A DNA stretch of 64,000 nucleotides, taken from the NCBI GenBank assembly GCA_022478985.1, contig JAKSZP010005263.1, forward strand, positions 248,001 to 312,000, given 5' to 3'. The translations under genes were made by a program, and so were the position numbers. Positions 1-64,000 of this stretch are shown here, in pieces (the first letter of the stretch is position 1; each line of letters opens with the position of its first letter). The notes beneath the pieces are model-generated. The model saw only the letters and a program-made list of their open reading frames with translations, was not told the DNA's origin and ran no database searches. This DNA comes from Massospora cicadina (Eukaryota > Entomophthoromycota > Entomophthoromycetes > Entomophthorales > Entomophthoraceae).

Positions 1-230
1 ACAGCTCATGTGTTTTTGGACCCCACAGTTCCAAACTCATGGGAATAGTCCAGGTTGGGAACCAACTTAGTTTATTGATGAGCTTTGAAGAGACTACGTT
101 CACTGGAGCACACGTGTCCAGGATGGCTAGAACTCGCACCTTATTGATGACAACCTCTACATTGGTTATTGTGCTACCAAAAGTAGGGGGAGAGAGAGAA
201 CCTCCTTCAAATGGAGAGAAAAGGTAAGAC
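1..230 (-). pseudogene. G1 retroviral-type aspartic protease fragment
   Basis: A minus-strand frame reads an aspartic protease segment with an active-site stretch DTCAPVNVVSS (active-site codons at 107-118). The Ty3/gypsy protease normally has DTGA or DSGA there, so the glycine is replaced by cysteine, a sign of decay. Upstream hydrophobic and valine-rich residues and downstream 'SSKLINKL' fit the fold. The enzyme would cut the Gag-Pol polyprotein inside the virus-like particle. It follows gag in the usual order. The fragment is cut by the window edge. Confidence 0.7.
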
Positions 231-590
231 GTTGAGCTATCACAGGGTATGTATCTTTTATAGATTGCTGGATATGAATCTGCTGGGTAGATCAGATCAC
301 TTTATTAATAAGCTTGTCAGCATCATTGGCAATATCAGTCACCTCTGAAAACCTCAACATCTTTTGGAGATAAGTTCATAGTGGTATCATATCTATATCA
401 ATTCTTTCAGGCCTCAACCTATCCGGAATATACACTTCCATTGAGGCTCCCAAGTTATAATAGCCTGCGTCTTCACCACCCCCTTCAGACTCGTCATCAG
501 AGGGATTGTCAATGCACCTCAACGAGTTGTTAAGAGGGTTCTGAGAAACCGTCTTGATCTCCTCATAGTAGAGGACTTTTTGGAGTTCAT

Positions 591-1745
591 CTACCCTTTT
601 GCCTTTGAAGGGAGCATTGTAGCTGCCCCAACTTTTGGGGGAGGCGTTGGAAGTGTAATGGCTTTGACTTTGGCCGTAGAAGGGACAGGCTTGGGCTGAC
701 CCATTACTACAGGTTTAGGATTAAAGTAGGCTAAAGGGGATAGCTTTGTGGAAATGGGTGCTTTTGCTACTCCAATTTTATGTTGATCAGCGGCTGTGAG
801 CCTTGGAGATATAGCCAGTTTAGCTTTCGTGACTTGGTCATTTAACCCATTATTGGTGGAGGCAAGCGTCACCCTAAGAGAGGGGTTTACTCTTAGGAGC
901 AGGAGTTGGGCCACTTTTAGAGGTTTACTGTCTGATAAAAGATGATCTTGGTGACAAAGTGAGAGAAGGAAGCGCGGCCCCATTGATGAGGATGGACTCT
1001 GAATCACTGGATTGAGAACTTCAGGTTTTATGGGAGGAGTAGTAACCAGCGTAGGGGATCCATAGGGATCATTATAGCCCCCTTTGGTGGGGCTACGGTT
1101 GAATAATTCTCAATGGTCAACACCTGGGGTTTGACCCAACACCTGTAGTAGATTCAGCGTTATACATATCTGCAACCACCAGCAGAGCCTCATGGATATC
1201 TCAGATAGTCCAGAGGTGGCGCTTTACATAAATAAGATGCCGAGCTACACCAGGGTGAGATGTCAACCCACTCAGAATGGCAGCAATGGCGTCATCTTTA
1301 GGTAGCATTTTGGCAATCAGCAGAGGTTGAGCCTCCCTATAGAACTGCTCAACAAAAGAGTTGATCGATTCTCCCTCTTGTAGACTAAGGCACATAAAGG
1401 CCTGTTTTTTTTCGTTATAAACTCTGCTGAGAGCCAAATTCGTCAATAAGCGCTTGTTTAACCTCTGACAAGGTGCTGAGGTTGATCATGGTGGGAAAAT
1501 CTTTATTGAGCTAGGAGACTTAAGCAAAGAAGGATGTACTGGGTTTCTTGTTATTCAGTTGCTCCTTCCATCGCAGATTCATAAACGAAGAGGAAGGAGG
1601 AAACACTGCCCTCACCTGGGGTGAACTTATCTCTGTAAAGTGTTTTTGGGATAGAGTGCTGCTCAAACCTTTTGAGGTGAGACAAAGCACTGTCTAGTTG
1701 TTGCTCTAAAGCAGCTAGCCTGGGTTTTGACATAGTTCTCATCTT
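591..1745 (-). pseudogene. G1 gag polyprotein remnant
   Basis: Three minus-strand open stretches form a broken gag. The N-terminal piece (1551-1742) holds 'KFTPGEGSVSSFLFVYESAM', a segment that recurs in the gags of element D (32851-33063) and element C (56944-57192). The middle piece (1201-1446) has the typical gypsy gag pattern 'SINSFVEQFYREAQPLL' followed by 'AILSGLTSHPGVARHL'. The C-terminal piece (591-1007) is low-complexity and rich in K, P and S, and no zinc knuckle is visible. Gag builds the particle that packages the RNA. The frames are separated by stops or frameshifts. Confidence 0.7.
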
Positions 1746-1773
1746 TTTACAGGAGATTTGTGGTTACAAGGTC

Positions 1774-1790
1774 CCCTGTAGTGAGCATCA
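1774..1790 (-). other. G1 primer-binding site, tRNA type
   Basis: On the minus strand this reads TGATGCTCACTACAGGG and lies two bases inside the LTR edge. It matches the TGGTGCTCACTACAGGG sites of elements C and E apart from one C-to-T change. A start of TGG pairs with the CCA end of a tRNA. I could not name the tRNA. Confidence 0.6.
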
Positions 1791-1792
1791 CT

Positions 1793-2446
1793 TGTTAGAT
1801 TTTAGGGGGTTTTGTGCTTGATGGTGCGCTTTGCATCTAAAAATCCAACAATAATTCTGAAGGAGATGTAGCTTTCTACTGACGGATTAATTTATTAAAG
1901 GGATTTCCCCAAACACTTATACTAAAAAAGATAAAAGATTATCACAAAGCAGTTAGATTTTTATAAGGTTTATTAGTTGTGGTTAGGGGATTAAAAGTGA
2001 ACCCCTTTAATAAGTCAATAGTAGTATTTAAATGTCGAGACTCAAAATTTAAATTTGCTTAGTAAAGTATGAATTAGGTTATATGAGCTGTCAACCTATT
2101 GGATTTTCAAACTCGCCTCATTTTTATGGAATGACTGATCAAGGGTTGGGAGCAGGAAGGACTAGTCCATTAGGCAATGATTTTATATTTGATCCAATCA
2201 ATGGGCTGGAAAATTTTTACACTTGGTTGGACCCCTCTGACACTATAAAAGGGACCAGTTTCCGCGGTGTAAGCTGTGCTAAAATAGAAGAGGCCTGGGG
2301 AGGAGTCTCTGATGAACTCCCCAAATTTGGCTTATGATTTGATGTAATCTGACCTCCAGAACTCATTTTGTTTGCCATATTACTATTAGAATTGTTACTT
2401 TGATTTGAGGGGTTCCATCGGGAAGCAACCAAGGTCTTTCAGGACA
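1793..2446 (-). repeat. G1 5' LTR
   Basis: It begins TGTTAGATTTT next to the primer site. Its first 60 bases align by eye with the start of the element E LTR at 11392, including a closing inverted copy (CCAACAATAA). A right end at a CAGGACA-like sequence near 2446 would give 654 bp, against 653-661 bp for the E LTRs. The right end is an inference. Confidence 0.5.
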
Positions 2447-2599
2447 ATTTTATTATCATTTTCATATATATCAACCTTTTGACAATATCAGACTTCAATT
2501 TTCTGAAATAATTCCCTCATTTTGGGATTATGGATGTGATGACAAAATTCTTATAGACTGACATAAAGCAGTTTTACAGCAAAGACCATGGTAAAAATG
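2447..2599. other. Unassigned A+T-rich spacer
   Basis: Nothing recognisable lies between the G1 LTR and the G2 LTR. Confidence 0.4.
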
Positions 2600-2900
2600 T
2601 GTCAACTATGCTCACGTTTCCATAGAGGTGTTGGGGAATGCCTCACCTTACAACATGGGAACATTCCACTAGAAGGAGGAAAACAAAGCAGCGCAAAGGA
2701 GAACGGTGTACAGAGGGCCCAGGGCAAGAGTTGCACAAATTTCGTTATTTTGGACCTCATGGAGGTTGGCAAACAGGGCCAAATTAATGCACATAAATAC
2801 TATTAAACAAACGTGTTTTTTATTTAAACCAATTGACCAAAAAAGAAGGTTAGTCATAAAAACAACTATAAGGAAATGAGGGTCATTTTACATTGGGTGA
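2600..2900 (-). repeat. G2 3' LTR (left copy; inner end uncertain)
   Basis: The sequence from 2600, with 'CATAGAGGTGTTGGGGAA' near 2622, matches 8274 onward with 'CATAGAGGTGGTGGGGAA'. Similarity runs without a break into the pol end, because the right copy also carries pol sequence, so the LTR/internal boundary cannot be set by eye. Confidence 0.5.
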
Positions 2901-4560
2901 TGCACTTCTCCAATTTTACCAATAATCATAAACCACCATCCTTTGTGGTACTATAGCTTGGTTACACATGAACTTGAGTGATTGACTGCAATTAGATTTT
3001 GTCAGATTTGAAAATATGATAAACCAATTCTGGTTTCAAAGCCCCATTCTACTAACAAACATAAAGTACCTCTTTCATTTAAAAGTAAATTTTTGCACCA
3101 TAGGATGAGGGCGTAATGTCCGCATGTCTATCACGTGCACCACCTGAACCAACTTAGCATATTTTAACCTTACCTAGCGTTGATCCAGCGTTTGATTCAA
3201 ATCATGAAGTTTCATCAACTTGTTCCTTTTGGCCTCTTTAGGCTCTGGTTTGTTATTACAATATGTAACAACTTTCGTGTCATTTAACCATGACATTAAC
3301 ATCCCATTCTTTTGGACTCCACCCCCTCCAGGGGCTTTAGCCAGGGATAAGCTATTGTGAGCAGAGACAGATTCATGGTGGCAACGGTTGGTTTGCCTTA
3401 GGCCCAGCTTCATATAATAAACACTCTTGGAATGTATCAACAACGTCCTGGGCATGAACGCAATCCTGTGATAGGACCTACTGTTCTTTCCATGTCAAAC
3501 TCTTTTCATGACACCAGGTACTACAGTCTTCTCTTCACCTGAAGGGAGGCTACCACATTCTTTACTTCCTATTCTGGTATCCCTTCCACTGGTTATGCCT
3601 CTAGGATCTCAGGCGAGGGGACCCTAAAACAAGGACAACTAGCTCTAATGGAACACCACAAAGATCCAAAATGATGGGGGGAGGATCAACTGGTACGAGG
3701 TGTGACCCACCTTTCTGACAGTGTGGTATGGTAATATCCTCTTTATGCCCAATTTCCTTCATGGCTGCTTGATTGGGATATTTCTAGCATCCATCATCAC
3801 AAGATCTCCTTCCTTGTAGGATGGTCTCACCCATCTCTTAACATCTGCATTCTCCTATATACCTTCATGGCAGCCTCCAGATTGGTGTTGATCCCTTGGT
3901 GGACTTTCTTGATAAACTTGCAAAGTCCACTACCGCTTCCATCCTGGACCAACCTCTGGGTTCCATATTAAGTGAAGGGTCAAAACCATAGTTGGCGGAG
4001 AAGGGAGAGCACCCAATGGAGACATGCTGGGCATTTTTAAAATAAATTAATCCAAAGGAAGAAGAGAAGCCCAGTCAGAAAGGCCGTATGCAATAAATAC
4101 CACAAGAACTGCTAAGGCGCTGGTGCACTAGCTCTGTCTGCCCATTTGACTGGGGTTGGTAGGCCGTAGAGTGGCATGGACAAATATGAAGCATTTTGAA
4201 CAACACTTCCCAAAACATGGATGTGAACTGGGGTCCGTGTTAACTGATAATATCCTGGTGCACCCCATAGAGCGAAAACACATTAGAAACAAAAAACCTT
4301 GCCATCTTAGCCACTGTTACTGTGGTGTTATAAAGAATTAAATGGAAGAACTTTGTAAACCGGTATACCACTACCATTATAGCATCATAGCCCTCAGACG
4401 CAGGTAACTCCACAATAAAATTAACTGATAGGGAAGTCCAGGGCCCCTCTTCCTTTTTAATAGTACTAACAACCTCACGAGAGGCTGGCAATTTGGCTTC
4501 ATCTTGTTGCAGACCAGGCACTCTTTACAATACTTGGCAACCTGTGCAGCTAAGAACTTC
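2900..4560 (-). pseudogene. G2 integrase and pol C-terminal region
   Basis: The integrase core is read at 4240-4521 on the minus strand. It has 'VELPASEGYDAIMVVV' followed by 'RFTKFFHL', and then 'ARFFVSNVFSLYGVHQDIIS', which covers the first and second catalytic-Asp regions of a Ty3/gypsy integrase. Further left, 3174-3455 ends in 'LHDLNQTLDQR', and the next frame reads 'KLVQVVHVIDMRTL'. Similar segments occur in gypsy A ('DLKHTLNQRWVR' near 27000) and in the tandem copy at 8.8 kb. Integrase would insert the cDNA into the host genome. The catalytic Glu region is not readable. Confidence 0.75.
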
Positions 4561-5034
4561 CAATCATATGTTCAGCAAATTAGTTCTAAGGTGTTCTTTT
4601 CCAGGGGTGCCCAACGGTCAACCCATCATGGTAGTCCTTTGATTATTTCCTGGTGGAGTGGTCCAGCAGGAGCCCATAAGTGTCCCTAAAACAACACCAT
4701 CTCATCAAATACATGGTAGCCCCTGATAATATCTTACTGATCTAACTTGCTCTTGGTTAGAACCATGGTGAATTCTACTGATAAGGTCTGAGAAAGGACA
4801 ACCTTTACTATATCATAATCCTCCGCGTTTCCAGAGGAGCAAAAGCTGGCACGCATGCCTTGTGAGAAGGCTGCTGGGATACAATATTATACAGCAGAAA
4901 ACCAAGTAGGCATTGCTGCTACATCTCCTTAGGATCTGGAGCAAAAGCAGGGTTCCAACTCAGAAAGTCAGCCAAACTTTCCTCTTGCCCTTTGTAAACT
5001 CATAGGAGAACACAATCTGGTCTAGGTTCTTATG

Positions 5035-5337
5035 CTAGCGGGTTTTCTGCGGAATCAGGACATAAGTGGCGTGACAATACAATAGAACCTGGTGATATGT
5101 ACAAACCTGGAATTGTTTAGAAGAGCCATGTAAATGATGAAGCCAATATGTCAGCGCCTCCACCACTGGCAAAAACCCTTTGTCATAAACGGCATAGTTC
5201 AATTCAGGCAAGGACATTATCCTGGAAAAATATCCCATGGGAAGCTCCATTCCATATTCGCCCACTTGTAACAAAGCAGCCGCTATAACGAAGTTGGAAG
5301 CATCAGTAGCCACGATAAGCTCCCTTTCAGGGTCCAA
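5035..5337 (-). pseudogene. G2 RNase H domain
   Basis: The minus-strand frame has 'IVATDASNFVIAAALLQ' and 'MGYFSRIMSLPELNYAVYDKG'. These correspond to the TDAS...GAVL and SRKL...E.NY...KE blocks of Ty3/gypsy RNase H. The segment sits between reverse transcriptase and integrase, as expected. The Glu of the 'KELLA' block is Gly-Phe here, which suggests loss of function. RNase H removes the RNA strand during cDNA synthesis. Confidence 0.8.
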
Positions 5338-5589
5338 CTAGTGAAGAATTGTCTTAAACAGCAGGTTGCATTTCATAGTTTGGAAAGCATTCTACAGGGC
5401 AGAGGACCGTTGAAGAACTTTTAACCTACTTGCCTTATACAAAGGCTATGCCACCTCAGAAAGACTTGACTTGAATTTTTTGAGAAAAGTGCAATTCCCA
5501 AAAAGCTTATCAGTTTCTTAAATAAAGTTGGGGTGATCCACTACCAAATTACCTTCTCCTTGTCTGGATTAATCATGTGGTCTTGGTCA

Positions 5590-6120
5590 TTATATGACGT
5601 TGCCCAGGAAGGTGACTTGAGACTTAAAGAACTTCCACTTACTGGTTTTCAGCGTAAGGTTAGCTGCTTTCAAGTTTTCCACCACTTGACGCAGATGAAT
5701 TGCATGGGTTGCTGGATTGGGGGAGAACACCAAAATATCATCCATGTAGGCTACTGCGCATACACCCAGAAGGTCTCCCCAAGCTGCATCGATATGACGT
5801 TGGAAAATAGCAGGTGCATTCTTAAGTCCAAAAGGCATAACCCAGAATTGGAAGATACCTTTTCTATTGTAGAATGTGGTGAGCATTCCTTCCCCTTTCT
5901 GATATGGATTTGATTAAAAGCGTCCAAGCAATATAGTTTGGAGAAGACTCTAGCCTTCTACACATAGTGAGAAATTTGCAACTCCACTAGAATAGGATGC
6001 AGATCTGGTACGGTCACATTATTCAAGTTCCCATAGTCCATGCACAGCTGTAGAGTACCATCTACCTTTTCCACAAAGAGATGTGAGGATCATATTTGGG
6101 AGATACTATGAAACAAAGCT
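5590..6120 (-). pseudogene. G2 reverse transcriptase domain
   Basis: The clearest piece (5590-5886) reads 'QFWVMPFGLKNAPAIFQRHID' and 'AVAYMDDILVFSPNP'. The YMDD catalytic box is intact (5737-5748). To the right, other frames give 'FVEKVDGTLQLCMDYGNLNN' and 'FSKLYCLDAFNQIHIRKG', the first RT blocks. Family and order are unambiguous for Ty3/gypsy. At least two frame changes separate the blocks, so the protein is dead. Confidence 0.85.
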
Positions 6121-6639
6121 TCTTTTGACAACTACTCTTTAACAAGCACATCCAAGGCTGTTTCCCCCCTCAATTCTAAAAGGTAGATGAAAGAGTAGAT
6201 GCGCACCAGGTCAACCGTGATTTTAAATTACAATCAAACTTTGAATGAGCTGGTAAGACAATGGCAGAAGCCGCATCAAACGAAGATTTCAACCCCTCAA
6301 ACAGGAAGGTAGGGGTACCTCTGGAGTGGGCTAATTCAGAGGCTCAAGGCTGAGTGTGTGTACCTTTGTCCATTGGGGCATACTGCCCTTAGTGTTGCTT
6401 TTCATAAAAGGAGATTTATAATTCCTAATTACTCTACAGAAATAATGACAAGGTATTAGCTTTAAGTTTGGTTTTGACATCAAAATTGCGCCACCACTTC
6501 ACTCCCAAAAAAACTAGGGGCAAAGATTTTTGATTTCCTGGAAGCGGTCAGCCAAATGGTACTCAATAACTTGATAATCTACCAGTCTCTGAACCTTTAG
6601 CGTGGAAATAATCTAGAAGGTCCTTCCCCTAACCATACC

Positions 6640-6730
6640 ACCAGGAAAAAGTTTAACTCACGTTAGTCAGCCAGGTCATGGTCAATAAAATTCTAGAGGC
6701 ACCAGTATCCATTAAAATCATTATGCTGAA
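6640..6730 (-). pseudogene. G2 aspartic protease active-site segment
   Basis: The minus strand reads 'MILMDTGASRILLTMTWL'. The DTGA active site is intact (6698-6709), unlike the decayed sites of G1 and D. It lies between the gag region and reverse transcriptase. Confidence 0.7.
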
Positions 6731-6759
6731 TTTCCCAAAAGGGATTAAAAGTAAGGGGC

Positions 6760-8273
6760 AGAGAGCAGAAAATACCCATAACAGTCTTTATTTAACACAA
6801 AAAAACCAACATATCTCCATTAAAATTCTCATATGGAATAATCATGCCCCAGTATAAGTTTTTTCATTAAAAAAGGAAAGGGATAGTTGTCCACCTTCAC
6901 CACTGAGGACACACCCTATACCACCCTCAGCAATAACATATTATTCTAGAAATTGTAAAAACAGTTCCTTTTCTACCTCTGTGTCCTGTGAATCATAGTT
7001 TGGTCAAGCGCGGGTTCTCAAGGTAATGTGGTACAAAGAAATTGGCTCTAAAGTGGACTTGCAAGAGCTCAAAATCATCCTGGTAGTTTTTGCATAAATT
7101 ATGGTATTAAACGCGTCTTCTAGCAATAAAGTCACCACACTTGATCTGATAGGCAACTGGGAGTCACCTTTAAACACCATCACCCCAAGGTTACTCATCA
7201 ACAGCTCAGATAGTTCTTTTAGAAATGAACGTCAGAAGGGAAACCATATCAGAGTTAATAATCTATGATTAGATTGGGTTTTGGCTTTCTCAAGCCCTCA
7301 AATTCCCCCAAAATGAAGGGGCAATCAGTGTGAAATCCTGCCCTATTCAGATAAATTTTAATAATCTCAGGCGTCATATTTATATAGGCCATTGCAGGTG
7401 ACATCATTGCAGCTAAATTAACTGAAACATTTAATAAAGATGTGGGTTAGACCCTCACTCGCCTTTGAGTTTCCTGAAAATAAAGGAATGGAAGGATGTG
7501 AAAACTTCAATTTCAGAGGCGTGCGCAAGAGTTTGGGGCCCATATTTATAGGGCCTCCCTGGGTGAAACAATATAGGCCCAATTACATGACCTCTTTATG
7601 GTTGAGGCGGGAAAATCACCCCAAAGAGATGCAATCAGATGATCAAAGCTGGCAAGAAAAGCCTGCCCCACTGGGGCGTCCCTCACAGGAGTATCCAAAG
7701 TGGCTGTAATTATTAAGTTTTGAACGTGTTGGACACATTTAATCCTAAGACCCTGGTAGATCCATAAAAATAGGGGCACAGTAGGTTCCCAAATCCACGA
7801 TGTGCAAATGACCAGCAGGAAGTTTAGGAAGCAGCAGAACTGGGTTTCCCTGCTTCCAGGGGCCTCTCCGAATCCTCTATTACCTCTGACACCCACGACA
7901 CAATTTTTCAAATCTAAAATAATAAGTCAAGAGCCCAGGGTAGAAGCCGATGCAGCCACTTAACTCCAGTTGGAGTCAATCTAGGGCTGGTTTTTTATAA
8001 TGAGAAAATAGCGGTGGGAAACTGGAAACCTGTGCAACTGGACCTTGAACAGTCCAAAACCACCATATACTCTCAGAAAGAGTGTATATCACATTGTGAG
8101 CAGTAAAAGAGAAAAACTGAGCTTCCACACCGCCAAAGAGAACAATAACGCCTTGACCAAAAGCATCATTACATGGTGCATAGCCAACGCGCTTATTACT
8201 ACTAAGAGAACCTCCCGCATAGAATAAGTTCCAAAGATTAAAATAAAGGTTAATAAAATAGATTATAAGAGCG
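6760..8273 (-). pseudogene. G2 gag region
   Basis: By position this is gag and the 5' leader. A 121-residue minus-strand open stretch (7546-7911) and a 136-residue one (7976-8386) occur here, but neither shows a zinc knuckle or a gag motif that I can name. No TGG-type primer site is visible next to the right LTR at 8274. The assignment rests on gene order only. Confidence 0.4.
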
Positions 8274-8985
8274 TGTCTATAAAGCTTGCATTCCCATAGA
8301 GGTGGTGGGGAAGTCCCCACCTCACAACTTGGGAACACACCACGAACAGGAGGGAAAACAGGGTATTGCAAAAGATAAAGGTTCACAATGAGCTCAGAAC
8401 AATGGTTGCATAAATTTCATTTTTTTAAAGCATGGAGGTCGGAAAACAGGACCAAACCAATGCACATATTTAAAAAAATGAACAGATTTTTTAATTAACT
8501 TTAGTCAACCAACAAAGAAGGTTAGTCGCAAAACAATAATTATAAGGAATTGGGAGTCATTTCCCATCAGGCAATGCACTGCGCCCAATCCAATAGCAAT
8601 CATAAACGTTCATCATTTTGTAGTAATATGGCTTGAGTACACAAAAACTCAGTGATTGACTGAAACTAGATTTTGCTGGATTTGGAAAATTGATAAACTG
8701 AACGGGTTTATAGACCCATTCTCCTAACAAATTTAATGTACCATCTTTATTTTTAAAAAACTTGTGCAACGCAGAGTTTGGTCTGTAATGGCCCCATGTC
8801 CATCACGCGCACCCCTTGAACTAACTTTGGCATATTTTTCCCTTACCCAGCGTTGTCCATGTTGTGCTTCATGTCAGGCAGGTTAATTAGCTTGTTCCTT
8901 TTGGCCTTTTCACGCTATGTTTTATTTTTAAAATCTATACCAACTATCATGTCATTTAACCATGACAGCCATGTAAGGTCCCACA
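8274..8985 (-). repeat. G2 tandem unit: second LTR joined to a truncated second pol 3' end
   Basis: This block is a diverged direct copy of 2600-3300. It covers both the LTR start and the pol C-terminal region: 'TTGACTTCATGTCATTTAAC'-type sequence is present in both, and the last shared segment is 'gtcatttaaccatgaca' near 3280 and 8955. It stops abruptly near 8985. An LTR-internal-LTR-partial internal layout can come from recombination between LTRs or from insertion into a like element. Confidence 0.65.
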
Positions 8986-9900
8986 GGAAGGAGTGAACAC
9001 TGGAGGTAAGGTCACTTGTCTGTGGTCTAAATCAACCAATGAGGAGCCCTTGGGCAATGCTAAGTCTGTTACTCAAAGCGGTAAAGAGAATTGTTATCAT
9101 GAAAGTGCATACAAGGATGCGAAAGCCTTATTGAAGTTGAAGATGTAATCCATCACCTGTTTCTAGCCTATTTATCCCCTTTTGTAATTAAGATGATTTC
9201 TAATTATTAGTATGATTTTGAATTTTAAAGTTTTTATTATATATTATAGAAACAAAGTTAAAGAACCTTCACCTAATTTAATATATACTTAGTTCATGAA
9301 TGAGGCTTTAGAATTAATGCTTTATTTCCGGAGAGTCTAGATAAATTTGGACTTCAGTGGCCTAAGTAAGAATCTTATCTCCAAAATTCTTGTTTATACT
9401 CATTTCATAACCTGGACGGGCACCTCTAGAGCTAACAAGACATACTACATTCAATCTCACATTTTGATTCATTATTGAAGCCAAGTTATTTTGTTCTCAT
9501 TCTTATTTTATATTGTAAATAATTAGATAAGTGTTCTTTCAGCATTTATTTCATCAGATTGCCATTTACAATGACAAACTTTGTCAACATAATTATTTAT
9601 TCAGTAATTTAGATTTCATGGCTTTTGATTTATCATATTCCATTTACCACCACAAACTTTTTCATTGTAACTCTCTAATGCATTTTTTTATGAAGTCTAG
9701 TTCATCAGATTGCCATTTTAAAATGTCTTTGCCTTTAAAAAATCCTGAGCCGCAATCTTTGCAATAGGGAAATTAGGGCTATGTGGCGGTCAAGAAATGC
9801 CTTAACCATTAAAAGACCATCTTATTTCTTTTGGTCTATGGTTTTTAATCTTTGTTTGCGTAGTACTTATTTGTGACCACTTTACCTCATATGTAAAGAG
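8986..9900. other. Unassigned A+T-rich stretch, probably the leader and gag of gypsy B
   Basis: There is no clear motif. A 78-residue plus-strand open stretch at 9531-9767 holds Cys/His-rich fragments and lies just upstream of the gypsy B protease, so it could be decayed gag. No LTR pair could be found by eye. Confidence 0.3.
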
Positions 9901-10170
9901 TTACAAAGCTATACTTTAGTAGACACTAGAGCTACCAAAAACTTTAATTTTTAGGATCTTGCAGAAGCCTTAGACCTACCCCTAGGTGTCAGGGGTCAAT
10001 TAGTAAAGGGCGGTATTCTAAAGGCATTTCTAGTATCTAAGTATTTTACCCATTCCCTTTTCCATACAGGAAACTAACGCCTTGTAGAGACCTTATCTGC
10101 AGTTAACAGGATTCCTTATCAAGTCATTTTAGGAGTAGGATGATGGCGGCGTTTTGGCATCTGCACAAAC
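9900..10170 (+). pseudogene. Gypsy B aspartic protease
   Basis: The frame reads 'LVDTRATKNFNF' (active-site codons 9922-9933) and later 'IPYQVILGVG'. The DTGA motif has become DTRA, a single G-to-R change that would kill the enzyme. The 'ILG' flap-side block is in the expected place before reverse transcriptase. Confidence 0.65.
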
Positions 10171-10449
10171 CTTGCAGATGCAACCATCCTAGCAAAACTG
10201 TTATGGGAGATAATTCTACTACCCTTATCTAGATGTAAGCATCATGACGTCGTCAAGGAAGTGTGGATTTTTCCCCAATGCTGGGCTTGCCACAATGCAA
10301 CAAGCACCAATTATACTACTGAAATTAGCCTACCTGAGTATACCAAAGTTTATTCAGACACATTTGACTCTTCTAAAGCTTGCCTATTGACCATAAAATT
10401 TTTTTGACTCTGAGTTTAAGCTGATGGTTAGCCTTGTTAAGATATCCTC

Positions 10450-11040
10450 ACTCATCTACCATTATCTCTGAGGGATTATACCGCCCTGGAAGTCTGGGTT
10501 GATAATATGCTTTCCAAGGGTCAGATCTTCAGAAAGGCTTTGCCCATATGTTCTTCCTTGCTATTTGTAGAGAAATCAGACAGCTTTCTCAGATCCTTCA
10601 TTGATTATGGCAATCTGAAAAACATAACAATCCCTTACCTTAATCCATTACCCTTAAACAGAAAATTGCTTGCTATGTTGATAAATCTAGAGTTTTTAGA
10701 AAGCCAGACAGTTTTAACGCCTTTAACAAGATTTGCAATAAAAAAGGTCAAGGGTGTTTGACTACTTTCTACACCAGATAAGGTAGTTATCAGTACATGA
10801 TCATGCCCTTTGGTTTTGATATGAGCCACCTGATTCCAAAGGTTCATTGACATCATATTAGGAGAACTCATGAGATCCGTATAATAGCATATATAAACGA
10901 TATTAGTCTTCTATACAGATGAAGAATCACACAACCATAATATATTAGCTATTAAAGACAAATAGCTCAAGCAAACCTTACCATAAAAGCAATTGTGAGT
11001 TCTTTCAGTCCAAAATATGAGTTCTTAGGGAAAACTAATT
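10450..11040 (+). pseudogene. Gypsy B reverse transcriptase
   Basis: The open stretch 10507-10761 has 'LPICSSLLFVEKSDSFLRSF' followed by 'IDYGNLKNITIPYLNPLP', the first two RT blocks of Ty3/gypsy. Further on, 'CPLVL' and 'RFIDIILGE' traces correspond to the MPFGL and FQ...D region. The YMDD box is not readable. The sequence resembles the G2 RT (MDYGNLNNVTVPDL), so B and G2 may be related families. Confidence 0.7.
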
Positions 11041-11289
11041 TTTCTCATGGCTACATGCTTGTTACAGATAAGGAAGAAGCTACTTAGTTAATAGGTGCCA
11101 CCTACCTCCTTCACAAATTTGCAAAGCTTCTTAGAGACCTGCAATTTCCCCAAGAAGTTCACCCCATAGCTATTTAAAGCACTTTCCCCTCTACATTGCA
11201 TATGGGAAAAAACCCTCAGTCATATAACAGAACGTGATGCAATCTTTAATGTAGTCAAGGACATTCTTTTTTAGACCAATACTAGCACA

Positions 11290-11391
11290 TCTGAATCTGA
11301 TCACCCTTTTATTGTTTCCACTGATTTGTCTAACTTTTCAGTTAGTGCAGCTTTGTTGCAGGAAGATGGAGTAAAGTGTCCCATTGCATAT
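11290..11391 (+). pseudogene. Gypsy B RNase H, first part
   Basis: The frame reads 'FIVSTDLSNFSVSAALLQED' and 'PIAYC', the TDAS...GAVL block of RNase H. It is cut by the left LTR of element E, and the domain continues at 15619. Confidence 0.7.
11387..11391. repeat. Target-site duplication of element E, left
   Basis: CATAT here is repeated exactly at 15614-15618, on the far side of element E. A 5-bp duplication is the usual product of Ty3/gypsy integrases. Confidence 0.85.
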
Positions 11392-12340
11392 TGTTGGGAT
11401 TTCTGGACACTTGGGTGCTCGCATTGTGCCAGATCAAAACCCCAACAATAAGGCAGGCGAGGTATGCATGTACGTCGCTCTGCTTAAGAGAAAGAGGGCC
11501 AAAGTTCCATCTAAGTTTACCAGCCACAACCCTTTATTGGAGAAGAAATTTTAAATCTATTTTATAATAAATCAATATAGTAAAATATGGGATATTATAT
11601 TAGGAATAATATGATAGGTGCTAAGAGATAATTTATTAGAATTGAGCTTTGCAATAGTTAAAATTCTAGGGATAATAGTTGGAAGGGGAGGATACCTAAG
11701 TGGTAGAGTGGTGACCTCTACCACTGCCTCCCCAAGTTTGATTCCGGTACTGGAACTTTGGGTAGGGGACAATTATGACTGTGTTGGCGTTGCACACCAA
11801 TGCCCTAAACTGAGATAGCAAATAGAAAAGGCGGTCCATGGAGTTCCTGGCCTATCATATGCCACACGTGGAGGTTTTCCAGATTTTATCCTCCTTTCCC
11901 ATTCATTCAATTTCCCTTAATCGGTGCAGTATTGTCCCCAGGTCGGCCCACCTCAAATAAAATAAGGCTAATAGTTGGAGGCTAGAAGATTCATTAAAAG
12001 TGGAAAAAGATATGAAGGAATAGAAGGCAAACGAATGCCTCTCTTATGGAAACTCTCAGCATCAGTTGTCAGTTAGATAATCAATTTAGTTTAACAAATA
12101 GTAAAATAATGGCTAATCATTTTAGCAAAAGCCACTGATAATCACAGAATTTATATTATTATCATGATTGATCCCAGACTGCTAAATCACTCATATTAAA
12201 AATGTTATTGGGGGGTGATTTTGACCCATAAAGGGCTCAACTAAGTTAGTGTGGAACCTAATTCAGCGTTCTTTATTAATTTAATATTGACAAATCACAC
12301 CCCTAGTAAGTCTTTACCATTGAAAGAACAATGCCTGATA
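11392..12340 (-). repeat. Element E 3' LTR (left), interrupted by a SINE
   Basis: It starts TGTTGGGATTT and ends near ATGCCTGATA, where the right copy has AGCCTGACA. Similarity with 14953-15613 is clear along the whole length except for the SINE at 11684-11968. Confidence 0.85.
11673..11979 (+). mobile_element. SINE copy S1 (body 11684-11968) with 11-bp target duplications
   Basis: The body is 285 bp, flanked by TAATAGTTGGA at 11673-11683 and 11969-11979. The other LTR of element E lacks the insert, which gives an empty-site control. The head is tRNA-like: a TACCTAAGTGG box A-like stretch, then AGTTTGATTCC resembling box B (GGTTCGANTCC). The end, CCCAGGTCGGCCCACCTCAAATAAA, matches the tail of the SINE at 34619. 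Only the middle is unlike the 136-139 bp copies. SINEs are transcribed by RNA polymerase III and moved by LINE enzymes. Confidence 0.8.
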
Positions 12341-12549
12341 GAACCCCTTCAAGTTTCAGCTAGAGGGCAAGTGCCCAGATGGGGGTCATCAGATCTCCTC
12401 AGCATAGTTTGGTTGGGAAACCAAAGCAGTGGAGATTCTAGTGCCCGTTGGGTTTTGTAAAAAACAAAGAAAGATCAAAATGTAGCGGGGTTGGTATAGG
12501 CCAAAGGTTGATAGCGTGGAGACAAACCTGAGATCTGGTAAGAGGTGAC

Positions 12550-14700
12550 TTTGGCGTTTGTCACCAGAAGGGATATAGGCGTCAGGGAGAACTGAATGCT
12601 TCGCCTATTTGAGATCATTGGCAACAGTTGCTAGTAAAAACACAAGTGGAGATCAACTGAATGCTTTGCCTCTTTAAGATTGTCAGCATGGAGTGCCAGT
12701 AAGAACAGAAACGGCAGAGAGCCACTAAATCTTTTGCCTACCTGAGAAAAAATCAGCATCGTTTTGCTGGTAAGAACATAGGTGGTGGGGGAAATTGAAT
12801 GCCTGGCCTTTTGAAAATCGTCAGCACTGATGGCTGGCAAGTATATAGGCGTCAAGCAACTTAATGCTTGGCCCATTTAAGATCATCAGACTTGGTGACT
12901 GGTATTTTAGAAAAATAATTGGGGAGTGGCCTCAGCAAAGCATTTTAGTTATCCTCAGCATCAAGTTGCTAGTAAACCCTTGAATCACCTCAACTCAATT
13001 AAATGAGGAGCGCGATTTTAAAAAAAAGACATTTTTAATAGATTACCATTGCATTGTAATGTTTGCAATCAAAATCTTAGTTGGCAGAAAACTTACTAGC
13101 TCTTAATGAAAGAATTTTGGCATTCCGCTGGAGCCATGATTACCTTCAGCGAAATTTGCTGGTAATTTTCTTAAAAATAATGTCTGGATTATCCTTGGCA
13201 TTTAGTCTCCAGTAATCCTGTAAACCTCAGCGTCAGATTATTAATCCGCCAGAAAAATAAATTTAATAAATAACTATAAATTGTTGACATCCTCAGCTTC
13301 AGTCATTAGTGCCATATTAGCATCAAATCTATCAGAGGATTCTGACACTATAAACTATCTCAACCCAAATAATTGGAGAGCCCAATTCAGAAATTGTAGA
13401 TAGAGACTGTTGGTTGGTCTATACTCAGCATTAATTTCAAGTAATGAACCTAAGTGTCATCTGCGTGATTGTTGGGGGTTAGTGATTTAAACCATCAATA
13501 AAGTTGGCTTAAGTTTACACCCCAGAGGTTGTACTGAGCAGCGAATAGCCTGGGGCCTGGTGGCAGGCTTAGGAAGGTGTGATTGAGAGTTTGACGCATG
13601 TTGAAAGGTTCTTATTTTCACCTCCTTCAGAATTATTGGGGAGAGGAGCAGGCTCAGGTCACCTGCGGTGGTTAGGACATAGGCAGCAGAGCGATTGAAT
13701 GCCTGGCCTATCTAAAAGATCAGCAGCTGCAGGGCCAGCATCAGGAGGTGATACTGGAAAGATCATCGACATAAGGTGTTAGCATTGGGGATTGGCCCAA
13801 GAGAGGTCCTCAGCCTAGTAGCCAGAATGGTGGATTTTCCCCAATGAGGCCATCAGCATTGGTAGCCGGCAAAGAGGAGTAGCCCTAGAAAGAAAATTGG
13901 TGTTGACAGACGGCATTAGGGATTAACCCCAGAATTTTTAAAGACGGCTGATAGATGGAAGTATCTTGATTCAATAAATGGGAGCACACTTCAAGTTTTT
14001 CATCATATTAGTTATTATCAGGATAGCTTACTCAAATTAATGAGAAACACACGGAAATTCTTAATATGGCTCAACTCAATTTAATAAGGAGCTTAAGCTA
14101 AATCATAGTTTATAATTTAGCTTAACTTAACTTAATGAGGAGCTAAACTCAAATTACCTTAATTGTTAACTAAAAAGATATATACATCTAATTCAAGTGA
14201 ATTAATTTGCAGCCAACCCTGTTTAATCAATTTCTGATGCTGGGATCTGCACATGCAAAACTTCTAAATTAAGAACCTGGGGAAGTAGTTGTTGGTATCA
14301 CCTCTCACCTCTAAATATCGTCAGAATTGAGGAGATTAAATCTGAAATACGTTGTTGACTGAGTTAATTGACAATGGTTTGACGTGGGTGAGCTGTCAGC
14401 ACTTATGGCCAAGAAAAAACCATTAAAGGTGAGCCACCTCCTCGCTTATACTATCATTTAAAGAGATATGTTTCACCTCCTCCAGAATTGTCAGGGGGAT
14501 AGAAAGTCCCAGGTTGTCCTGAATTGGTTGAAGCGGAGCAATTGAATGCCTGGCCTATTTTAAGAGATCAGGGCAAGGGTTGCCAGCATTGGGGATGACC
14601 CTGTAAATACCATCAACATCAGGCGCCAACATCAGGGATTGGCTTCAGGAAATTCATCAGTGCTGGTAGCTTGCATCATGGGGTAGTCCCTGGAAAGAGT
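12550..14700. repeat. Array of degenerate hairpin-type repeats inside element E
   Basis: A motif near TCAGCATCNGTTGCYRGTAA recurs about fifteen times. Examples lie at 12616, 12676, 12752, 12820, 12955, 13145, 13720, 13850, 14390 and 14655. At 12594-12870 the motif is in a loose tandem of 65-71 bp with GAATGCCTGGCC. Many copies pair CAGCA with TGCTG, for example at 12754-12769. Related copies sit in the E LTRs (12055, 15310). Confidence 0.7.
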
Positions 14701-14933
14701 ATACTGAGGGACTCAGTGAGTAATTTGAAGTCAGGTTGGACAGCTAAAAGTTGTAACTTAACCTCTGATAGGTTCAGCGGTTTACTGGTTAAACTTGAGC
14801 AGTAATTGGGGGTTTGGCAGTTCTCAAGTGGGTGTGACCTCAACCTCTTGCAAAGCTTCCCAAAAGCTCATCTTGGTGCAGGTAGGCGAATCCCTTTTCA
14901 GGTAAAAGTGGAAACTTAGGGGAATATAGGGAC

Positions 14934-14951
14934 CCCCTGTAATGAGCACCA
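14934..14951 (-). other. Element E primer-binding site, tRNA type
   Basis: On the minus strand it reads TGGTGCTCATTACAGGGG, immediately inside the right LTR. It matches the site of element C with one change. Confidence 0.7.
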
Positions 14952-14952
14952 G

Positions 14953-15613
14953 TATCAGGATCTCTGACCTCTTGGGTGTTTACATAGTGCCAGCTCAGAT
15001 CCCAACAATAGGGCAGGTGTGGTAGGATTAATACGTCGCCTTGCCCAAGAGAAAGGGAGCCAAAGTCCATCTAAGTTTACCATCATTGACCCTTGCCAAG
15101 AAAGGGATCTTTGATAAGAATTTCTACTAAATTAGTTATAGTAATTATGAGATATTATTAGGTATAGTAATAATAGGTGATGAGATTTAATTTATTAAAA
15201 TTGAGCCTCAAAATTGTTTAATTTTAATCCTAATATTGGAAGGCGAGATTATTAATTAAAAGCAGGGGAAAAATATTAAGCAATAGAAGGAAAACAAATT
15301 TCTCACTTAGGGAAACTCTCAGCATCAGTTGTCAGTTAGATAATAGTACACTAGGTTGAGCAATAGAAAATAACGGACGATTATCTTTAGCATCAGTTGC
15401 TAGTAATCACAGAATTCAAATTGTTATCAGGATTGTTACTGGACTGCTACCTTGCTTTAAATACTAATAAATGTTATTGAGGATGATCCCTGACCCATCA
15501 AATGACTCAACCTAAGTTAATGGGGAGCCTAATTTGGCATTTGTCAATAACTAATACTAGCGAGTTGCGACCCCTAGTAATAGGCTTCACCCTGAAAAAG
15601 GGAAAGCCTGACA
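14953..15613 (-). repeat. Element E 5' LTR (right)
   Basis: This 661-bp copy aligns with 11392-12340. The TG start has decayed to TA, and the end is CCTGACA. The CATAT duplication follows at once. Confidence 0.85.
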
Positions 15614-16000
15614 CATATTACTAAGAAGATGTCCATGGATCAGCTCAACTATGCCATCTATAAAAAATCCTTGCTGTTTTTGGGGCCGTACAACATGGAG
15701 CTACCATTTGCATGGTTCTAGATGGCTTTTCACCATCTAAACGACTACAAAGCTTTAATGTAATACCGTTACCCCCTGAAGCTGACTCCTCATTAGCCCA
15801 GGTGGCTGGAGATCCTGTACATGTCAATTTCCAATATGAACTTATAAAGGGTGACAATAACTTGGTTCCTGACATCCTCCTGAAAAACCCTGCCTTTTCA
15901 CTTGACCCTGCTTCTACAACTCCAAAATAATTAAATGTTGATAAGGATGTATCAGGATAAAGAAGGCATCCACGTCAAGCACCCCACATTGCTTGCTATA
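15614..16000 (+). pseudogene. Gypsy B RNase H, second part
   Basis: After the CATAT duplication the frame reads 'MDQLNYAIYKKSLL', the E.NY...KELLA block that should follow the first part at 11391. A later open stretch (15712-15930) ends in 'IKGDNNLVPDILLKNPA', matching the G..N..AD.LSR end of the RNase H to integrase linker. This continuity shows that element E interrupted one domain. Confidence 0.75.
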
Positions 16001-16129
16001 GAGTCCTAGACTGGGTATGTGGACACCCATCTTGAGTTATACTGTTATAGCACCTATTGGGTGAAAACCTAAAGATAAAGCAATACTTCTAAAGAAACGG
16101 AAAACCATTAGAGAAGGGCTATCAGATAC

Positions 16130-16720
16130 TTGATGAAGTCATATTTTAAAAAGGTAAATGGTGGGTCTATATGGGCCATTGCAAGAAGAGGTGATCTTCA
16201 GGGCCATGACCCTCCCACCACTGGCCATCTGGTAAAACAGGCTGTCAAGTTAATTCAACACTCCTACAGTTGGAAAATTCTTGTCTTAGATGTTGTTAAA
16301 TTCACAAAATTTTGTCTAACGTGTAAATGGCTAAAATCCAGCGCCCAAAATTCTTCTGGACCCCTGATAACTCTTTACACTAACAAAGGCCCATAGCTTC
16401 AGTATTAGTGAACATCTTTGTTGAACTTCCCTTGTCCAGGGATTATGATGCGGTGATGGTAGTTAATGATTTCTTCACCAAGGTAGCCCATTTCATCCCC
16501 TTTAACACCAGCATCATATATGTTCAAAACTCCCACTGTTCATTTACCACATCTTCTGTTTGCACGGCATTCCAAAGGAGATCATCAGCAACTGCAGTCT
16601 CCAATATAAAGCTCATTTTTGGAAACTTTTTTATCTATCTTAGGTATCCGCTCTGTTGCTCCACAGCCCTTCATCCTCAGTCAGACAGACAAACTAAGAG
16701 AAGGTGAACCAAGATTAAAG
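16130..16720 (+). pseudogene. Gypsy B integrase
   Basis: The zinc-binding part has 'PPTTGHLVKQAVKLIQHSY' and 'FCLTCKWLKS', an H...CxxC pattern. The core has 'NIFVELPLSRDYDAVMVV' and 'FFTKVAHFIPFN', then traces of 'GIPKEIIS' and 'ALHPQSDRQTKR' around the second Asp and catalytic Glu. The second Asp is Asn in the readable frame. Several frame changes are present. Confidence 0.8.
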
Positions 16721-17400
16721 CAGTTCTGTATAGCTACTCTAATGTGATATAGGACAATTGGTGCTCTCATCTACCACTGGGAAATTCTCATATAATAACC
16801 TGGCCCACACCATGATGGGCACCTCTAACATTTTTGTGAACTATGACTACAAACCCAGCTTTATTTAAGTCTACAGCTACAGTAAACAATTGCAGCTAAA
16901 AAACTTGCAAAAGAGTTAAGAAACATCCATAAGATGGTGAAGGAACATCTGGCCAACGCTGTGAGAGCTTATAAAGCTTATGTTGACTGTTAATGTTGCA
17001 AGAAGTCCAAGTGCAAGCCAGGCGACTTAGATATTTTAAAAGTCATGAACTTGCATCTAAAGAAACCCTGCCTAAATAAGGTACTAAATGCGTTTGTCCA
17101 CTTATATCATCTAAAGTTAGGACATTCAGTTTATCAAGTAGATCCAACTATTAAATCAAAAGCTTCAATCCCTCCACAAGTGTCTCTTGATCCACATGAT
17201 GGCCCCATGTCTTCTCATCCTAAACCATGATGGTAGATGGTGAACTGCAGTAGAAAATCTGAACAATCCTTACCTCCCGCCTATCAGGATATCACATTCA
17301 GTATATGGTGTCCTAGAAGGGATATAATAAAACTGAGAGTAGCTGGGTGTCCCACAAAGATGCTAATGCTCATTAATTAATATATGACATTCATAAAAGG
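16721..17400 (+). pseudogene. Gypsy B pol C-terminal region
   Basis: It contains 'YNNLAHTMMGTSNIFVNYDY', the block typical of the integrase C-terminal side (YN...HS..G.SPF...YG), and then a weak 61-residue open stretch at 17045-17230. No convincing chromodomain can be read. Confidence 0.6.
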
Positions 17401-17496
17401 TTCCATGATGCTGTAGGTTCCGCCTCTTAAGGTGTTGGTTTCTTTATAATTGACTACATTGTCCATCTTGGATTAGTTTAAGCCCTAATTTATTTT

Positions 17497-17635
17497 TAAA
17501 GTAAACAAGGTAAATTGACCTTGTGACAAATATAACACGCCGAGTTTTTAATCCTGTGCTGATTTTGAACCTGTTTCAATAAAAACCCAACCCAGAATGA
17601 AGCAGGAACCACCCTGCTATGCTATACACTCTCCC
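17497..17635 (-). mobile_element. SINE copy S2 (minus strand)
   Basis: This 139-bp body aligns with the copy at 55334-55471 along its whole length. On the minus strand it has a box A match TAGCATAGCAGG (all fixed positions of TRGCNNAGYNGG), a box B-like GGTTCAAAATC about 40 bases later, and a tail TTTGTCACAAGGTCAATTTAC. Flanks share an AATTTATT core (17487 and 17637), but the region is too simple in composition for a firm target duplication. Confidence 0.75.
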
Positions 17636-18206
17636 AAATTTATTATAAATAAGTATATATATTTTCCAGCTTATAAAGTAAGCTTTTTAAGATTATAATT
17701 AACAGTCTTTTGTTCAGCGATAGTTTATAGCTAAAGGTTCACTTGCAATTCACCATATAATTCAAATCCAAGGATTGGTTATGATTAATGTTTTATTGGG
17801 GATCATCCCTAACAATACTGATAGGTAATTTGATGATGGCTAGATAGACGATATTTAAATTTCCATTTTTGAATCATTTAGGTTGAGGCACAAAAATGAT
17901 TAGGGGCATTCTTTGAATCTACCAAAGCATTTTTAACGCTTATTCTGGTGGTAGCTTGTAATAACCAACAATGCAACCCCTAAGAAATCATTGTTTGATT
18001 CCTGACACTATTATATGTCTGCCAAACTGTAAAGTTGGCTACAGAGGATTGACTAAGGAGATGAACCTACTATGTTTGGAGGTCAAGCGAAGGGTTAAAT
18101 CTTTAAGAGAATAACCAGTTGATCTTTAGTAAGCCAGATAAAAAATTGTGCGACTTTTGCCCTATAAAGATCTATAGTATTTTCGAATAAAGAGAAAAAC
18201 CAGTTG
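17636..18206. other. Unassigned A+T-rich stretch
   Basis: It may hold the gypsy B 3' LTR, but no partner could be found. It is the host sequence into which O1 inserted. Confidence 0.3.
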
Positions 18207-20182
18207 TTAGATATTTATTATAAAATTATAGAAGTTAAAAATTCATTTGAGGTAAGCCAACCAGGGGATGGACATTACCAAAACAAAGAAACCAAACAAG
18301 TGAACTGAAAACACTAACCAAACGCCCTAAATGAGCGGTGAGACATCAAAACAAAATGAAAAATAAACTACCAGGTGTAGCAGCGGTGAACCGCTTATCC
18401 CACCATGGTAGAGGGGGAGGGGGGATCAGGCAGATTAACTATATCAGCTTCAATATTAAAGAGGTGGATCAAAGCTGAGAGCAAGGGGGTTGGGCATCCG
18501 CATGATGCTGGTCAAGGTGAAATAGATAATTGTTAAGATTGCCATTGGCAATTTGGGCCTGGAGCAAAGCCTCTAAGAGTTTGGCAACATGGTGTTTGGC
18601 TGTTATGTGTTCATCGAGAAGCTGGGCAAATTTCGTAATATTGACTCTGGTGATACATGTGATGGGGGAAAAATCTGCCAGTGCAGCAACATGCTTGACA
18701 GCGAGGTGGCAGTTTCAGTTAATCGTTTGATTTCCACTTTTGCAACCTCAGGGAAATCAGGAGGAAAATGGGTGATGTGTATCCCTTTCTTAAATTTAGT
18801 GAGAGAGAGCGCCATGGAATTACGGAGATAGTGACTATCAGGTGAAGCCACCTCAGTCTTGGCAAGCTGATGGTCGCTCAAGAAAGGGGTAGTGGTGGGT
18901 TTGGGGACATATTTCTTGGGCGGGAATGGGGCATCAAAGTCTGAAGGAAATTAAAATTTCAAATTAATCAGAAAGTCCAGAGGGGGGACAATTCCCCCTA
19001 TTTGGTTATTTCATCCAATAAGTCCCAGGGATTTTGGTTGAGTGGGATTGAGTCAGAGATATGTGGCTGTGGTTGGGTAGGCTTTGTAATGGGAAAATGT
19101 TTGGTTTGATTTTGGGTCTAAACTTGCTCCAAATTGGGTAGATTGTGAGAAATTTGGCTGGCTTGGGCTTTGGTTGCAAGGTTTTGATGATTTTTTGAGC
19201 ATTCAAGTGGACGGGGTAAGGGCAGCCAAAATTTTTACTCAAACGCTGTTTATGTGGCCTCACGGGTGGGCTTGGTGGTTTCTGCATTTTTTGACCTGTG
19301 GCGACAGTCCTTTTTAAAATGGTCCAACTCATGGCAGAGGTGACAAACTGTGCAGCTGTTGTCAATGCGAGCCCAAAATAAGTGATCTGATGCAGATGGG
19401 ATATAGGCATGCAGTGTGATGTGCTGGGCTATGGTTGGCTGGTGGAGGGCAATGGTGGCTATTGCCCAAGGTGCCACTAGTCTCTCAGCACCGCTCAGGA
19501 CAGGGAAGTGGAGGATGTGGTTTGTGCCATATTTGGACATCCTTGTCATTAATTCTTCATAGAGTTTTTGAGAAAAGTGTGAGGGAAGGTTTGCAAAGGA
19601 CACCACAAATGTGGTATCACTGAGGAGTCGTGAATGGGTGGTGTAATGTGTGTGTTTTTATATACTAAGGTCGTAGCTGATGCAGTGGCCGCGTCCTCTT
19701 CAGTGGGAAAGCCTATATCAACTTAGCTCTTGTAAGGGTGGAAGTTGATAAACCCAGCTGGTGCAAAGGTGGCCATTTCCAGCTCAATTATCACTTTGTT
19801 GGCATATGGTAAGAGACATCCATATTTGACATGGAGGCAAAAGTGAATATTGGATTGAGGTAAGGCTAGGGGGTAAAGGCAGGTTGGGTGGACTCATGCT
19901 AGGTGTAGTAATAAGTCCCTTGGAGGGACAAATTGGCCTGTTGCATTAGGTGGGCTGAATGATCCAGTCCACATGAGTTTGCCTGCTGGGCGGTAAATAC
20001 TATCAGGTGGAGCAACGCTGCCCCACACTGGGGCAGCAGGTGGTGGATCTGAAGACATAAATGGAAAACTGATGTGGTGTAGGTGGTGATGGAAAATTAA
20101 CTTTATTTTTTAATCAAAACACTTAAAAATGATGTTGATCAGAAAGAAAAAGAAAATCGCACTTTTTAGATATTTATTATAA
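18207..20182 (-). mobile_element. O1: ORF1-only retroposon (body 18224-20165) with a perfect 17-bp target duplication
   Basis: The body of 1942 bp is flanked by TTAGATATTTATTATAA at 18207-18223 and 20166-20182. Read on the minus strand it starts with a 5' segment (TCTTTCTGATCAACATCA) like the LINE 5' end, encodes one ORF1-type protein, and ends with CCCCTGGTTGGCTTACCTC and an A+T-rich end. No endonuclease or reverse transcriptase is present. Its length matches O2 (1917 bp) and O3 (1925 bp). It resembles HAL1 elements, which are L1 relatives that keep only ORF1. Confidence 0.85.
18480..19980 (-). pseudogene. O1 ORF1-type nucleic-acid-binding protein
   Basis: The protein is read in pieces. One piece (19250-19606) has 'MVSFANLPSHFSQKLYEELM', an RRM-like beta-alpha start, then 'FWARIDNSCTVCHLCHELDH' continuing FKKDC. 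This is a full CX2CX4HX4C zinc knuckle. A proline- and lysine-rich linker follows. A C-terminal helical piece near 18490-18660 includes 'ITRVNITKFAQLLDEHITA' and 'YLFHLDQHHADA'. The same C-terminal pattern occurs in O2 ('ITSNNIANFTTLLKVHLEA', 'YLDPHFEDA'). It probably binds the element RNA, as LINE ORF1 proteins do. I know no named family for the C-terminal segment. Confidence 0.75.
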
Positions 20183-22830
20183 TTTACTTCTATATTGAAG
20201 AGTTGAAGGGAATAAAATTTCCTAGTTGATTCTTTAAGCCATAGTAATAGTATACTTTAGTGGGGATGAAGCCACTTATTAAGAAGTTTAAATTGACTAG
20301 TTGGCTCCATACAACTAGTATTCCTTTTATTCTTACAACAAGTTTAAACCTGTGCACTAAATTTTCCAAATTAGTTTACAGGATCCTTACTGGCAGCCAT
20401 AAAGTTGCACTATAAGAACTTTTCTCCTGGCTAACGTCTCACTAGTAAAGTGGACTTTCTATAAGGTGTGAGTGACATCACAGCTAGTGTCATTAGGCCT
20501 TGCGTTGAACGCCAACCTAAATCCAAGTCTAGTAAAGCTCAAGGATAAGGACAGAGACCATAAAAATACCAGAGACCTCTTTAATGTCATTGATATAAAT
20601 GGTTTTGGCTCTACATGCAAAGGATAATCCTCATTGTGGAAAGCAACAGGAATCCAGGTAAGTTTATCCCATTTTTTTTAAATTACCATGTATGTGGTAA
20701 TTGAGTTTAGAATAGTTCTAAAAAGCTCAATTTTTTTGAAAGCAAAAAATACCAGCATGAATAGGGTTTTGAAAATTGCTTGGCTACAAATTTCACCCAT
20801 AAAACTTAAACACTTGCTGAAATTATTTTTGCTTTTCAAGGGAGATGTTACAAGCCTTAAATAAAGGGTATCATATGCTAAAACTGTTATCCTTTGTGTC
20901 CTTTTTTCATATTGTCTTGTATAAAATCCTCACCTGCAATGGCTTTCTTAGACAACAGTTATGCCTCACTTGGCTATTTTGACTAAATTCAAAAGCCCAC
21001 ACCAATAACTACTCTGTTAAGTCTGAAGAGCACCAATCTGTGTACGCTTAATATGGACCCTACCCAAACCTTCTATTTACAGGGTCACTTTCTTTTATTA
21101 CTCTGTACCAGTTTTGTGTGCGTTTTGACTCATAATTTCATATGAGAACTTATTATTATTACTTGGGATGTTATTTTCTGCTCATACCTCACAGTCTATC
21201 ATTTTGTCTTCTTTTCCCCTAGAGCTTTCCCTTCTGCATCTTTCTTTGAGATACTTTTATTCACAATAGGCTGCATAGTTGAGTTTTTGAACTTTAGAGT
21301 ATTTTCTGTTAGCAACTACTAATTTTTATTCAAAAGTCAGTCTGACGTAATTGATGAGAAATACTCCCACATAATATTGTGTCAGTACTAAGGTATGAAG
21401 TAGGGTAGCATCAGTGATAGTATTGGCTACTCTTCTTTAAATTGTGGGATTAGATCAAGTACAATATAGTAGTCTTACAAGATCTTATTGAATTTAATTG
21501 CAAGTAACTTGATCTACCCAACTGGAGAAGAGTTCAGTAAGATTATATATTTATCTCAGTTGAGGAGCAGAGACTAACATAAATAACAGTTAACAAGTGA
21601 TATGTGGTAATCTACAGTGTCATTAGAATGATTAAGATAATTTTGACTGGAATGTAGGCTTAATTCTCAATGAACTAAAAAAATCTAGAATTCCAGAAGT
21701 ACAGCCATTTAATGACCTATTTATTGAATATATAGAGAAGATATAAGGGAAACTAAAAGTTCAAGAACATACTAAAGGCCCAAGAATTATTCTAAAAGAA
21801 GTTGCTGGGGCAATCTCAGGTCGAGCTTGGGAATCCTGGGAGGTGGGAGGGGCTGAGAGGTCACCAGGGTATTAGTATTTGTGGTTGCATGTCATTGGTA
21901 ATACTGAAAATGGGGATAGACTTCCCAGGTAAGAGGGTAGCTTCAATGGAAAAAAGAGATTTTAATCTCCAATTAGTAATGATTGATGCAGATGCAGAGA
22001 TATGAAGTATTCATGCCTTGGAAGATAAAGTAGGCCATCACATATGGAGCCAGGTTGTGGGACACAGATGAGGCTACTATTTTGAATATATTTATGTCCC
22101 AGTTCAAGTTGAGGCCTAGTACACAAGTAGTGGATTATGTGTTGCTCAAGATATCCAATTTTAAGAATGAGTTAAAAAATACTTAGTAAAGGTTAGAAAA
22201 GTAACCAGAGCTGATCCTACTGGTAATCGCACCCTTTTGTAAAAAAGAGAAGCAAAATAGGATTATTCAACTCTTAGTTTTAGGCTTTGCCACAGTTCAG
22301 AAAGGCTAGTGATGGTTTAAGATTGATATAAAAATTTAAACATAAATTGAAGTTTAAGTTAAAATTTAAATGGTTCATTTTATGTGTATTCTAAAATTAG
22401 TTTAAGTTTCACAAATGAGCAAAAAAGTATGTGAGCATAAGGAAGAACAGAATAAAAAAGGGATACTGTAAGCTTTAAAATTTGATTTGATTGATCACAA
22501 CCCAAAGTTGGGGAGAATTTGGGATTAGTAATGCAGCTGGAAATAGCTTTTGAAACAAGAAATATTTTAATATTAGGTCTAGCTAAACCATACTTGCAGC
22601 CATTTTGGAGGGTTTGGGGCCACAGGGGGGCAGGATCTTGACTGTTGGTGAGGGAGGTCTAAATGGTGGAGCCTTTGGGCTGTTTGGGTGCAAGGTGCAA
22701 GTGGTTGGAACTCCGTGAAACTTCTCTATTGCTGAAGCATCTCTAAGCAAACATGAGAACATTTTGAGGTGTGTTTTTATCAATATTAGAATTGGTGTAA
22801 GGCATTTGGCTCAATCCAACAAGATATTCA
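20183..22830. other. Decayed A+T-rich region, mostly unassigned
   Basis: No motif is secure. A possible gag-like segment, 'FKLRPSTQVVDYVLLKISNF', lies near 22090-22180. A proline-rich minus-strand open stretch of 66 residues lies at 22583-22783. Because the gypsy A pol end follows at 22830, part of this stretch may be an upstream tandem copy of A. Confidence 0.3.
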
Positions 22831-23180
22831 TAGTCATAAAACCTTTCAGGACTAGAAAGAGATCAAACTCAAGGCCTTGCCACTTACCCAGATCTCTGAC
22901 CTATGGCATAACCTGTACAAGTAATGAGTAGCTTCTGCCCATCCCTGCTTCCCAGGCTTCTTCCCCCAACAATTCCCAATCCCACTTTGGTCTTCAAAGT
23001 ACTACCTGAAAAAAATCAGAAAACTCTGTGCAGATTTTGGAATCTTTGGATGATCAATAACACGGTCTTCAGACATCACTCTCAACAGGTGGTTAATCAA
23101 AAGTCGCCTGGATGGAAAAAAGTATTTAGTGAGTCAAAATTTAGGCAAGAAGTTAAAGAAAAAGGTTGAACTTAGGAATC
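22830..23180 (+). pseudogene. Pol 3' end of a tandem gypsy A copy
   Basis: The block from 'caaggccttgccacttaccc' (22872) through 'agaaaaaggttg' (23156) aligns with 35710-36010 of the main gypsy A copy. It directly precedes the A 5' LTR, so the layout is pol end, LTR, gag-pol, LTR: a tandem. Confidence 0.6.
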
Positions 23181-23199
23181 AAACCTGATACTAAATTCC

Positions 23200-23787
23200 A
23201 TAGTTGTTAAAGTAAATTCAGACTTTTAGAATATACTAAAAACAAACCAAGAAAAGCACAAAAATTTTAGCTGATATTATTACTATTTTGATTTGAATTG
23301 AGGCAATGATTTATGACATAATTAGGTGATTGGTAAAAAAATCTATGATCACAATATCCAAAAATTGACACCTAAACCCTAGTAATAAAATTTGGAATAG
23401 TAACATCCCCTCCCCAGCACAGTATAAAATCCAGCACTCTGTTAATGGCAGGGCGTTGAGTTTATTTTTTTCATTGCTTTACCCTTTCAAATTTATATTT
23501 AAGTTTAAGTTATTTGTATATTTAGTTATCTAAATTAGATGGTTAATGTTCCTGAAGAAGGATACGGTTTTAGAAGTAATTTTTAATTTGCTGATCACAG
23601 TATTTTGAGGAACGTTAAGACTTATCCTTACACACCTTAACTAACATAGGAACTCCACTAACCTTATATTTCTTCTTCTATTATTCCTCAAAGATAGGGC
23701 GTCGCCTGGCAGTATAGAGTTACTGTTGAGGGTGGCCAAGCACCTGCCGTCAACAGCCCAGTTTTTTTGGCTCTCTCTGTCCTAGCA
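23200..23787 (+). repeat. Gypsy A 5' LTR (left edge uncertain)
   Basis: Its 3' part (23699-23787) aligns with 51114-51207, and its 5' part with the TATA region aligns with 36240-36310. The end is CCTAGCA at 23781-23787. The left edge is blurred by the tandem pol end. Confidence 0.65.
23423..23465 (+). promoter_or_regulatory. Gypsy A LTR TATA box and predicted transcript start
   Basis: TATAAAA at 23423-23429 is followed about 31 bases on by TTGAGTTTATTTTT (from 23455). The start is complementary, with mismatches, to the bases just after the LTR. The 3' LTR copy has TTTGGGTTTTT at the same place, complementary to all of AAAAACCCAA. Confidence 0.5.
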
Positions 23788-23800
23788 AAAAACCCAACCA
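23788..23800 (+). other. Gypsy A candidate self-priming site
   Basis: AAAAACCCAACC follows the LTR directly. It does not start TGG, so tRNA priming is unlikely. It can pair with the predicted 5' end of the transcript, as in the Tf1/sushi group. Confidence 0.45.
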
Positions 23801-24289
23801 ATTTAGAAATTGTAAGTCAGAGTACAGAATTATGGAGCCAGTCGCTCAAGAAAAAGAATTTTTGTTACCACCCAAGTGACTACTATACCTCCTTTTATAG
23901 CACTATGGAATCCACTTTTGTTCACATGGAACTTTAAGGTACAGATAAACCACCTCCTTGCAGAGATTAGTCAAATGATTCTTTTGTAATGGTTAAAATA
24001 CCTATAGAACCTGCGGATTAAGCAATCACAGATTATCACATCTCTTTGGTTTCCAGGTTGAAAAACAACACCAGATAAACCTAGTGTATAAAGATAGCTC
24101 TGGTGTATAGCCATTATCAAACTCTGAAGATCCTGATTTAGCTCCTCTTTCATGTGCTAGGGCTGCTGCTATGCCAAAACAATTCATAATCAGATTCAAT
24201 AAGGTGTGGAAGCATCGCAAGGCTAAGAAATCAGATCCCTCCTTTTGTTTCTTAATGAGGTAGGTAAATTTTACCGCGTTAAATTCTTG

Positions 24290-24610
24290 TTTTTCAATCA
24301 TATTTTGGTAGGACAGTGAAAGGTTGCAGTAACTGCCCTTGCGGACACTATAGCTATGTGGAATTTCATTGTTCTAAAGATTGTACAGGTATTAGATCTT
24401 GAAGTTACCACTGGCGCACCTCTAAAAAGCATTTAGTATTCCGTATGCTAACACTTCCTATGCACAAACCACAGCGTTTTATTACACATGAGTATAAATT
24501 TGTGGAAAATACTGCAGCAAGACCAAAATCATTGTATTCTGTGATTTTAGGGATAGGATGGTGGCGCCGTCAGTCAGTGTGTATTGACTTAGAGTGGAAC
24601 ATGATAGCTT
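24290..24610 (+). pseudogene. Gypsy A protease region
   Basis: A frame reads 'HEYKFVENTAARPKSLYSVI' and then LGIGWW, the end of a Ty3/gypsy protease (hydrophobic-LG.DW). The DTGA active site cannot be read. It stands directly before reverse transcriptase. Confidence 0.5.
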
Positions 24611-24839
24611 TTACTTAATTGTCTTTCAGGCTAAATCCCCTCCTATTTACATTGGTAACAGAGAATGATGTGGTGGCAACAGTGGATTACTCTTCCACCA
24701 ATGTTGTGTATGAGCTACCTACTTCGCTTTTTTTCTCACTTCTTCAAGTCAATTTTAATGTGGAGGTACTAATCAGATGCCCAGTCACTCTGAGTTTGAC
24801 TTGAGCTTCTAGATGATGGTTAATTCGAACAATATCATT

Positions 24840-25520
24840 TGTTCCTTATACCCCTATACAGCTGAGGAAGATCAGGAATTAAAAACCTAGATTGACGACA
24901 TGGTAAAGAAGGGGTGGATAATCAAGAAGTCCTCTAACGTGTCATCACCAGTAGTATTTTCGCAGAAAAATGATAGCACCCTGAGACCCTTTGTGGACTA
25001 CAGGCACTTGAGCAATGTCAAAATCTCAAAACATATTTTCTTCTTTGGAAGAATCCATTTCTCAAGCCATTTACAAGTCAACAGACTTCACTAATCTTGA
25101 CATGTTTTGTGCTTTACCTAATGTGGGTGAAATCTATACAGGAAAGGCTGACTTCCAACTAGGCGCAGTATAGCATTTACTAGATAAAGTTCATGTCCTT
25201 TGTCTTGAAAGACGCACTAGAAGTTAACCAGCTCCATATTGATGACACCCTGATATTATCAGATTCTCCTGCGAAATTTCCTATATGCATGATACATATA
25301 TCCACTCCTCCAATATATAGCAACACTCTACGGATTTATTGTCTGTGGTTTAGCACTTCATAGAGCTGTGTTAGTTGCAAAGACGTATAAGTTGAGTTTA
25401 CAAGGATGAAGTACATTTTCTTAACCTGGTGCTGAAGAATGGGCATAATAATGCACCTTCAAAATTATAGGTCATTAGATCTTGGTCAATTCCTATAATG
25501 CAGAAGCAGCTGCGTAGCTT
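24840..25520 (+). pseudogene. Gypsy A reverse transcriptase
   Basis: The open stretch 24900-25094 reads 'MVKKGWIIKKSSNVSSPVVF' and 'LRPFVDYRHLSNVKI', matching the first RT blocks (I...SP..SPV.FV.KKDG..R.CVDYR.LN). Later blocks (TD..LDMF..., then a Q..LRSFLGF trace near 25510) are scattered across frames. Confidence 0.75.
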
Positions 25521-26110
25521 TTTAGGGTTTATTACCTTTCAGAAGAGATTCTCATTGGCTATTCATAAGTTTGTATCGCCCTAACACCCCCTCACAGGTA
25601 GTATTTGCCCTTCTGTTTGAACCCAGAGTGCCAACAAGCATTTGATGTGTAAAGGAAGTTTTTGTTACCACTCCTGTTTTGCAACATGCAGATGAATAAA
25701 TAATTTTTGTCTTGAGACGCATAGGAACAGCGTTGTTGCTGTTCTCTTTCAAGAAAATGAAGGGCGAGAACATTCAGTAGCTTGCTTTTAAAAAATTCTC
25801 GCATAATTGAGCACTCTTGAGATTTATATGAAAAAAACTAGCAGTAGTTGCATGGTCATAGACGCATTGGCAGAACCTTCTAAGGGCGCTAAAAATCCAG
25901 TAATTGTTATTACAGATCATAATTAACCTACATACTATCTCAAACCCCAAAAGCTAGCCCACAAGCAAACAGTACTTATCGTGGCTTTCTAACTTTGATT
26001 CCAAGTATGAATTGTCAATGGGGTTAGCCATATTCAACCAGATATACTGAGCCGCAATCCCCAATGGTCCCTCTATAATCAAAATTTATACTTGGGCACA
26101 GTAATTTATC
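25521..26110 (+). pseudogene. Gypsy A RNase H region
   Basis: The 'CQQAFDV' block and a decayed 'VTTPVLQHADE' block near 25640-25700 fit the segment between RT and RNase H (AF..LK..L..APVL). Later 'ALAEPSKGAKNPVIVITDHN' fits the final RNase H block. Frames are broken. Confidence 0.55.
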
Positions 26111-26439
26111 CTAACTAATCATGAACTAATACCCTCAGTCATCACTGCGGTGGCTTCCACCACTTCAAGGTTTAGGTCCAAATCCTGCAGTTACAAGACC
26201 TCCATCAGCCCTGTTACCTCTGAGTCAGGGATTGAAGTAGTGCCATCTGTCCCAGTCCCTGAATTCCCCCAAAAAAGTTTCTCCTTTATGCTGTTTTGGA
26301 ATCCCAGTCCTCAAATCCTGAGTGTTGCAACCTCCTAGCAAATATTGACGCAGGTAATGTCACATTTGTATGTTACTTACATAGGATATGGTTTTTTATT
26401 TTCACTATAAAGTCTGAGTTTCTTCTGGCTATGTTTCAG

Positions 26440-27060
26440 AGTTATTAGGGAACACCTTAACCCACCTAACATGGGTCTTACTAATGTGAAGAAATGCATT
26501 AATATGTTTTAACGTGGTTATGATTGGCATGGCCACACAAAGGACGCCCCTTTTTTTATAGAAGGTTGTCTTACCTTTTCCCATTCCAAATCAGACATAA
26601 CAGGCCGAAATGGTCTATTCCATCACTCCAACAAGAAGATGTAACGTGAGTCTCAATCTAAGAGTAATTAATTGTAGGTTTGCCAATGTTACAGGGGTAT
26701 GATGCAGTCATGGTAGCAGTGGATCGCTACACAAATTGTGGCATCTTCAGCTCTGCTTGACAACTAACTTCTGGGATGGCGCGGTTTTTTGTTTTATATG
26801 CTTTATCCTTGAATGGATTGCCCCAGGAGATAGTCAGTGATAAAGACTCATTTGTTTCAGGATTTTGGGAGGAATTGTGCGACATTATTAAAGATCACTA
26901 TTACATGGCTCTTGACATAATTATAGGAACTGATTACAGTAACAAGGTAGAGCTTACCATAGCCAAGGGCACTAAGTTGGACGCCCTACCTGACCTGAAG
27001 CATACCCTAAATCAACGATGGGTAAGGACAAAGTATGGCCAGTTTATACTAGGGTTCGCG
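26440..27060 (+). pseudogene. Gypsy A integrase core, first part
   Basis: It reads 'YDAVMVAVDRYTNC', then 'MARFFVLYALSLNGLPQEIV' continuing SDKDSFVSGFWEEL. These are the first and second catalytic Asp regions, and the second Asp is intact. It then reads 'LPDLKHTLNQRWVRTKYGQF'. That pol C-terminal block normally lies much further downstream, so its position here suggests an internal rearrangement or another insertion. Confidence 0.75.
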
Positions 27061-27479
27061 TGATGGGCTAGCCAATGTTACATCAACAGTGCTCCAGTGT
27101 ATCAGCCATTTAATCAAAAAAGATGGGTCAGCCTTTCTGGTTAAGAAATGAGAACTTGAGTCTAATTCAGTTTGAATACTTCTAAATCAGGTAAGGTTAA
27201 AATTCAATCAGTAACTAAAGTTCACGCCTACTCAATTTATAGCACCTTAATTAATGGTAAGTTAATATTATTGGCCAGATTTTGTGTATACCTCAGCAAA
27301 AAGGATGATGGCCTACTTCTTCAATTTTCTCATAATCATTCTTGGTTGACCAACATCCATGTTGGTTGTCTTCTCGATTAAACCTTTATTATATCTATAT
27401 TCTTTAAATAAAGGTTTTAAAAGTCACTTATTAAAGACTTACCTAATGAGGTCTCTATTCTTATAGCTAACATATTCAG

Positions 27480-27942
27480 AGGTATTCTATTCATGCTTAT
27501 GGTATTAACTTGTTCTCTAAAAATGTTGAATGAGTATTCCCTCATCTCATTCCTAGGAACTGAAAAGTTATAGACAATCTGACATAAACCCTGCAGATCA
27601 TTGGCATACCATCCTCAATCTGATGGCTAAAATGAATGAACCAACTATTCATTGGAGCAGCATATCTGATGCTATTCCACCGCTGTCAATCACCTAGTAG
27701 CAGACCTCTCTATGGCCTAGTTTTTCTACAATAACTTCCTACATGCATCAACGGGGGTCACCCATGTAATACTACTTGGATTATTGTCTAGATTTCACCA
27801 TTGGACCCCAAGTCCGCACCATTATTCCAGCAGCGACCAGCTTTATTAAGCACATCTGGAAGCTGCATCTTTGAGTCCAGAAACAGTTTACTAAGCCTGC
27901 TAACAAACCAAACAGTTTGTTGACAAAAAATGACATTCAGTG
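27480..27942 (+). pseudogene. Gypsy A integrase, catalytic Glu side
   Basis: A frame reads 'SLAYHPQSDG', the H.Q.DGQ.E box, and then LADLSMA. The E of the box is displaced by a stop. The domain is cut by element D at 27943. The CAGTG before the cut recurs as TAGTG at 35096. Confidence 0.65.
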
Positions 27943-28501
27943 TGTTGGGGCCATGGGGGTTGATACCACGTATTCCTTAATTTTTTGAGGTCAGCTGAAC
28001 TGAAAACCTAGGTGTTGGAGTATAAGTATTACTTTTCTTGGCTGGAAAATATTCACTCAGGATACAACGCATTGAGTGGTAAATCCTAAATATTTTTCAT
28101 ACCTATATGATTTATGAGGTTGGACAAATCGTTAATGGCAAAAAGAGTAGTCTTTATTTGTTTAGAAACAACATTATATGATAGATCAAGGAGGCTTTCT
28201 TGGTAAATCTCCAAGCGTTCCAAGCTAAAATCTATACTTATTACCAATTGGGGATTCTGTGGCTGGCTCATCTCAGTTGAGCAGGATTCAATTGCCACAT
28301 TGATCAGTTTTGAACCCTGATATTAGGCAGCTTTAGGGGAGCAATAGTCGATTGCATAAGTCAGGGTTGATCCCCAATATTGGAAGGCTGTAATTTTTGC
28401 TGGGGATTATCATTGATAAAGGTTTGGTCTATATCATCATATTGAGCTCGATTCCCTTTGGATGAACTATTCAAATCTTCAACTGGGTAGCAATCCCAAC
28501 A
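27943..28501 (-). repeat. Element D 3' LTR (left)
   Basis: TGTTGGGGCC start and CCCAACA end. It aligns with the right LTR along its length and serves as the empty site for the SINE at 34619: it has AGAAACAACATTATATGA once. Confidence 0.9.
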
Positions 28502-28559
28502 AAGCCCCTCTAGTTCTTGGAATAGGGAGTAAAACGGATGGTGAAAGCGACTATATATG

Positions 28560-31150
28560 CGGTATACTACAGTACCATGAATGACCTCTACAATTTTTTG
28601 TCATTGCCACGTTTATAAATGACTTTAAAGGGCCCCAACCAGTTGGTGCTCAATTCGTTGTCACAACCCCCAGGCTGATAATGCTAGAAAAGGAATAGGT
28701 CACCCAGTTGTAAGGTGTTCAGTGATCATGCTTGACATTAAATTGATTAGTTTCTCTACTAATGGAAGCAGATAAGTTCTTGAAAGCTAGATCCTGGAGT
28801 CAGATTATTTCGTTGCCAATGCTTCACATAGTCATTTCAGGGGCCTTAGGTAATTCTTGATCTACCATGGACTGCACTTTAGAAGGCAAATGGGGATTTC
28901 TTTCATATAAAGCCTAGAAGGGCGACATCTTAAATATTTTAAGGTAGCTTATTCTGTAGGCCAGTATCGCACTAGGAAAATATTGGGGCCAATGAAGAGA
29001 GTTAATCGTGGCCATTTCTGGAGAGTAGCAGTTAGGGTACCATTTGCCAACCTAAAATTCCATTGGTTTCAGGATGGTGTGGAGTAGAAAATACCTGGGT
29101 GGATCCCATCAGTTTGGCTAAATTATTCACCAACAATGATCGGAAGTTTTTGCCATTATTGGAGAGAATTATATTAGGGCACTCATGCTGGGTGTTAATC
29201 CAATTAGTTAATATTAAGGCAGTAGCTTTTGCTGAAGCGGATGGTAGTGATCTAGCTTTTATCCACTTAATTAAATGATCCGCAGCTAGAAGGAGGAACT
29301 GATGATTATTAGAAGCTCAAGGGAGAGGTCCTACAACATCAATGCTAATATCATGGAAAAGTTTACAGGGTGGAACCACTAAATGTTGAGATTGGGGATT
29401 TTTCCAGCTTGGCTTTTACATACTAGACAGGACTCTAAGATGTCTTGTATCAAAACAAGCATTCCTTCCCAGTAGAATTGAGCCTTGAGCCACTGGTAAG
29501 TTTCCAAATTCCCGCAAGGCCACCTTTTTAATGTCACTCCAATATAACGTCACTTTAATGCAAAGGTCACACATAGGTCAACCATTTTTGTGACATGGAC
29601 TCATACAGTTGTCCGTTTTTGGCTTTAAAATTCGCTAATTTTTTTGCTAATTGCTTTTGAAGGGTTTGTGGTAGATCTTTTCATAATTGCAATTGAGTTA
29701 GAAGGTCGTAGAGCCAATCCTCTTCAAGGTCAGTTAAAGCTAATATAGGAAGCTGGGATAGGCAATCTGCGTTTTAATGTATAGGCCCTGGATGATGTAT
29801 GATTGAAAAGTCATAGTTTTGGAGATTTAACGCCTATTGGGATAACCTACAGTTAGGTCCTTCATTTGCTGTAGTCATTGCAAAGAAGCATGATAAGTCA
29901 TTATGGTGAAGTGTTTCCCATATAAATAAAGTTTGAAATTCTTAATAAGCCATTAGTACCGCCTATCATTTGCGCTCCATAATGCTATATTTGCGTTAAG
30001 CTCTGGTTAGAGTTTTGCTATGATAGGCGATAAGATGGTCCACTAAATTCTCGTTGTGCTGAAATAAGTATGGCTCCAATGGCTATATTGCTAGTATCAG
30101 TAAAGAGGAGAAAGGGTTTAACAAAATTAGGATGAATAAGTACTGTAGAGTGAAAGAGAGATGCAAAGCAGGTCAAAGGCCTACTGTTGATTTTCTTTCC
30201 ACTGGAAGGGTATTCATTTCTTCAATAAGTATACTAGAGGCTTGGAGGTGTCAACAAAGTGGGGAATAAACTGGCAATAATATTAACATCACTATAAAAG
30301 TTGTACATCTCATAAGGGTTTAGGGGGAAATATTAGAAATAGCCAGGTCCTTATCATCCGTTTGGGGATATACTGGCTTTCCCTACCTTATGGCCCAAAA
30401 ATCCATTTCGCTCTGAAAGAAGGAGCATTTTGACATCTTTGGCTTTAACAAAGCTTGCCATAAATGCTGGAATACTTGCATGAGATAATCTATTTGTTTG
30501 GCAAAGGTCCTCAAAAATGGTAATAGCGTCAATTTAAACTAGCACACAAGAACGTTTAAAATCACCCTAAAGTCCGTCCAAGGAGTGTTGGAAGGTAGCA
30601 GGGGCGTTACATAATCCCTGCGGCATTTAATTGGGCTCAAATAGTCTTACACTTGAAATGAAGGTGGATTTTTCACGGTCTTCTGGTGACAAATTGGCTT
30701 TCCAGTATCCGCTGGCAAGATCCATAGCCAAAAATAGAGGGCACCTGATATCAGGTATAAGGAATCATCAATACACGGCAATGGATAGTTATCTTTTATT
30801 GTGATTGAATTGAGGTGGCAATAATTCGTGAAAACATGGCGACCAACATCCTTTTTCTAAATTAATATAAGCGGGGAAGCCCATGGGCTTAAAGAGACAC
30901 AAGTAACCAAATTTTAACAGTTGCTGTAACTATAAGGCCACTTGAGCTTCCTCAACTTTAAATTTTAGATATGGCCGAGATTTAAATGGAGGGTGAGCCT
31001 CAGTCTCAATTTGGTGAACTACCACGGACATTTTTCTGTAATCACTTGGTCTCAGGAAAAAATATCACAATACCCCTCAAGTAAGTTTTTGACGTTCTAA
31101 CGCTTGTTAGGGGTGAGATTGTCTCCAATGCTATTTTTAACCAGAGCTAT
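28560..31150 (-). pseudogene. Element D pol: reverse transcriptase, RNase H, integrase
   Basis: On the minus strand, near 30760-30870, it reads 'KKDVGRHVFTNYCHLNSITI' continuing KDNYPLP, the first RT block. Near 30060-30130 it reads 'PFLLFTDTSNIAIGAIL', the RNase H start. Near 29400-29460 it reads 'ESCLVCKSQAGKIPN', the CxxC of the integrase zinc-binding part. The order from right to left is correct for Ty3/gypsy. The YMDD box could not be read. Many stops interrupt all domains, so no product is expected. Confidence 0.75.
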
Positions 31151-31799
31151 GGTGGGTAGGGGATCAAACTTTAAACCTTGTAAAGAGCCAAAACAATTAA
31201 TGTCGGCAATTACTTCAATTGGGCATAGTTTTACATAAGCAATAAGGGTATACTGAGGGACTTGGTGAGTTTAATTTGTTAGATTGCCTAATAAGATAGA
31301 GATAGATTTCCCTTAAACATGATCCAAAATTTCTGGATATTTTAAAGCTTCTTTGATTAAAGAATTTGGATGTCCGCTTAGCTCCAAAATTTAATTAGAA
31401 GGGGTGAGAAACTTGATCCCCATATCCACAATGACTTGTGAGCCAGAGAGTATCATAATTGGATGGGGGCATACAAAGTAATCCCATCTTTAGCGTCCAC
31501 ATCTTAGGGGGTAACTTAGTTTTTTCTCTGACTTGATATTTGACTGTGAAAATAGAGGACATATATTCAAGAAGCATGTTCATCTTTTTGGGGCTCCTTT
31601 ACTTTTGACTGGGAGTTCAAGTCTTAATGGGAATTAAACACTAAAAGTGAAATGCATTTTTCTTTATGGTTGATAATCCAGTTAGACTCCCTAATCAGTT
31701 GGACTCCAATATGCAACTCATAATTATTGTTTCTAATGCAATAGCAGTGGCAGTAATTAAAAGTTTCCCAAATTGGAGGGAAAAGAATACGCTTCAATC

Positions 31800-31960
31800 G
31801 CCTTAGTCAACTGATTACCTGAAATCCATATTCAGCTTCATGAATCAAGTCTGGAGCCATTTTTATTTTTCTGGATAAGTTGGAAAGATATAACGTTAAC
31901 AGGTGAGCTGGTATCAATTATTTCCAGGACTTTAACCTAGTGAACAACTACCTCCACCTG
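31800..31960 (-). pseudogene. Element D aspartic protease
   Basis: The minus strand reads 'VLEIIDTSSPVNVISFQLI'. The active-site codons are at 31904-31915, where DTGA has become DTSS. The downstream PVNVIS matches the G1 protease (PVNVVS), so D and G1 proteases are close relatives. Confidence 0.65.
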
Positions 31961-34360
31961 AACCACCAAATATCTGAACCAGGAATTAACAGTTAGTAGA
32001 CTGTCATTAGGGATCTGCAGCAAAGCAAGAGAAGGTTCTTGCTGCGGACAAGCCTGGGGCTGTTCATTGCTATCTAAGGGTTTATCTGCCAGCGCTTGCC
32101 TTTTCATAGAGGAGCTGACCTCCAAAATTTGTTTGGGTAACTGCCTAGTATAAAAATAAGAAAACTAAATATTTTTATTTCTTTAAATATAGAGAGGTAC
32201 ATCAACTTTTTCCAGGAAAGCTAACACAAAACATCCTGAGGTGCTGGGAATAGAACTAGAGCTAGAACAAGGGTTTTGAGGCACTTGAGTGTTGTCAGCA
32301 TAAAGAGCCTCTTTCCCTATACTGACTGGTTTTTTGACATCTTAATTTGGCGGCTGCAACAAAAGTTTACGTTATGGTTGTTTATTTTGCAAAAATTGCA
32401 GAATAATTTAGGTGTAGGTGAATAAGGGGGTGTAACTGAATAACGCTTTTGCTGGGGATTAATATTGTTAAGATGAGGTGGCCCAGTGGTTTGTGTATTT
32501 TGGAAGGGATCTCCAGGATGGTTTTTTAAATATGGAGATGGGACGTCAAGTTAAACTTCACCGCTTTAATATAGAGTAGAATTTTATGTATATATTTAAA
32601 TGCCAAAAACGATGTGGTTATAGCATCACCTAACGTAAGATGATCCCCTGCAATCAACGTTTGAGCCTAGAGGTAAAAATTATTCACAAATCATTGGTGG
32701 TCTTTCCTTGTTTAAGGATTATTCCATAAAGGTTTGATTTTGGTTAGATAAGGTTAAGTCGTTCCTAAATCCTTGAAGCAAGACAGTCTTTGCTTCATTC
32801 CACATATGGCAATGCGTTAGATGAGGGACATAATGTCTTGAGCCATGCAACTAAGATAGTTCATCAGGTGTTGAGACGTTGGTTGTAAGTCGCTTCTTCC
32901 ATAGCGCTTTTGCAGCAATATAAGAAATGGAAGATGCTCCTCTCTCTGGAGATGTACTTTTCTTTGAACAAGGGTTTAAACATACCACTTGAGGGGTTGG
33001 AGGCCAAATGACATGGACTGACACTGGGGGCACGCTTTCACCTAATAAAGAAGCGGTATCCAAGAATATTCTTTAGAATGAAGCGCATCAACTTGAATTT
33101 GAAGGTTGTAAAAATCCTTAATTAGTAGATCTACTCAATCAAGGGTGGCACAAAGATCCCTTTTCATGGCAATGAGCTGGTTTATCTGCCACATTACGTT
33201 TTAAAGCAGTAGTGGCATCTTGGAGTTTGAGTTGATGTTGCTTGGTGGCAGCACTCTTTGCTATAACCCATGTAACACACCAGGTAGGGTTGCCAAGTTC
33301 CTGAGGCGTTCATGATGAGCGATTAGGAAAATTTTAGGGGAGAAGAAACTTGATTTTAAGTGATTTGGGCTCGTTGGGTGAAGCATCCTGATTGAACATA
33401 AGTTTTTTTTTGCTGAATTAACGCCTGGAGGCGTTCGTCAGAAATTTCTGGGTCAGCGCTAGGTCCAAAAGATCCCATTGGCCCAGGGGGTCCACATCCA
33501 CCATCATGTCTTTCAAGACTGGGGGGTAAGCGCTCACCGGGCACTCCTTGTGGCCATGAAGAATGGTAGTTATCTTGGTCACCACATACTTCATAGGTCA
33601 TTTCCTCAACAACTGGAGGCGTTAATCCATGGAGATCATATAGTTATTAACTTTGGTTTGTAACCCAAGGGTAAATTCTCTAACCTGTTTATGAATGACA
33701 ACTTCTAGTTGACTAAAACAATTAATGAGTACAATTAAAATAAATCCCATGATACTTTGATCCAGAAGGGTTAGCACTTCTTGTATCTCGTTGATAAGCT
33801 GCTAATTTTACAATATAGCGTTTTGATTTTCAATGTCAAACTGGGAGGCAGATTGGTAGAATTGGAGGAATTGCTAATGTATCATCTCCAATAATTGCAA
33901 AAGGTGGAGTAGTTCCTGATGATGGGTCTCTTGCTACTTGTAGTAGATGATACAAGGTGGGATGTACAAGTTGACGCAAATAGCATTTTGTACGTCCAGC
34001 TCCAACCTGATCTACATCAAGCAAAGAACTTTGGGCCAAATTCATCATAGGGGCTGGTACTGCAAGAGCCCATCTTCTATCATCTCAGCCTCCGGGGACA
34101 CAAGTCCCAGATAAGAGAAGCTGAAGGGCTTCATCAAAGTCTAATAAGTGCATTTGTTATCGCTCTGCAGATAGAGCGTGGAGGGTCACCTCCAATGACA
34201 GGAGAAATATAATGTTGCAGGTCGTGATATATCTCTTATGTGCATATTGTTTGACCAGTCACTAAGACGGGCAGCTTCACAATCTGCGGCGTTTTCTGAA
34301 GCCAAATTGTTACTGTTCATTGTTTATTTATTATATATTTTCACTTTGAACTTAGGGTAA
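31961..34360 (-). pseudogene. Element D gag region
   Basis: The open stretch 32851-33063 holds 'KKSTSPERGASSISYIAAKA', matching 'FTPGEGSVSSFLFVYESAM' of G1 and the C gag at 56944. The leader up to the primer site is about 1.3 kb and has no named motif. Confidence 0.6.
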
Positions 34361-34365
34361 AACTG

Positions 34366-34378
34366 GCAGGGAGCACCA
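34366..34378 (-). other. Element D primer-binding site, tRNA type
   Basis: On the minus strand TGGTGCTCCCTGC lies one base inside the right LTR. It starts like the sites of C and E (TGGTGCTCACTAC) and then diverges. Confidence 0.65.
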
Positions 34379-34379
34379 G

Positions 34380-35095
34380 TTTTCCAGGACCACGGGGTTT
34401 ATACCACATATACTTAATTTTTTGAGGCCAGGATACCCAAAGTTCCATGGTGTTGGAGATAATTTTATTTTTCTTGGCTGTAAAATCTTCTCTCAGGATA
34501 TAATGCCTTGAGTAGTAAATCCTAGATATATATTCACCCTGAATGATTTTAGAGGTGGACAAATTGTTAATGATAAAAAGAAAGTAGTCTTTATTTGTTT
34601 AGAATCAACATTATATGAAGGGTGGTTAGCCTTGAAGGTAAAAATGCTTCTACCCTAGTGCAGGTTTTGGGTTTGATACCTATACTGACTAGAAATTTTT
34701 TTGATGTGGTATATTTGTACCCAGGTCGACACACCTCAAATACTTTTTGTTTTCAGAATCAACATTATATGAGAGATCAGGGAGGTTTTCTTAATACATA
34801 TCAAAGCATTCGAGCTAAAATTTATACTTGTTACCAATAGGGGATTCTATAGCAGGTTGGCCATCTAAGTCAAACAGGATTTGATTTCTGCATAGATCAG
34901 GTTTAAACCCTGAGATTAGGTAGCTTTGAGAGAGCAATAGTCAACTGCATAAGTCAGGGAGTGATCCCTTATGTTGGAAGGCTGTGATTTTCGTTGGGGA
35001 TTATCCCTGATAAAAGATTGGCTATTTTGTCAGATCAAGCTTGATTCCCTTTGGCCATCACATTAAAATCCTCAATTTGGGTTTGAATCCTGACA
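34380..35095 (-). repeat. Element D 5' LTR (right), interrupted by a SINE
   Basis: It aligns with 27943-28501. The end is ATCCTGACA. The SINE at 34619-34754 and an 18-bp duplication account for the extra length. Confidence 0.9.
34601..34772 (+). mobile_element. SINE copy S3 (body 34619-34754) with a perfect 18-bp target duplication
   Basis: The 136-bp body is flanked by AGAATCAACATTATATGA at 34601-34618 and 34755-34772. The partner LTR (28164 onward) has this sequence once, so it is the empty site. The head holds TTAGCCTTGAAGG (box A-like) and GGTTTGATACC (box B with one C-to-T change). The tail is CCCAGGTCGACACACCTCAAATA. A tRNA-headed pol III SINE fits best. Confidence 0.9.
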
Positions 35096-35100
35096 TAGTG

Positions 35101-36200
35101 CATGATTACCAAGTAAGTAATTTGATTATGTTTAATCTCAAGAATTTGCAACATTAAGTGATGTGCCATAAGTTGGTTTGAAAAAAGCAGTCCCTTCCCT
35201 ATATGCCAGGTGCTAAAAACGGATCTTTTCACGTAGAATTGCTACTCACTGGAAGATCCAAAACTCCTTTCAATTCTCGTCCTTATTTCCTTTTAAAGGG
35301 CGTAAACCCATAGAAATAGAGTAAAACATAGTGGAGTTTGCATCTGATTTTAAAGTGGAGCAGATCTTTAACTCTCAAAGAGTCAAACACACCTTTAATT
35401 ACTTGGTATTTTGTAAGAATTCTCATATTTTATAGATAATTGGATTCATTTCAACCATTGTAAACACTGTCAGGTGTTTGTTTCAGAGTTTCACAAGGCC
35501 AAACCAATTGAACATCACATTCCCTAAATAAGAAGGCCACCAGTGCAGCTATTAAACTCTCCACCCCACACAAGAATCACGCCTTGGCTAACGCCACTGA
35601 AGCAAAAGTAACTTTGTCCTTTTAGAAAAGGTAATGTAATGCTTTTAGTTCTGAATATCAAGATGGACCAGTTCAAATACCCTTTCAGTCTCAAAAAGGC
35701 AAAATCCCCTAGGCCTTGCCACTTAACAAGATCTCTAAATTAGGTCATACCCTAGATGAGAGATACGTAGCTGCTCCATCCATGCTTCCTAAGCTCTTTC
35801 CCACAACATACTCTAAAGTCCACTATTGTCTCCTAATCTGATGAGAACTATTTATAAACTTTAGAAAAATCTGTGTAGATTTTGGGAATTCCAAGAAAAT
35901 CAATAACAAAGCCCCCAGTCTACATCCTTAACAGATAGTTTAATCAGGATTCAACCTGAGGGGAAAATTTTTATCTAATGAGTCATATTCAGATATGAAG
36001 CTAAAAAACATAGTCAGGAATAAAACCCATGGAAAATTATAAAATTTCTAAAAGAATTTGGACATTTGAATTTAATATATATGACCTGAGAATAGTGTTT
36101 GAACATTAGCCAATATGGTTACTAATGTAAATCATTAAAGGCAATGTTCCCTAATACTATTAAATTGGATTTAGTGTTTAAAAAGTTGATCATGGTATTT
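35101..36200 (+). pseudogene. Gypsy A integrase C-terminal side and pol end, after element D
   Basis: Reading resumes after the TAGTG duplication. Traces of 'CKHCQVFVSEFHKAKPI' (near 35460-35510) and a YN..HA block (near 35570-35600, 'HTRITPWLTPLKQK') are visible. The block 35710-36010 aligns with the tandem pol end at 22870-23160. The purine-rich region before the LTR is not clear. Confidence 0.55.
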
Positions 36201-36410
36201 AAAATCAGCAACCATTCCTTAGCATTTTATTTGGCTTAAAAACTCCCCCACCCCAGCATAACATAAAACCCAGCACCCTTCTAATGGAAAGGATTTGGGT
36301 TTTTAAGAAATTACATGCCATAAATTAATAAAAAGTATTCTTTTTATCTTTAGATAAAGTAAAGCAGTTAGTGTTACTAAGGAAAAATAATATATGGAAT
36401 TAACTGTTCA
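36200..36410 (+). repeat. Gypsy A 3' LTR, first part
   Basis: It shares the TATA region with 23400-23465 (ATAAAACCCAGCACCCTTCT against ATAAAATCCAGCACTCTGTT). It is interrupted by O2 and continues at 51002. Confidence 0.7.
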
Positions 36411-36483
36411 ACTTTCTCTTTCCATTTGATTACACATTTGAGTAAATTTTGGAATTACAGAAGAACTAAACAACTACAAAAAA

Positions 36484-36488
36484 CCAAC
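36484..36488. repeat. Target-site duplication of chromovirus F, left
   Basis: CCAAC is repeated exactly at 49149-49153. Confidence 0.9.
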
Positions 36489-36758
36489 TGTGATGTCAAG
36501 ATGCTGCCTGACCGCCACATAGCCCCAACCCCCCCTAAGGTGAGGATCGTGGCTATTAGTAATGTAAATAATATAAATAAAAGTGTTGGGCTCGAGGGCA
36601 ATGACCCTCAAAAATGGCATTCTGACAAATCAGATGCTGTAAAATTGATGAAAACTTGGAGCAAAAGTGGCAAAGGTCGATGTAAATGGCGACTGGGCCA
36701 ATCAAAGGCCGCCAACTCAAAGTCCAATGAACTAAACAATGAGAATGGCAATAGCAAA

Positions 36759-37040
36759 GGGCAGCCCAGCGAAGCAGGGGCTGCCAAGCCAAATTATGCC
36801 AAAAACAGAATCATTGAGAACCATGGCATTGGGCAGCTCAGCAAATCAGGAGATTCCAAGCTGAACAATACCAAAAGTGGAAACGTCAAGAATTACAGCA
36901 TTGGGAAGCTCAGCGAATCAGGAGCTGCAAAGCCAAATCTGCCGCTTGATGAAAATATTGAGAGCCACAGTGAAGGGCAGCCCAGCGAATCAGGGACTGC
37001 CAGGCTGAATTATCTAAAAAACGGAAATTTTTGTGATTTG
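36759..37040. repeat. 72-bp hairpin minisatellite in the F LTR
   Basis: Units start at 36759, 36831, 36903 and 36975, exactly 72 bp apart. Each opens with a perfect or near-perfect hairpin, GGCAGCCC...GGGCTGCC in unit 1. The 3' LTR has the same four units at 42188, 42260, 42331 and 42403, so the array is older than this insertion. Confidence 0.9.
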
Positions 37041-37246
37041 GTCAACAAAAGCATGCTGAGCTCTAATTCATCCTCAACGAATGAAAATATATGCAGAAAA
37101 GTTTCCATAATGCCTTGGGTACCCAATGAACGGTCTAGAATAGGCCTAGATGGGAATATTGGAGGCTGAAATTCTCAAAATAGGCCTGCAAATAGCCCAC
37201 CACCCACGGACTCCATGGGATCAAATTTCCCCATATCCCCATTTAA

Positions 37247-37290
37247 TATAAAAACAACCAAGAGAAGGTGCTTAAGACAACTTCGTCTTT
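37247..37290 (+). promoter_or_regulatory. F LTR TATA box and predicted transcript start with self-primer
   Basis: TATAAAA at 37247-37253 lies about 32 bases before AACTTCGTCTT (37279-37289). These bases can pair with TAGATGAAGTT at 37631-37641, directly after the LTR, with nine Watson-Crick pairs and one G-U pair over ten positions. Confidence 0.6.
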
Positions 37291-37629
37291 TAATAAATAT
37301 AAAATAAACCTCAAAAATTGGAAATAAATTTTGGAAATTTCGAAATCATTTATTAAGATTTTTGAGGAAAACCCAGGATTTTGAGTGAAGAAAATGGACC
37401 ATTCCACAGATTTTGACAGAGCAGTCGCCTCTCTGTATGCTCTCTGGGGGATAGACTGTCCTCCTCAGTGTGAGCATCATCCTCACCATGTTCCAGGGAT
37501 ACCTTAAATCACTCATCAAGCCAATGAACAAAGGAACTAACCACAGCAGCCCTCTCATGTTTGTGGGCCCTCACCTGGGCCCTCTTATCCAACTGTTTTG
37601 TGGCAATGTGGAAGGACCTATTAGTCACA

Positions 37630-37642
37630 TTAGATGAAGTTC
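37630..37642 (+). other. F candidate self-priming site
   Basis: TTAGATGAAGTTC starts at the LTR edge and is complementary to the predicted 5' end of the F RNA. Tf1 and relatives prime this way. No TGG tRNA-type site is present. Confidence 0.6.
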
Positions 37643-37699
37643 ATTCAATCTCATCTCCCTTTTATGGGATGGGATGGGGAGACCATATGAGAGAGCCCT

Positions 37700-38540
37700 A
37701 CCAGCTTGGTATGAGCACACTACCACTCTCCTGATGGTCATCTTTTCCATCCTGTTCCTGCTGAGGGAAGCCGCTCAACTCCTCCCATCCTGAGGGAATT
37801 CTGTCGCTTATTTCCAACACATTGATGCCACATCTGAGTTTAGACAAGCACTGACCCCAAAGGAGTTGAGTGTCATGCATGGAACCTTCTCTTGCACTAG
37901 ATTACAGGCCCACCTCACAGCGGCCTCTGGGGGTACAATGGCCACATCCCTTCAGATTGCCCAAGTGATAATGGACCTGCTGAAAAACCTGTCCATCTGG
38001 CTCACTGACCTCTTGGAAACACAGCCGGCCCTTCCAGCCTCTCTGGAGGACTGCCTCCACCTTGTGGAAAGAGTTGCCACCCTAAACGACTCTCAAAATG
38101 CTGCCTGGTCAGCGCTCTTGGCCCTCAGCCAAGGGAGAATGGCCATTAAGGAGTACGCTCAGTTGTTCCGCCCCCTAGCCAAAGCCGCAAAAGTGTCTCC
38201 TTCCCAGATCGCATGGATGTTTAGACAGAACCTTCGCCTGGTTATCCTCACAGCTATGGCCGCCACCCGCCTGAGGGCAACCTTGGAGGAAGAGGTCACT
38301 ATTGCTTCTCAGGTAGAGAATCAGCTAGCCTTGGCCCAAGCCAGGGCCCCTGTGCGTGGGAACCACGGTAAATTCCATGGATGAATAGCGGAGTCAGAGC
38401 CCATCTCAAGCCATATGGGGCAACAAGAGCAGGGGGGCCCTGGTGAAAATGACTCACACCCTGCAGCTCCTGCACCCACTACTCCCAGAAGCTTGGATGG
38501 CCCCACCTACAACCTTCACCTGACCCCTCACTCACATTTC
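37700..38540 (+). pseudogene. Chromovirus F gag
   Basis: The longest open part (37866-38384, 172 residues) reads 'ALLALSQGRMAIKEYAQLFR' and then PLAKAAKVSPSQIAWMFRQNLR. This is the conserved gypsy gag core (L...Q.GSV..Y...FR.LA....W....L...F..GL). It ends with basic, Gly-rich residues and no visible zinc knuckle. Gag forms the particle shell and binds genomic RNA. The N-terminal part, from about 37700, lies in other frames, and a stop at 38385 separates it from pol. Gag in the Tf1/sushi group is usually fused to pol. Confidence 0.8.
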
Positions 38541-38559
38541 TTCGCTCAATAAAGGAAAT

Positions 38560-38880
38560 GGTTCCTCCTACCTGTTTATTCCATTTACTTTGAAGCAAAA
38601 GAAGAAAGGGAAATGGGCCAAGTTAGAAAAACTGTGGCTGTTAGTGGACACTGGAGCTGAATAAAACTACTTGGACCAAGAGTTAGCCAAGAAATTAGAA
38701 GTACAAATGTTAGAAAAGGGTACTGTGACTCTTGCGGACACCTCCAAGTCATCGGAATGATGGGAGATTGAGCCCAGGATCAAGCTTCAACAGGGAATCC
38801 ACCACTTCTGGGAAGACTTTTGCGCTATCCAGAACCTGCCCCACCCCATCGTTCTGGGCATGAAAAGGTGGCATAAGTAC
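38560..38880 (+). pseudogene. Chromovirus F protease
   Basis: The frame reads 'LWLLVDTGAE', with an intact DTGA at 38647-38658, followed by a stop two codons on, then 'NYLDQELAKKLEVQ' and, near the end, 'LPHPIVLGMKRWHKYSPHFD'. The last block is the usual I.LG..WL..H.P..D end of a chromovirus protease. It would mature the Gag-Pol precursor. Confidence 0.8.
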
Positions 38881-39800
38881 TCCCCACACTTTGATCTGGA
38901 GGAGGGCCAGGTGATGCTTCACCCCAAGGATCAAGAGCCTATAACGTTAAAATTCTTTACCTCAGGCAGCAGCAGGCCTGGCGTGAACTCTGTGAACCTA
39001 AAGACAGAGAGGGAAAAGATACCAGAGGAATTTAGAGACTACGAACACCTGTTCCAGAGGAGCGTCGCCGCCACCTGCGCTCCACAGGGCCCCTTTGCAT
39101 TCTCGTTCAAATTCAAAGGGGATGATGAGCTCCCAAAAGGAAGCCCAGTGTACTCCCTGAACCCCAGAGCGAAGGAAGCCCTAGACCAGTACATGAAGGA
39201 TATGCTGGAGCGAGGGATTATTGTGCCTTCAAAATCTCCAGTGGTGTCTCCCATCCTCCTGGTCCTCAAGGCCAATGGCGAGCTCCGCCCCTGTGTGAAC
39301 TACCACCGTTTAAACGTCATAACTGAAACGGACCCCTATCCCATTCTGCTAATGGCGAGCATCTCCCAGATGATCGTTGGGAGTCAGGTGTTCTCAAAGT
39401 TGGACCTGGTCGACACTTTCAACCAAGTGCCAGTTGTACCCAAGCACAAACAGTACATGGCTTCAAGTGCCACCTAGGAGTATATGTGTACAAGGTTATG
39501 CCATTCGGACTTAAGAGCGCCCCAGCCGTTTTTCAAAGGACCATTGACCATGCCTTGGGCGACTTGATCGGGAAATGCTGTGTCACATACATGGACGACA
39601 TATTGGTGTTCACCCAAGTCTCGTGAGATGCACACAGAGGACGTCAAGAAGATCCTCATGGCACTGGACAAGGCTAACCTGCGACTGAAGCCCTCCAAAT
39701 GGGAGATCTACAAGGGCTCAGTATCTTTCCTAGGAAACGGTGTAAATGAGAAGGGGACAGCCATCTGCCCAGATAAGCTGACGGCAGTGAAGTAGTGGGC
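38860..39800 (+). pseudogene. Chromovirus F reverse transcriptase
   Basis: The open part 38860-39477 runs from the protease end through 'PRAKEALDQYMKDMLERGII' and VPSKSPVVSPILLVLKANGELRPCVNYHRLN to FSKLDLVDTFNQV. All are standard Ty3/gypsy RT blocks. A frameshift near 39470 follows. The YMDD catalytic box is intact at 39588-39599 (VTYMDDILVF). 'LRLKPSKWEIYKGSVSFLGN' closes the palm and thumb region. Two or three lesions separate this copy from an open frame. Confidence 0.9.
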
Positions 39801-40400
39801 AGCGCCAATGGATAAGACAGGTGTGCGCAGTTTCTTAGGGGTGGTGGATTTCCTGAGGAGATTCACCAAGGACCTCTCAGAAACAGCTGCCCCGCTTACC
39901 CAGTTGACTGGGCAAGTCCCTTTCCAATGGGGAGAGGAAGAAGTTAGGGCGTTCCAGGCCATTAAGGAGGCCCTTCTCACAGCGCCAGTCCTAGCACACC
40001 TGGACGCCAATTGTCCATTCATTTTGGAGACAGATGCGTTAAATTTCGCCATTGGGGCGGTCCTCTTGCAGACAGGGGAGGATGGTTTGAAGCACCCGGT
40101 ATGCTACTTCAGCAGGAAGATGCTACCAGCAGAAACAAACCACCCTGTCTATGACTAGGAACTCCTGGCGATTATTGCAGCATTAGATGAGTGGCAGAAT
40201 CATCTTTTATACGCGTGCCACCTGTTCACGATCTGGACTGACCACAGGGCCTTGGAGTTCCACAAGAACCCCCATAGGATGAACCAAAGATAAGCCCACT
40301 GGCACCTAGAGCTGTCTCAATATGATTTTAAAATAGATTATAAACCTGGGGAGATCAACTTACTCCCAGACCTACTTAGCTGAGACCCAAAAATGATCTT
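39801..40400 (+). pseudogene. Chromovirus F RNase H
   Basis: It reads 'VRSFLGVVDFLRRFTKDLSE', 'FILETDALNFAIGAVLLQTG' and 'PVCYFSRKMLPAETNHPVYD'. A stop lies in the KELLAI block (40156-40158). Then 'IWTDHRALEF' and 'YKPGEINLLPDLLS' close the domain. Catalytic Asp residues (TDA, TDH) are visible. It degrades template RNA during cDNA synthesis. Confidence 0.85.
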
Positions 40401-40639
40401 CGTGAAGGAGGAGCTGGACAAGTTCAACATGGCCATGATGCTACCTCCACAGGTGTTTGCACCAATACAGGAGGAACGCGCTGACTTAACAGAGAGAATA
40501 CAGACAGCCCAATGATGCACCAAATTTAGAGACAAGGTCAGGAGAGAGAGAGAGGGAGGGGACCCCAGCGAAAGATACAAGAATCAAAGGAAGGATGGGG
40601 CCTCATCCTGCACCACAACTGCCTATGGGTCCTGATGCT

Positions 40640-41520
40640 CAAGCTTCAAACTGAGGTGGTGGAGTTATGTCATGACCAACCCCTGGTGGGACACCCTGGG
40701 GTGGGGAAAACAATTAAGCTGATACGCTGGAACTACTCCTAGCCAGTCCTAGTGGGAACTGTAAGAAGGTATACCGCGTGCTGCCTTACCTGTGCCCAAT
40801 CAAAGCCATCTCAAAATAAACCTGCAAGGAAGTTAAAACCACTGCAGATCGCCCAAATGCCATGGACCTCCCTGAGCATGGATTTTATCACTGGGCTCCC
40901 AATATTGGAGGGCTACGATGCGGTCATAGTTTGCTTTGGACTGACTAACAAAATATGATGAGTTCTTCCCATGCACCTCTAAGGTCATGGTAAAGGATAT
41001 GGCCAAAATCTTCATGAGGGAGGTCTTTGCCTGACATGGATTCCCAGATGAGATCATCTCAGACAGGGGCCCGCAGTTCATCTCCCAGTTCTGGGATCAC
41101 CTCCTAGAAAATTTTCCATTAAACCATGCCATTCCTCTGCTTACCACCCCCAATTGGATGGCCAGATGGAGAGGGTCAATCAGACCCTGGAACAGTACCT
41201 ACGGTGCTACCTCACCATGCGACATTTTCATTGGACAAGTGGCTGAGAATTGCACAGCTTGCGAACAACAATCTGGCACACTCATCAGCTGGAATGTTGC
41301 CCTTTTTTGCAAACCATGGGTATCACCCACGGATGATGGAGGGACATGCTGGGGGAACAAATCCCATGTCAGATGATTTAGTGACCGGAATGAGGGAAAA
41401 TTTTGAGACATTAAGAGCCAACCTGGAGAAGGCGGCGGAGGCCCAGAAGATGAAGGTGGATGAAAATCATTCTATGGCTCCACCCTCAAAGATGGAGATT
41501 ACGTCTTGATAAATGCCAAA
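40640..41520 (+). pseudogene. Chromovirus F integrase
   Basis: The zinc-binding part has 'VVELCHDQPLVGHPGVGKTI' and 'YTACCLTCAQSKP' (H, H, CxxC). The core has 'LSMDFITGLPILEGYDAVIV', with the first catalytic Asp. Then 'GFPDEIISDRGPQFISQFWD' contains the second Asp, and 'SAYHPQLDGQMERVNQTLEQ' the catalytic Glu. All three catalytic residues survive, but in different frames. 'LANNNLAHSSAGMLPFFANH' follows in the long open part 41126-41509. Confidence 0.9.
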
Positions 41521-41880
41521 CACTACACACCCCCAGGACAGTGTAGGAAGTTTAGACCCATCAACATAGGACCCTACAAGGTCCTTTTACAGGTGAATGA
41601 TGTGGCATACAAATTAGAATTCCCAGAAGGATTACATGCACATCCGGTTTTGCGCGTTTTGCAGCTCATAAAATTATGAAGGACCCATACCAGCAAAGCT
41701 GGAGCTGGTCCAGTCAGACAACCCAGGGGAGGCGGAGTATGAGATGGAGGAGATCCTGGACACCAAGATCGCTCACAAAAAGCGATGGTAATTGGTAAAT
41801 TAGGTTGGCTACTTGATAGAAGAATCCTCCTGGAAAACAGCCGCTAATTGCGCCAACTATCTCCAGAAGGTGGAGGGTAC
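41521..41880 (+). pseudogene. Chromovirus F pol C-terminus with chromodomain
   Basis: 'KFRPINIGPYKVLLQVNDVA' and 'LEFPEGLHAHPVLRVLQLI' form the typical linker (RPFKI...N..YKL.LP....HPVFHVS.L). Then 'EYEMEEILDTKIAHKKRW' and 'VGYLIEESSWKTAANCANYL' match a chromodomain (E..VE.IL......YLVKW.GY....TWE...NL). Two stops lie inside it. Chromodomains guide chromovirus integrases to modified chromatin. Of the usual aromatic cage residues, Y and W are seen. Confidence 0.85.
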
Positions 41881-41904
41881 TGGGGGCACATGGGGCTCTC
41901 CTCT

Positions 41905-41915
41905 GAGGGGGGTGA
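41905..41915 (+). other. F polypurine tract
   Basis: GAGGGGGGTGA directly precedes the TGTGA start of the 3' LTR. The mini-element T has nearly the same tract (GTGGGGGGTGA) before its LTRs. Confidence 0.75.
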
Positions 41916-42931
41916 TGTGACAGTCAAGGCGCTGCCTGACCACCACATAGCCCCGACTCCCCCTAAGGCAGGGGATCACAGCTAATAGTAACATAAATAA
42001 TATAAATAAAAGCATAGGGCTCGAGGGCAACAACCCTCAAAAATGGCATTCTGACAAATCAGATGCTGGAAAATTGATGAAAACTTGGAGCAAATGTGGC
42101 AAAGGTTGACGTTAATGGCGACTGGGCCAATCAAAGGCCACCAACCCGAAGTCCAATGAGCTAAACGATGAGAATGGCAACAGAAAAGGGAAGTCCAGCG
42201 AATCAGGGGCTGCCAAGCCAAATTATGCCAAAAACAGAAGCATTGAGAACCATGGCATTGGGCGGTTCAGAAATCAGGAGCTGCAAAGCTGAATAATACC
42301 AAAAGCAGAAACGTCAAGAATCATGGCATTGGGCAGCTCAGCAAATCAGGAGCTGCCAAGCCAAATCTGCCGCTTTACAAAAATATTGAGAGCCATGGTG
42401 AAGGGCAGCCCAGAGAATCAGGGGCTGCTAGGATGAATTATCCCAAAAAATGGAAATTTTTGAGATAAGGTCAACATGAGAATGCTGAGCTCTAATTCAT
42501 CCCTGATGAACAAAAATATATGCAGAAAAGTTTCCATAATGCCACGGGTACCCAACAATCAGTCTAGAACAGGCCTAGATGGGAATATTGGAGGCTGAGA
42601 TTTTCAAAATAGGCCTGCAAATAGCCCGCTGCTTGAAGACTCATTGGGATCTAATTTATCCATATCCCCCATTCAACAATATAAAAACAACCAAGAGAAG
42701 GTGTTTAAGACAACCTCGTCTTTTAAAAATATAAAATAAACCTCAAAAATTGGAAATAATTTTTGGAACTTTCGAAATCTTTCCTAAGATTTTTGAGGAA
42801 AACCTGGAATCTTGAGTGAAGAAAATGGACTATTCCAAACTAATCTCTTTCTGCTAAGCATCACTTTTCGAAAATCAATTCAGCCTGAAAATTAGCTCCA
42901 CTAAAGAGATTTACGAAAACTATTAGCAAAT

Positions 42932-45223
42932 ATGGCGGGAAACCCCGCAAAAGAACCCGCAGGCTATGCCAAACGAGCCAGCACCACCCCCAAACGAAGC
43001 AACCCTCGGTTACCCACCTCAGGGTCAACCAGAATCACCCGCTCTCAAGCAGCAGCCATGAAAGCAGGCACCATCCCCCAACCTGGAGCTACTCCAACTA
43101 GCGCCAGTTCACCTGATCGCACTTCTGCAACCTGCACGCCTAACAGCTCTGTGTGCGCTGCCTCCCACCAACCCGCTGGGCCCCCTCCAACCAAGGAGGC
43201 CATCACCCACGCTGTTTTAATGGCGTCTGCTCAGTTGAATGCAACTCAGCCCATCCAGGCATTCACCTCCCCCATTGTGTCAGCTAATTCAGCCCCATCT
43301 ATTATTGCTGACGCCGTGTTTCTGGCTCCCTCCATGAGGGGCGATACCCAGCTACCTGTCCCCCAAATCCTCAGATGTAAGGTTGGATTAGCCGCACATT
43401 CTGGTTCACTAAGCACCATTTTGGGACAATCTACTCTTCCCAATGAGGATTCAAATGGTTCGGATTTTAGAACTTCACACCAGTTCTAATCTCACCCATC
43501 CCATTTAAACCCCGTAATTGGCACTTCTCAAGTCGGCACTTTATCTCAATATGCTGAAAATGACCAATTCACCAATCAGCCAGTGAGTTTTGCCCACAAA
43601 ATCACAGCAAATACTCGGGCTGAATTTACCCAAATAGATTGGGATGGTGATGAAACATCTCCCTCCTCCCAATTGGCTGGAGTTAATTCCAATCTGGATG
43701 GGCATCCCCAATTTAGCGAGGCCCAACAAACCGCCCCTCAATTTAATATGACGCCAGCAACTGCTGTAACATTCCAGCAACAAGGGAACTCCGTAAACTT
43801 GTCCAAACCACCAGCTCACACTCAACCCGCAATTGCAGCCCAAAGCAAACACAAGCGTACCAAAGGAGCCACTGGGGCGTGGCAAAACCTCTGGCACCAA
43901 CGCTACCCAAAGCTGATCCCCATGAAGTGGCGTTTATTGCTGATGTTAAGAAGAAATGGGCCGAAACTAGAGCGCAAAAAGCTCTACTCCGCTCAACCCT
44001 CTCCCACGCAATTTGCCTTTATTATGGGCATAACCCTGTTGAATTCTATACAGAGGATTACTTCTCATACTTTGCAGCGATTGCGGAGACATTCTCAATT
44101 AACATCACCATCCATGAATCAGTGGAGGGCCACTACATCGATGTGGGCTTCACTGAAGCTGCCCTTGCTGACCATGCTGCCACCCTCCAAGTCATTATTC
44201 CACGCGGATCTCTTCGCATCTCCCGCACACGCTCTCACCTGGAGAAAATTTCATGGGTTACTTTTTCCAACCTACCAATGACTGTTGATCCTGAGTCTCT
44301 TAAACTGGCACTCCATCGTGATTTAATGGAGTTTGGGTCTGTTCTTTCAGTGGACTTTAGCGTCCCCTCTTACTATGCTCCCACTCAAAGAGCTCACACT
44401 GCTAGGGCGTCGTTCATCCCCTCCCCCACTGTATCCCGCAACATTGAGATTATTCCTCGTGTGGCGGTAGTTGGGACATGCCCTGAGATCTTTTTGTTGA
44501 CCCTGATCAGGCGCGCCCTCGGTGTTCATGGTGTAACGCCCTTGGACACTTGTATAGTGGCTGCACAGCTCGAAAACAAGCCCTCTTAGCCACCACCCAG
44601 GGGCCTAAACCAGGCCAAAAACGATCCCACGTGGCTGCAGCACAATTCCACAACCCACACAATGGGTTCCCGTTCAAGACCTGTCCCCTGAGGCCTTACG
44701 CCTAGCAGTTGGAACAGCTAACCCCACTATTGGTATGGGATACCTTCGCGCTCATGCCCCCCTTCCAATGGGCACCCCCTCTAATCTCCCAGAGTCAACT
44801 CCCTCTCTCACCAAGCGCAAGGCATCTCCCACAGGGTGCCCCTCGTCAGCCACCCCAACTCAGGGCTCCGCGGCACCCCCACCAACATCCACCAGCGATT
44901 TATCACATCAACCCTCAGCTCCCAATGGAGCTATGCCCACCAGAATGGACTGGCAACCCGCGGCCTGCGGTAGAAGTGCCACCTCAAAGAGTCCTACCCC
45001 AACCCCACAGTCCATTTCGCGTGGATCCTTTGCAGTGTTGGAGGAAGTGAATATGGACTCAGACTCATCAAATGGGGACACCGCGGAGGTCACCATTGAG
45101 CACCCTCAGGTCCTTCCCCTGCAACGGAGCGGGGGCAGCATCCTAGGCTGGCTTAGGGGTCCTCCGCCCCCCACCTTCTCCTTCCCCTCAGAACCCTCGA
45201 CGCTCCTCACAGATTGCAGCTAA
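42932..45223 (+). pseudogene. LINE L ORF1 protein
   Basis: The likely start is the ATG at 42932, 94 bases into the element. A low-complexity N-terminal part, rich in A, T, S and P, runs to about 43870 with one in-frame stop (43487-43489). A frame change then opens 43879-44589, which has 'ISWVTFSNLPMTVDPESLKL' (RRM-like start). A further shift gives 'RCSWCNALGHLYSGC', a CX2CX4HX4C knuckle with Cys and His codons at 44523, 44532, 44547 and 44562. A Pro/Ser-rich tail ends near 45223. It should coat the LINE RNA. Three lesions break this copy. Confidence 0.8.
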
Positions 45224-45310
45224 TAGTCAAGCTAAAGGACTCAAAACTAGCCGCCTCACAGCAGCAGGTTTAAGCGCTGGCAACCCCCCAGGACATGGAG
45301 GGGAACAGTT

Positions 45311-46180
45311 ATGAGTCCCCATGGCAGCACCCTGGCCCTGCAATCCATCAACGCAAATGGGTTGCAGATTTTAAGCGGAGAGCCCGCCTCCTCCGAAACT
45401 TCAGGTCAGCACAAATTGACATAGCTGCTGTCCAGGAGCCCCATATCCTCCCCCACGAACAATCTGCATGGAATGAACAGTTTGGAGGCAACTCCTTCTG
45501 GACAAACCATGCCGCCCTTATTGTTTTGAATCCCCGGGTTAAAACCCATTCTTTTTCACAATATCTAGGTGGCCGCCTCATACTGGCCAAACTCACCACT
45601 CCTGACTTCTCCTTCTTCGCTGCAAGCATCTACCTGCCTAATGCAGGTCAGGAGCAAAATCGGCTCTTGGAAGAGCTCCTCCAACTCAATCTCCCACGGA
45701 ATACAGTCCTCTTAGGAGATTTCAACACAACCATAAGTCGCGTCCATGACTCTTACCCCCCTGCAGCAAAGGAACGCCCTGGATCAAGTCGCCTCCAGGA
45801 TTTCCTTCGCCTGAGTGGCTTTATAGATGCGCTTCCACCCTCCGCGTCTGACTAGGTTGCATGATAGGATCCAGTATGATGGAAGAGCTTTCCAGTCAGC
45901 GTCACGCATAGATATGGCACTGATTGGCCCCCTGCTAATTGGCCGCGTCTCCTCTCCCATCTCTCGCGACAACCATCTGAGTGATCACAGGTCACTCACC
46001 GTTGTCCTCACCACCACACTTAGACCGTCGCGTAGGTTCTGGCCTAGGGTTGCCCCAGCTCTTCTCAACAACCCCTTCACTAAGGAGAAGCTGTCTATGA
46101 CCATCCGGGAGACTCTCACCTCCCCCCACCCCACCTGCTTGACCACAAGGCTAGATGGGCGGTGACCAAGGAGGGCATCA
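45311..46180 (+). pseudogene. LINE L ORF2, AP-like endonuclease domain
   Basis: ORF2 probably starts at the ATG at 45311, because that frame reads TLALQSINANGLQ, the first endonuclease block with its catalytic Asn. A frameshift near 45366 moves the rest to the frame of 45295-45855. It contains 'IDIAAVQEPH' (catalytic Glu), 'LLGDFNTTIS' (Asp and Asn) and, after another shift, 'RIDMALIG' and 'NHLSDHRSL' (Asp-His pair). All catalytic positions of the exonuclease III-like fold are present. It nicks target DNA to start target-primed reverse transcription. Confidence 0.9.
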
Positions 46181-46186
46181 CCCGCG

Positions 46187-48200
46187 TTGCTTACAACTGT
46201 GCCGAAAGCCCAGATGACTGCAGCTCGCGCCAGAGTCAAAAGGGCGGAAGCCAGAATCAGACATCTAGAGCGAAACTGCCAGCATTCGCCCTCTCCCAGA
46301 TGGTTGGAAGACTGGGAAGCGGCGCAGGAAGCACTCAACTTGGAGCTCACACTGCAGGAAGAACGGGCAGCAAACTTTACAACATCTCGTTACTATGCTC
46401 AATGGGAACGCCCCACCCGCTTCTTCTTTCAGAAACAGAAAGCCCGGTCAACAGCGCAGGATATTACTGCACTGAAGATTGGCACTACAACCACTTTAGA
46501 TAAGGAGGAAATCACGCAAGAACTACACCGCTTCTACTCCAGCCTCTTCCATGCCACCCAGGTGGACCCATCGGACATCCAAGACTTCCTATGGCGGGCT
46601 CCAGAGCCGCCCATTGACCCACGGGCTGATGAGGCTCTACTGGCGCCTATTTCCATCCAGGAGGTGATGGAAACTCTTCTGAAATCCCCACGGCTTAAAG
46701 CCCCAGGCCCAGACGGAATACCCTTTGAGGTGTACCTTCTGGAACCTGAAGTGATAGCCAGAACCCTCCGCGACCTCTTCGCTGCACTCTTGGTGAATGG
46801 CGAGGTCCTCCCCGACTCCAGAGGCTCAATCACGACCCTCATTCACAAGAAGTCATACCGTGGGAACCTGGCGAACTGGCGCCCCATAGCGTTGATCAAC
46901 ACAGACCACAAGCTCTTCACGAAGCTTCTGGCCAACCGCATCACCAAATGGGTGTCACCTCGCCTCTCCCCATCCCAGCACGGTTTTATTCCGGGGAGGT
47001 CGTTATGGGACAACTATAATGACCTTCACGTGACTTTGACTGCTAACTTTTGTAAGGTGAATGGCTTTGTGGCTCTCCTGGATATGGAGAAAGCATATGA
47101 TCGGGTAGCCTGGAAGTATATTGATGCTTCCCTGGCCTGCTTCCATCTCCCACCCGAAGCTAGGCGCTGGATATCAGCGCTCTATGACCAGCTCCACACC
47201 AGAGTCCTGGCGCCAATGGGTTTTAAAGTGGCAGTACCAGTTGGACAAGGTCTCCGGCAAGGGGACCCCCTGAGCCCTATCCTTTTTAACATCACCCTTG
47301 ACCCCCTCTTGGCCTCCTTACAGGACAAGCTAACAGGGATTCTGGTCCCAGGTAAAGCCCCCACACGCACCATGGCATTTGCAGATGACACTGCCATTGC
47401 ATTTTGGCTGCCCTGGGGATGTTGCCCTCGCTGCTGTGACCATTGAGAGGTACACCAAGGCGTCCAACGCAATAGTCAACACCTCCAAGACAACAGTTGT
47501 ACAGGTCGGCTCCCCCACCTTCCCACCACCATTTGGTATTGAACCTGAGCGCGGTACCTTCCGTCACCTGGGCGTTCTCACCAACCAACAAGGAGTTGCG
47601 CTAAAATACAATGAGGACTTGCTCCTTGAAGCAGTTAACTCCAGGATTGCCAGCTGGAACCGGCGGCACATCACCCCCCAGGGTCGAGCTCTGATGGCCA
47701 ATGTGTTCCTCCTCTCCAAAGTCTGGTTCCTAGCGCACGTCTGCCCATTCACAGATGACTTTTATACGCGGCTCAATGTACTCCTCCGCTGTTGGATCTG
47801 GGGCTCAAACCATCCACCAATGGCCCTCTCAACCATTGCCCGACCCTGCAATGAAGGGGGCCTAGGGCTTCTGGACACGCGATCCCACGCCACCACAATC
47901 TTCCTGAAGTTCCTATGGACAATTGTCTGCTGGGACGCGACCCCCATGCCCCAATGGGCGCCCGCCCTCCGCCAGTCAGTGTCAGCAGCTCTGGGTCTTC
48001 CTAGAGCATCTCTGACCTCATTAGGGGAGTGGCTCACAAACCACCCAGGCCATCGCCTAAAACCATCCTCATCCCCCTACTGGAACCAGGCTCTCCTTGC
48101 CCTGAAACGAGTAGGCGCGCGGATCCACCATGCCTTCCCATACAGAAGGGAAGGCCCTGGCCTCAGCCCCCGTCGCCATGCAATTGTGCACAATGGATAA
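46187..48200 (+). pseudogene. LINE L ORF2, reverse transcriptase domain
   Basis: The 419-residue open part 46187-47446 holds the LINE RT blocks in order: 'LKAPGPDGIPFEVYLL', 'RPIALINTDHKLFTKLLANR', 'QHGFIPGRSLWDN', 'ALLDMEKAYDRVAW', 'GLRQGDPLSPILFN' and 'MAFADDTAIAF'. The catalytic FADD is at 47378-47389. A frameshift near 47405 moves the thumb region to 47379-48200, with 'ASNAIVNTSKTTVVQVG' and 'LGVLTNQQG'. It copies element RNA at the nicked target. One lesion separates RT blocks, so the copy is recent. Confidence 0.95.
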
Positions 48201-48856
48201 GTTGTCACAACTCGCCTCAACCCCAAGATCGTCCTCCCATCCGCCCAAGACTCCTTGAGCTCCTCCCTCCCTCCGTGAGATTTGACCTTAAGGAATTGTG
48301 GAAGGACGTCTATCACCCCATCCTGTCAGCAAAGGTGTCCAACACCTTGTGGAGGGTGCTCCACTGTTCATACAGGACAGGGGGCCGGACTGGCCCTACC
48401 TTCCAGCACCAAAGCTGCCCCCGCTGTGTGGAGCCTATTGACTCCCACCTCCATCGTTTTTTCACCTGTCCAGGTGTCGCCGCATTTTGGCCAAAGGCCC
48501 GCGCGCTCCTCCATGCTCAGCCCTGGTCTGGACACCCTGTGCAAGACCTCATGTTTGAGCAGACATTGCCTGGTTGCCACCGACCCCTCCGTGTCCTCGC
48601 CTATGCCACAGCCATCTGGACCATCCATAACTCCTTCCTTCGTGCTGCCTTTGACCAGCAGGTGTGGACCCTTCCACACATGATCACCCACTTTCAGGTA
48701 CACTTTGAGATGGCCCTGAAGGTCTGTACTATGTCGCCAACCCTCCCCCGCTCAGTTGTCACTGCAGCACGGCTCTGGCGCGCAAACCCCCCTCCCTTTC
48801 TCGATGCCTCCTCCCTCCCCTTCCCTCGCCTCAGGATCTTAGGAGCACAGGCGTAA
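48200..48856 (+). pseudogene. LINE L ORF2 C-terminal zinc-finger region
   Basis: The frame of 48029-48856 reads 'LWRVLHCSYRTGGRTGP' and then 'CPRCVEPIDSHLHRFFTCP'. This is the CxxC...H....C zinc-binding domain found at the end of many LINE ORF2 proteins. It helps target-primed synthesis in L1. The frame ends at a stop at 48854-48856, about 50 bases before the A-rich end. Confidence 0.85.
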
Positions 48857-48908
48857 TTCAATAAACATCGATGAATCCCCCTTGGGTTGGGACCATCTAG
48901 TACTAAAA
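48857..48908 (+). other. LINE L 3' UTR and tail
   Basis: It includes CAATAAACATC (poly(A)-signal-like) and ATCCCCCTTGGGTTGGGACC, then a short A run. The latter resembles the O-element tail (ATCCCCTGGTTGGCTTACC). Confidence 0.6.
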
Positions 48909-49148
48909 AAAATGGACCATTCCACAGATTTTGACAGAGCAGTCGCCTCTCTGTATGCTCTCTCTGGGGACAGACTGTCCTCCTCAGTGTGAGCATCATC
49001 TTCACCATGATTCAGGGATACCTAAATCACTCATCAAGCCAACGAACAAAGGACCAAACAACAGCAGCCCTCTCATGTTTGTGGGCCCTCATCTGGGCCC
49101 TCTTGCCCAACTGTTTTGTGGTAATGTGGAAGGACCCTGTTCGTCACA

Positions 49149-49153
49149 CCAAC
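49149..49153. repeat. Target-site duplication of chromovirus F, right
   Basis: CCAAC, identical to 36484-36488. Confidence 0.9.
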
Positions 49154-50890
49154 AAACAGCAAACCACCAATGTCCTCGGCCTGACTTCCCACTGCTCAAA
49201 AATGGGGCAGCAGCGAAACCCCTCTAGCATCTTCCACCCAGTGGGGAAACAATTTTGAACCAGATCAACTAGTCCCCCAATTCTTCAGGTCGATACATTC
49301 CCCAAGGATCTTGCCCTCCACCTCACACATTTTCAAATGGTGCCTCATAGCCCCATTGTGCTCCCCCAAAGCAAGATGAAATATAGCCTCTGGGCCAAAT
49401 ATGTCAACTTGTTCCCCTGCAATGACAAACAAATAATTAAATTAGTTCAGGCGCTTATGCAGCCTGCAGGCTTTATCAACTTTCCACTCCTACAAGGGGT
49501 ACTTTGACCTCAGTTATACTTGTGAAGCCAATGCAGCAATCGCAGCCAACATTCCCCTAGTGCTCCAGGAAACCCCCATCCCAACTACTAGCAGCTGGTT
49601 GCCTAATGATACCACTCTTGTGGTTCAATTTAGAGGTCTTCCCACCCGCCTCCCCACTGAAACTTTATATAATGATATAATAGCTGGGTTGTCAGTGTAT
49701 GGCGCTGACCCCAAGTTACAATTTGTGGTTCCCAACAGAGCCAACTGACTAGCGGGCCCTTGCACCTTTGCAACCATATGCCTATTATCAAGCAAGATTG
49801 CCATTTTGAATCCCCTCGCACCATTGTCCCCTCTGCCCCTGACCTCCCTTTCTGGGACAGAGTAGATAAGGGGCGCAAAATCTACCCCCATTTTTTTCAA
49901 CCTGGACCACTCAAAGTGGTGCAGCCACACCATAGCCTGAGATGGAGCCCATGTGCTAGACTCCCCCATGATGCTCCCATAGCTGACTTAAATACTTTTT
50001 GAATGGGGATCAATCCTCCCTTTCCCCCACGCAAAATGGTAGATGCAAATGCCACAGATTCAACCAATAAGGAACTGAAATGCCAAACTACCACTCCCTT
50101 TAACTAATCAGGAGCCAGCGTGGACCCCAATAAATTAAAAAAACCCACCCAGACACCCAATCCAGCCCATCCATATGCCGACCAACCTATCATCAACAAA
50201 AATCCCTGACATTATTTGGGGAAAGTTGATGATTTGGGAAATCCCATCTCTGACTCAGTCGAGGCCCCAAGTCTCAAAATGTACCTAAACGCAGAATTGT
50301 GACTCAATTCCCAAATCGCCACTATGCTCTATGCTCAGATGCAGATGAATTCCAAAGTGACCACCAACTCACTAAAGAGGCTGTTGCATCCCCTGATTGT
50401 CACATTTCTGAAGGGCCATAGCGAAATCAGTCACAGTCTTGGCCAAAGGGGTACCCGCCCCTTTCCTTCCCCCATGCAACAATTTATAAAAAGGAATTTC
50501 TCCAATTCCAACAAGTTTCCCTCAAGGCAGTACAAAAAGTTGCTATGGTCACAAAATTTGGCCCCAAGACCCGCATTACTAGCAACAACATCGCCAACTT
50601 TACCACGCTACTCAAAGTTCATCTTGAGGCTGAAAAAGCCCTTTCTGAATATATCACAATCCTGCTCATAGCTAAATTTGAGCTCCCCGAGCCACTTTGC
50701 TACCTTGACCCCCATTTTGAGGATGCACCAATGCCCATGCTCTCAGCGCTCTGCCATAAACTGTCCAACACAGAGGAGGGAGGTGAGCCTCCCGAACCTG
50801 ACTCACCCCCACCATGGACGCATAGCGGTTTACTGCATCTGACCTGGTTGGTTAATTTTAGCTTTTATTTTTATTTTTTTTATTCATTTT
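49154..50890 (+). pseudogene. O2 ORF1-type protein
   Basis: It is read in pieces: 'SLWAKYVNLFPCNDKQIIKL', 'FINFPLLQGYFDLSYTCEAN', and 'TLVVQFRGLPTRLPTETLYN' (RRM-like start, within 49560-49748), followed by a region where O1 has its zinc knuckle. Here 'FWDRVDKGRKIYPHFFQPGP' has lost the cysteines. The C-terminal piece (50545-50892) has 'TRITSNNIANFTTLLKVHLE', 'ALSEYITILLIAKFELPEPL' and YLDPHFEDAPMP. There is no RT or endonuclease. Best guess is an RNA-binding protein of a non-autonomous LINE relative. Confidence 0.75.
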
Positions 50891-51001
50891 AAGTGATACA
50901 TTCATCTCTATTTTGTTTAAATTCTAGCATGGTTTTTGCTCTTTAGAGCTCAGTAATGTCCATCCTCTGGTCAGCTTGCCTCAGTTAAAAAAAATTGTTC
51001 A

Positions 51002-51207
51002 CCATTCTGAGTACATTAACTTGAAGAATGAAGATGGAACTTTCTTTTCACTTCCACCATCCTAGTTAACCCAAAACCCCTCTCCTACCTCCCCTGAGTG
51101 AATTCCCAAAGGTAGGGCGTCATCTGACAGTATTAAGTTACTGTTATGAGTGTCTAAACACTCATGTCAACAGACCAGTTTTCTTTTGGATCTCCCTAGT
51201 CCTAACA
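51002..51207 (+). repeat. Gypsy A 3' LTR, second part
   Basis: GGGCGTCATCTGACAGTAT to CTAGTCCTAACA aligns with 23698-23787. It completes the LTR interrupted at 36410. Confidence 0.75.
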
Positions 51208-51718
51208 TACCTGGTTAGAGTTAATTTTGGTTCATCAACTAAAAGGCATTTTTCTTCAAATTAAAAATTTTCCATCTCCCTGGAATTCAGCTTTAGCACT
51301 CTTTATATGTGTAGCGTTGACTCTGACTTTAATTTAATTTTGGCTTATTTTAAATTCCCTTTTTCTTCTATGGGATGTAATTGAGGTCAATTTGCAGGAG
51401 GTTAAAGTGCCGCGGCCTTAGTACTATGGCTGATGATCTCATTTATGGCTTCTTTTATTTGATGAATAAAAGTGAAAGTCTATTTAATACTTATCATGTG
51501 CAATTATAACTTGGAACATTATGTGAGGGCATACATCACAGCACTTTTGAGAAGGGTATCTTTATCTTCTTTGTTCATGTAGAAGTGAGAAAAATACATA
51601 TAAATAAAAGCAGGGAACATGATACTAAAACAAACAGAAAGAAAACACTGCAAATGGTGCCAAAGCAAAAGTGGGTCAAACGTAAAAATAAGACAAAAAT
51701 AATGCAACAGAGCCAATT
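51208..51718. other. Unassigned A+T-rich spacer
   Basis: No motif or repeat was recognised between gypsy A and gypsy C. Confidence 0.4.
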
Positions 51719-52440
51719 GTAGGGCTTCAGTTTTAGATATTCTTGGTGGTGCTGATACCAGAAAGCCTAGCAAGCAATATTTTTTAACTTGTAGACCTTC
51801 ACAAGTACTTTGTTTAATTAATTAGGAGACCAAGTTTCGCTCAGGTCCCATTAAATAAAACATCAATCCTATAGTAAAAAAGCGTAAAGACTTATTTAAG
51901 CAGAAGTCACCAAACAAAGATTTTGATTAATTTTATCTTATCAGTAAATGGATTGGGGATATATGATATCCAACATTAAAATCTTGATAATGAAAAAAGG
52001 ACAATATATTGATTTAAGGTGAAGTCTGAATGTAGGTTTTTCATATAGTGTTGCATCTTAATTTATAAACTCTTTTGTAGCCAAAATTTTACAGAAATAG
52101 TCAAATGCTAATAAGCCCATTTTAGTAAAACTTTAAGTTAATAATATTATTAAGAAGTCCTAGATTGTACCCTTTAAAGATTATACTCTTTGCAATAGCT
52201 TAAGTTATCCAGTGAAATTTTGCTATATGTCCTGAGGTTCTGTAACTTGGATAATCAAAATTTTAGCCTCAGTATCTGAGTCCATTGATCAGGTTAAAGG
52301 AGTTCTTTAACTATTGATATTAGCATTAATATTATTATTTTAAAATAGATTAAATTTTGGTACATGTTAAAATCCCTTAATTAAGCAAGTTTTTCAGGTC
52401 TTTTGGTGGGATTGCTTGGTCAAAATTTTTCTTATTACGA
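51719..52440 (-). repeat. Gypsy C 3' LTR (left; inner end uncertain)
   Basis: Matches: CACCAAACAAAGAT (51909) with CACCAAACAGAGAT (60641); ATTGATTTAAGG (52009) with AGCGATTTAAGG (63585); GTGGGATTGCTT (52406) with GTGGGATTGCTT (63981). Confidence 0.75.
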
Positions 52441-55317
52441 CTGATACCCATGTATTCAACATCATTCCCTTCAAAAAAATTAGGAGATACCGTTATAAAG
52501 ATCAACTATGTACTTTATTTAATTGTGCCTCCATTTTAAAGACTTAGTTTGAGTGTTTGTTTCTGTGCTTATAAGTTATGACGTGGAGTCCTACAATGAT
52601 TGAGTCCACAGTTTCTCCACTTGGAGCTATGATTTGTGGTGGTATAATATATCAAAATTTTTAAAGCGGGTAAAGGTTGATGGGTTGAATTTGCTTAATG
52701 GCCATTTTTAATATCCGTTTGGTCATATTTCTCATATTGTTAACAGTAGTTGAATGATTCTGCGCTAATCTTCTTAACACATTTTCAGTCTCTTCAGTAA
52801 TATCAATAATAACTTTTTGTTAATTGAGCAAAAAATGACTATTTCTTTTCCATATAAGGCAATTAACAGGACATTTTAGAATACAATGATAGCTGATCTG
52901 GCAAGCCACAAGTGCACTAAGGAGGTATTAATCCCAGTGTAAGGGTTTAGAGGTAGTCATCTTCCTCCTTAAAGAAACTAAAGTCTCATTTTCTCATTTC
53001 TAAATTTCCATTAATTTTTAGGCTTTATGGCGCTGAGAAGAGCTGTTGTGTTTCATGAAGGCTTGCAGGTTTTTCAAAACTTATAAGGTAAAAGTTCTTC
53101 CATGATCTCATAGCAATACTTGGGGCAATCATGATGAGTGAATATATATAGTCTAGGTGGGTGGCAGTGGCCTTGGTATTTTGCATAGGATTGCCAAATT
53201 CTTTAATCCATTTTTTTAAATGACCAATTTCTACATGATATTAATTTCCTTTGCTGATTTAGGGAGCGTAAATACAACATATAAACTTATTGTATGGAAT
53301 GGCTTCTGAGGGGTCATCAGCATATTAATACTTATCCTTACGCAGCGATTGTTTCTAATGATTATGCAAGAAGTTTAAACTTTTATAACAGGTTCTAGAA
53401 TTCCTTCCAAGTAGTAGCAATCTTTGGTATTTGTAAAATTTATGGCTCCTCCATGTCCAAGGTATTGTAGGCTTATATAATAACTATCCCGTTCAGTTGG
53501 TTGTAAGTAAGGTAACAAATATTTTATGGATTCTTATATGACAATCCATCAAAAACTTTTGTGTTTTTTGAGTTTCATCTCAACATCTTTGAACTGGTTC
53601 ATATTCATCCTCTCAAGAGTTCAGTTTCATGATTAGGTTGTGTAGCCAATTAGAACCTCTGTTGTCTATATGGGTAAGGGACAGCTAAGTCAATTTACCC
53701 ACTTGTGTTGCATCCCTGCTTAATGAACTATACACATGTCATAATTCTGTAATTTAAGGATCTATTGATATAGCCTTCCAGCAGGATCTTCATTTTCTTT
53801 AGCCACTTTAGATATGCGTGGTCCCTAACTACTGTAAAATTCATATTTTAAAGGGGGTTTAGAATTTTTACTGCATATAGAATCTTTAGGTATTCCTTCT
53901 ATGTGGCACTATAGTCTTGATCAGCTTTTGATAGCGACTTTCAGTAAATAAGCTAAATAGTCAATTCCTTAGTCATTCAACTGCAAGATAGTGGCACATA
54001 CTACTAGGTAATATGCATCCATGAAAAGGATGAATGGCATCTCATAGTCTGGTTGTTGCAAAATTTACCTTTTTATTAAATTCTTCATTGTCTTGCTCGC
54101 TATTTCTGGTTTAATTCATATACAAAAGGTGTTTTTGAAAGTAAACAAACGAGGGACTCATCAAGTTGAGCAAAATTGGGAATACAATGAAGGCAATACC
54201 CTATCATGTAAAAAGAATTTTTTTGTAACCTTGAGATTCTTTAAAATAAAACATCTTGATAATCACTTTGACTTTATTGATAGGGGATGAATTCCTTCTT
54301 TCAATATGAAATGTTCTAAAAAAATCCAATGCCTGTTGGAAAGCGGTAAAAATCATGAGTTAGTTTTTATTTGATTTAATTTTAATCAATGAAAGTCTGA
54401 CTTGAAATAATCTAGATGTTTAATAATGGTTTTTAATTACCGGTATAACATTCAAATAAACAATCATGAAGCTCAAACTGAGATCTTGCATGATATTATC
54501 CATCAACCCATTGATATGAGGTTAATGTATATATAATTAATGGGGGAGCTAAGTAAGTTAAATTAATCCTTTCATACATATTAAGGCGCACTTTACTTGA
54601 TCTTCTGGCTATAAATTCATCTTCCAGCAACACTAGCAATGTCTATTGAAGAGAAGAAATTTGAGCTGGAAAGTCAGTCAGAGAATCATTTATTTAAGTA
54701 TTTAAATAGCTGTCCTTCTTTTGGGACTGTTTATTTTCCTATACTATATTATTACCTGTGACTACCAACTTTCTTAATTATGTTTAATTGTGGGGATGAC
54801 CATTGACTCTGAGAGGGTTCGAGTAGGCCAGCATCTATAGTTCTTTCATCTTGATCTTAATTTATGCTACTCGACTTTTTACTTCTTTTATGGCTTAACT
54901 TGTACTGGACTTGAATCTCCTACATCATTGCCGTGTATCCAATTTATCATATGACCATAGGTAACTTCTAAGTATAAGATATATCAATAATATTCAAATA
55001 ACTTATGCACCCTCTCAAGTTCCTAATAGTCTAATTTATTGAATATTTGGATTTGAGGTGTTGCATAATTTAGGTATCCTTAGGTAGGCATAGATTGAAA
55101 TGAGTATCAATATGATTTTTCTTATCAATACCTTCAATTGTAATCGATTATACTTTTCCAACTCCCTGGTGTTTCTTATCTATGATTTCGCAATTTGTTA
55201 TTTTTTCAAGAAGTAAATAAAAAGGTCGCTTATAAGCTTACTTGAGCTCTACTGCTAATAGTTTATATCATAGACTGACTTCACTAATTTTAGTGATATT
55301 TTTTTAGCAGTCTGATT
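52441..55317 (-). other. Gypsy C interior, presumed pol, unreadable
   Basis: About 2.9 kb of A+T-rich sequence between LTR and SINE. No pol block was secure on either strand. Confidence 0.35.
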
Positions 55318-55489
55318 AACTTCAGGGTATGTTTAAAGTAAATGAAGCAGGTCGACTTTGGGACAAATAAACATGACAAGTAATTTTAGCCTGTGCTGGT
55401 TTCAAACCTGTTTAAATCAAAACCTGACCCAGAATGGAGCAGGAACTACCCCGCTATGCTAACTACTCCTCAACTTCAAAGGTTATGTT
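55318..55489 (-). mobile_element. SINE copy S4 (body 55334-55471) with diverged target duplications
   Basis: The 138-bp body is flanked by AACTTCAGGGTATGTT (55318-55333) and AACTTCAAAGGTTATGTT (55472-55489). On the minus strand it has TAGCATAGCGGG (a full match to box A, TRGCNNAGYNGG) and GGTTTGAAACC (box B with one C-to-T change), 41 bases apart. The tail is TTTGTCCCAAAGTCGACC. It aligns fully with S2. Confidence 0.85.
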
Positions 55490-56943
55490 GGTTAGACCAC
55501 TCATTGTTCCCATGGTTCCATTTTCCATTTTTGGTAACATAGAATGGTATTCCATTTGCCACATCTACTGAATCAGGGAGCTAAACATATTTTGTTCTGA
55601 CGTAGATTAGTGTAAAGGCAAATCAGAAACAGAGTACATGACCAGACAAGAGTATCCCTTCCTGGAGATATTTTTTATCCACCACAAGGGGAACTTTTTA
55701 ATTAATGAGAGAAAATCCCTCCTTTAAATTTATAACTCCTTTGTTTAATTATAGAATTTGTCAGGATAAGTATGACACATTGTCTGTTGTCCAAGGCAAT
55801 AGCGTGAACTGAAAAAACCTAACTTATTATTCTGAGTTAGTAAGGAGGAATATACACCTATAGCTCTGGTGTTATCTAGATCTGCAGTGCTATAATCCTG
55901 GTGTATTTGAGGTCGTTCAAGCTTAATCTTCTCAATGAGCCAAGATGAGACAACGCTGATCAAAGATCCTTTATCTAAGATGGCCCTTAATAAAAATTTT
56001 GAATTATTACTTCCACATTGGTTCTAGCTCCAAAATTTTGAACTCAGACTAAAACATCTCTAAGATGAACTTTGCATTAAGCTTCTTTACGTTTTTTGAA
56101 TATTTGTTCTTTCTGATTTTCACTTAACTACATATTCTTAAGATGAGTCAAATTTATAGGCAAATATTGTCAGCAACACAGGCCATATCAATTACTCTTG
56201 GACATCAAATAAATTAAAGAAGGTAGGTATCTTTCAACTTGGAGTATTGTTAATATTTTAGAAAATGTATGCAATGCAATCTCAGAGAGTGTACTTAGAT
56301 ATAAAAACAGTATCTTATAACCCCCTTCAGAGTAATCACAATATTAGTTCTCATTTTTTAAGGTGAGCGATTATAATATTTTGATATCAGGTACTTTAGA
56401 TTGGTAAGCTTTAGAGCTATTTGACTCTAAGCCAACTGCTCTTTTCCCTGCTCAGTGAGGTCAGAGTTCTTTTTAAATCACTCATCTTTGGTGCAGTAAT
56501 TCTTCATCTAGAAGCCACATATAATTTTCTGCACTTTTTGGTTCAGCTTCTTCCACAGTATAAAATTTGGGCTTCTTAGGCGCCCTTTAGGTCAATTCCA
56601 GTTTGTGTTTATCAACCACAAAAGTAGGCCTTCCATTATTATAAAACATACTTATAGCTTTGTTTGACTGAAGTAAAGTATATAGTAAAATTTTAAGTAC
56701 TATGTAAACAAGAACTAATAATCGCTATGGCATCATCCAATGTAAGCAATTTTGAGGTCATTAGAAATTTAGCCTCATACAGAAACAGTCTGCATATTAT
56801 GTTAAAGCTTTAGTTTGGCATAAAGCAACCCTTATTAAAGCCTGTTTTCTTATACTAAGATTTGCTTATACTGAAATCCTTAAGAAGCACTTCTTTATCT
56901 TTAACCCATGTAATTTGGATTTTTTTATGGGAACCATACCCTC
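55490..56943 (-). other. Gypsy C interior, presumed protease and gag 3' part, unreadable
   Basis: Nothing secure. It lies between the SINE and the gag fragment. Confidence 0.3.
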
Positions 56944-57160
56944 CTATGTCATTATTTTAAAGAGACATATATGTTTATCCTTTTGATAATTAGTTTTACT
57001 TTCCATTGCAGCCTCATAGACATAAAAAAATGATAGTTTTTTCTCCAGGTGTAAAATTCTCCTTGAAGGTAGGGTTAAAGGTACTTTCTTCCAGACCCAA
57101 GATAACATGTACTCAAGGAGCGCTCTATTCAGTGCTTTTTGTATGTGTATCAATCCATTC
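56944..57160 (-). pseudogene. Gypsy C gag fragment
   Basis: The minus-strand stretch reads 'ILHLEKKLSFFYVYEAAMES', which aligns with the gag N-terminal segment of G1 (FTPGEGSVSSFLFVYESAME) and D. It is cut on its N-terminal side by O3 at 57172. Confidence 0.6.
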
Positions 57161-59107
57161 AATTTGAGGAGGTAGGAGAACTTTCTTTCCAAAATGTTAA
57201 AGTCTGAGTGATTTTTGTAAAGGCTAAAGTAATTAACAACTTTGAAATCCCACCACCTAACTCAACACTGACGGCCTCAGATTCTCTGCTAGCTGCTCCA
57301 GTGTGGTGTAATGGCGAAACTACTTTTAAAATATTCCATCTGGCAGGAAATGCGTTCATACTGGGTCTCCAGTCCTTTAAAATCCTTAGGATGATTCCTT
57401 TCTCCCAAGTATCTCACCCTCCACCTCACCTGTTCCCAGGTGGAGCCTTGAAGCCCCCAATGCTCCCCTGAAACAACATACATTTCAGCCTTTGTGTCAA
57501 ATATTGGAGGTTTTTCCCATTTGCAGACAAATTAATCACTAAATTAGCCCAGTAGTGATAAAACCTGAAAGCTTCATTAAATTCCAACCCTACAAAGGGT
57601 ACTTTGATCCTGGCTTCACCTACAAAGCCAATGATGGTACTGTGGCAACTGTGCCCTGGTATTCCATGGCAGCCCTTTTCCCACAATTTGAACCCAGATA
57701 CCAGCAATACCACTATGACGGTTCAATTTGCTGGTTTCCCACTCACCTTACCCTTAATGTGCGCCCAAGGGAGCTGATAGGTGCTTTTGCCGCCTATGGC
57801 TCTGACCCAATCCTTCAGAAAGTGGTCTCTAAGGAGCCCACACGTCTTTTAAAAGCATTTAGCAGTCACCAAATTACGCTCTAGTTCTAATAGAGTTTCA
57901 CTGGTCTTTTCCCCTTACAATGTTTTTCTTGCTGCCCTTGACCATCAGTTCTGGGCCTATCTAAAGGGTGGGAGGACAATCTGTCCATCCTGTTCTAAGT
58001 TGGATCACTTAAACGCAAATGCCCCTCCACTTAAGTTTCTGCTGGATTTGAAAACACCTCCGCTAATGCCCAACCTGCTGCTGATCCCAAGGGGTTTCTG
58101 TCTGTATATAATCCTGCCCTAAAGCCTGCTGCTTCAGTGGTTCCTGAGCCGGCTAATAAGACCTTTCCTCATCCCAGAACCTCGGCCAGTACAGCCAATC
58201 AGGAATGAGTGGCTTAGATTCAGGTTCATTCCAAGGCTTCATCCCATTTTCCAATCAAACCACAATGTTATGCTTATACCCACTTTTAGTCCAACAAGTA
58301 CCCTTGATGCTTATTAGTTAAGGTTGATGAATTAGTAAGTATATTTAGCCATCTAATCTATACCTTGGTGTTTTCTTAATTTAGATTACACTCTAAGTCC
58401 CTCCCTTATATTTTTAAGCCCCCAGATGGATGCCACTATGTTCTGTAGTTACCATCATATCGCTGTTGAAATGCTGCCACTCTCAACTATCATCTCCTCT
58501 ACAAAGCTGTCACCAAGTCAGTGGTGATCATTAAAGGGGTCTCCCTCCTCCCAAATATCCCTTTGACCATCTTCCAACTTGCAAGTGTACATTCTTAAGT
58601 TCTATAAAACAACTAATGATGCCATAAAAAAGTTTGCTGTGTTAATGCAGAATTCCAAAACTGAGATCACTGGCACAAATTAGTACTTTTACCAAGCTAA
58701 TAGTTCCTGAATTTAGTTTAAAGAAGCCCTTGCAAATTATATCATCATCTTTTATTAAAGCTGACAACTTTTATGAGCAACCGCTAATTGGGTATATTAC
58801 ACCGCATACTGCCAAAGCCCCTACGCCCTAAGTCTCTGCCTTAGTCCATGATATGCCCTGGGATGAGGAAGACGCCACCAAGGATGATCCCACTGAACCC
58901 CTCTCCCCTTCTTTATTGGTCAGAATAAGCGGTTATCTTCTGTTCCACCTGAAAGGTTTTGTTTTTTGATCTTTTGCATGTGTTTTGTTCCGCTCAATTT
59001 TTGGCGTTTTAGTTTGTTTTGTTTGGGGTTCTTATTTTTTATCTCTTAGAGCATTTTCTTAATTATTATACCCTGGTCAGCTATCTTCAAATAAATAATT
59101 TGATGAG
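57161..59107 (+). mobile_element. O3: ORF1-only retroposon (body 57172-59096)
   Basis: The flanks are AATTTGAGGAG (57161-57171) and AATTTGATGAG (59097-59107). The 1925-bp body ends CCCTGGTCAGCTATCTTC followed by AAATAAATA. Its 5' and coding parts align with O2. It inserted in the minus-strand gag of gypsy C. It is more A+T-rich and more broken than O2, so it is older. Confidence 0.8.
57270..58950 (+). pseudogene. O3 ORF1-type protein
   Basis: The open stretch 57555-57884 has 'FQPYKGYFDPGFTYKANDGT' and 'CWFPTHLTLNVRPRELIGAF' then AAYGSDPILQKVV. Both align with O2 (LLQGYFDLSYTCEAN, and the LP...L...LSVYGADPKLQFVV region). Past its stop, 'GRTICPSCSKLDHLNAN' keeps CX2CX4H of the zinc knuckle but lacks the last Cys. 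C-terminal traces ('KTEITGTN', 'ALANYIIIF') match the O-family end. Confidence 0.7.
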
Positions 59108-60427
59108 AGTTGCCAAATTTGATCTTGTATGGGATAAGATGCTTTTCATTTTCCCAGTTCTAGGTCTGAGGGTGATGTCTGACGAGTTAATGCATTTTTG
59201 GAGAAAAACTTTGATATTCATTTAGTTTATAACACAAAGGTTGATAGCATTGATTTGTTGGCAAGAAATAGAGTGGGAAGTTAAAAAATTCATTTTTGTC
59301 TTCTAGCAATTCATAATGTTCCTGTTTAAAATCTCCTTCATCTCCTGACATTCAGCGCTTTGTGGAGTTTTCCCTTCTTGGATTATAGCTACTATATCAG
59401 TAGTTACGGCACTGCTCAACCTTAATGAGATGACAATAAATCTTTCAGAGTCTTCTCAGCTAGTTGTTAATCGCCTTATATCAATATCAAATTTGGAAAA
59501 TTATTCAATAATTGTTTTGAATAGACACTTGGGCTGCTCAGGATACCATATCCTTCTCAACACAGGCTGTTCAAATGTAAGATTTTTGGACACCAACTGA
59601 GCTATTAAATATTTGTGTGCTTCGAGTTTGTCAATCTTATTTAAAGCACTAACTAATTGAGACTCTATGTGACTAATATGTTTGTCCTTACATTGATTAG
59701 TAAAAACTTAGACAGCAAATTTCACGCTGAGCTGATGCTCTATGCTGCTGAAGCTCTTGGGAAAAAGTATTAAGTAGTTTTTGGTCTTATAATTTAAATC
59801 ATCAAGGCCCTTTATGTTTAGTTCCGCAGCTTTCTTTACATCTTTAATGCCTTTGGAATCAAAGGGTGTAAATTGGTTTTAGAGTTGAATTACATACAAG
59901 TGGTTTGCTCTAATTTTGCATCATATGACTCCAATACTTTGCGGCGCTAAATGTTACACTCGATCATAGGCCAATTTTAACTCCACTGGAAATTGATGTG
60001 ATGAAGAAGTTCCTCATGCGGATCTTCAAATAAAGACATAACATGGTATAATGCATGGTGTACAAACCGCATGACATATCTGAATAGTTACACTTGAGAT
60101 ATACATTTTTGGGAGAGCACTAGAGTTCATATGAATTCATAAGACTTTTGTCCATGGTGGATGTTCTTTTGCTGCTGGCTCTTTCACTGTAGCTAAGATC
60201 CCCAAGTCAAATATTTGACACCTCATTTGAAATTCAGGTTAGACGTTGTTATTCTGGGATATCCATTTGGTGTTATTTTAATCCTTCAAATGATATCAAT
60301 GGAGGGCTTCCCATATGGTTAACATCTTCGCCATTTCCATTGTGTACCCAGTAATTTACATCATTGATTGGATTAAATTCTATGGCGCAAATAACTAGTT
60401 GCCAGTGTTGTTAAGTAATGTCTGGCA
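59108..60427 (-). other. Gypsy C gag 5' part and leader, unreadable
   Basis: By position this is the start of gag on the minus strand. No motif is readable. Confidence 0.35.
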
Positions 60428-60444
60428 CCCTGTAGTGAGCACCA
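60428..60444 (-). other. Gypsy C primer-binding site, tRNA type
   Basis: TGGTGCTCACTACAGGG on the minus strand, two bases inside the right LTR. It is the best-preserved of the four sites of this type. Confidence 0.7.
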
Positions 60445-60733
60445 GCTGTAGGGATTACGATTTAAAGATAACTATTGGTGCTGATTTTATAAAGCCCAAC
60501 AGTTAATACTTGCTTCATGACTAATAATTTTGAGATACCTTGTTTAATTTTCTAATTAAGTAGGCTAAGTATTGCTTAGGTAGTGTCATCAGAGTATTTG
60601 TCCTATGGTAAGAAGGCGGGTGGGCTAATTAAAGTAGAAACCACCAAACAGAGATATAGATGAATTTTATATCTACTAGTAAATGGCTCATGTATATGTA
60701 TATATGTAAATTTTAAAAAACATTCCACATAAT

Positions 60734-61405
60734 TGTAATAGTCAGGTCGAACTGATTGTTACATTTTGACTCATGATTTGGATTTAAAAACATCGAGTCA
60801 AAACGCTATTTTGGGGTTTTGAGGTTCATGATGGCTCAGCGCTGGACTGTGCTCCTCCTGAGCTATTATTTATGCCCCTTGGGGCGCAAAGAAAAGTGCG
60901 GAGGGGCTCCCCAGAAGAGCGACCATAAAAGTCAGGCCCACGCGATTCTGGAACTTAGTTTATATTTCTCTCTTCTTTGTTTCCCATCCTCATGTGTGTC
61001 TCTCCAGTGGCCTTGGGGCCGCTCTTACCTTGTCTTACCTGTAATCCCACAGTGATCCTAATTTTGTATCCTTAACAAAAAAGATGGTATTTGGCAGTGA
61101 ACTGATCTGCCAGATACCCTGGGTTTTTCCTGTGTCATTTGCAGTGCCCTATGTATTGGGATTCAATTTTTCAGTGTGTTTATTTTGAAAACAAATAAAA
61201 AAGGCTAATTTTGGGGTCAAATCCTCACTTGCCTGTGTATGTCTTTCTCGTTTTCAAATTTCCTAAATCCGAGATTGAATTGGTGAGTATAATGAGTCAA
61301 AACACTTACCTCAAGGGAAACTCATATCAGACAATCTTTTTGCATCCATCCGCTAATCTGAAGGCAAGATGGAGGTCAAAAACTAGGACGTTTTCGCCCA
61401 TTACA
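60734..61405 (+). repeat. T LTR copy 1
   Basis: TGTAATAGTC start and CCCATTACA end. A TATA-like CATAAAA is at 60924-60930. Confidence 0.85.
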
Positions 61406-61815
61406 TAGTTCTGAACTCAGTGTTCTTTTAGCACGCCACCAGATCCCCAGTTCAGCCTGACCTCAGTAGTCACTTCAGGTCCCAATTTTCGAGTAATCAG
61501 CACTGAGGGGAGCTGATAACTGATGGCCAACCCCAGATCTGAAGCAATGATCGGTTTGAAATCCTGGTGGGGCTTCCCCTCACCAGGGATTTGGTTGGCA
61601 CTGAGGAACCTGGCCCAGCAGGGCCCCTCACCCATGGTCAGCCCACCCTATGTGGGGTAACCGTCCATCCCTGCATTGAGCATGTTTCCCACAAACTACG
61701 TGGACTGGCTTTTAGAGTCCAGTTCCAGCTCCATGTTTACTGAAGAAGCCCTCATGGTGGTTATCTTTAGCTATGGCCACCCTCATGTGGAGGGCTCCTT
61801 CTTAGTGGGGGGTGA
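61406..61815 (+). other. T interior copy 1 with candidate self-priming site and polypurine tract
   Basis: It starts TAGTTCTGAACTCAGTG. TTCTGAACTCA (61409-61419) is complementary to the predicted 5' end of the T transcript. It ends AGTGGGGGGTGA. The 410 bp between have no coding capacity beyond short chance frames. Confidence 0.7.
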
Positions 61816-62482
61816 TGTAATGGTCAGGTTGAACCGACCATTACATTTTGGCTCAAGATTTAGACTTCCAAGTATTGAGTCAAAATGCATTTTGGGGCTT
61901 TGAGGTTCATGCAGGATCGGCGCTGGGCTGTGCCCCTCCCAAGCTATTCTTTATGCTTCTTGTGGCGCAAAGCAAAGTGTGGAGGGGCTCCCCAGAATAG
62001 CAACCTTAAAAGGGCAGGCCTACATAATTCTGAACTCAGTGAGAATTTTCTATTTGACGTTTCCCACCCTTGCATGAGTCTCTCTGAAGGCCTTAGGGCA
62101 CTCTTGCCTTGTCTTACCTGGTAACCCATGGCGATCCTATTTGTATTCTTAACAAAAAAGTGGTATTCAGCGGTGAACTGATCCGCCAAATACTCTGGTT
62201 TTTTCATGTGTTGTTCACAGTGCCCTATGTTTCTTTGTGATTAAATTTGTCAGCATGTTTACTTTAAAAAACAAAACAAGGCTAATTTTGGGGTTGAATA
62301 ACCGCTTACCTGTGTTCATCTTTCTCGTTTTTTAATTTACCTAAATCTGAGGTTGAATTGGTAAATATGATTAGCAAAACACTTACATTAAGGGAATTTC
62401 ATATCATAAAATCTTTTGGCTTCCATCCACCAATAAGAAGGAAAGATGGTGGTCAAAAACTGGGACGTTTTTGTCCATTACA
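61816..62482 (+). repeat. T LTR copy 2
   Basis: It opens with an inverted repeat: TGTAATGGTC (61816-61825) and GACCATTACA (61836-61845) around AGGTTGAACC. Confidence 0.85.
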
Positions 62483-62894
62483 TAGTTCTGAACTCTGTGT
62501 GCTTTTAGCAAGCCACCAGATGCCCAGTTCATCCTGACCTCAATGGTTGCTTCAGGTCCCAGTTGTTGAGTAACCTGCACCTGGGGAGCTGGTGACTGAT
62601 GGCCAACCCTGGATCTGAAGTAATGATCGGTTTGAAATCCTGGTGGGGCTTCCCCTCACCAGGGATCTGGTTGGCACCGAGGGACCTGGCCCAGCAGGGC
62701 CCCTCACCCCTATGGTCAGCCCACCCTGTTTGGGATAACTGTCCAGCCCTGAGTTGGGCATGTTTCCCCTTGCCAGGTAAACTGGATTTTGAAGTCTGGT
62801 TCCAGCTCCATCTTTACCATGTAAGCCCTTGTGGTGGTTATCTTCAGCTATGGGCCACCCTCTTTTGGAGGGGCTCCTTCTTAGCGGGGAGTGA
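62483..62894 (+). other. T interior copy 2
   Basis: 412 bp, similar to the first interior. The priming site reads TTCTGAACTCT. Confidence 0.8.
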
Positions 62895-63565
62895 TGTAAT
62901 GGTCATGTTGAACTGATTGTTACATTTTGGCTCAAAATTTGGATTTCAAAATATTGAGTCAAAATGCTATCTTGGGGTTTTTGAGGTTTATGCGGGATCA
63001 GAGCTGGGCTGTGCCCCTCCTGAACTATTCTTTATTCTCCTTGGGGAGCAAAGAAAAGTCCAGATGGGCTCCCCAGAAAAAACATTAAAATGATCAGGCC
63101 CGCATGATTCTGAACTCAGTTCAGAATTCTCTCACTTCTTCATTTCCCACCCTCTTGTGTTTGTCTCTAGTGGCCTCATGGCCACCTTTGCCTTGTCTGA
63201 CATGGAATCCTATGGCGATCCTAATTTTATATCCTTAATAAAAAAGTTGGTATTTTTGATGAACAGATCTGCCAAATAATCTGGTTTTTTCCTGTGTCAT
63301 TCTCAGTATACTATGTTATCAGGTTTAAATTTGTCAGCTTGTTTATTTAAAAATAAATAAAACAAGGCTAATTTTGGGGTAAATACTCGCTTACCTGTGT
63401 ATGTCTTTCTCGATTTTGAATTTCCTTAAATTAGGTTAAATTGGTGAGAATGATGAGCAAAACACTTACATCGAGGGAACCTCATATCAGACAATCTTTT
63501 GGTTTCCATCCACCAATCTGAAGGCAAGATGGCGGTCATAAACTGGGACGTTTTCGCCCATTACA
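62895..63565 (+). repeat. T LTR copy 3
   Basis: TATA-like ATTAAAA at 63084-63090, followed about 30 bases on by AACTCAGTTCAGAA (63113-63126), the best-preserved candidate transcript start and self-primer. Confidence 0.85.
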
Positions 63566-64000
63566 ATAGTGAAGTGAACAATATAGCGATTTAAGGACGA
63601 TCTTTGAATGTAGGCTCTTCTTGAGATATTGCATTTTGATTTGGGAATTCCCTTGTAGCCTAACTTTTACAGGCATCATAAAGATCTAATAAGAACTTTA
63701 TTAAGACTTTTGTTTAAGTCAATCTTTGAGCAGACTTTAATTGTACCATTTCAGAGACTATTCAAATCTTCAGCAGCTTAAGTTATACAGTGAAAACATT
63801 ACTTTAGGTCCTGAGGTTCTATCTCATTGCTGATTAAAATTTTAGCCCATGGATTTGAGGTCTTATCAGATCCAAGGAGATTATATACTATCAATTTTAG
63901 AATCAATATAATACAATTTGATTAGCCAATTTGGTTATTTTGTTAAAATACCTAAAGTAGGTATTATCGATAAGTCTTTCAGTGGGATTGCTTAATCAAC

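What the first reader, a model, noticed from the sequence alone, without database searches (positions are those of the whole stretch)
18224..59096. A family of complete ORF1-only retroposons (O1, O2, O3) of 1.92-1.94 kb
Three copies in different positions and orientations are each flanked by their own target duplication (17, 9 and 11 bp). After nested insertions are subtracted they are 1942, 1917 and 1925 bp. They encode a protein with an RRM-like start, a zinc knuckle and a shared C-terminal helical segment, but no endonuclease or RT. The constant length argues against random 5' truncation of a longer LINE. The closest known concept is mammalian HAL1 (half-L1). I do not know of such a family in this kind of genome.
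Basis: partly seen in the sequence, partly recalled or inferred. Interest (0 to 1): 0.88.

Follow-up and report, generated by a model that had tools for sequence, protein, structure and literature searches.

The report
Gag-only retroposons in a giant fungus
A giant genome, most likely that of a cicada-parasitic fungus, carries an old family of 1.9-kb jumping genes that once coded only for an RNA-binding-type protein and appear to borrow the copying enzyme of another jumping gene by sharing its last ~45 bases.

Summary
O1, O2 and O3 are real, about 1.91-1.94 kb each; O2 is split by a Ty3-type LTR element whose 3' LTR carries LINE F. In the 1.47-Gb assembly (Massospora cicadina by inference) O2 has 39 other scored matches. 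Of 47 held copies (chosen by score) 35 align nearly end to end, and none continues into sequence matching LINE ORF2. Of 27 full-length copies 19 have a target duplication scoring 8 or more, against 44 of 702 swapped flanks. Two subfamilies, 63% identical in DNA, keep one layout and an ORF1 under purifying selection (dN/dS 0.13 over 215 codons), although no full-length copy examined is intact. So these are not truncated LINEs. New here: the terminal ~45 nt also end another LINE ('LINE G', three ends held, one of them found by its tail) and one SINE-like element; LINE F's tail does not match beyond its shuffles. Best reading: an ORF1-only retroposon copied in trans by LINE G through that tail. 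It works like HAL1 or HeT-A, but origin by ORF2 loss is not shown. LINE G's ORF1 could not be fetched because the genome search stopped answering.

The parts
18224..20165 (-). O1, ORF1-only retroposon, 1942 bp, decayed; about 57.6% identical to consensus A
   Evidence: 17-bp exact target duplication; aligns over positions 14-1942 of consensus A; ORF1-like frames by tblastn
18247..18280 (-). 3' tail region of O1
   Evidence: 3 differences from the 30-nt tail probe; alignment A2
36413..36488 (+). O2, 5' piece
   Evidence: 36400-36484 matches the 5' end of consensus A at 81%
49154..50989 (+). O2, main piece (ORF1 remnants about 49202-50778, 3'UTR, tail about 50951-50984)
   Evidence: 39 other scored genome matches at 80-86%; 88.9% to consensus A; tblastn
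57172..59096 (+). O3, ORF1-only retroposon, 1925 bp, decayed; 61.7% to consensus B over 54-1925, matched to A only in two pieces
   Evidence: target duplication of about 11 bp with one mismatch; blastn; tail too decayed for the 7-error tail scan
36489..49148 (+). Ty3-type LTR retrotransposon nested in O2 (5-bp duplication CCAAC), itself interrupted by LINE F
   Evidence: LTR pieces 88% and 92% identical; RVT_1 at 38761-39477 only weakly matched, E 0.05, below cutoff; sequence. Ty3 assignment by reading, recalled
42838..48905 (+). LINE F, L1-like, about 6.07 kb, duplication ATGGAC[T/C]ATTCCA; ORF1 with CCHC (by eye), ORF2 with RT and zf-RVT; tail not shown to be of the O type
   Evidence: RVT_1 E 6e-28; zf-RVT E 7e-5, below curated cutoff; solved relatives include L1 ORF2 proteins; tail score 11.5, shuffle mean 7.8, maximum 14.5
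22786..23787 (+). unoccupied diverged relative of the O2 insertion site
   Evidence: 22786-23592 aligns to 35622-36417 and 23570-23787 to 50985-51207

Best explanation
The O family is an old, multi-subfamily, non-autonomous non-LTR retroposon. Its ancestral RNA carried a short 5'UTR, one ORF of roughly 545-570 codons (an ORF1/Gag-type protein with a possibly RRM-like N-terminal part, a CCHC zinc knuckle and a less conserved C-terminal part), a short 3'UTR and a conserved ~45-nt 3' tail. The tail is probably recognised by the reverse transcriptase of a separate L1-like LINE (LINE G), which nicks the target and copies the O RNA by target-primed reverse transcription, leaving target duplications. 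The O protein presumably binds its own RNA and brings it to the LINE machinery. Shown: architecture, common ends, duplications, purifying selection on ORF1 between two subfamilies, absence of ORF2 next to held copies, and the shared tail. Inferred: which enzyme copies it, the tail as recognition signal, and the protein's role.
For: Common ends: 35 of 47 held copies align over <=110 to >=1930 of a consensus. The 27 A copies taken as full length, of 39 fetched, measure 1902-1936 bp; 7 of 8 B loci measure 1923-1940 bp and the eighth is interrupted. Target duplications: 19 of 27 score 8 or more against 44 of 702 swapped flank pairs; 14 of 27 against 1 of 702 score 10 or more. Selection: A against B consensus, dN/dS 0.13 (215 codons) and 0.26 (80 codons); differences by codon position 45/25/114 in the first. 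A common ORF1/3'UTR junction motif in A, B and the single copies O1 and O3. Tail: A to B 39 of 45 identical, against 63 of 113 in the preceding 3'UTR. LINE G ends with this tail at L040, L053 and L022, local scores 31, 20.5 and 39.5; shuffled L040 and L053 tails gave a maximum of 14.5 (300 shuffles each; L022 not shuffled). The SINE-like element in L022 scores 46. ORF2 continuation in 0 of 47 copies.
Against: LINE G's full length, 5' end and ORF1 were not seen; a LINE with an O-type ORF1 may exist. Of the three LINE G ends, L040 was found by the tail scan itself; only L053 and L022 were found by ORF2 similarity. Copies were chosen by best score, so the share of full-length copies is biased upward. 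dN/dS rests on CpG-restored consensus sequences with high dS (about 1.5-1.75), and the C-terminal part (96 codons) had saturated dS. The scripted consensus still holds stops and frame breaks. Tail covariation does not beat shuffles. The 5' hairpin test on single copies was uninformative.
Confidence: 0.7

Rival explanations
1. True HAL1-like derivative: O arose by loss of ORF2 from an autonomous LINE with the same 5'UTR, ORF1 and 3'UTR, perhaps several times, and that LINE is rare or was outside the sample.
For: ORF1 belongs to the same broad type as LINE F ORF1 (29% over 79 aa, E 1e-5). The 3' tail is shared with LINE G. HAL1s are reported to have arisen several times in mammals (PMC5753468, passages).
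Against: No O-type ORF1 followed by ORF2 in 47 held copies, within the flanks held. The 3'UTR upstream of the tail is homologous among A, B, O1 and O3 but was not recognised by eye at LINE G ends. A common ORF1/3'UTR junction in these diverged sequences argues for one origin.
Confidence: 0.25
2. Scattered 5'- or 3'-truncated pieces of ordinary LINEs.
For: 12 of 47 held copies do not meet the end-to-end cut; at least three of these lie at a contig end (L037, L040, L044).
Against: Common 5' and 3' ends in two subfamilies, target duplications, no ORF2 continuation.
Confidence: 0.02
3. A host gene family spread by retroposition, or ORF1 copies recruited as secreted effectors, as proposed for EKA genes of powdery mildew (PMC4641428, passages).
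For: A fungal precedent for LINE ORF1 recruitment exists; the inferred host is a parasite.
Against: O copies keep both UTRs, the zinc knuckle region and the mobile-element tail, and are decayed in a star-like pattern. EKA effectors are described as lacking the C-terminal half with the knuckle-type domain. Secretion signals were not tested.
Confidence: 0.03

Closest known systems
HAL1 (half-L1), mammals
   Same: Non-LTR family that encodes only ORF1p (PMC5753468, passages) and needs an RT in trans
   Different: HAL1 is a derivative of L1. Here only the ~45-nt tail is shown to be shared with an RT-bearing LINE, and the ORF1 carries a CCHC knuckle, which mammalian L1 ORF1p lacks (recalled)
HeT-A, Drosophila telomeres
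   Same: Gag without its own RT, long-lived, thought to depend on the Pol of another element (PMC5537684, passages)
   Different: HeT-A goes to chromosome ends; O is dispersed with target duplications. No sequence relation was tested
SINE/LINE pairs with a shared 3' tail ('stringent' recognition), including an L1-clade lineage in maize and sorghum
   Same: A conserved ~45-nt 3' end with a stem-loop shared by LINEs and non-autonomous elements (PMC3747384, passages)
   Different: Here one partner carries a protein-coding ORF1 and is not tRNA-derived; the stem-loop is predicted, not proven
EKA family from LINE ORF1 in Blumeria
   Same: Fungal, LINE ORF1-derived, many copies (PMC4641428, passages)
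   Different: EKA effector candidates are truncated ORF1s from I-superfamily LINEs; O is a complete retroposon with its own ends

Membership tests
HAL1-type element | encodes only ORF1p, no ORF2 | tested here: met
   0 of 47 copies continue into ORF2-like sequence within the flanks held; ORF1 shown by selection between consensus sequences; no full-length copy examined is intact
HAL1-type element | derived from an autonomous LINE that shares 5'UTR, ORF1 and 3'UTR | tested here: inconclusive
   only the 3' tail is seen to be shared with LINE G; LINE F ORF1 is distant; LINE G ORF1 not obtained (requests from then on did not complete)
HeT-A-type element | Gag-only with RT supplied in trans | tested here: inconclusive
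   Gag-only met; RT in trans inferred from the shared tail
HeT-A-type element | addition to chromosome ends in head-to-tail arrays | tested here: not met
   interspersed copies, 19 of 27 with target duplications scoring 8 or more
SINE | Pol III promoter-bearing, non-coding, LINE-like 3' tail | tested here: not met
   tail met, but ORF1 under selection and length 1.9 kb; no tRNA called in the window by ARAGORN or Rfam
L1-clade LINE (for the proposed helper LINE G) | APE endonuclease and L1-type RT | tested here: inconclusive
   only the 3' part of ORF2 was read; related to LINE F (48% over 73 aa), whose RT matches L1 ORF2 structures by sequence
stringent 3'-tail partnership | common terminal sequence with stem-loop in LINE and dependants | tested here: inconclusive
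   sequence shared; stem predicted, 89% of cells pair in 15 chosen tails, but covariation measures do not exceed shuffles

The most novel reading that the evidence does not exclude
In this fungus retrotransposition is divided among three partners that share one 3' tail: a LINE that supplies RT, an abundant ORF1-only element that supplies or monopolises the RNA-packaging protein over a long time, and a SINE. The O element may even feed its ORF1 protein to the LINE, which would make it a helper and not only a parasite.
Probability: 0.15. Interest if true: 0.85.

Novelty: new variant of a known kind. Interest (0 to 1): 0.62.

Why it matters
The ORF1-only non-LTR families I know of are HAL1 in mammals and HeT-A at Drosophila telomeres. 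An independent case in an early-diverging fungus, with protein-level selection kept across subfamilies about 63% identical in DNA and a 3' tail shared with an RT-bearing LINE, would help test why an RT-less element keeps its ORF1: protection of its own RNA, competition, or help in trans. It may also account for part of the 6.3% 'L1 LINE' fraction reported for Massospora cicadina (PMC11105155, passages).

Tried and rejected
Truncated LINEs: rejected (common ends, duplications). tRNA or Rfam RNA in the tail-bearing SINE-like element: none reported, so 'SINE' rests on A/B-box-like motifs read by eye. Structure prediction of the ORF1 N-terminal part: pLDDT 41, pTM 0.28, so no fold search was run. 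5' hairpin in single decayed copies: uninformative, with poor anchors; the fold is seen in the two consensus ends but not in LINE F's end. LINE F as the helper: its tail score (11.5) is above its shuffle mean (7.8, sd 1.6) but below the maximum (14.5). Tail covariation: not above shuffles. Pfam on the ORF1 reading: only sub-threshold zinc-knuckle models. The tail scan was incomplete: it missed a LINE G tail in L022 that was found afterwards. LINE F RT search: 68 hits, at most 41% identical, none named as Massospora; it gave no organism. Paper searches on ORF1-only or non-autonomous LINEs (95 papers, 25 listed) and on Massospora with non-autonomous retrotransposons (0 papers) listed no such fungal element by title.
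Full report
What is there. The window is C4538:248001-312000 of a 1,469,884,898-base assembly in 16,968 contigs. Three elements of 1.91-1.94 kb are present. O1 (18224-20165, minus) has an exact 17-bp duplication. O3 (57172-59096, plus) has an 11-bp duplication with one mismatch. O2 (plus) is split at 36488/49154 by a Ty3-type LTR element (36489-49148, 5-bp duplication CCAAC), whose 3' LTR carries LINE F (about 42838-48905). A diverged relative of the O2 target is uninterrupted at 22786-23787.

Organism. The only protein hit of the typed ORF1 reading, of 8000 candidates scored, is a partial hypothetical protein of Massospora cicadina (P0001). Published values for strain MCPNR19 are 1.488 Gb, 19,694 scaffolds and GC 41.1% (PMC9584336, part 1 of 3 read), which fit G000 in size. 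P0001 itself is at best 83% identical to any of the 119 matches scored of 100,934 first-look candidates, so its exact locus was not found. Its longest contig is 8,079 bases and may be missing from the copy held. The identity of the genome is inferred.

A family with common ends. The O2 main piece has 40 scored matches, itself included, of 5,978 candidates; regions of the other 39 were fetched. P0001 gave 119 matches, of which 8 became loci. These 39 and 8 are the 47 copies held. By alignment to consensus A or B, 35 of 47 span <=110 to >=1930. Of the other 12, at least three lie at a contig end (L037, L040, L044). The sample is chosen by score, so 35 of 47 is no estimate for the genome. For the length and duplication tests I took 27 of the 39 as full length and dropped 12 as incomplete (L021, L037-L047). 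They measure 1902-1936 bp, with ends set from pairwise alignments. Seven of eight B loci measure 1923-1940 bp and the eighth is interrupted. Further pieces of O-type elements lie in the flanks of seven loci (L013, L017, L019, L034, L035, L043, L053), some cut by the locus end and one (L017) possibly 5'-truncated. The family is abundant, but I give no copy number.

Retroposition. Duplications in the 27 copies score a mean 9.9 against 5.7 in 702 swapped pairs; 19 of 27 against 44 of 702 reach 8, and 14 of 27 against 1 of 702 reach 10. Eight of 27 score below 8; one of these (L011) has a duplication visible by eye. Mean identity of each copy to the others is 0.816-0.853, a star pattern of old dead copies of one or few masters. 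CG/TG/CA mixtures at 66 sites suggest decay of methylated CpG.

Coding capacity. No full-length copy examined is intact. The scripted A consensus, even after CpG restoration and with one tied (14:14) homopolymer column lengthened, still falls into several open segments; I bridged these by hand for one protein reading. The B consensus, from 7 copies, is open from nt 12 to 1865 apart from two stops. The proteins agree: 73% identity over 215 codons with dN/dS 0.13, and 41% over 80 codons with dN/dS 0.26; the C-terminal part (96 codons, 43%) has saturated dS and no ratio. Codon-position differences of 45/25/114 in the first part show selection on the protein. The CCHC knuckle (C-x2-C-x4-H-x4-C) is in both consensus readings and, with decay, in single copies. 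Pfam gives only sub-threshold knuckle models.

No ORF2. Translated comparison with LINE F ORF2 and the LINE G pieces found ORF2-like sequence in 4 of 47 loci, outside the O copy in each and never as its same-strand 3' continuation (one row flagged as 3' is the antisense reading of a LINE G copy on the other strand). The 3' flank held is about 1 kb in most A loci, about 150-180 bp in most B loci and none in L037 and L040. With tblastn, RT or C-terminal pieces of LINE F also hit flanks of L001, L002, L003, L009, L010, L042, L048 and L053, outside the O copies; in L048 the LINE piece abuts the O 5' end, where a duplication marks the O insertion.

The shared tail. Between A and B 39 of 45 terminal positions agree, against 63 of 113 in the 3'UTR before them. 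The same tail ends a different LINE, called LINE G here, in L040, L053 and L022. L040 was found through its tail; L053 and L022 were found by ORF2 similarity. Local scores with the O tail are 31, 20.5 and 39.5. Shuffles (300 each) of the L040 and L053 tails reach 14.5; the L022 tail was not shuffled. LINE F scores 11.5, inside its shuffle range (mean 7.8, sd 1.6, maximum 14.5). A SINE-like element in L022 has the tail without mismatch over 30 nt; upstream I read tRNA-like A and B boxes, but ARAGORN and Rfam reported no tRNA. The tail folds as a short hairpin. In 15 chosen real tails 89% of cells pair, equal to the shuffle mean; 3 pairs have double changes (49 of 500 shuffles as high) and the covariation score is reached by 206 of 500. 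The structure is plausible only.

How it most likely works. RNA with an RNA-binding-type ORF1 product and a LINE-type 3' tail is taken by the LINE G RT and copied at a nicked target. This follows the tail hypothesis for SINE/LINE pairs (PMC3747384, passages). That A, B and the single copies O1 and O3 share the ORF1/3'UTR junction suggests that the ORF1-only form is older than their divergence. Genome relatives of O1 and O3 themselves were not searched for.

Relation to known elements. It works like HAL1 and HeT-A. Membership in a HAL1-type class is open, because derivation from a LINE with the same ORF1 could not be tested. HeT-A's telomeric habit is not met. M. cicadina is reported to have 6.3% L1 LINEs (PMC11105155, passages), but none of the papers listed in my searches (lists capped) names such a family in title or abstract start. 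Most subscription journals are not in that library, and Repbase was not searched.

Noticed in passing
window 60734-63570: Head-to-tail repeat of about 1.08 kb, two to three copies, about 81% identical.
   Followed up: no
window 17491-17640 and 55328-55476: A 150-bp dispersed repeat, 77% identical, with tRNA-like boxes by eye on the minus strand; possibly a second SINE family without the O tail.
   Followed up: no
L022:60-400 (-): A SINE-like element carrying the O/LINE G tail without mismatch over 30 nt; no tRNA called by ARAGORN or Rfam.
   Followed up: partly
L040:1-960: A LINE G 3' end and the start of an O copy lie head to tail about 45 bp apart.
   Followed up: no
window 42838-48905: LINE F is close to full length with its ORFs broken into several frames, and ends in a short A run; its 5' end (CTCTTTC...) resembles the O 5' end by eye.
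   Followed up: partly
consensus A and B, and O1, end of ORF1: A small hairpin-like motif (AGCGGT..ACCGCT type) lies where ORF1 stops in A and O1 and is kept in B, where the stop itself is not in the same frame.
   Followed up: no
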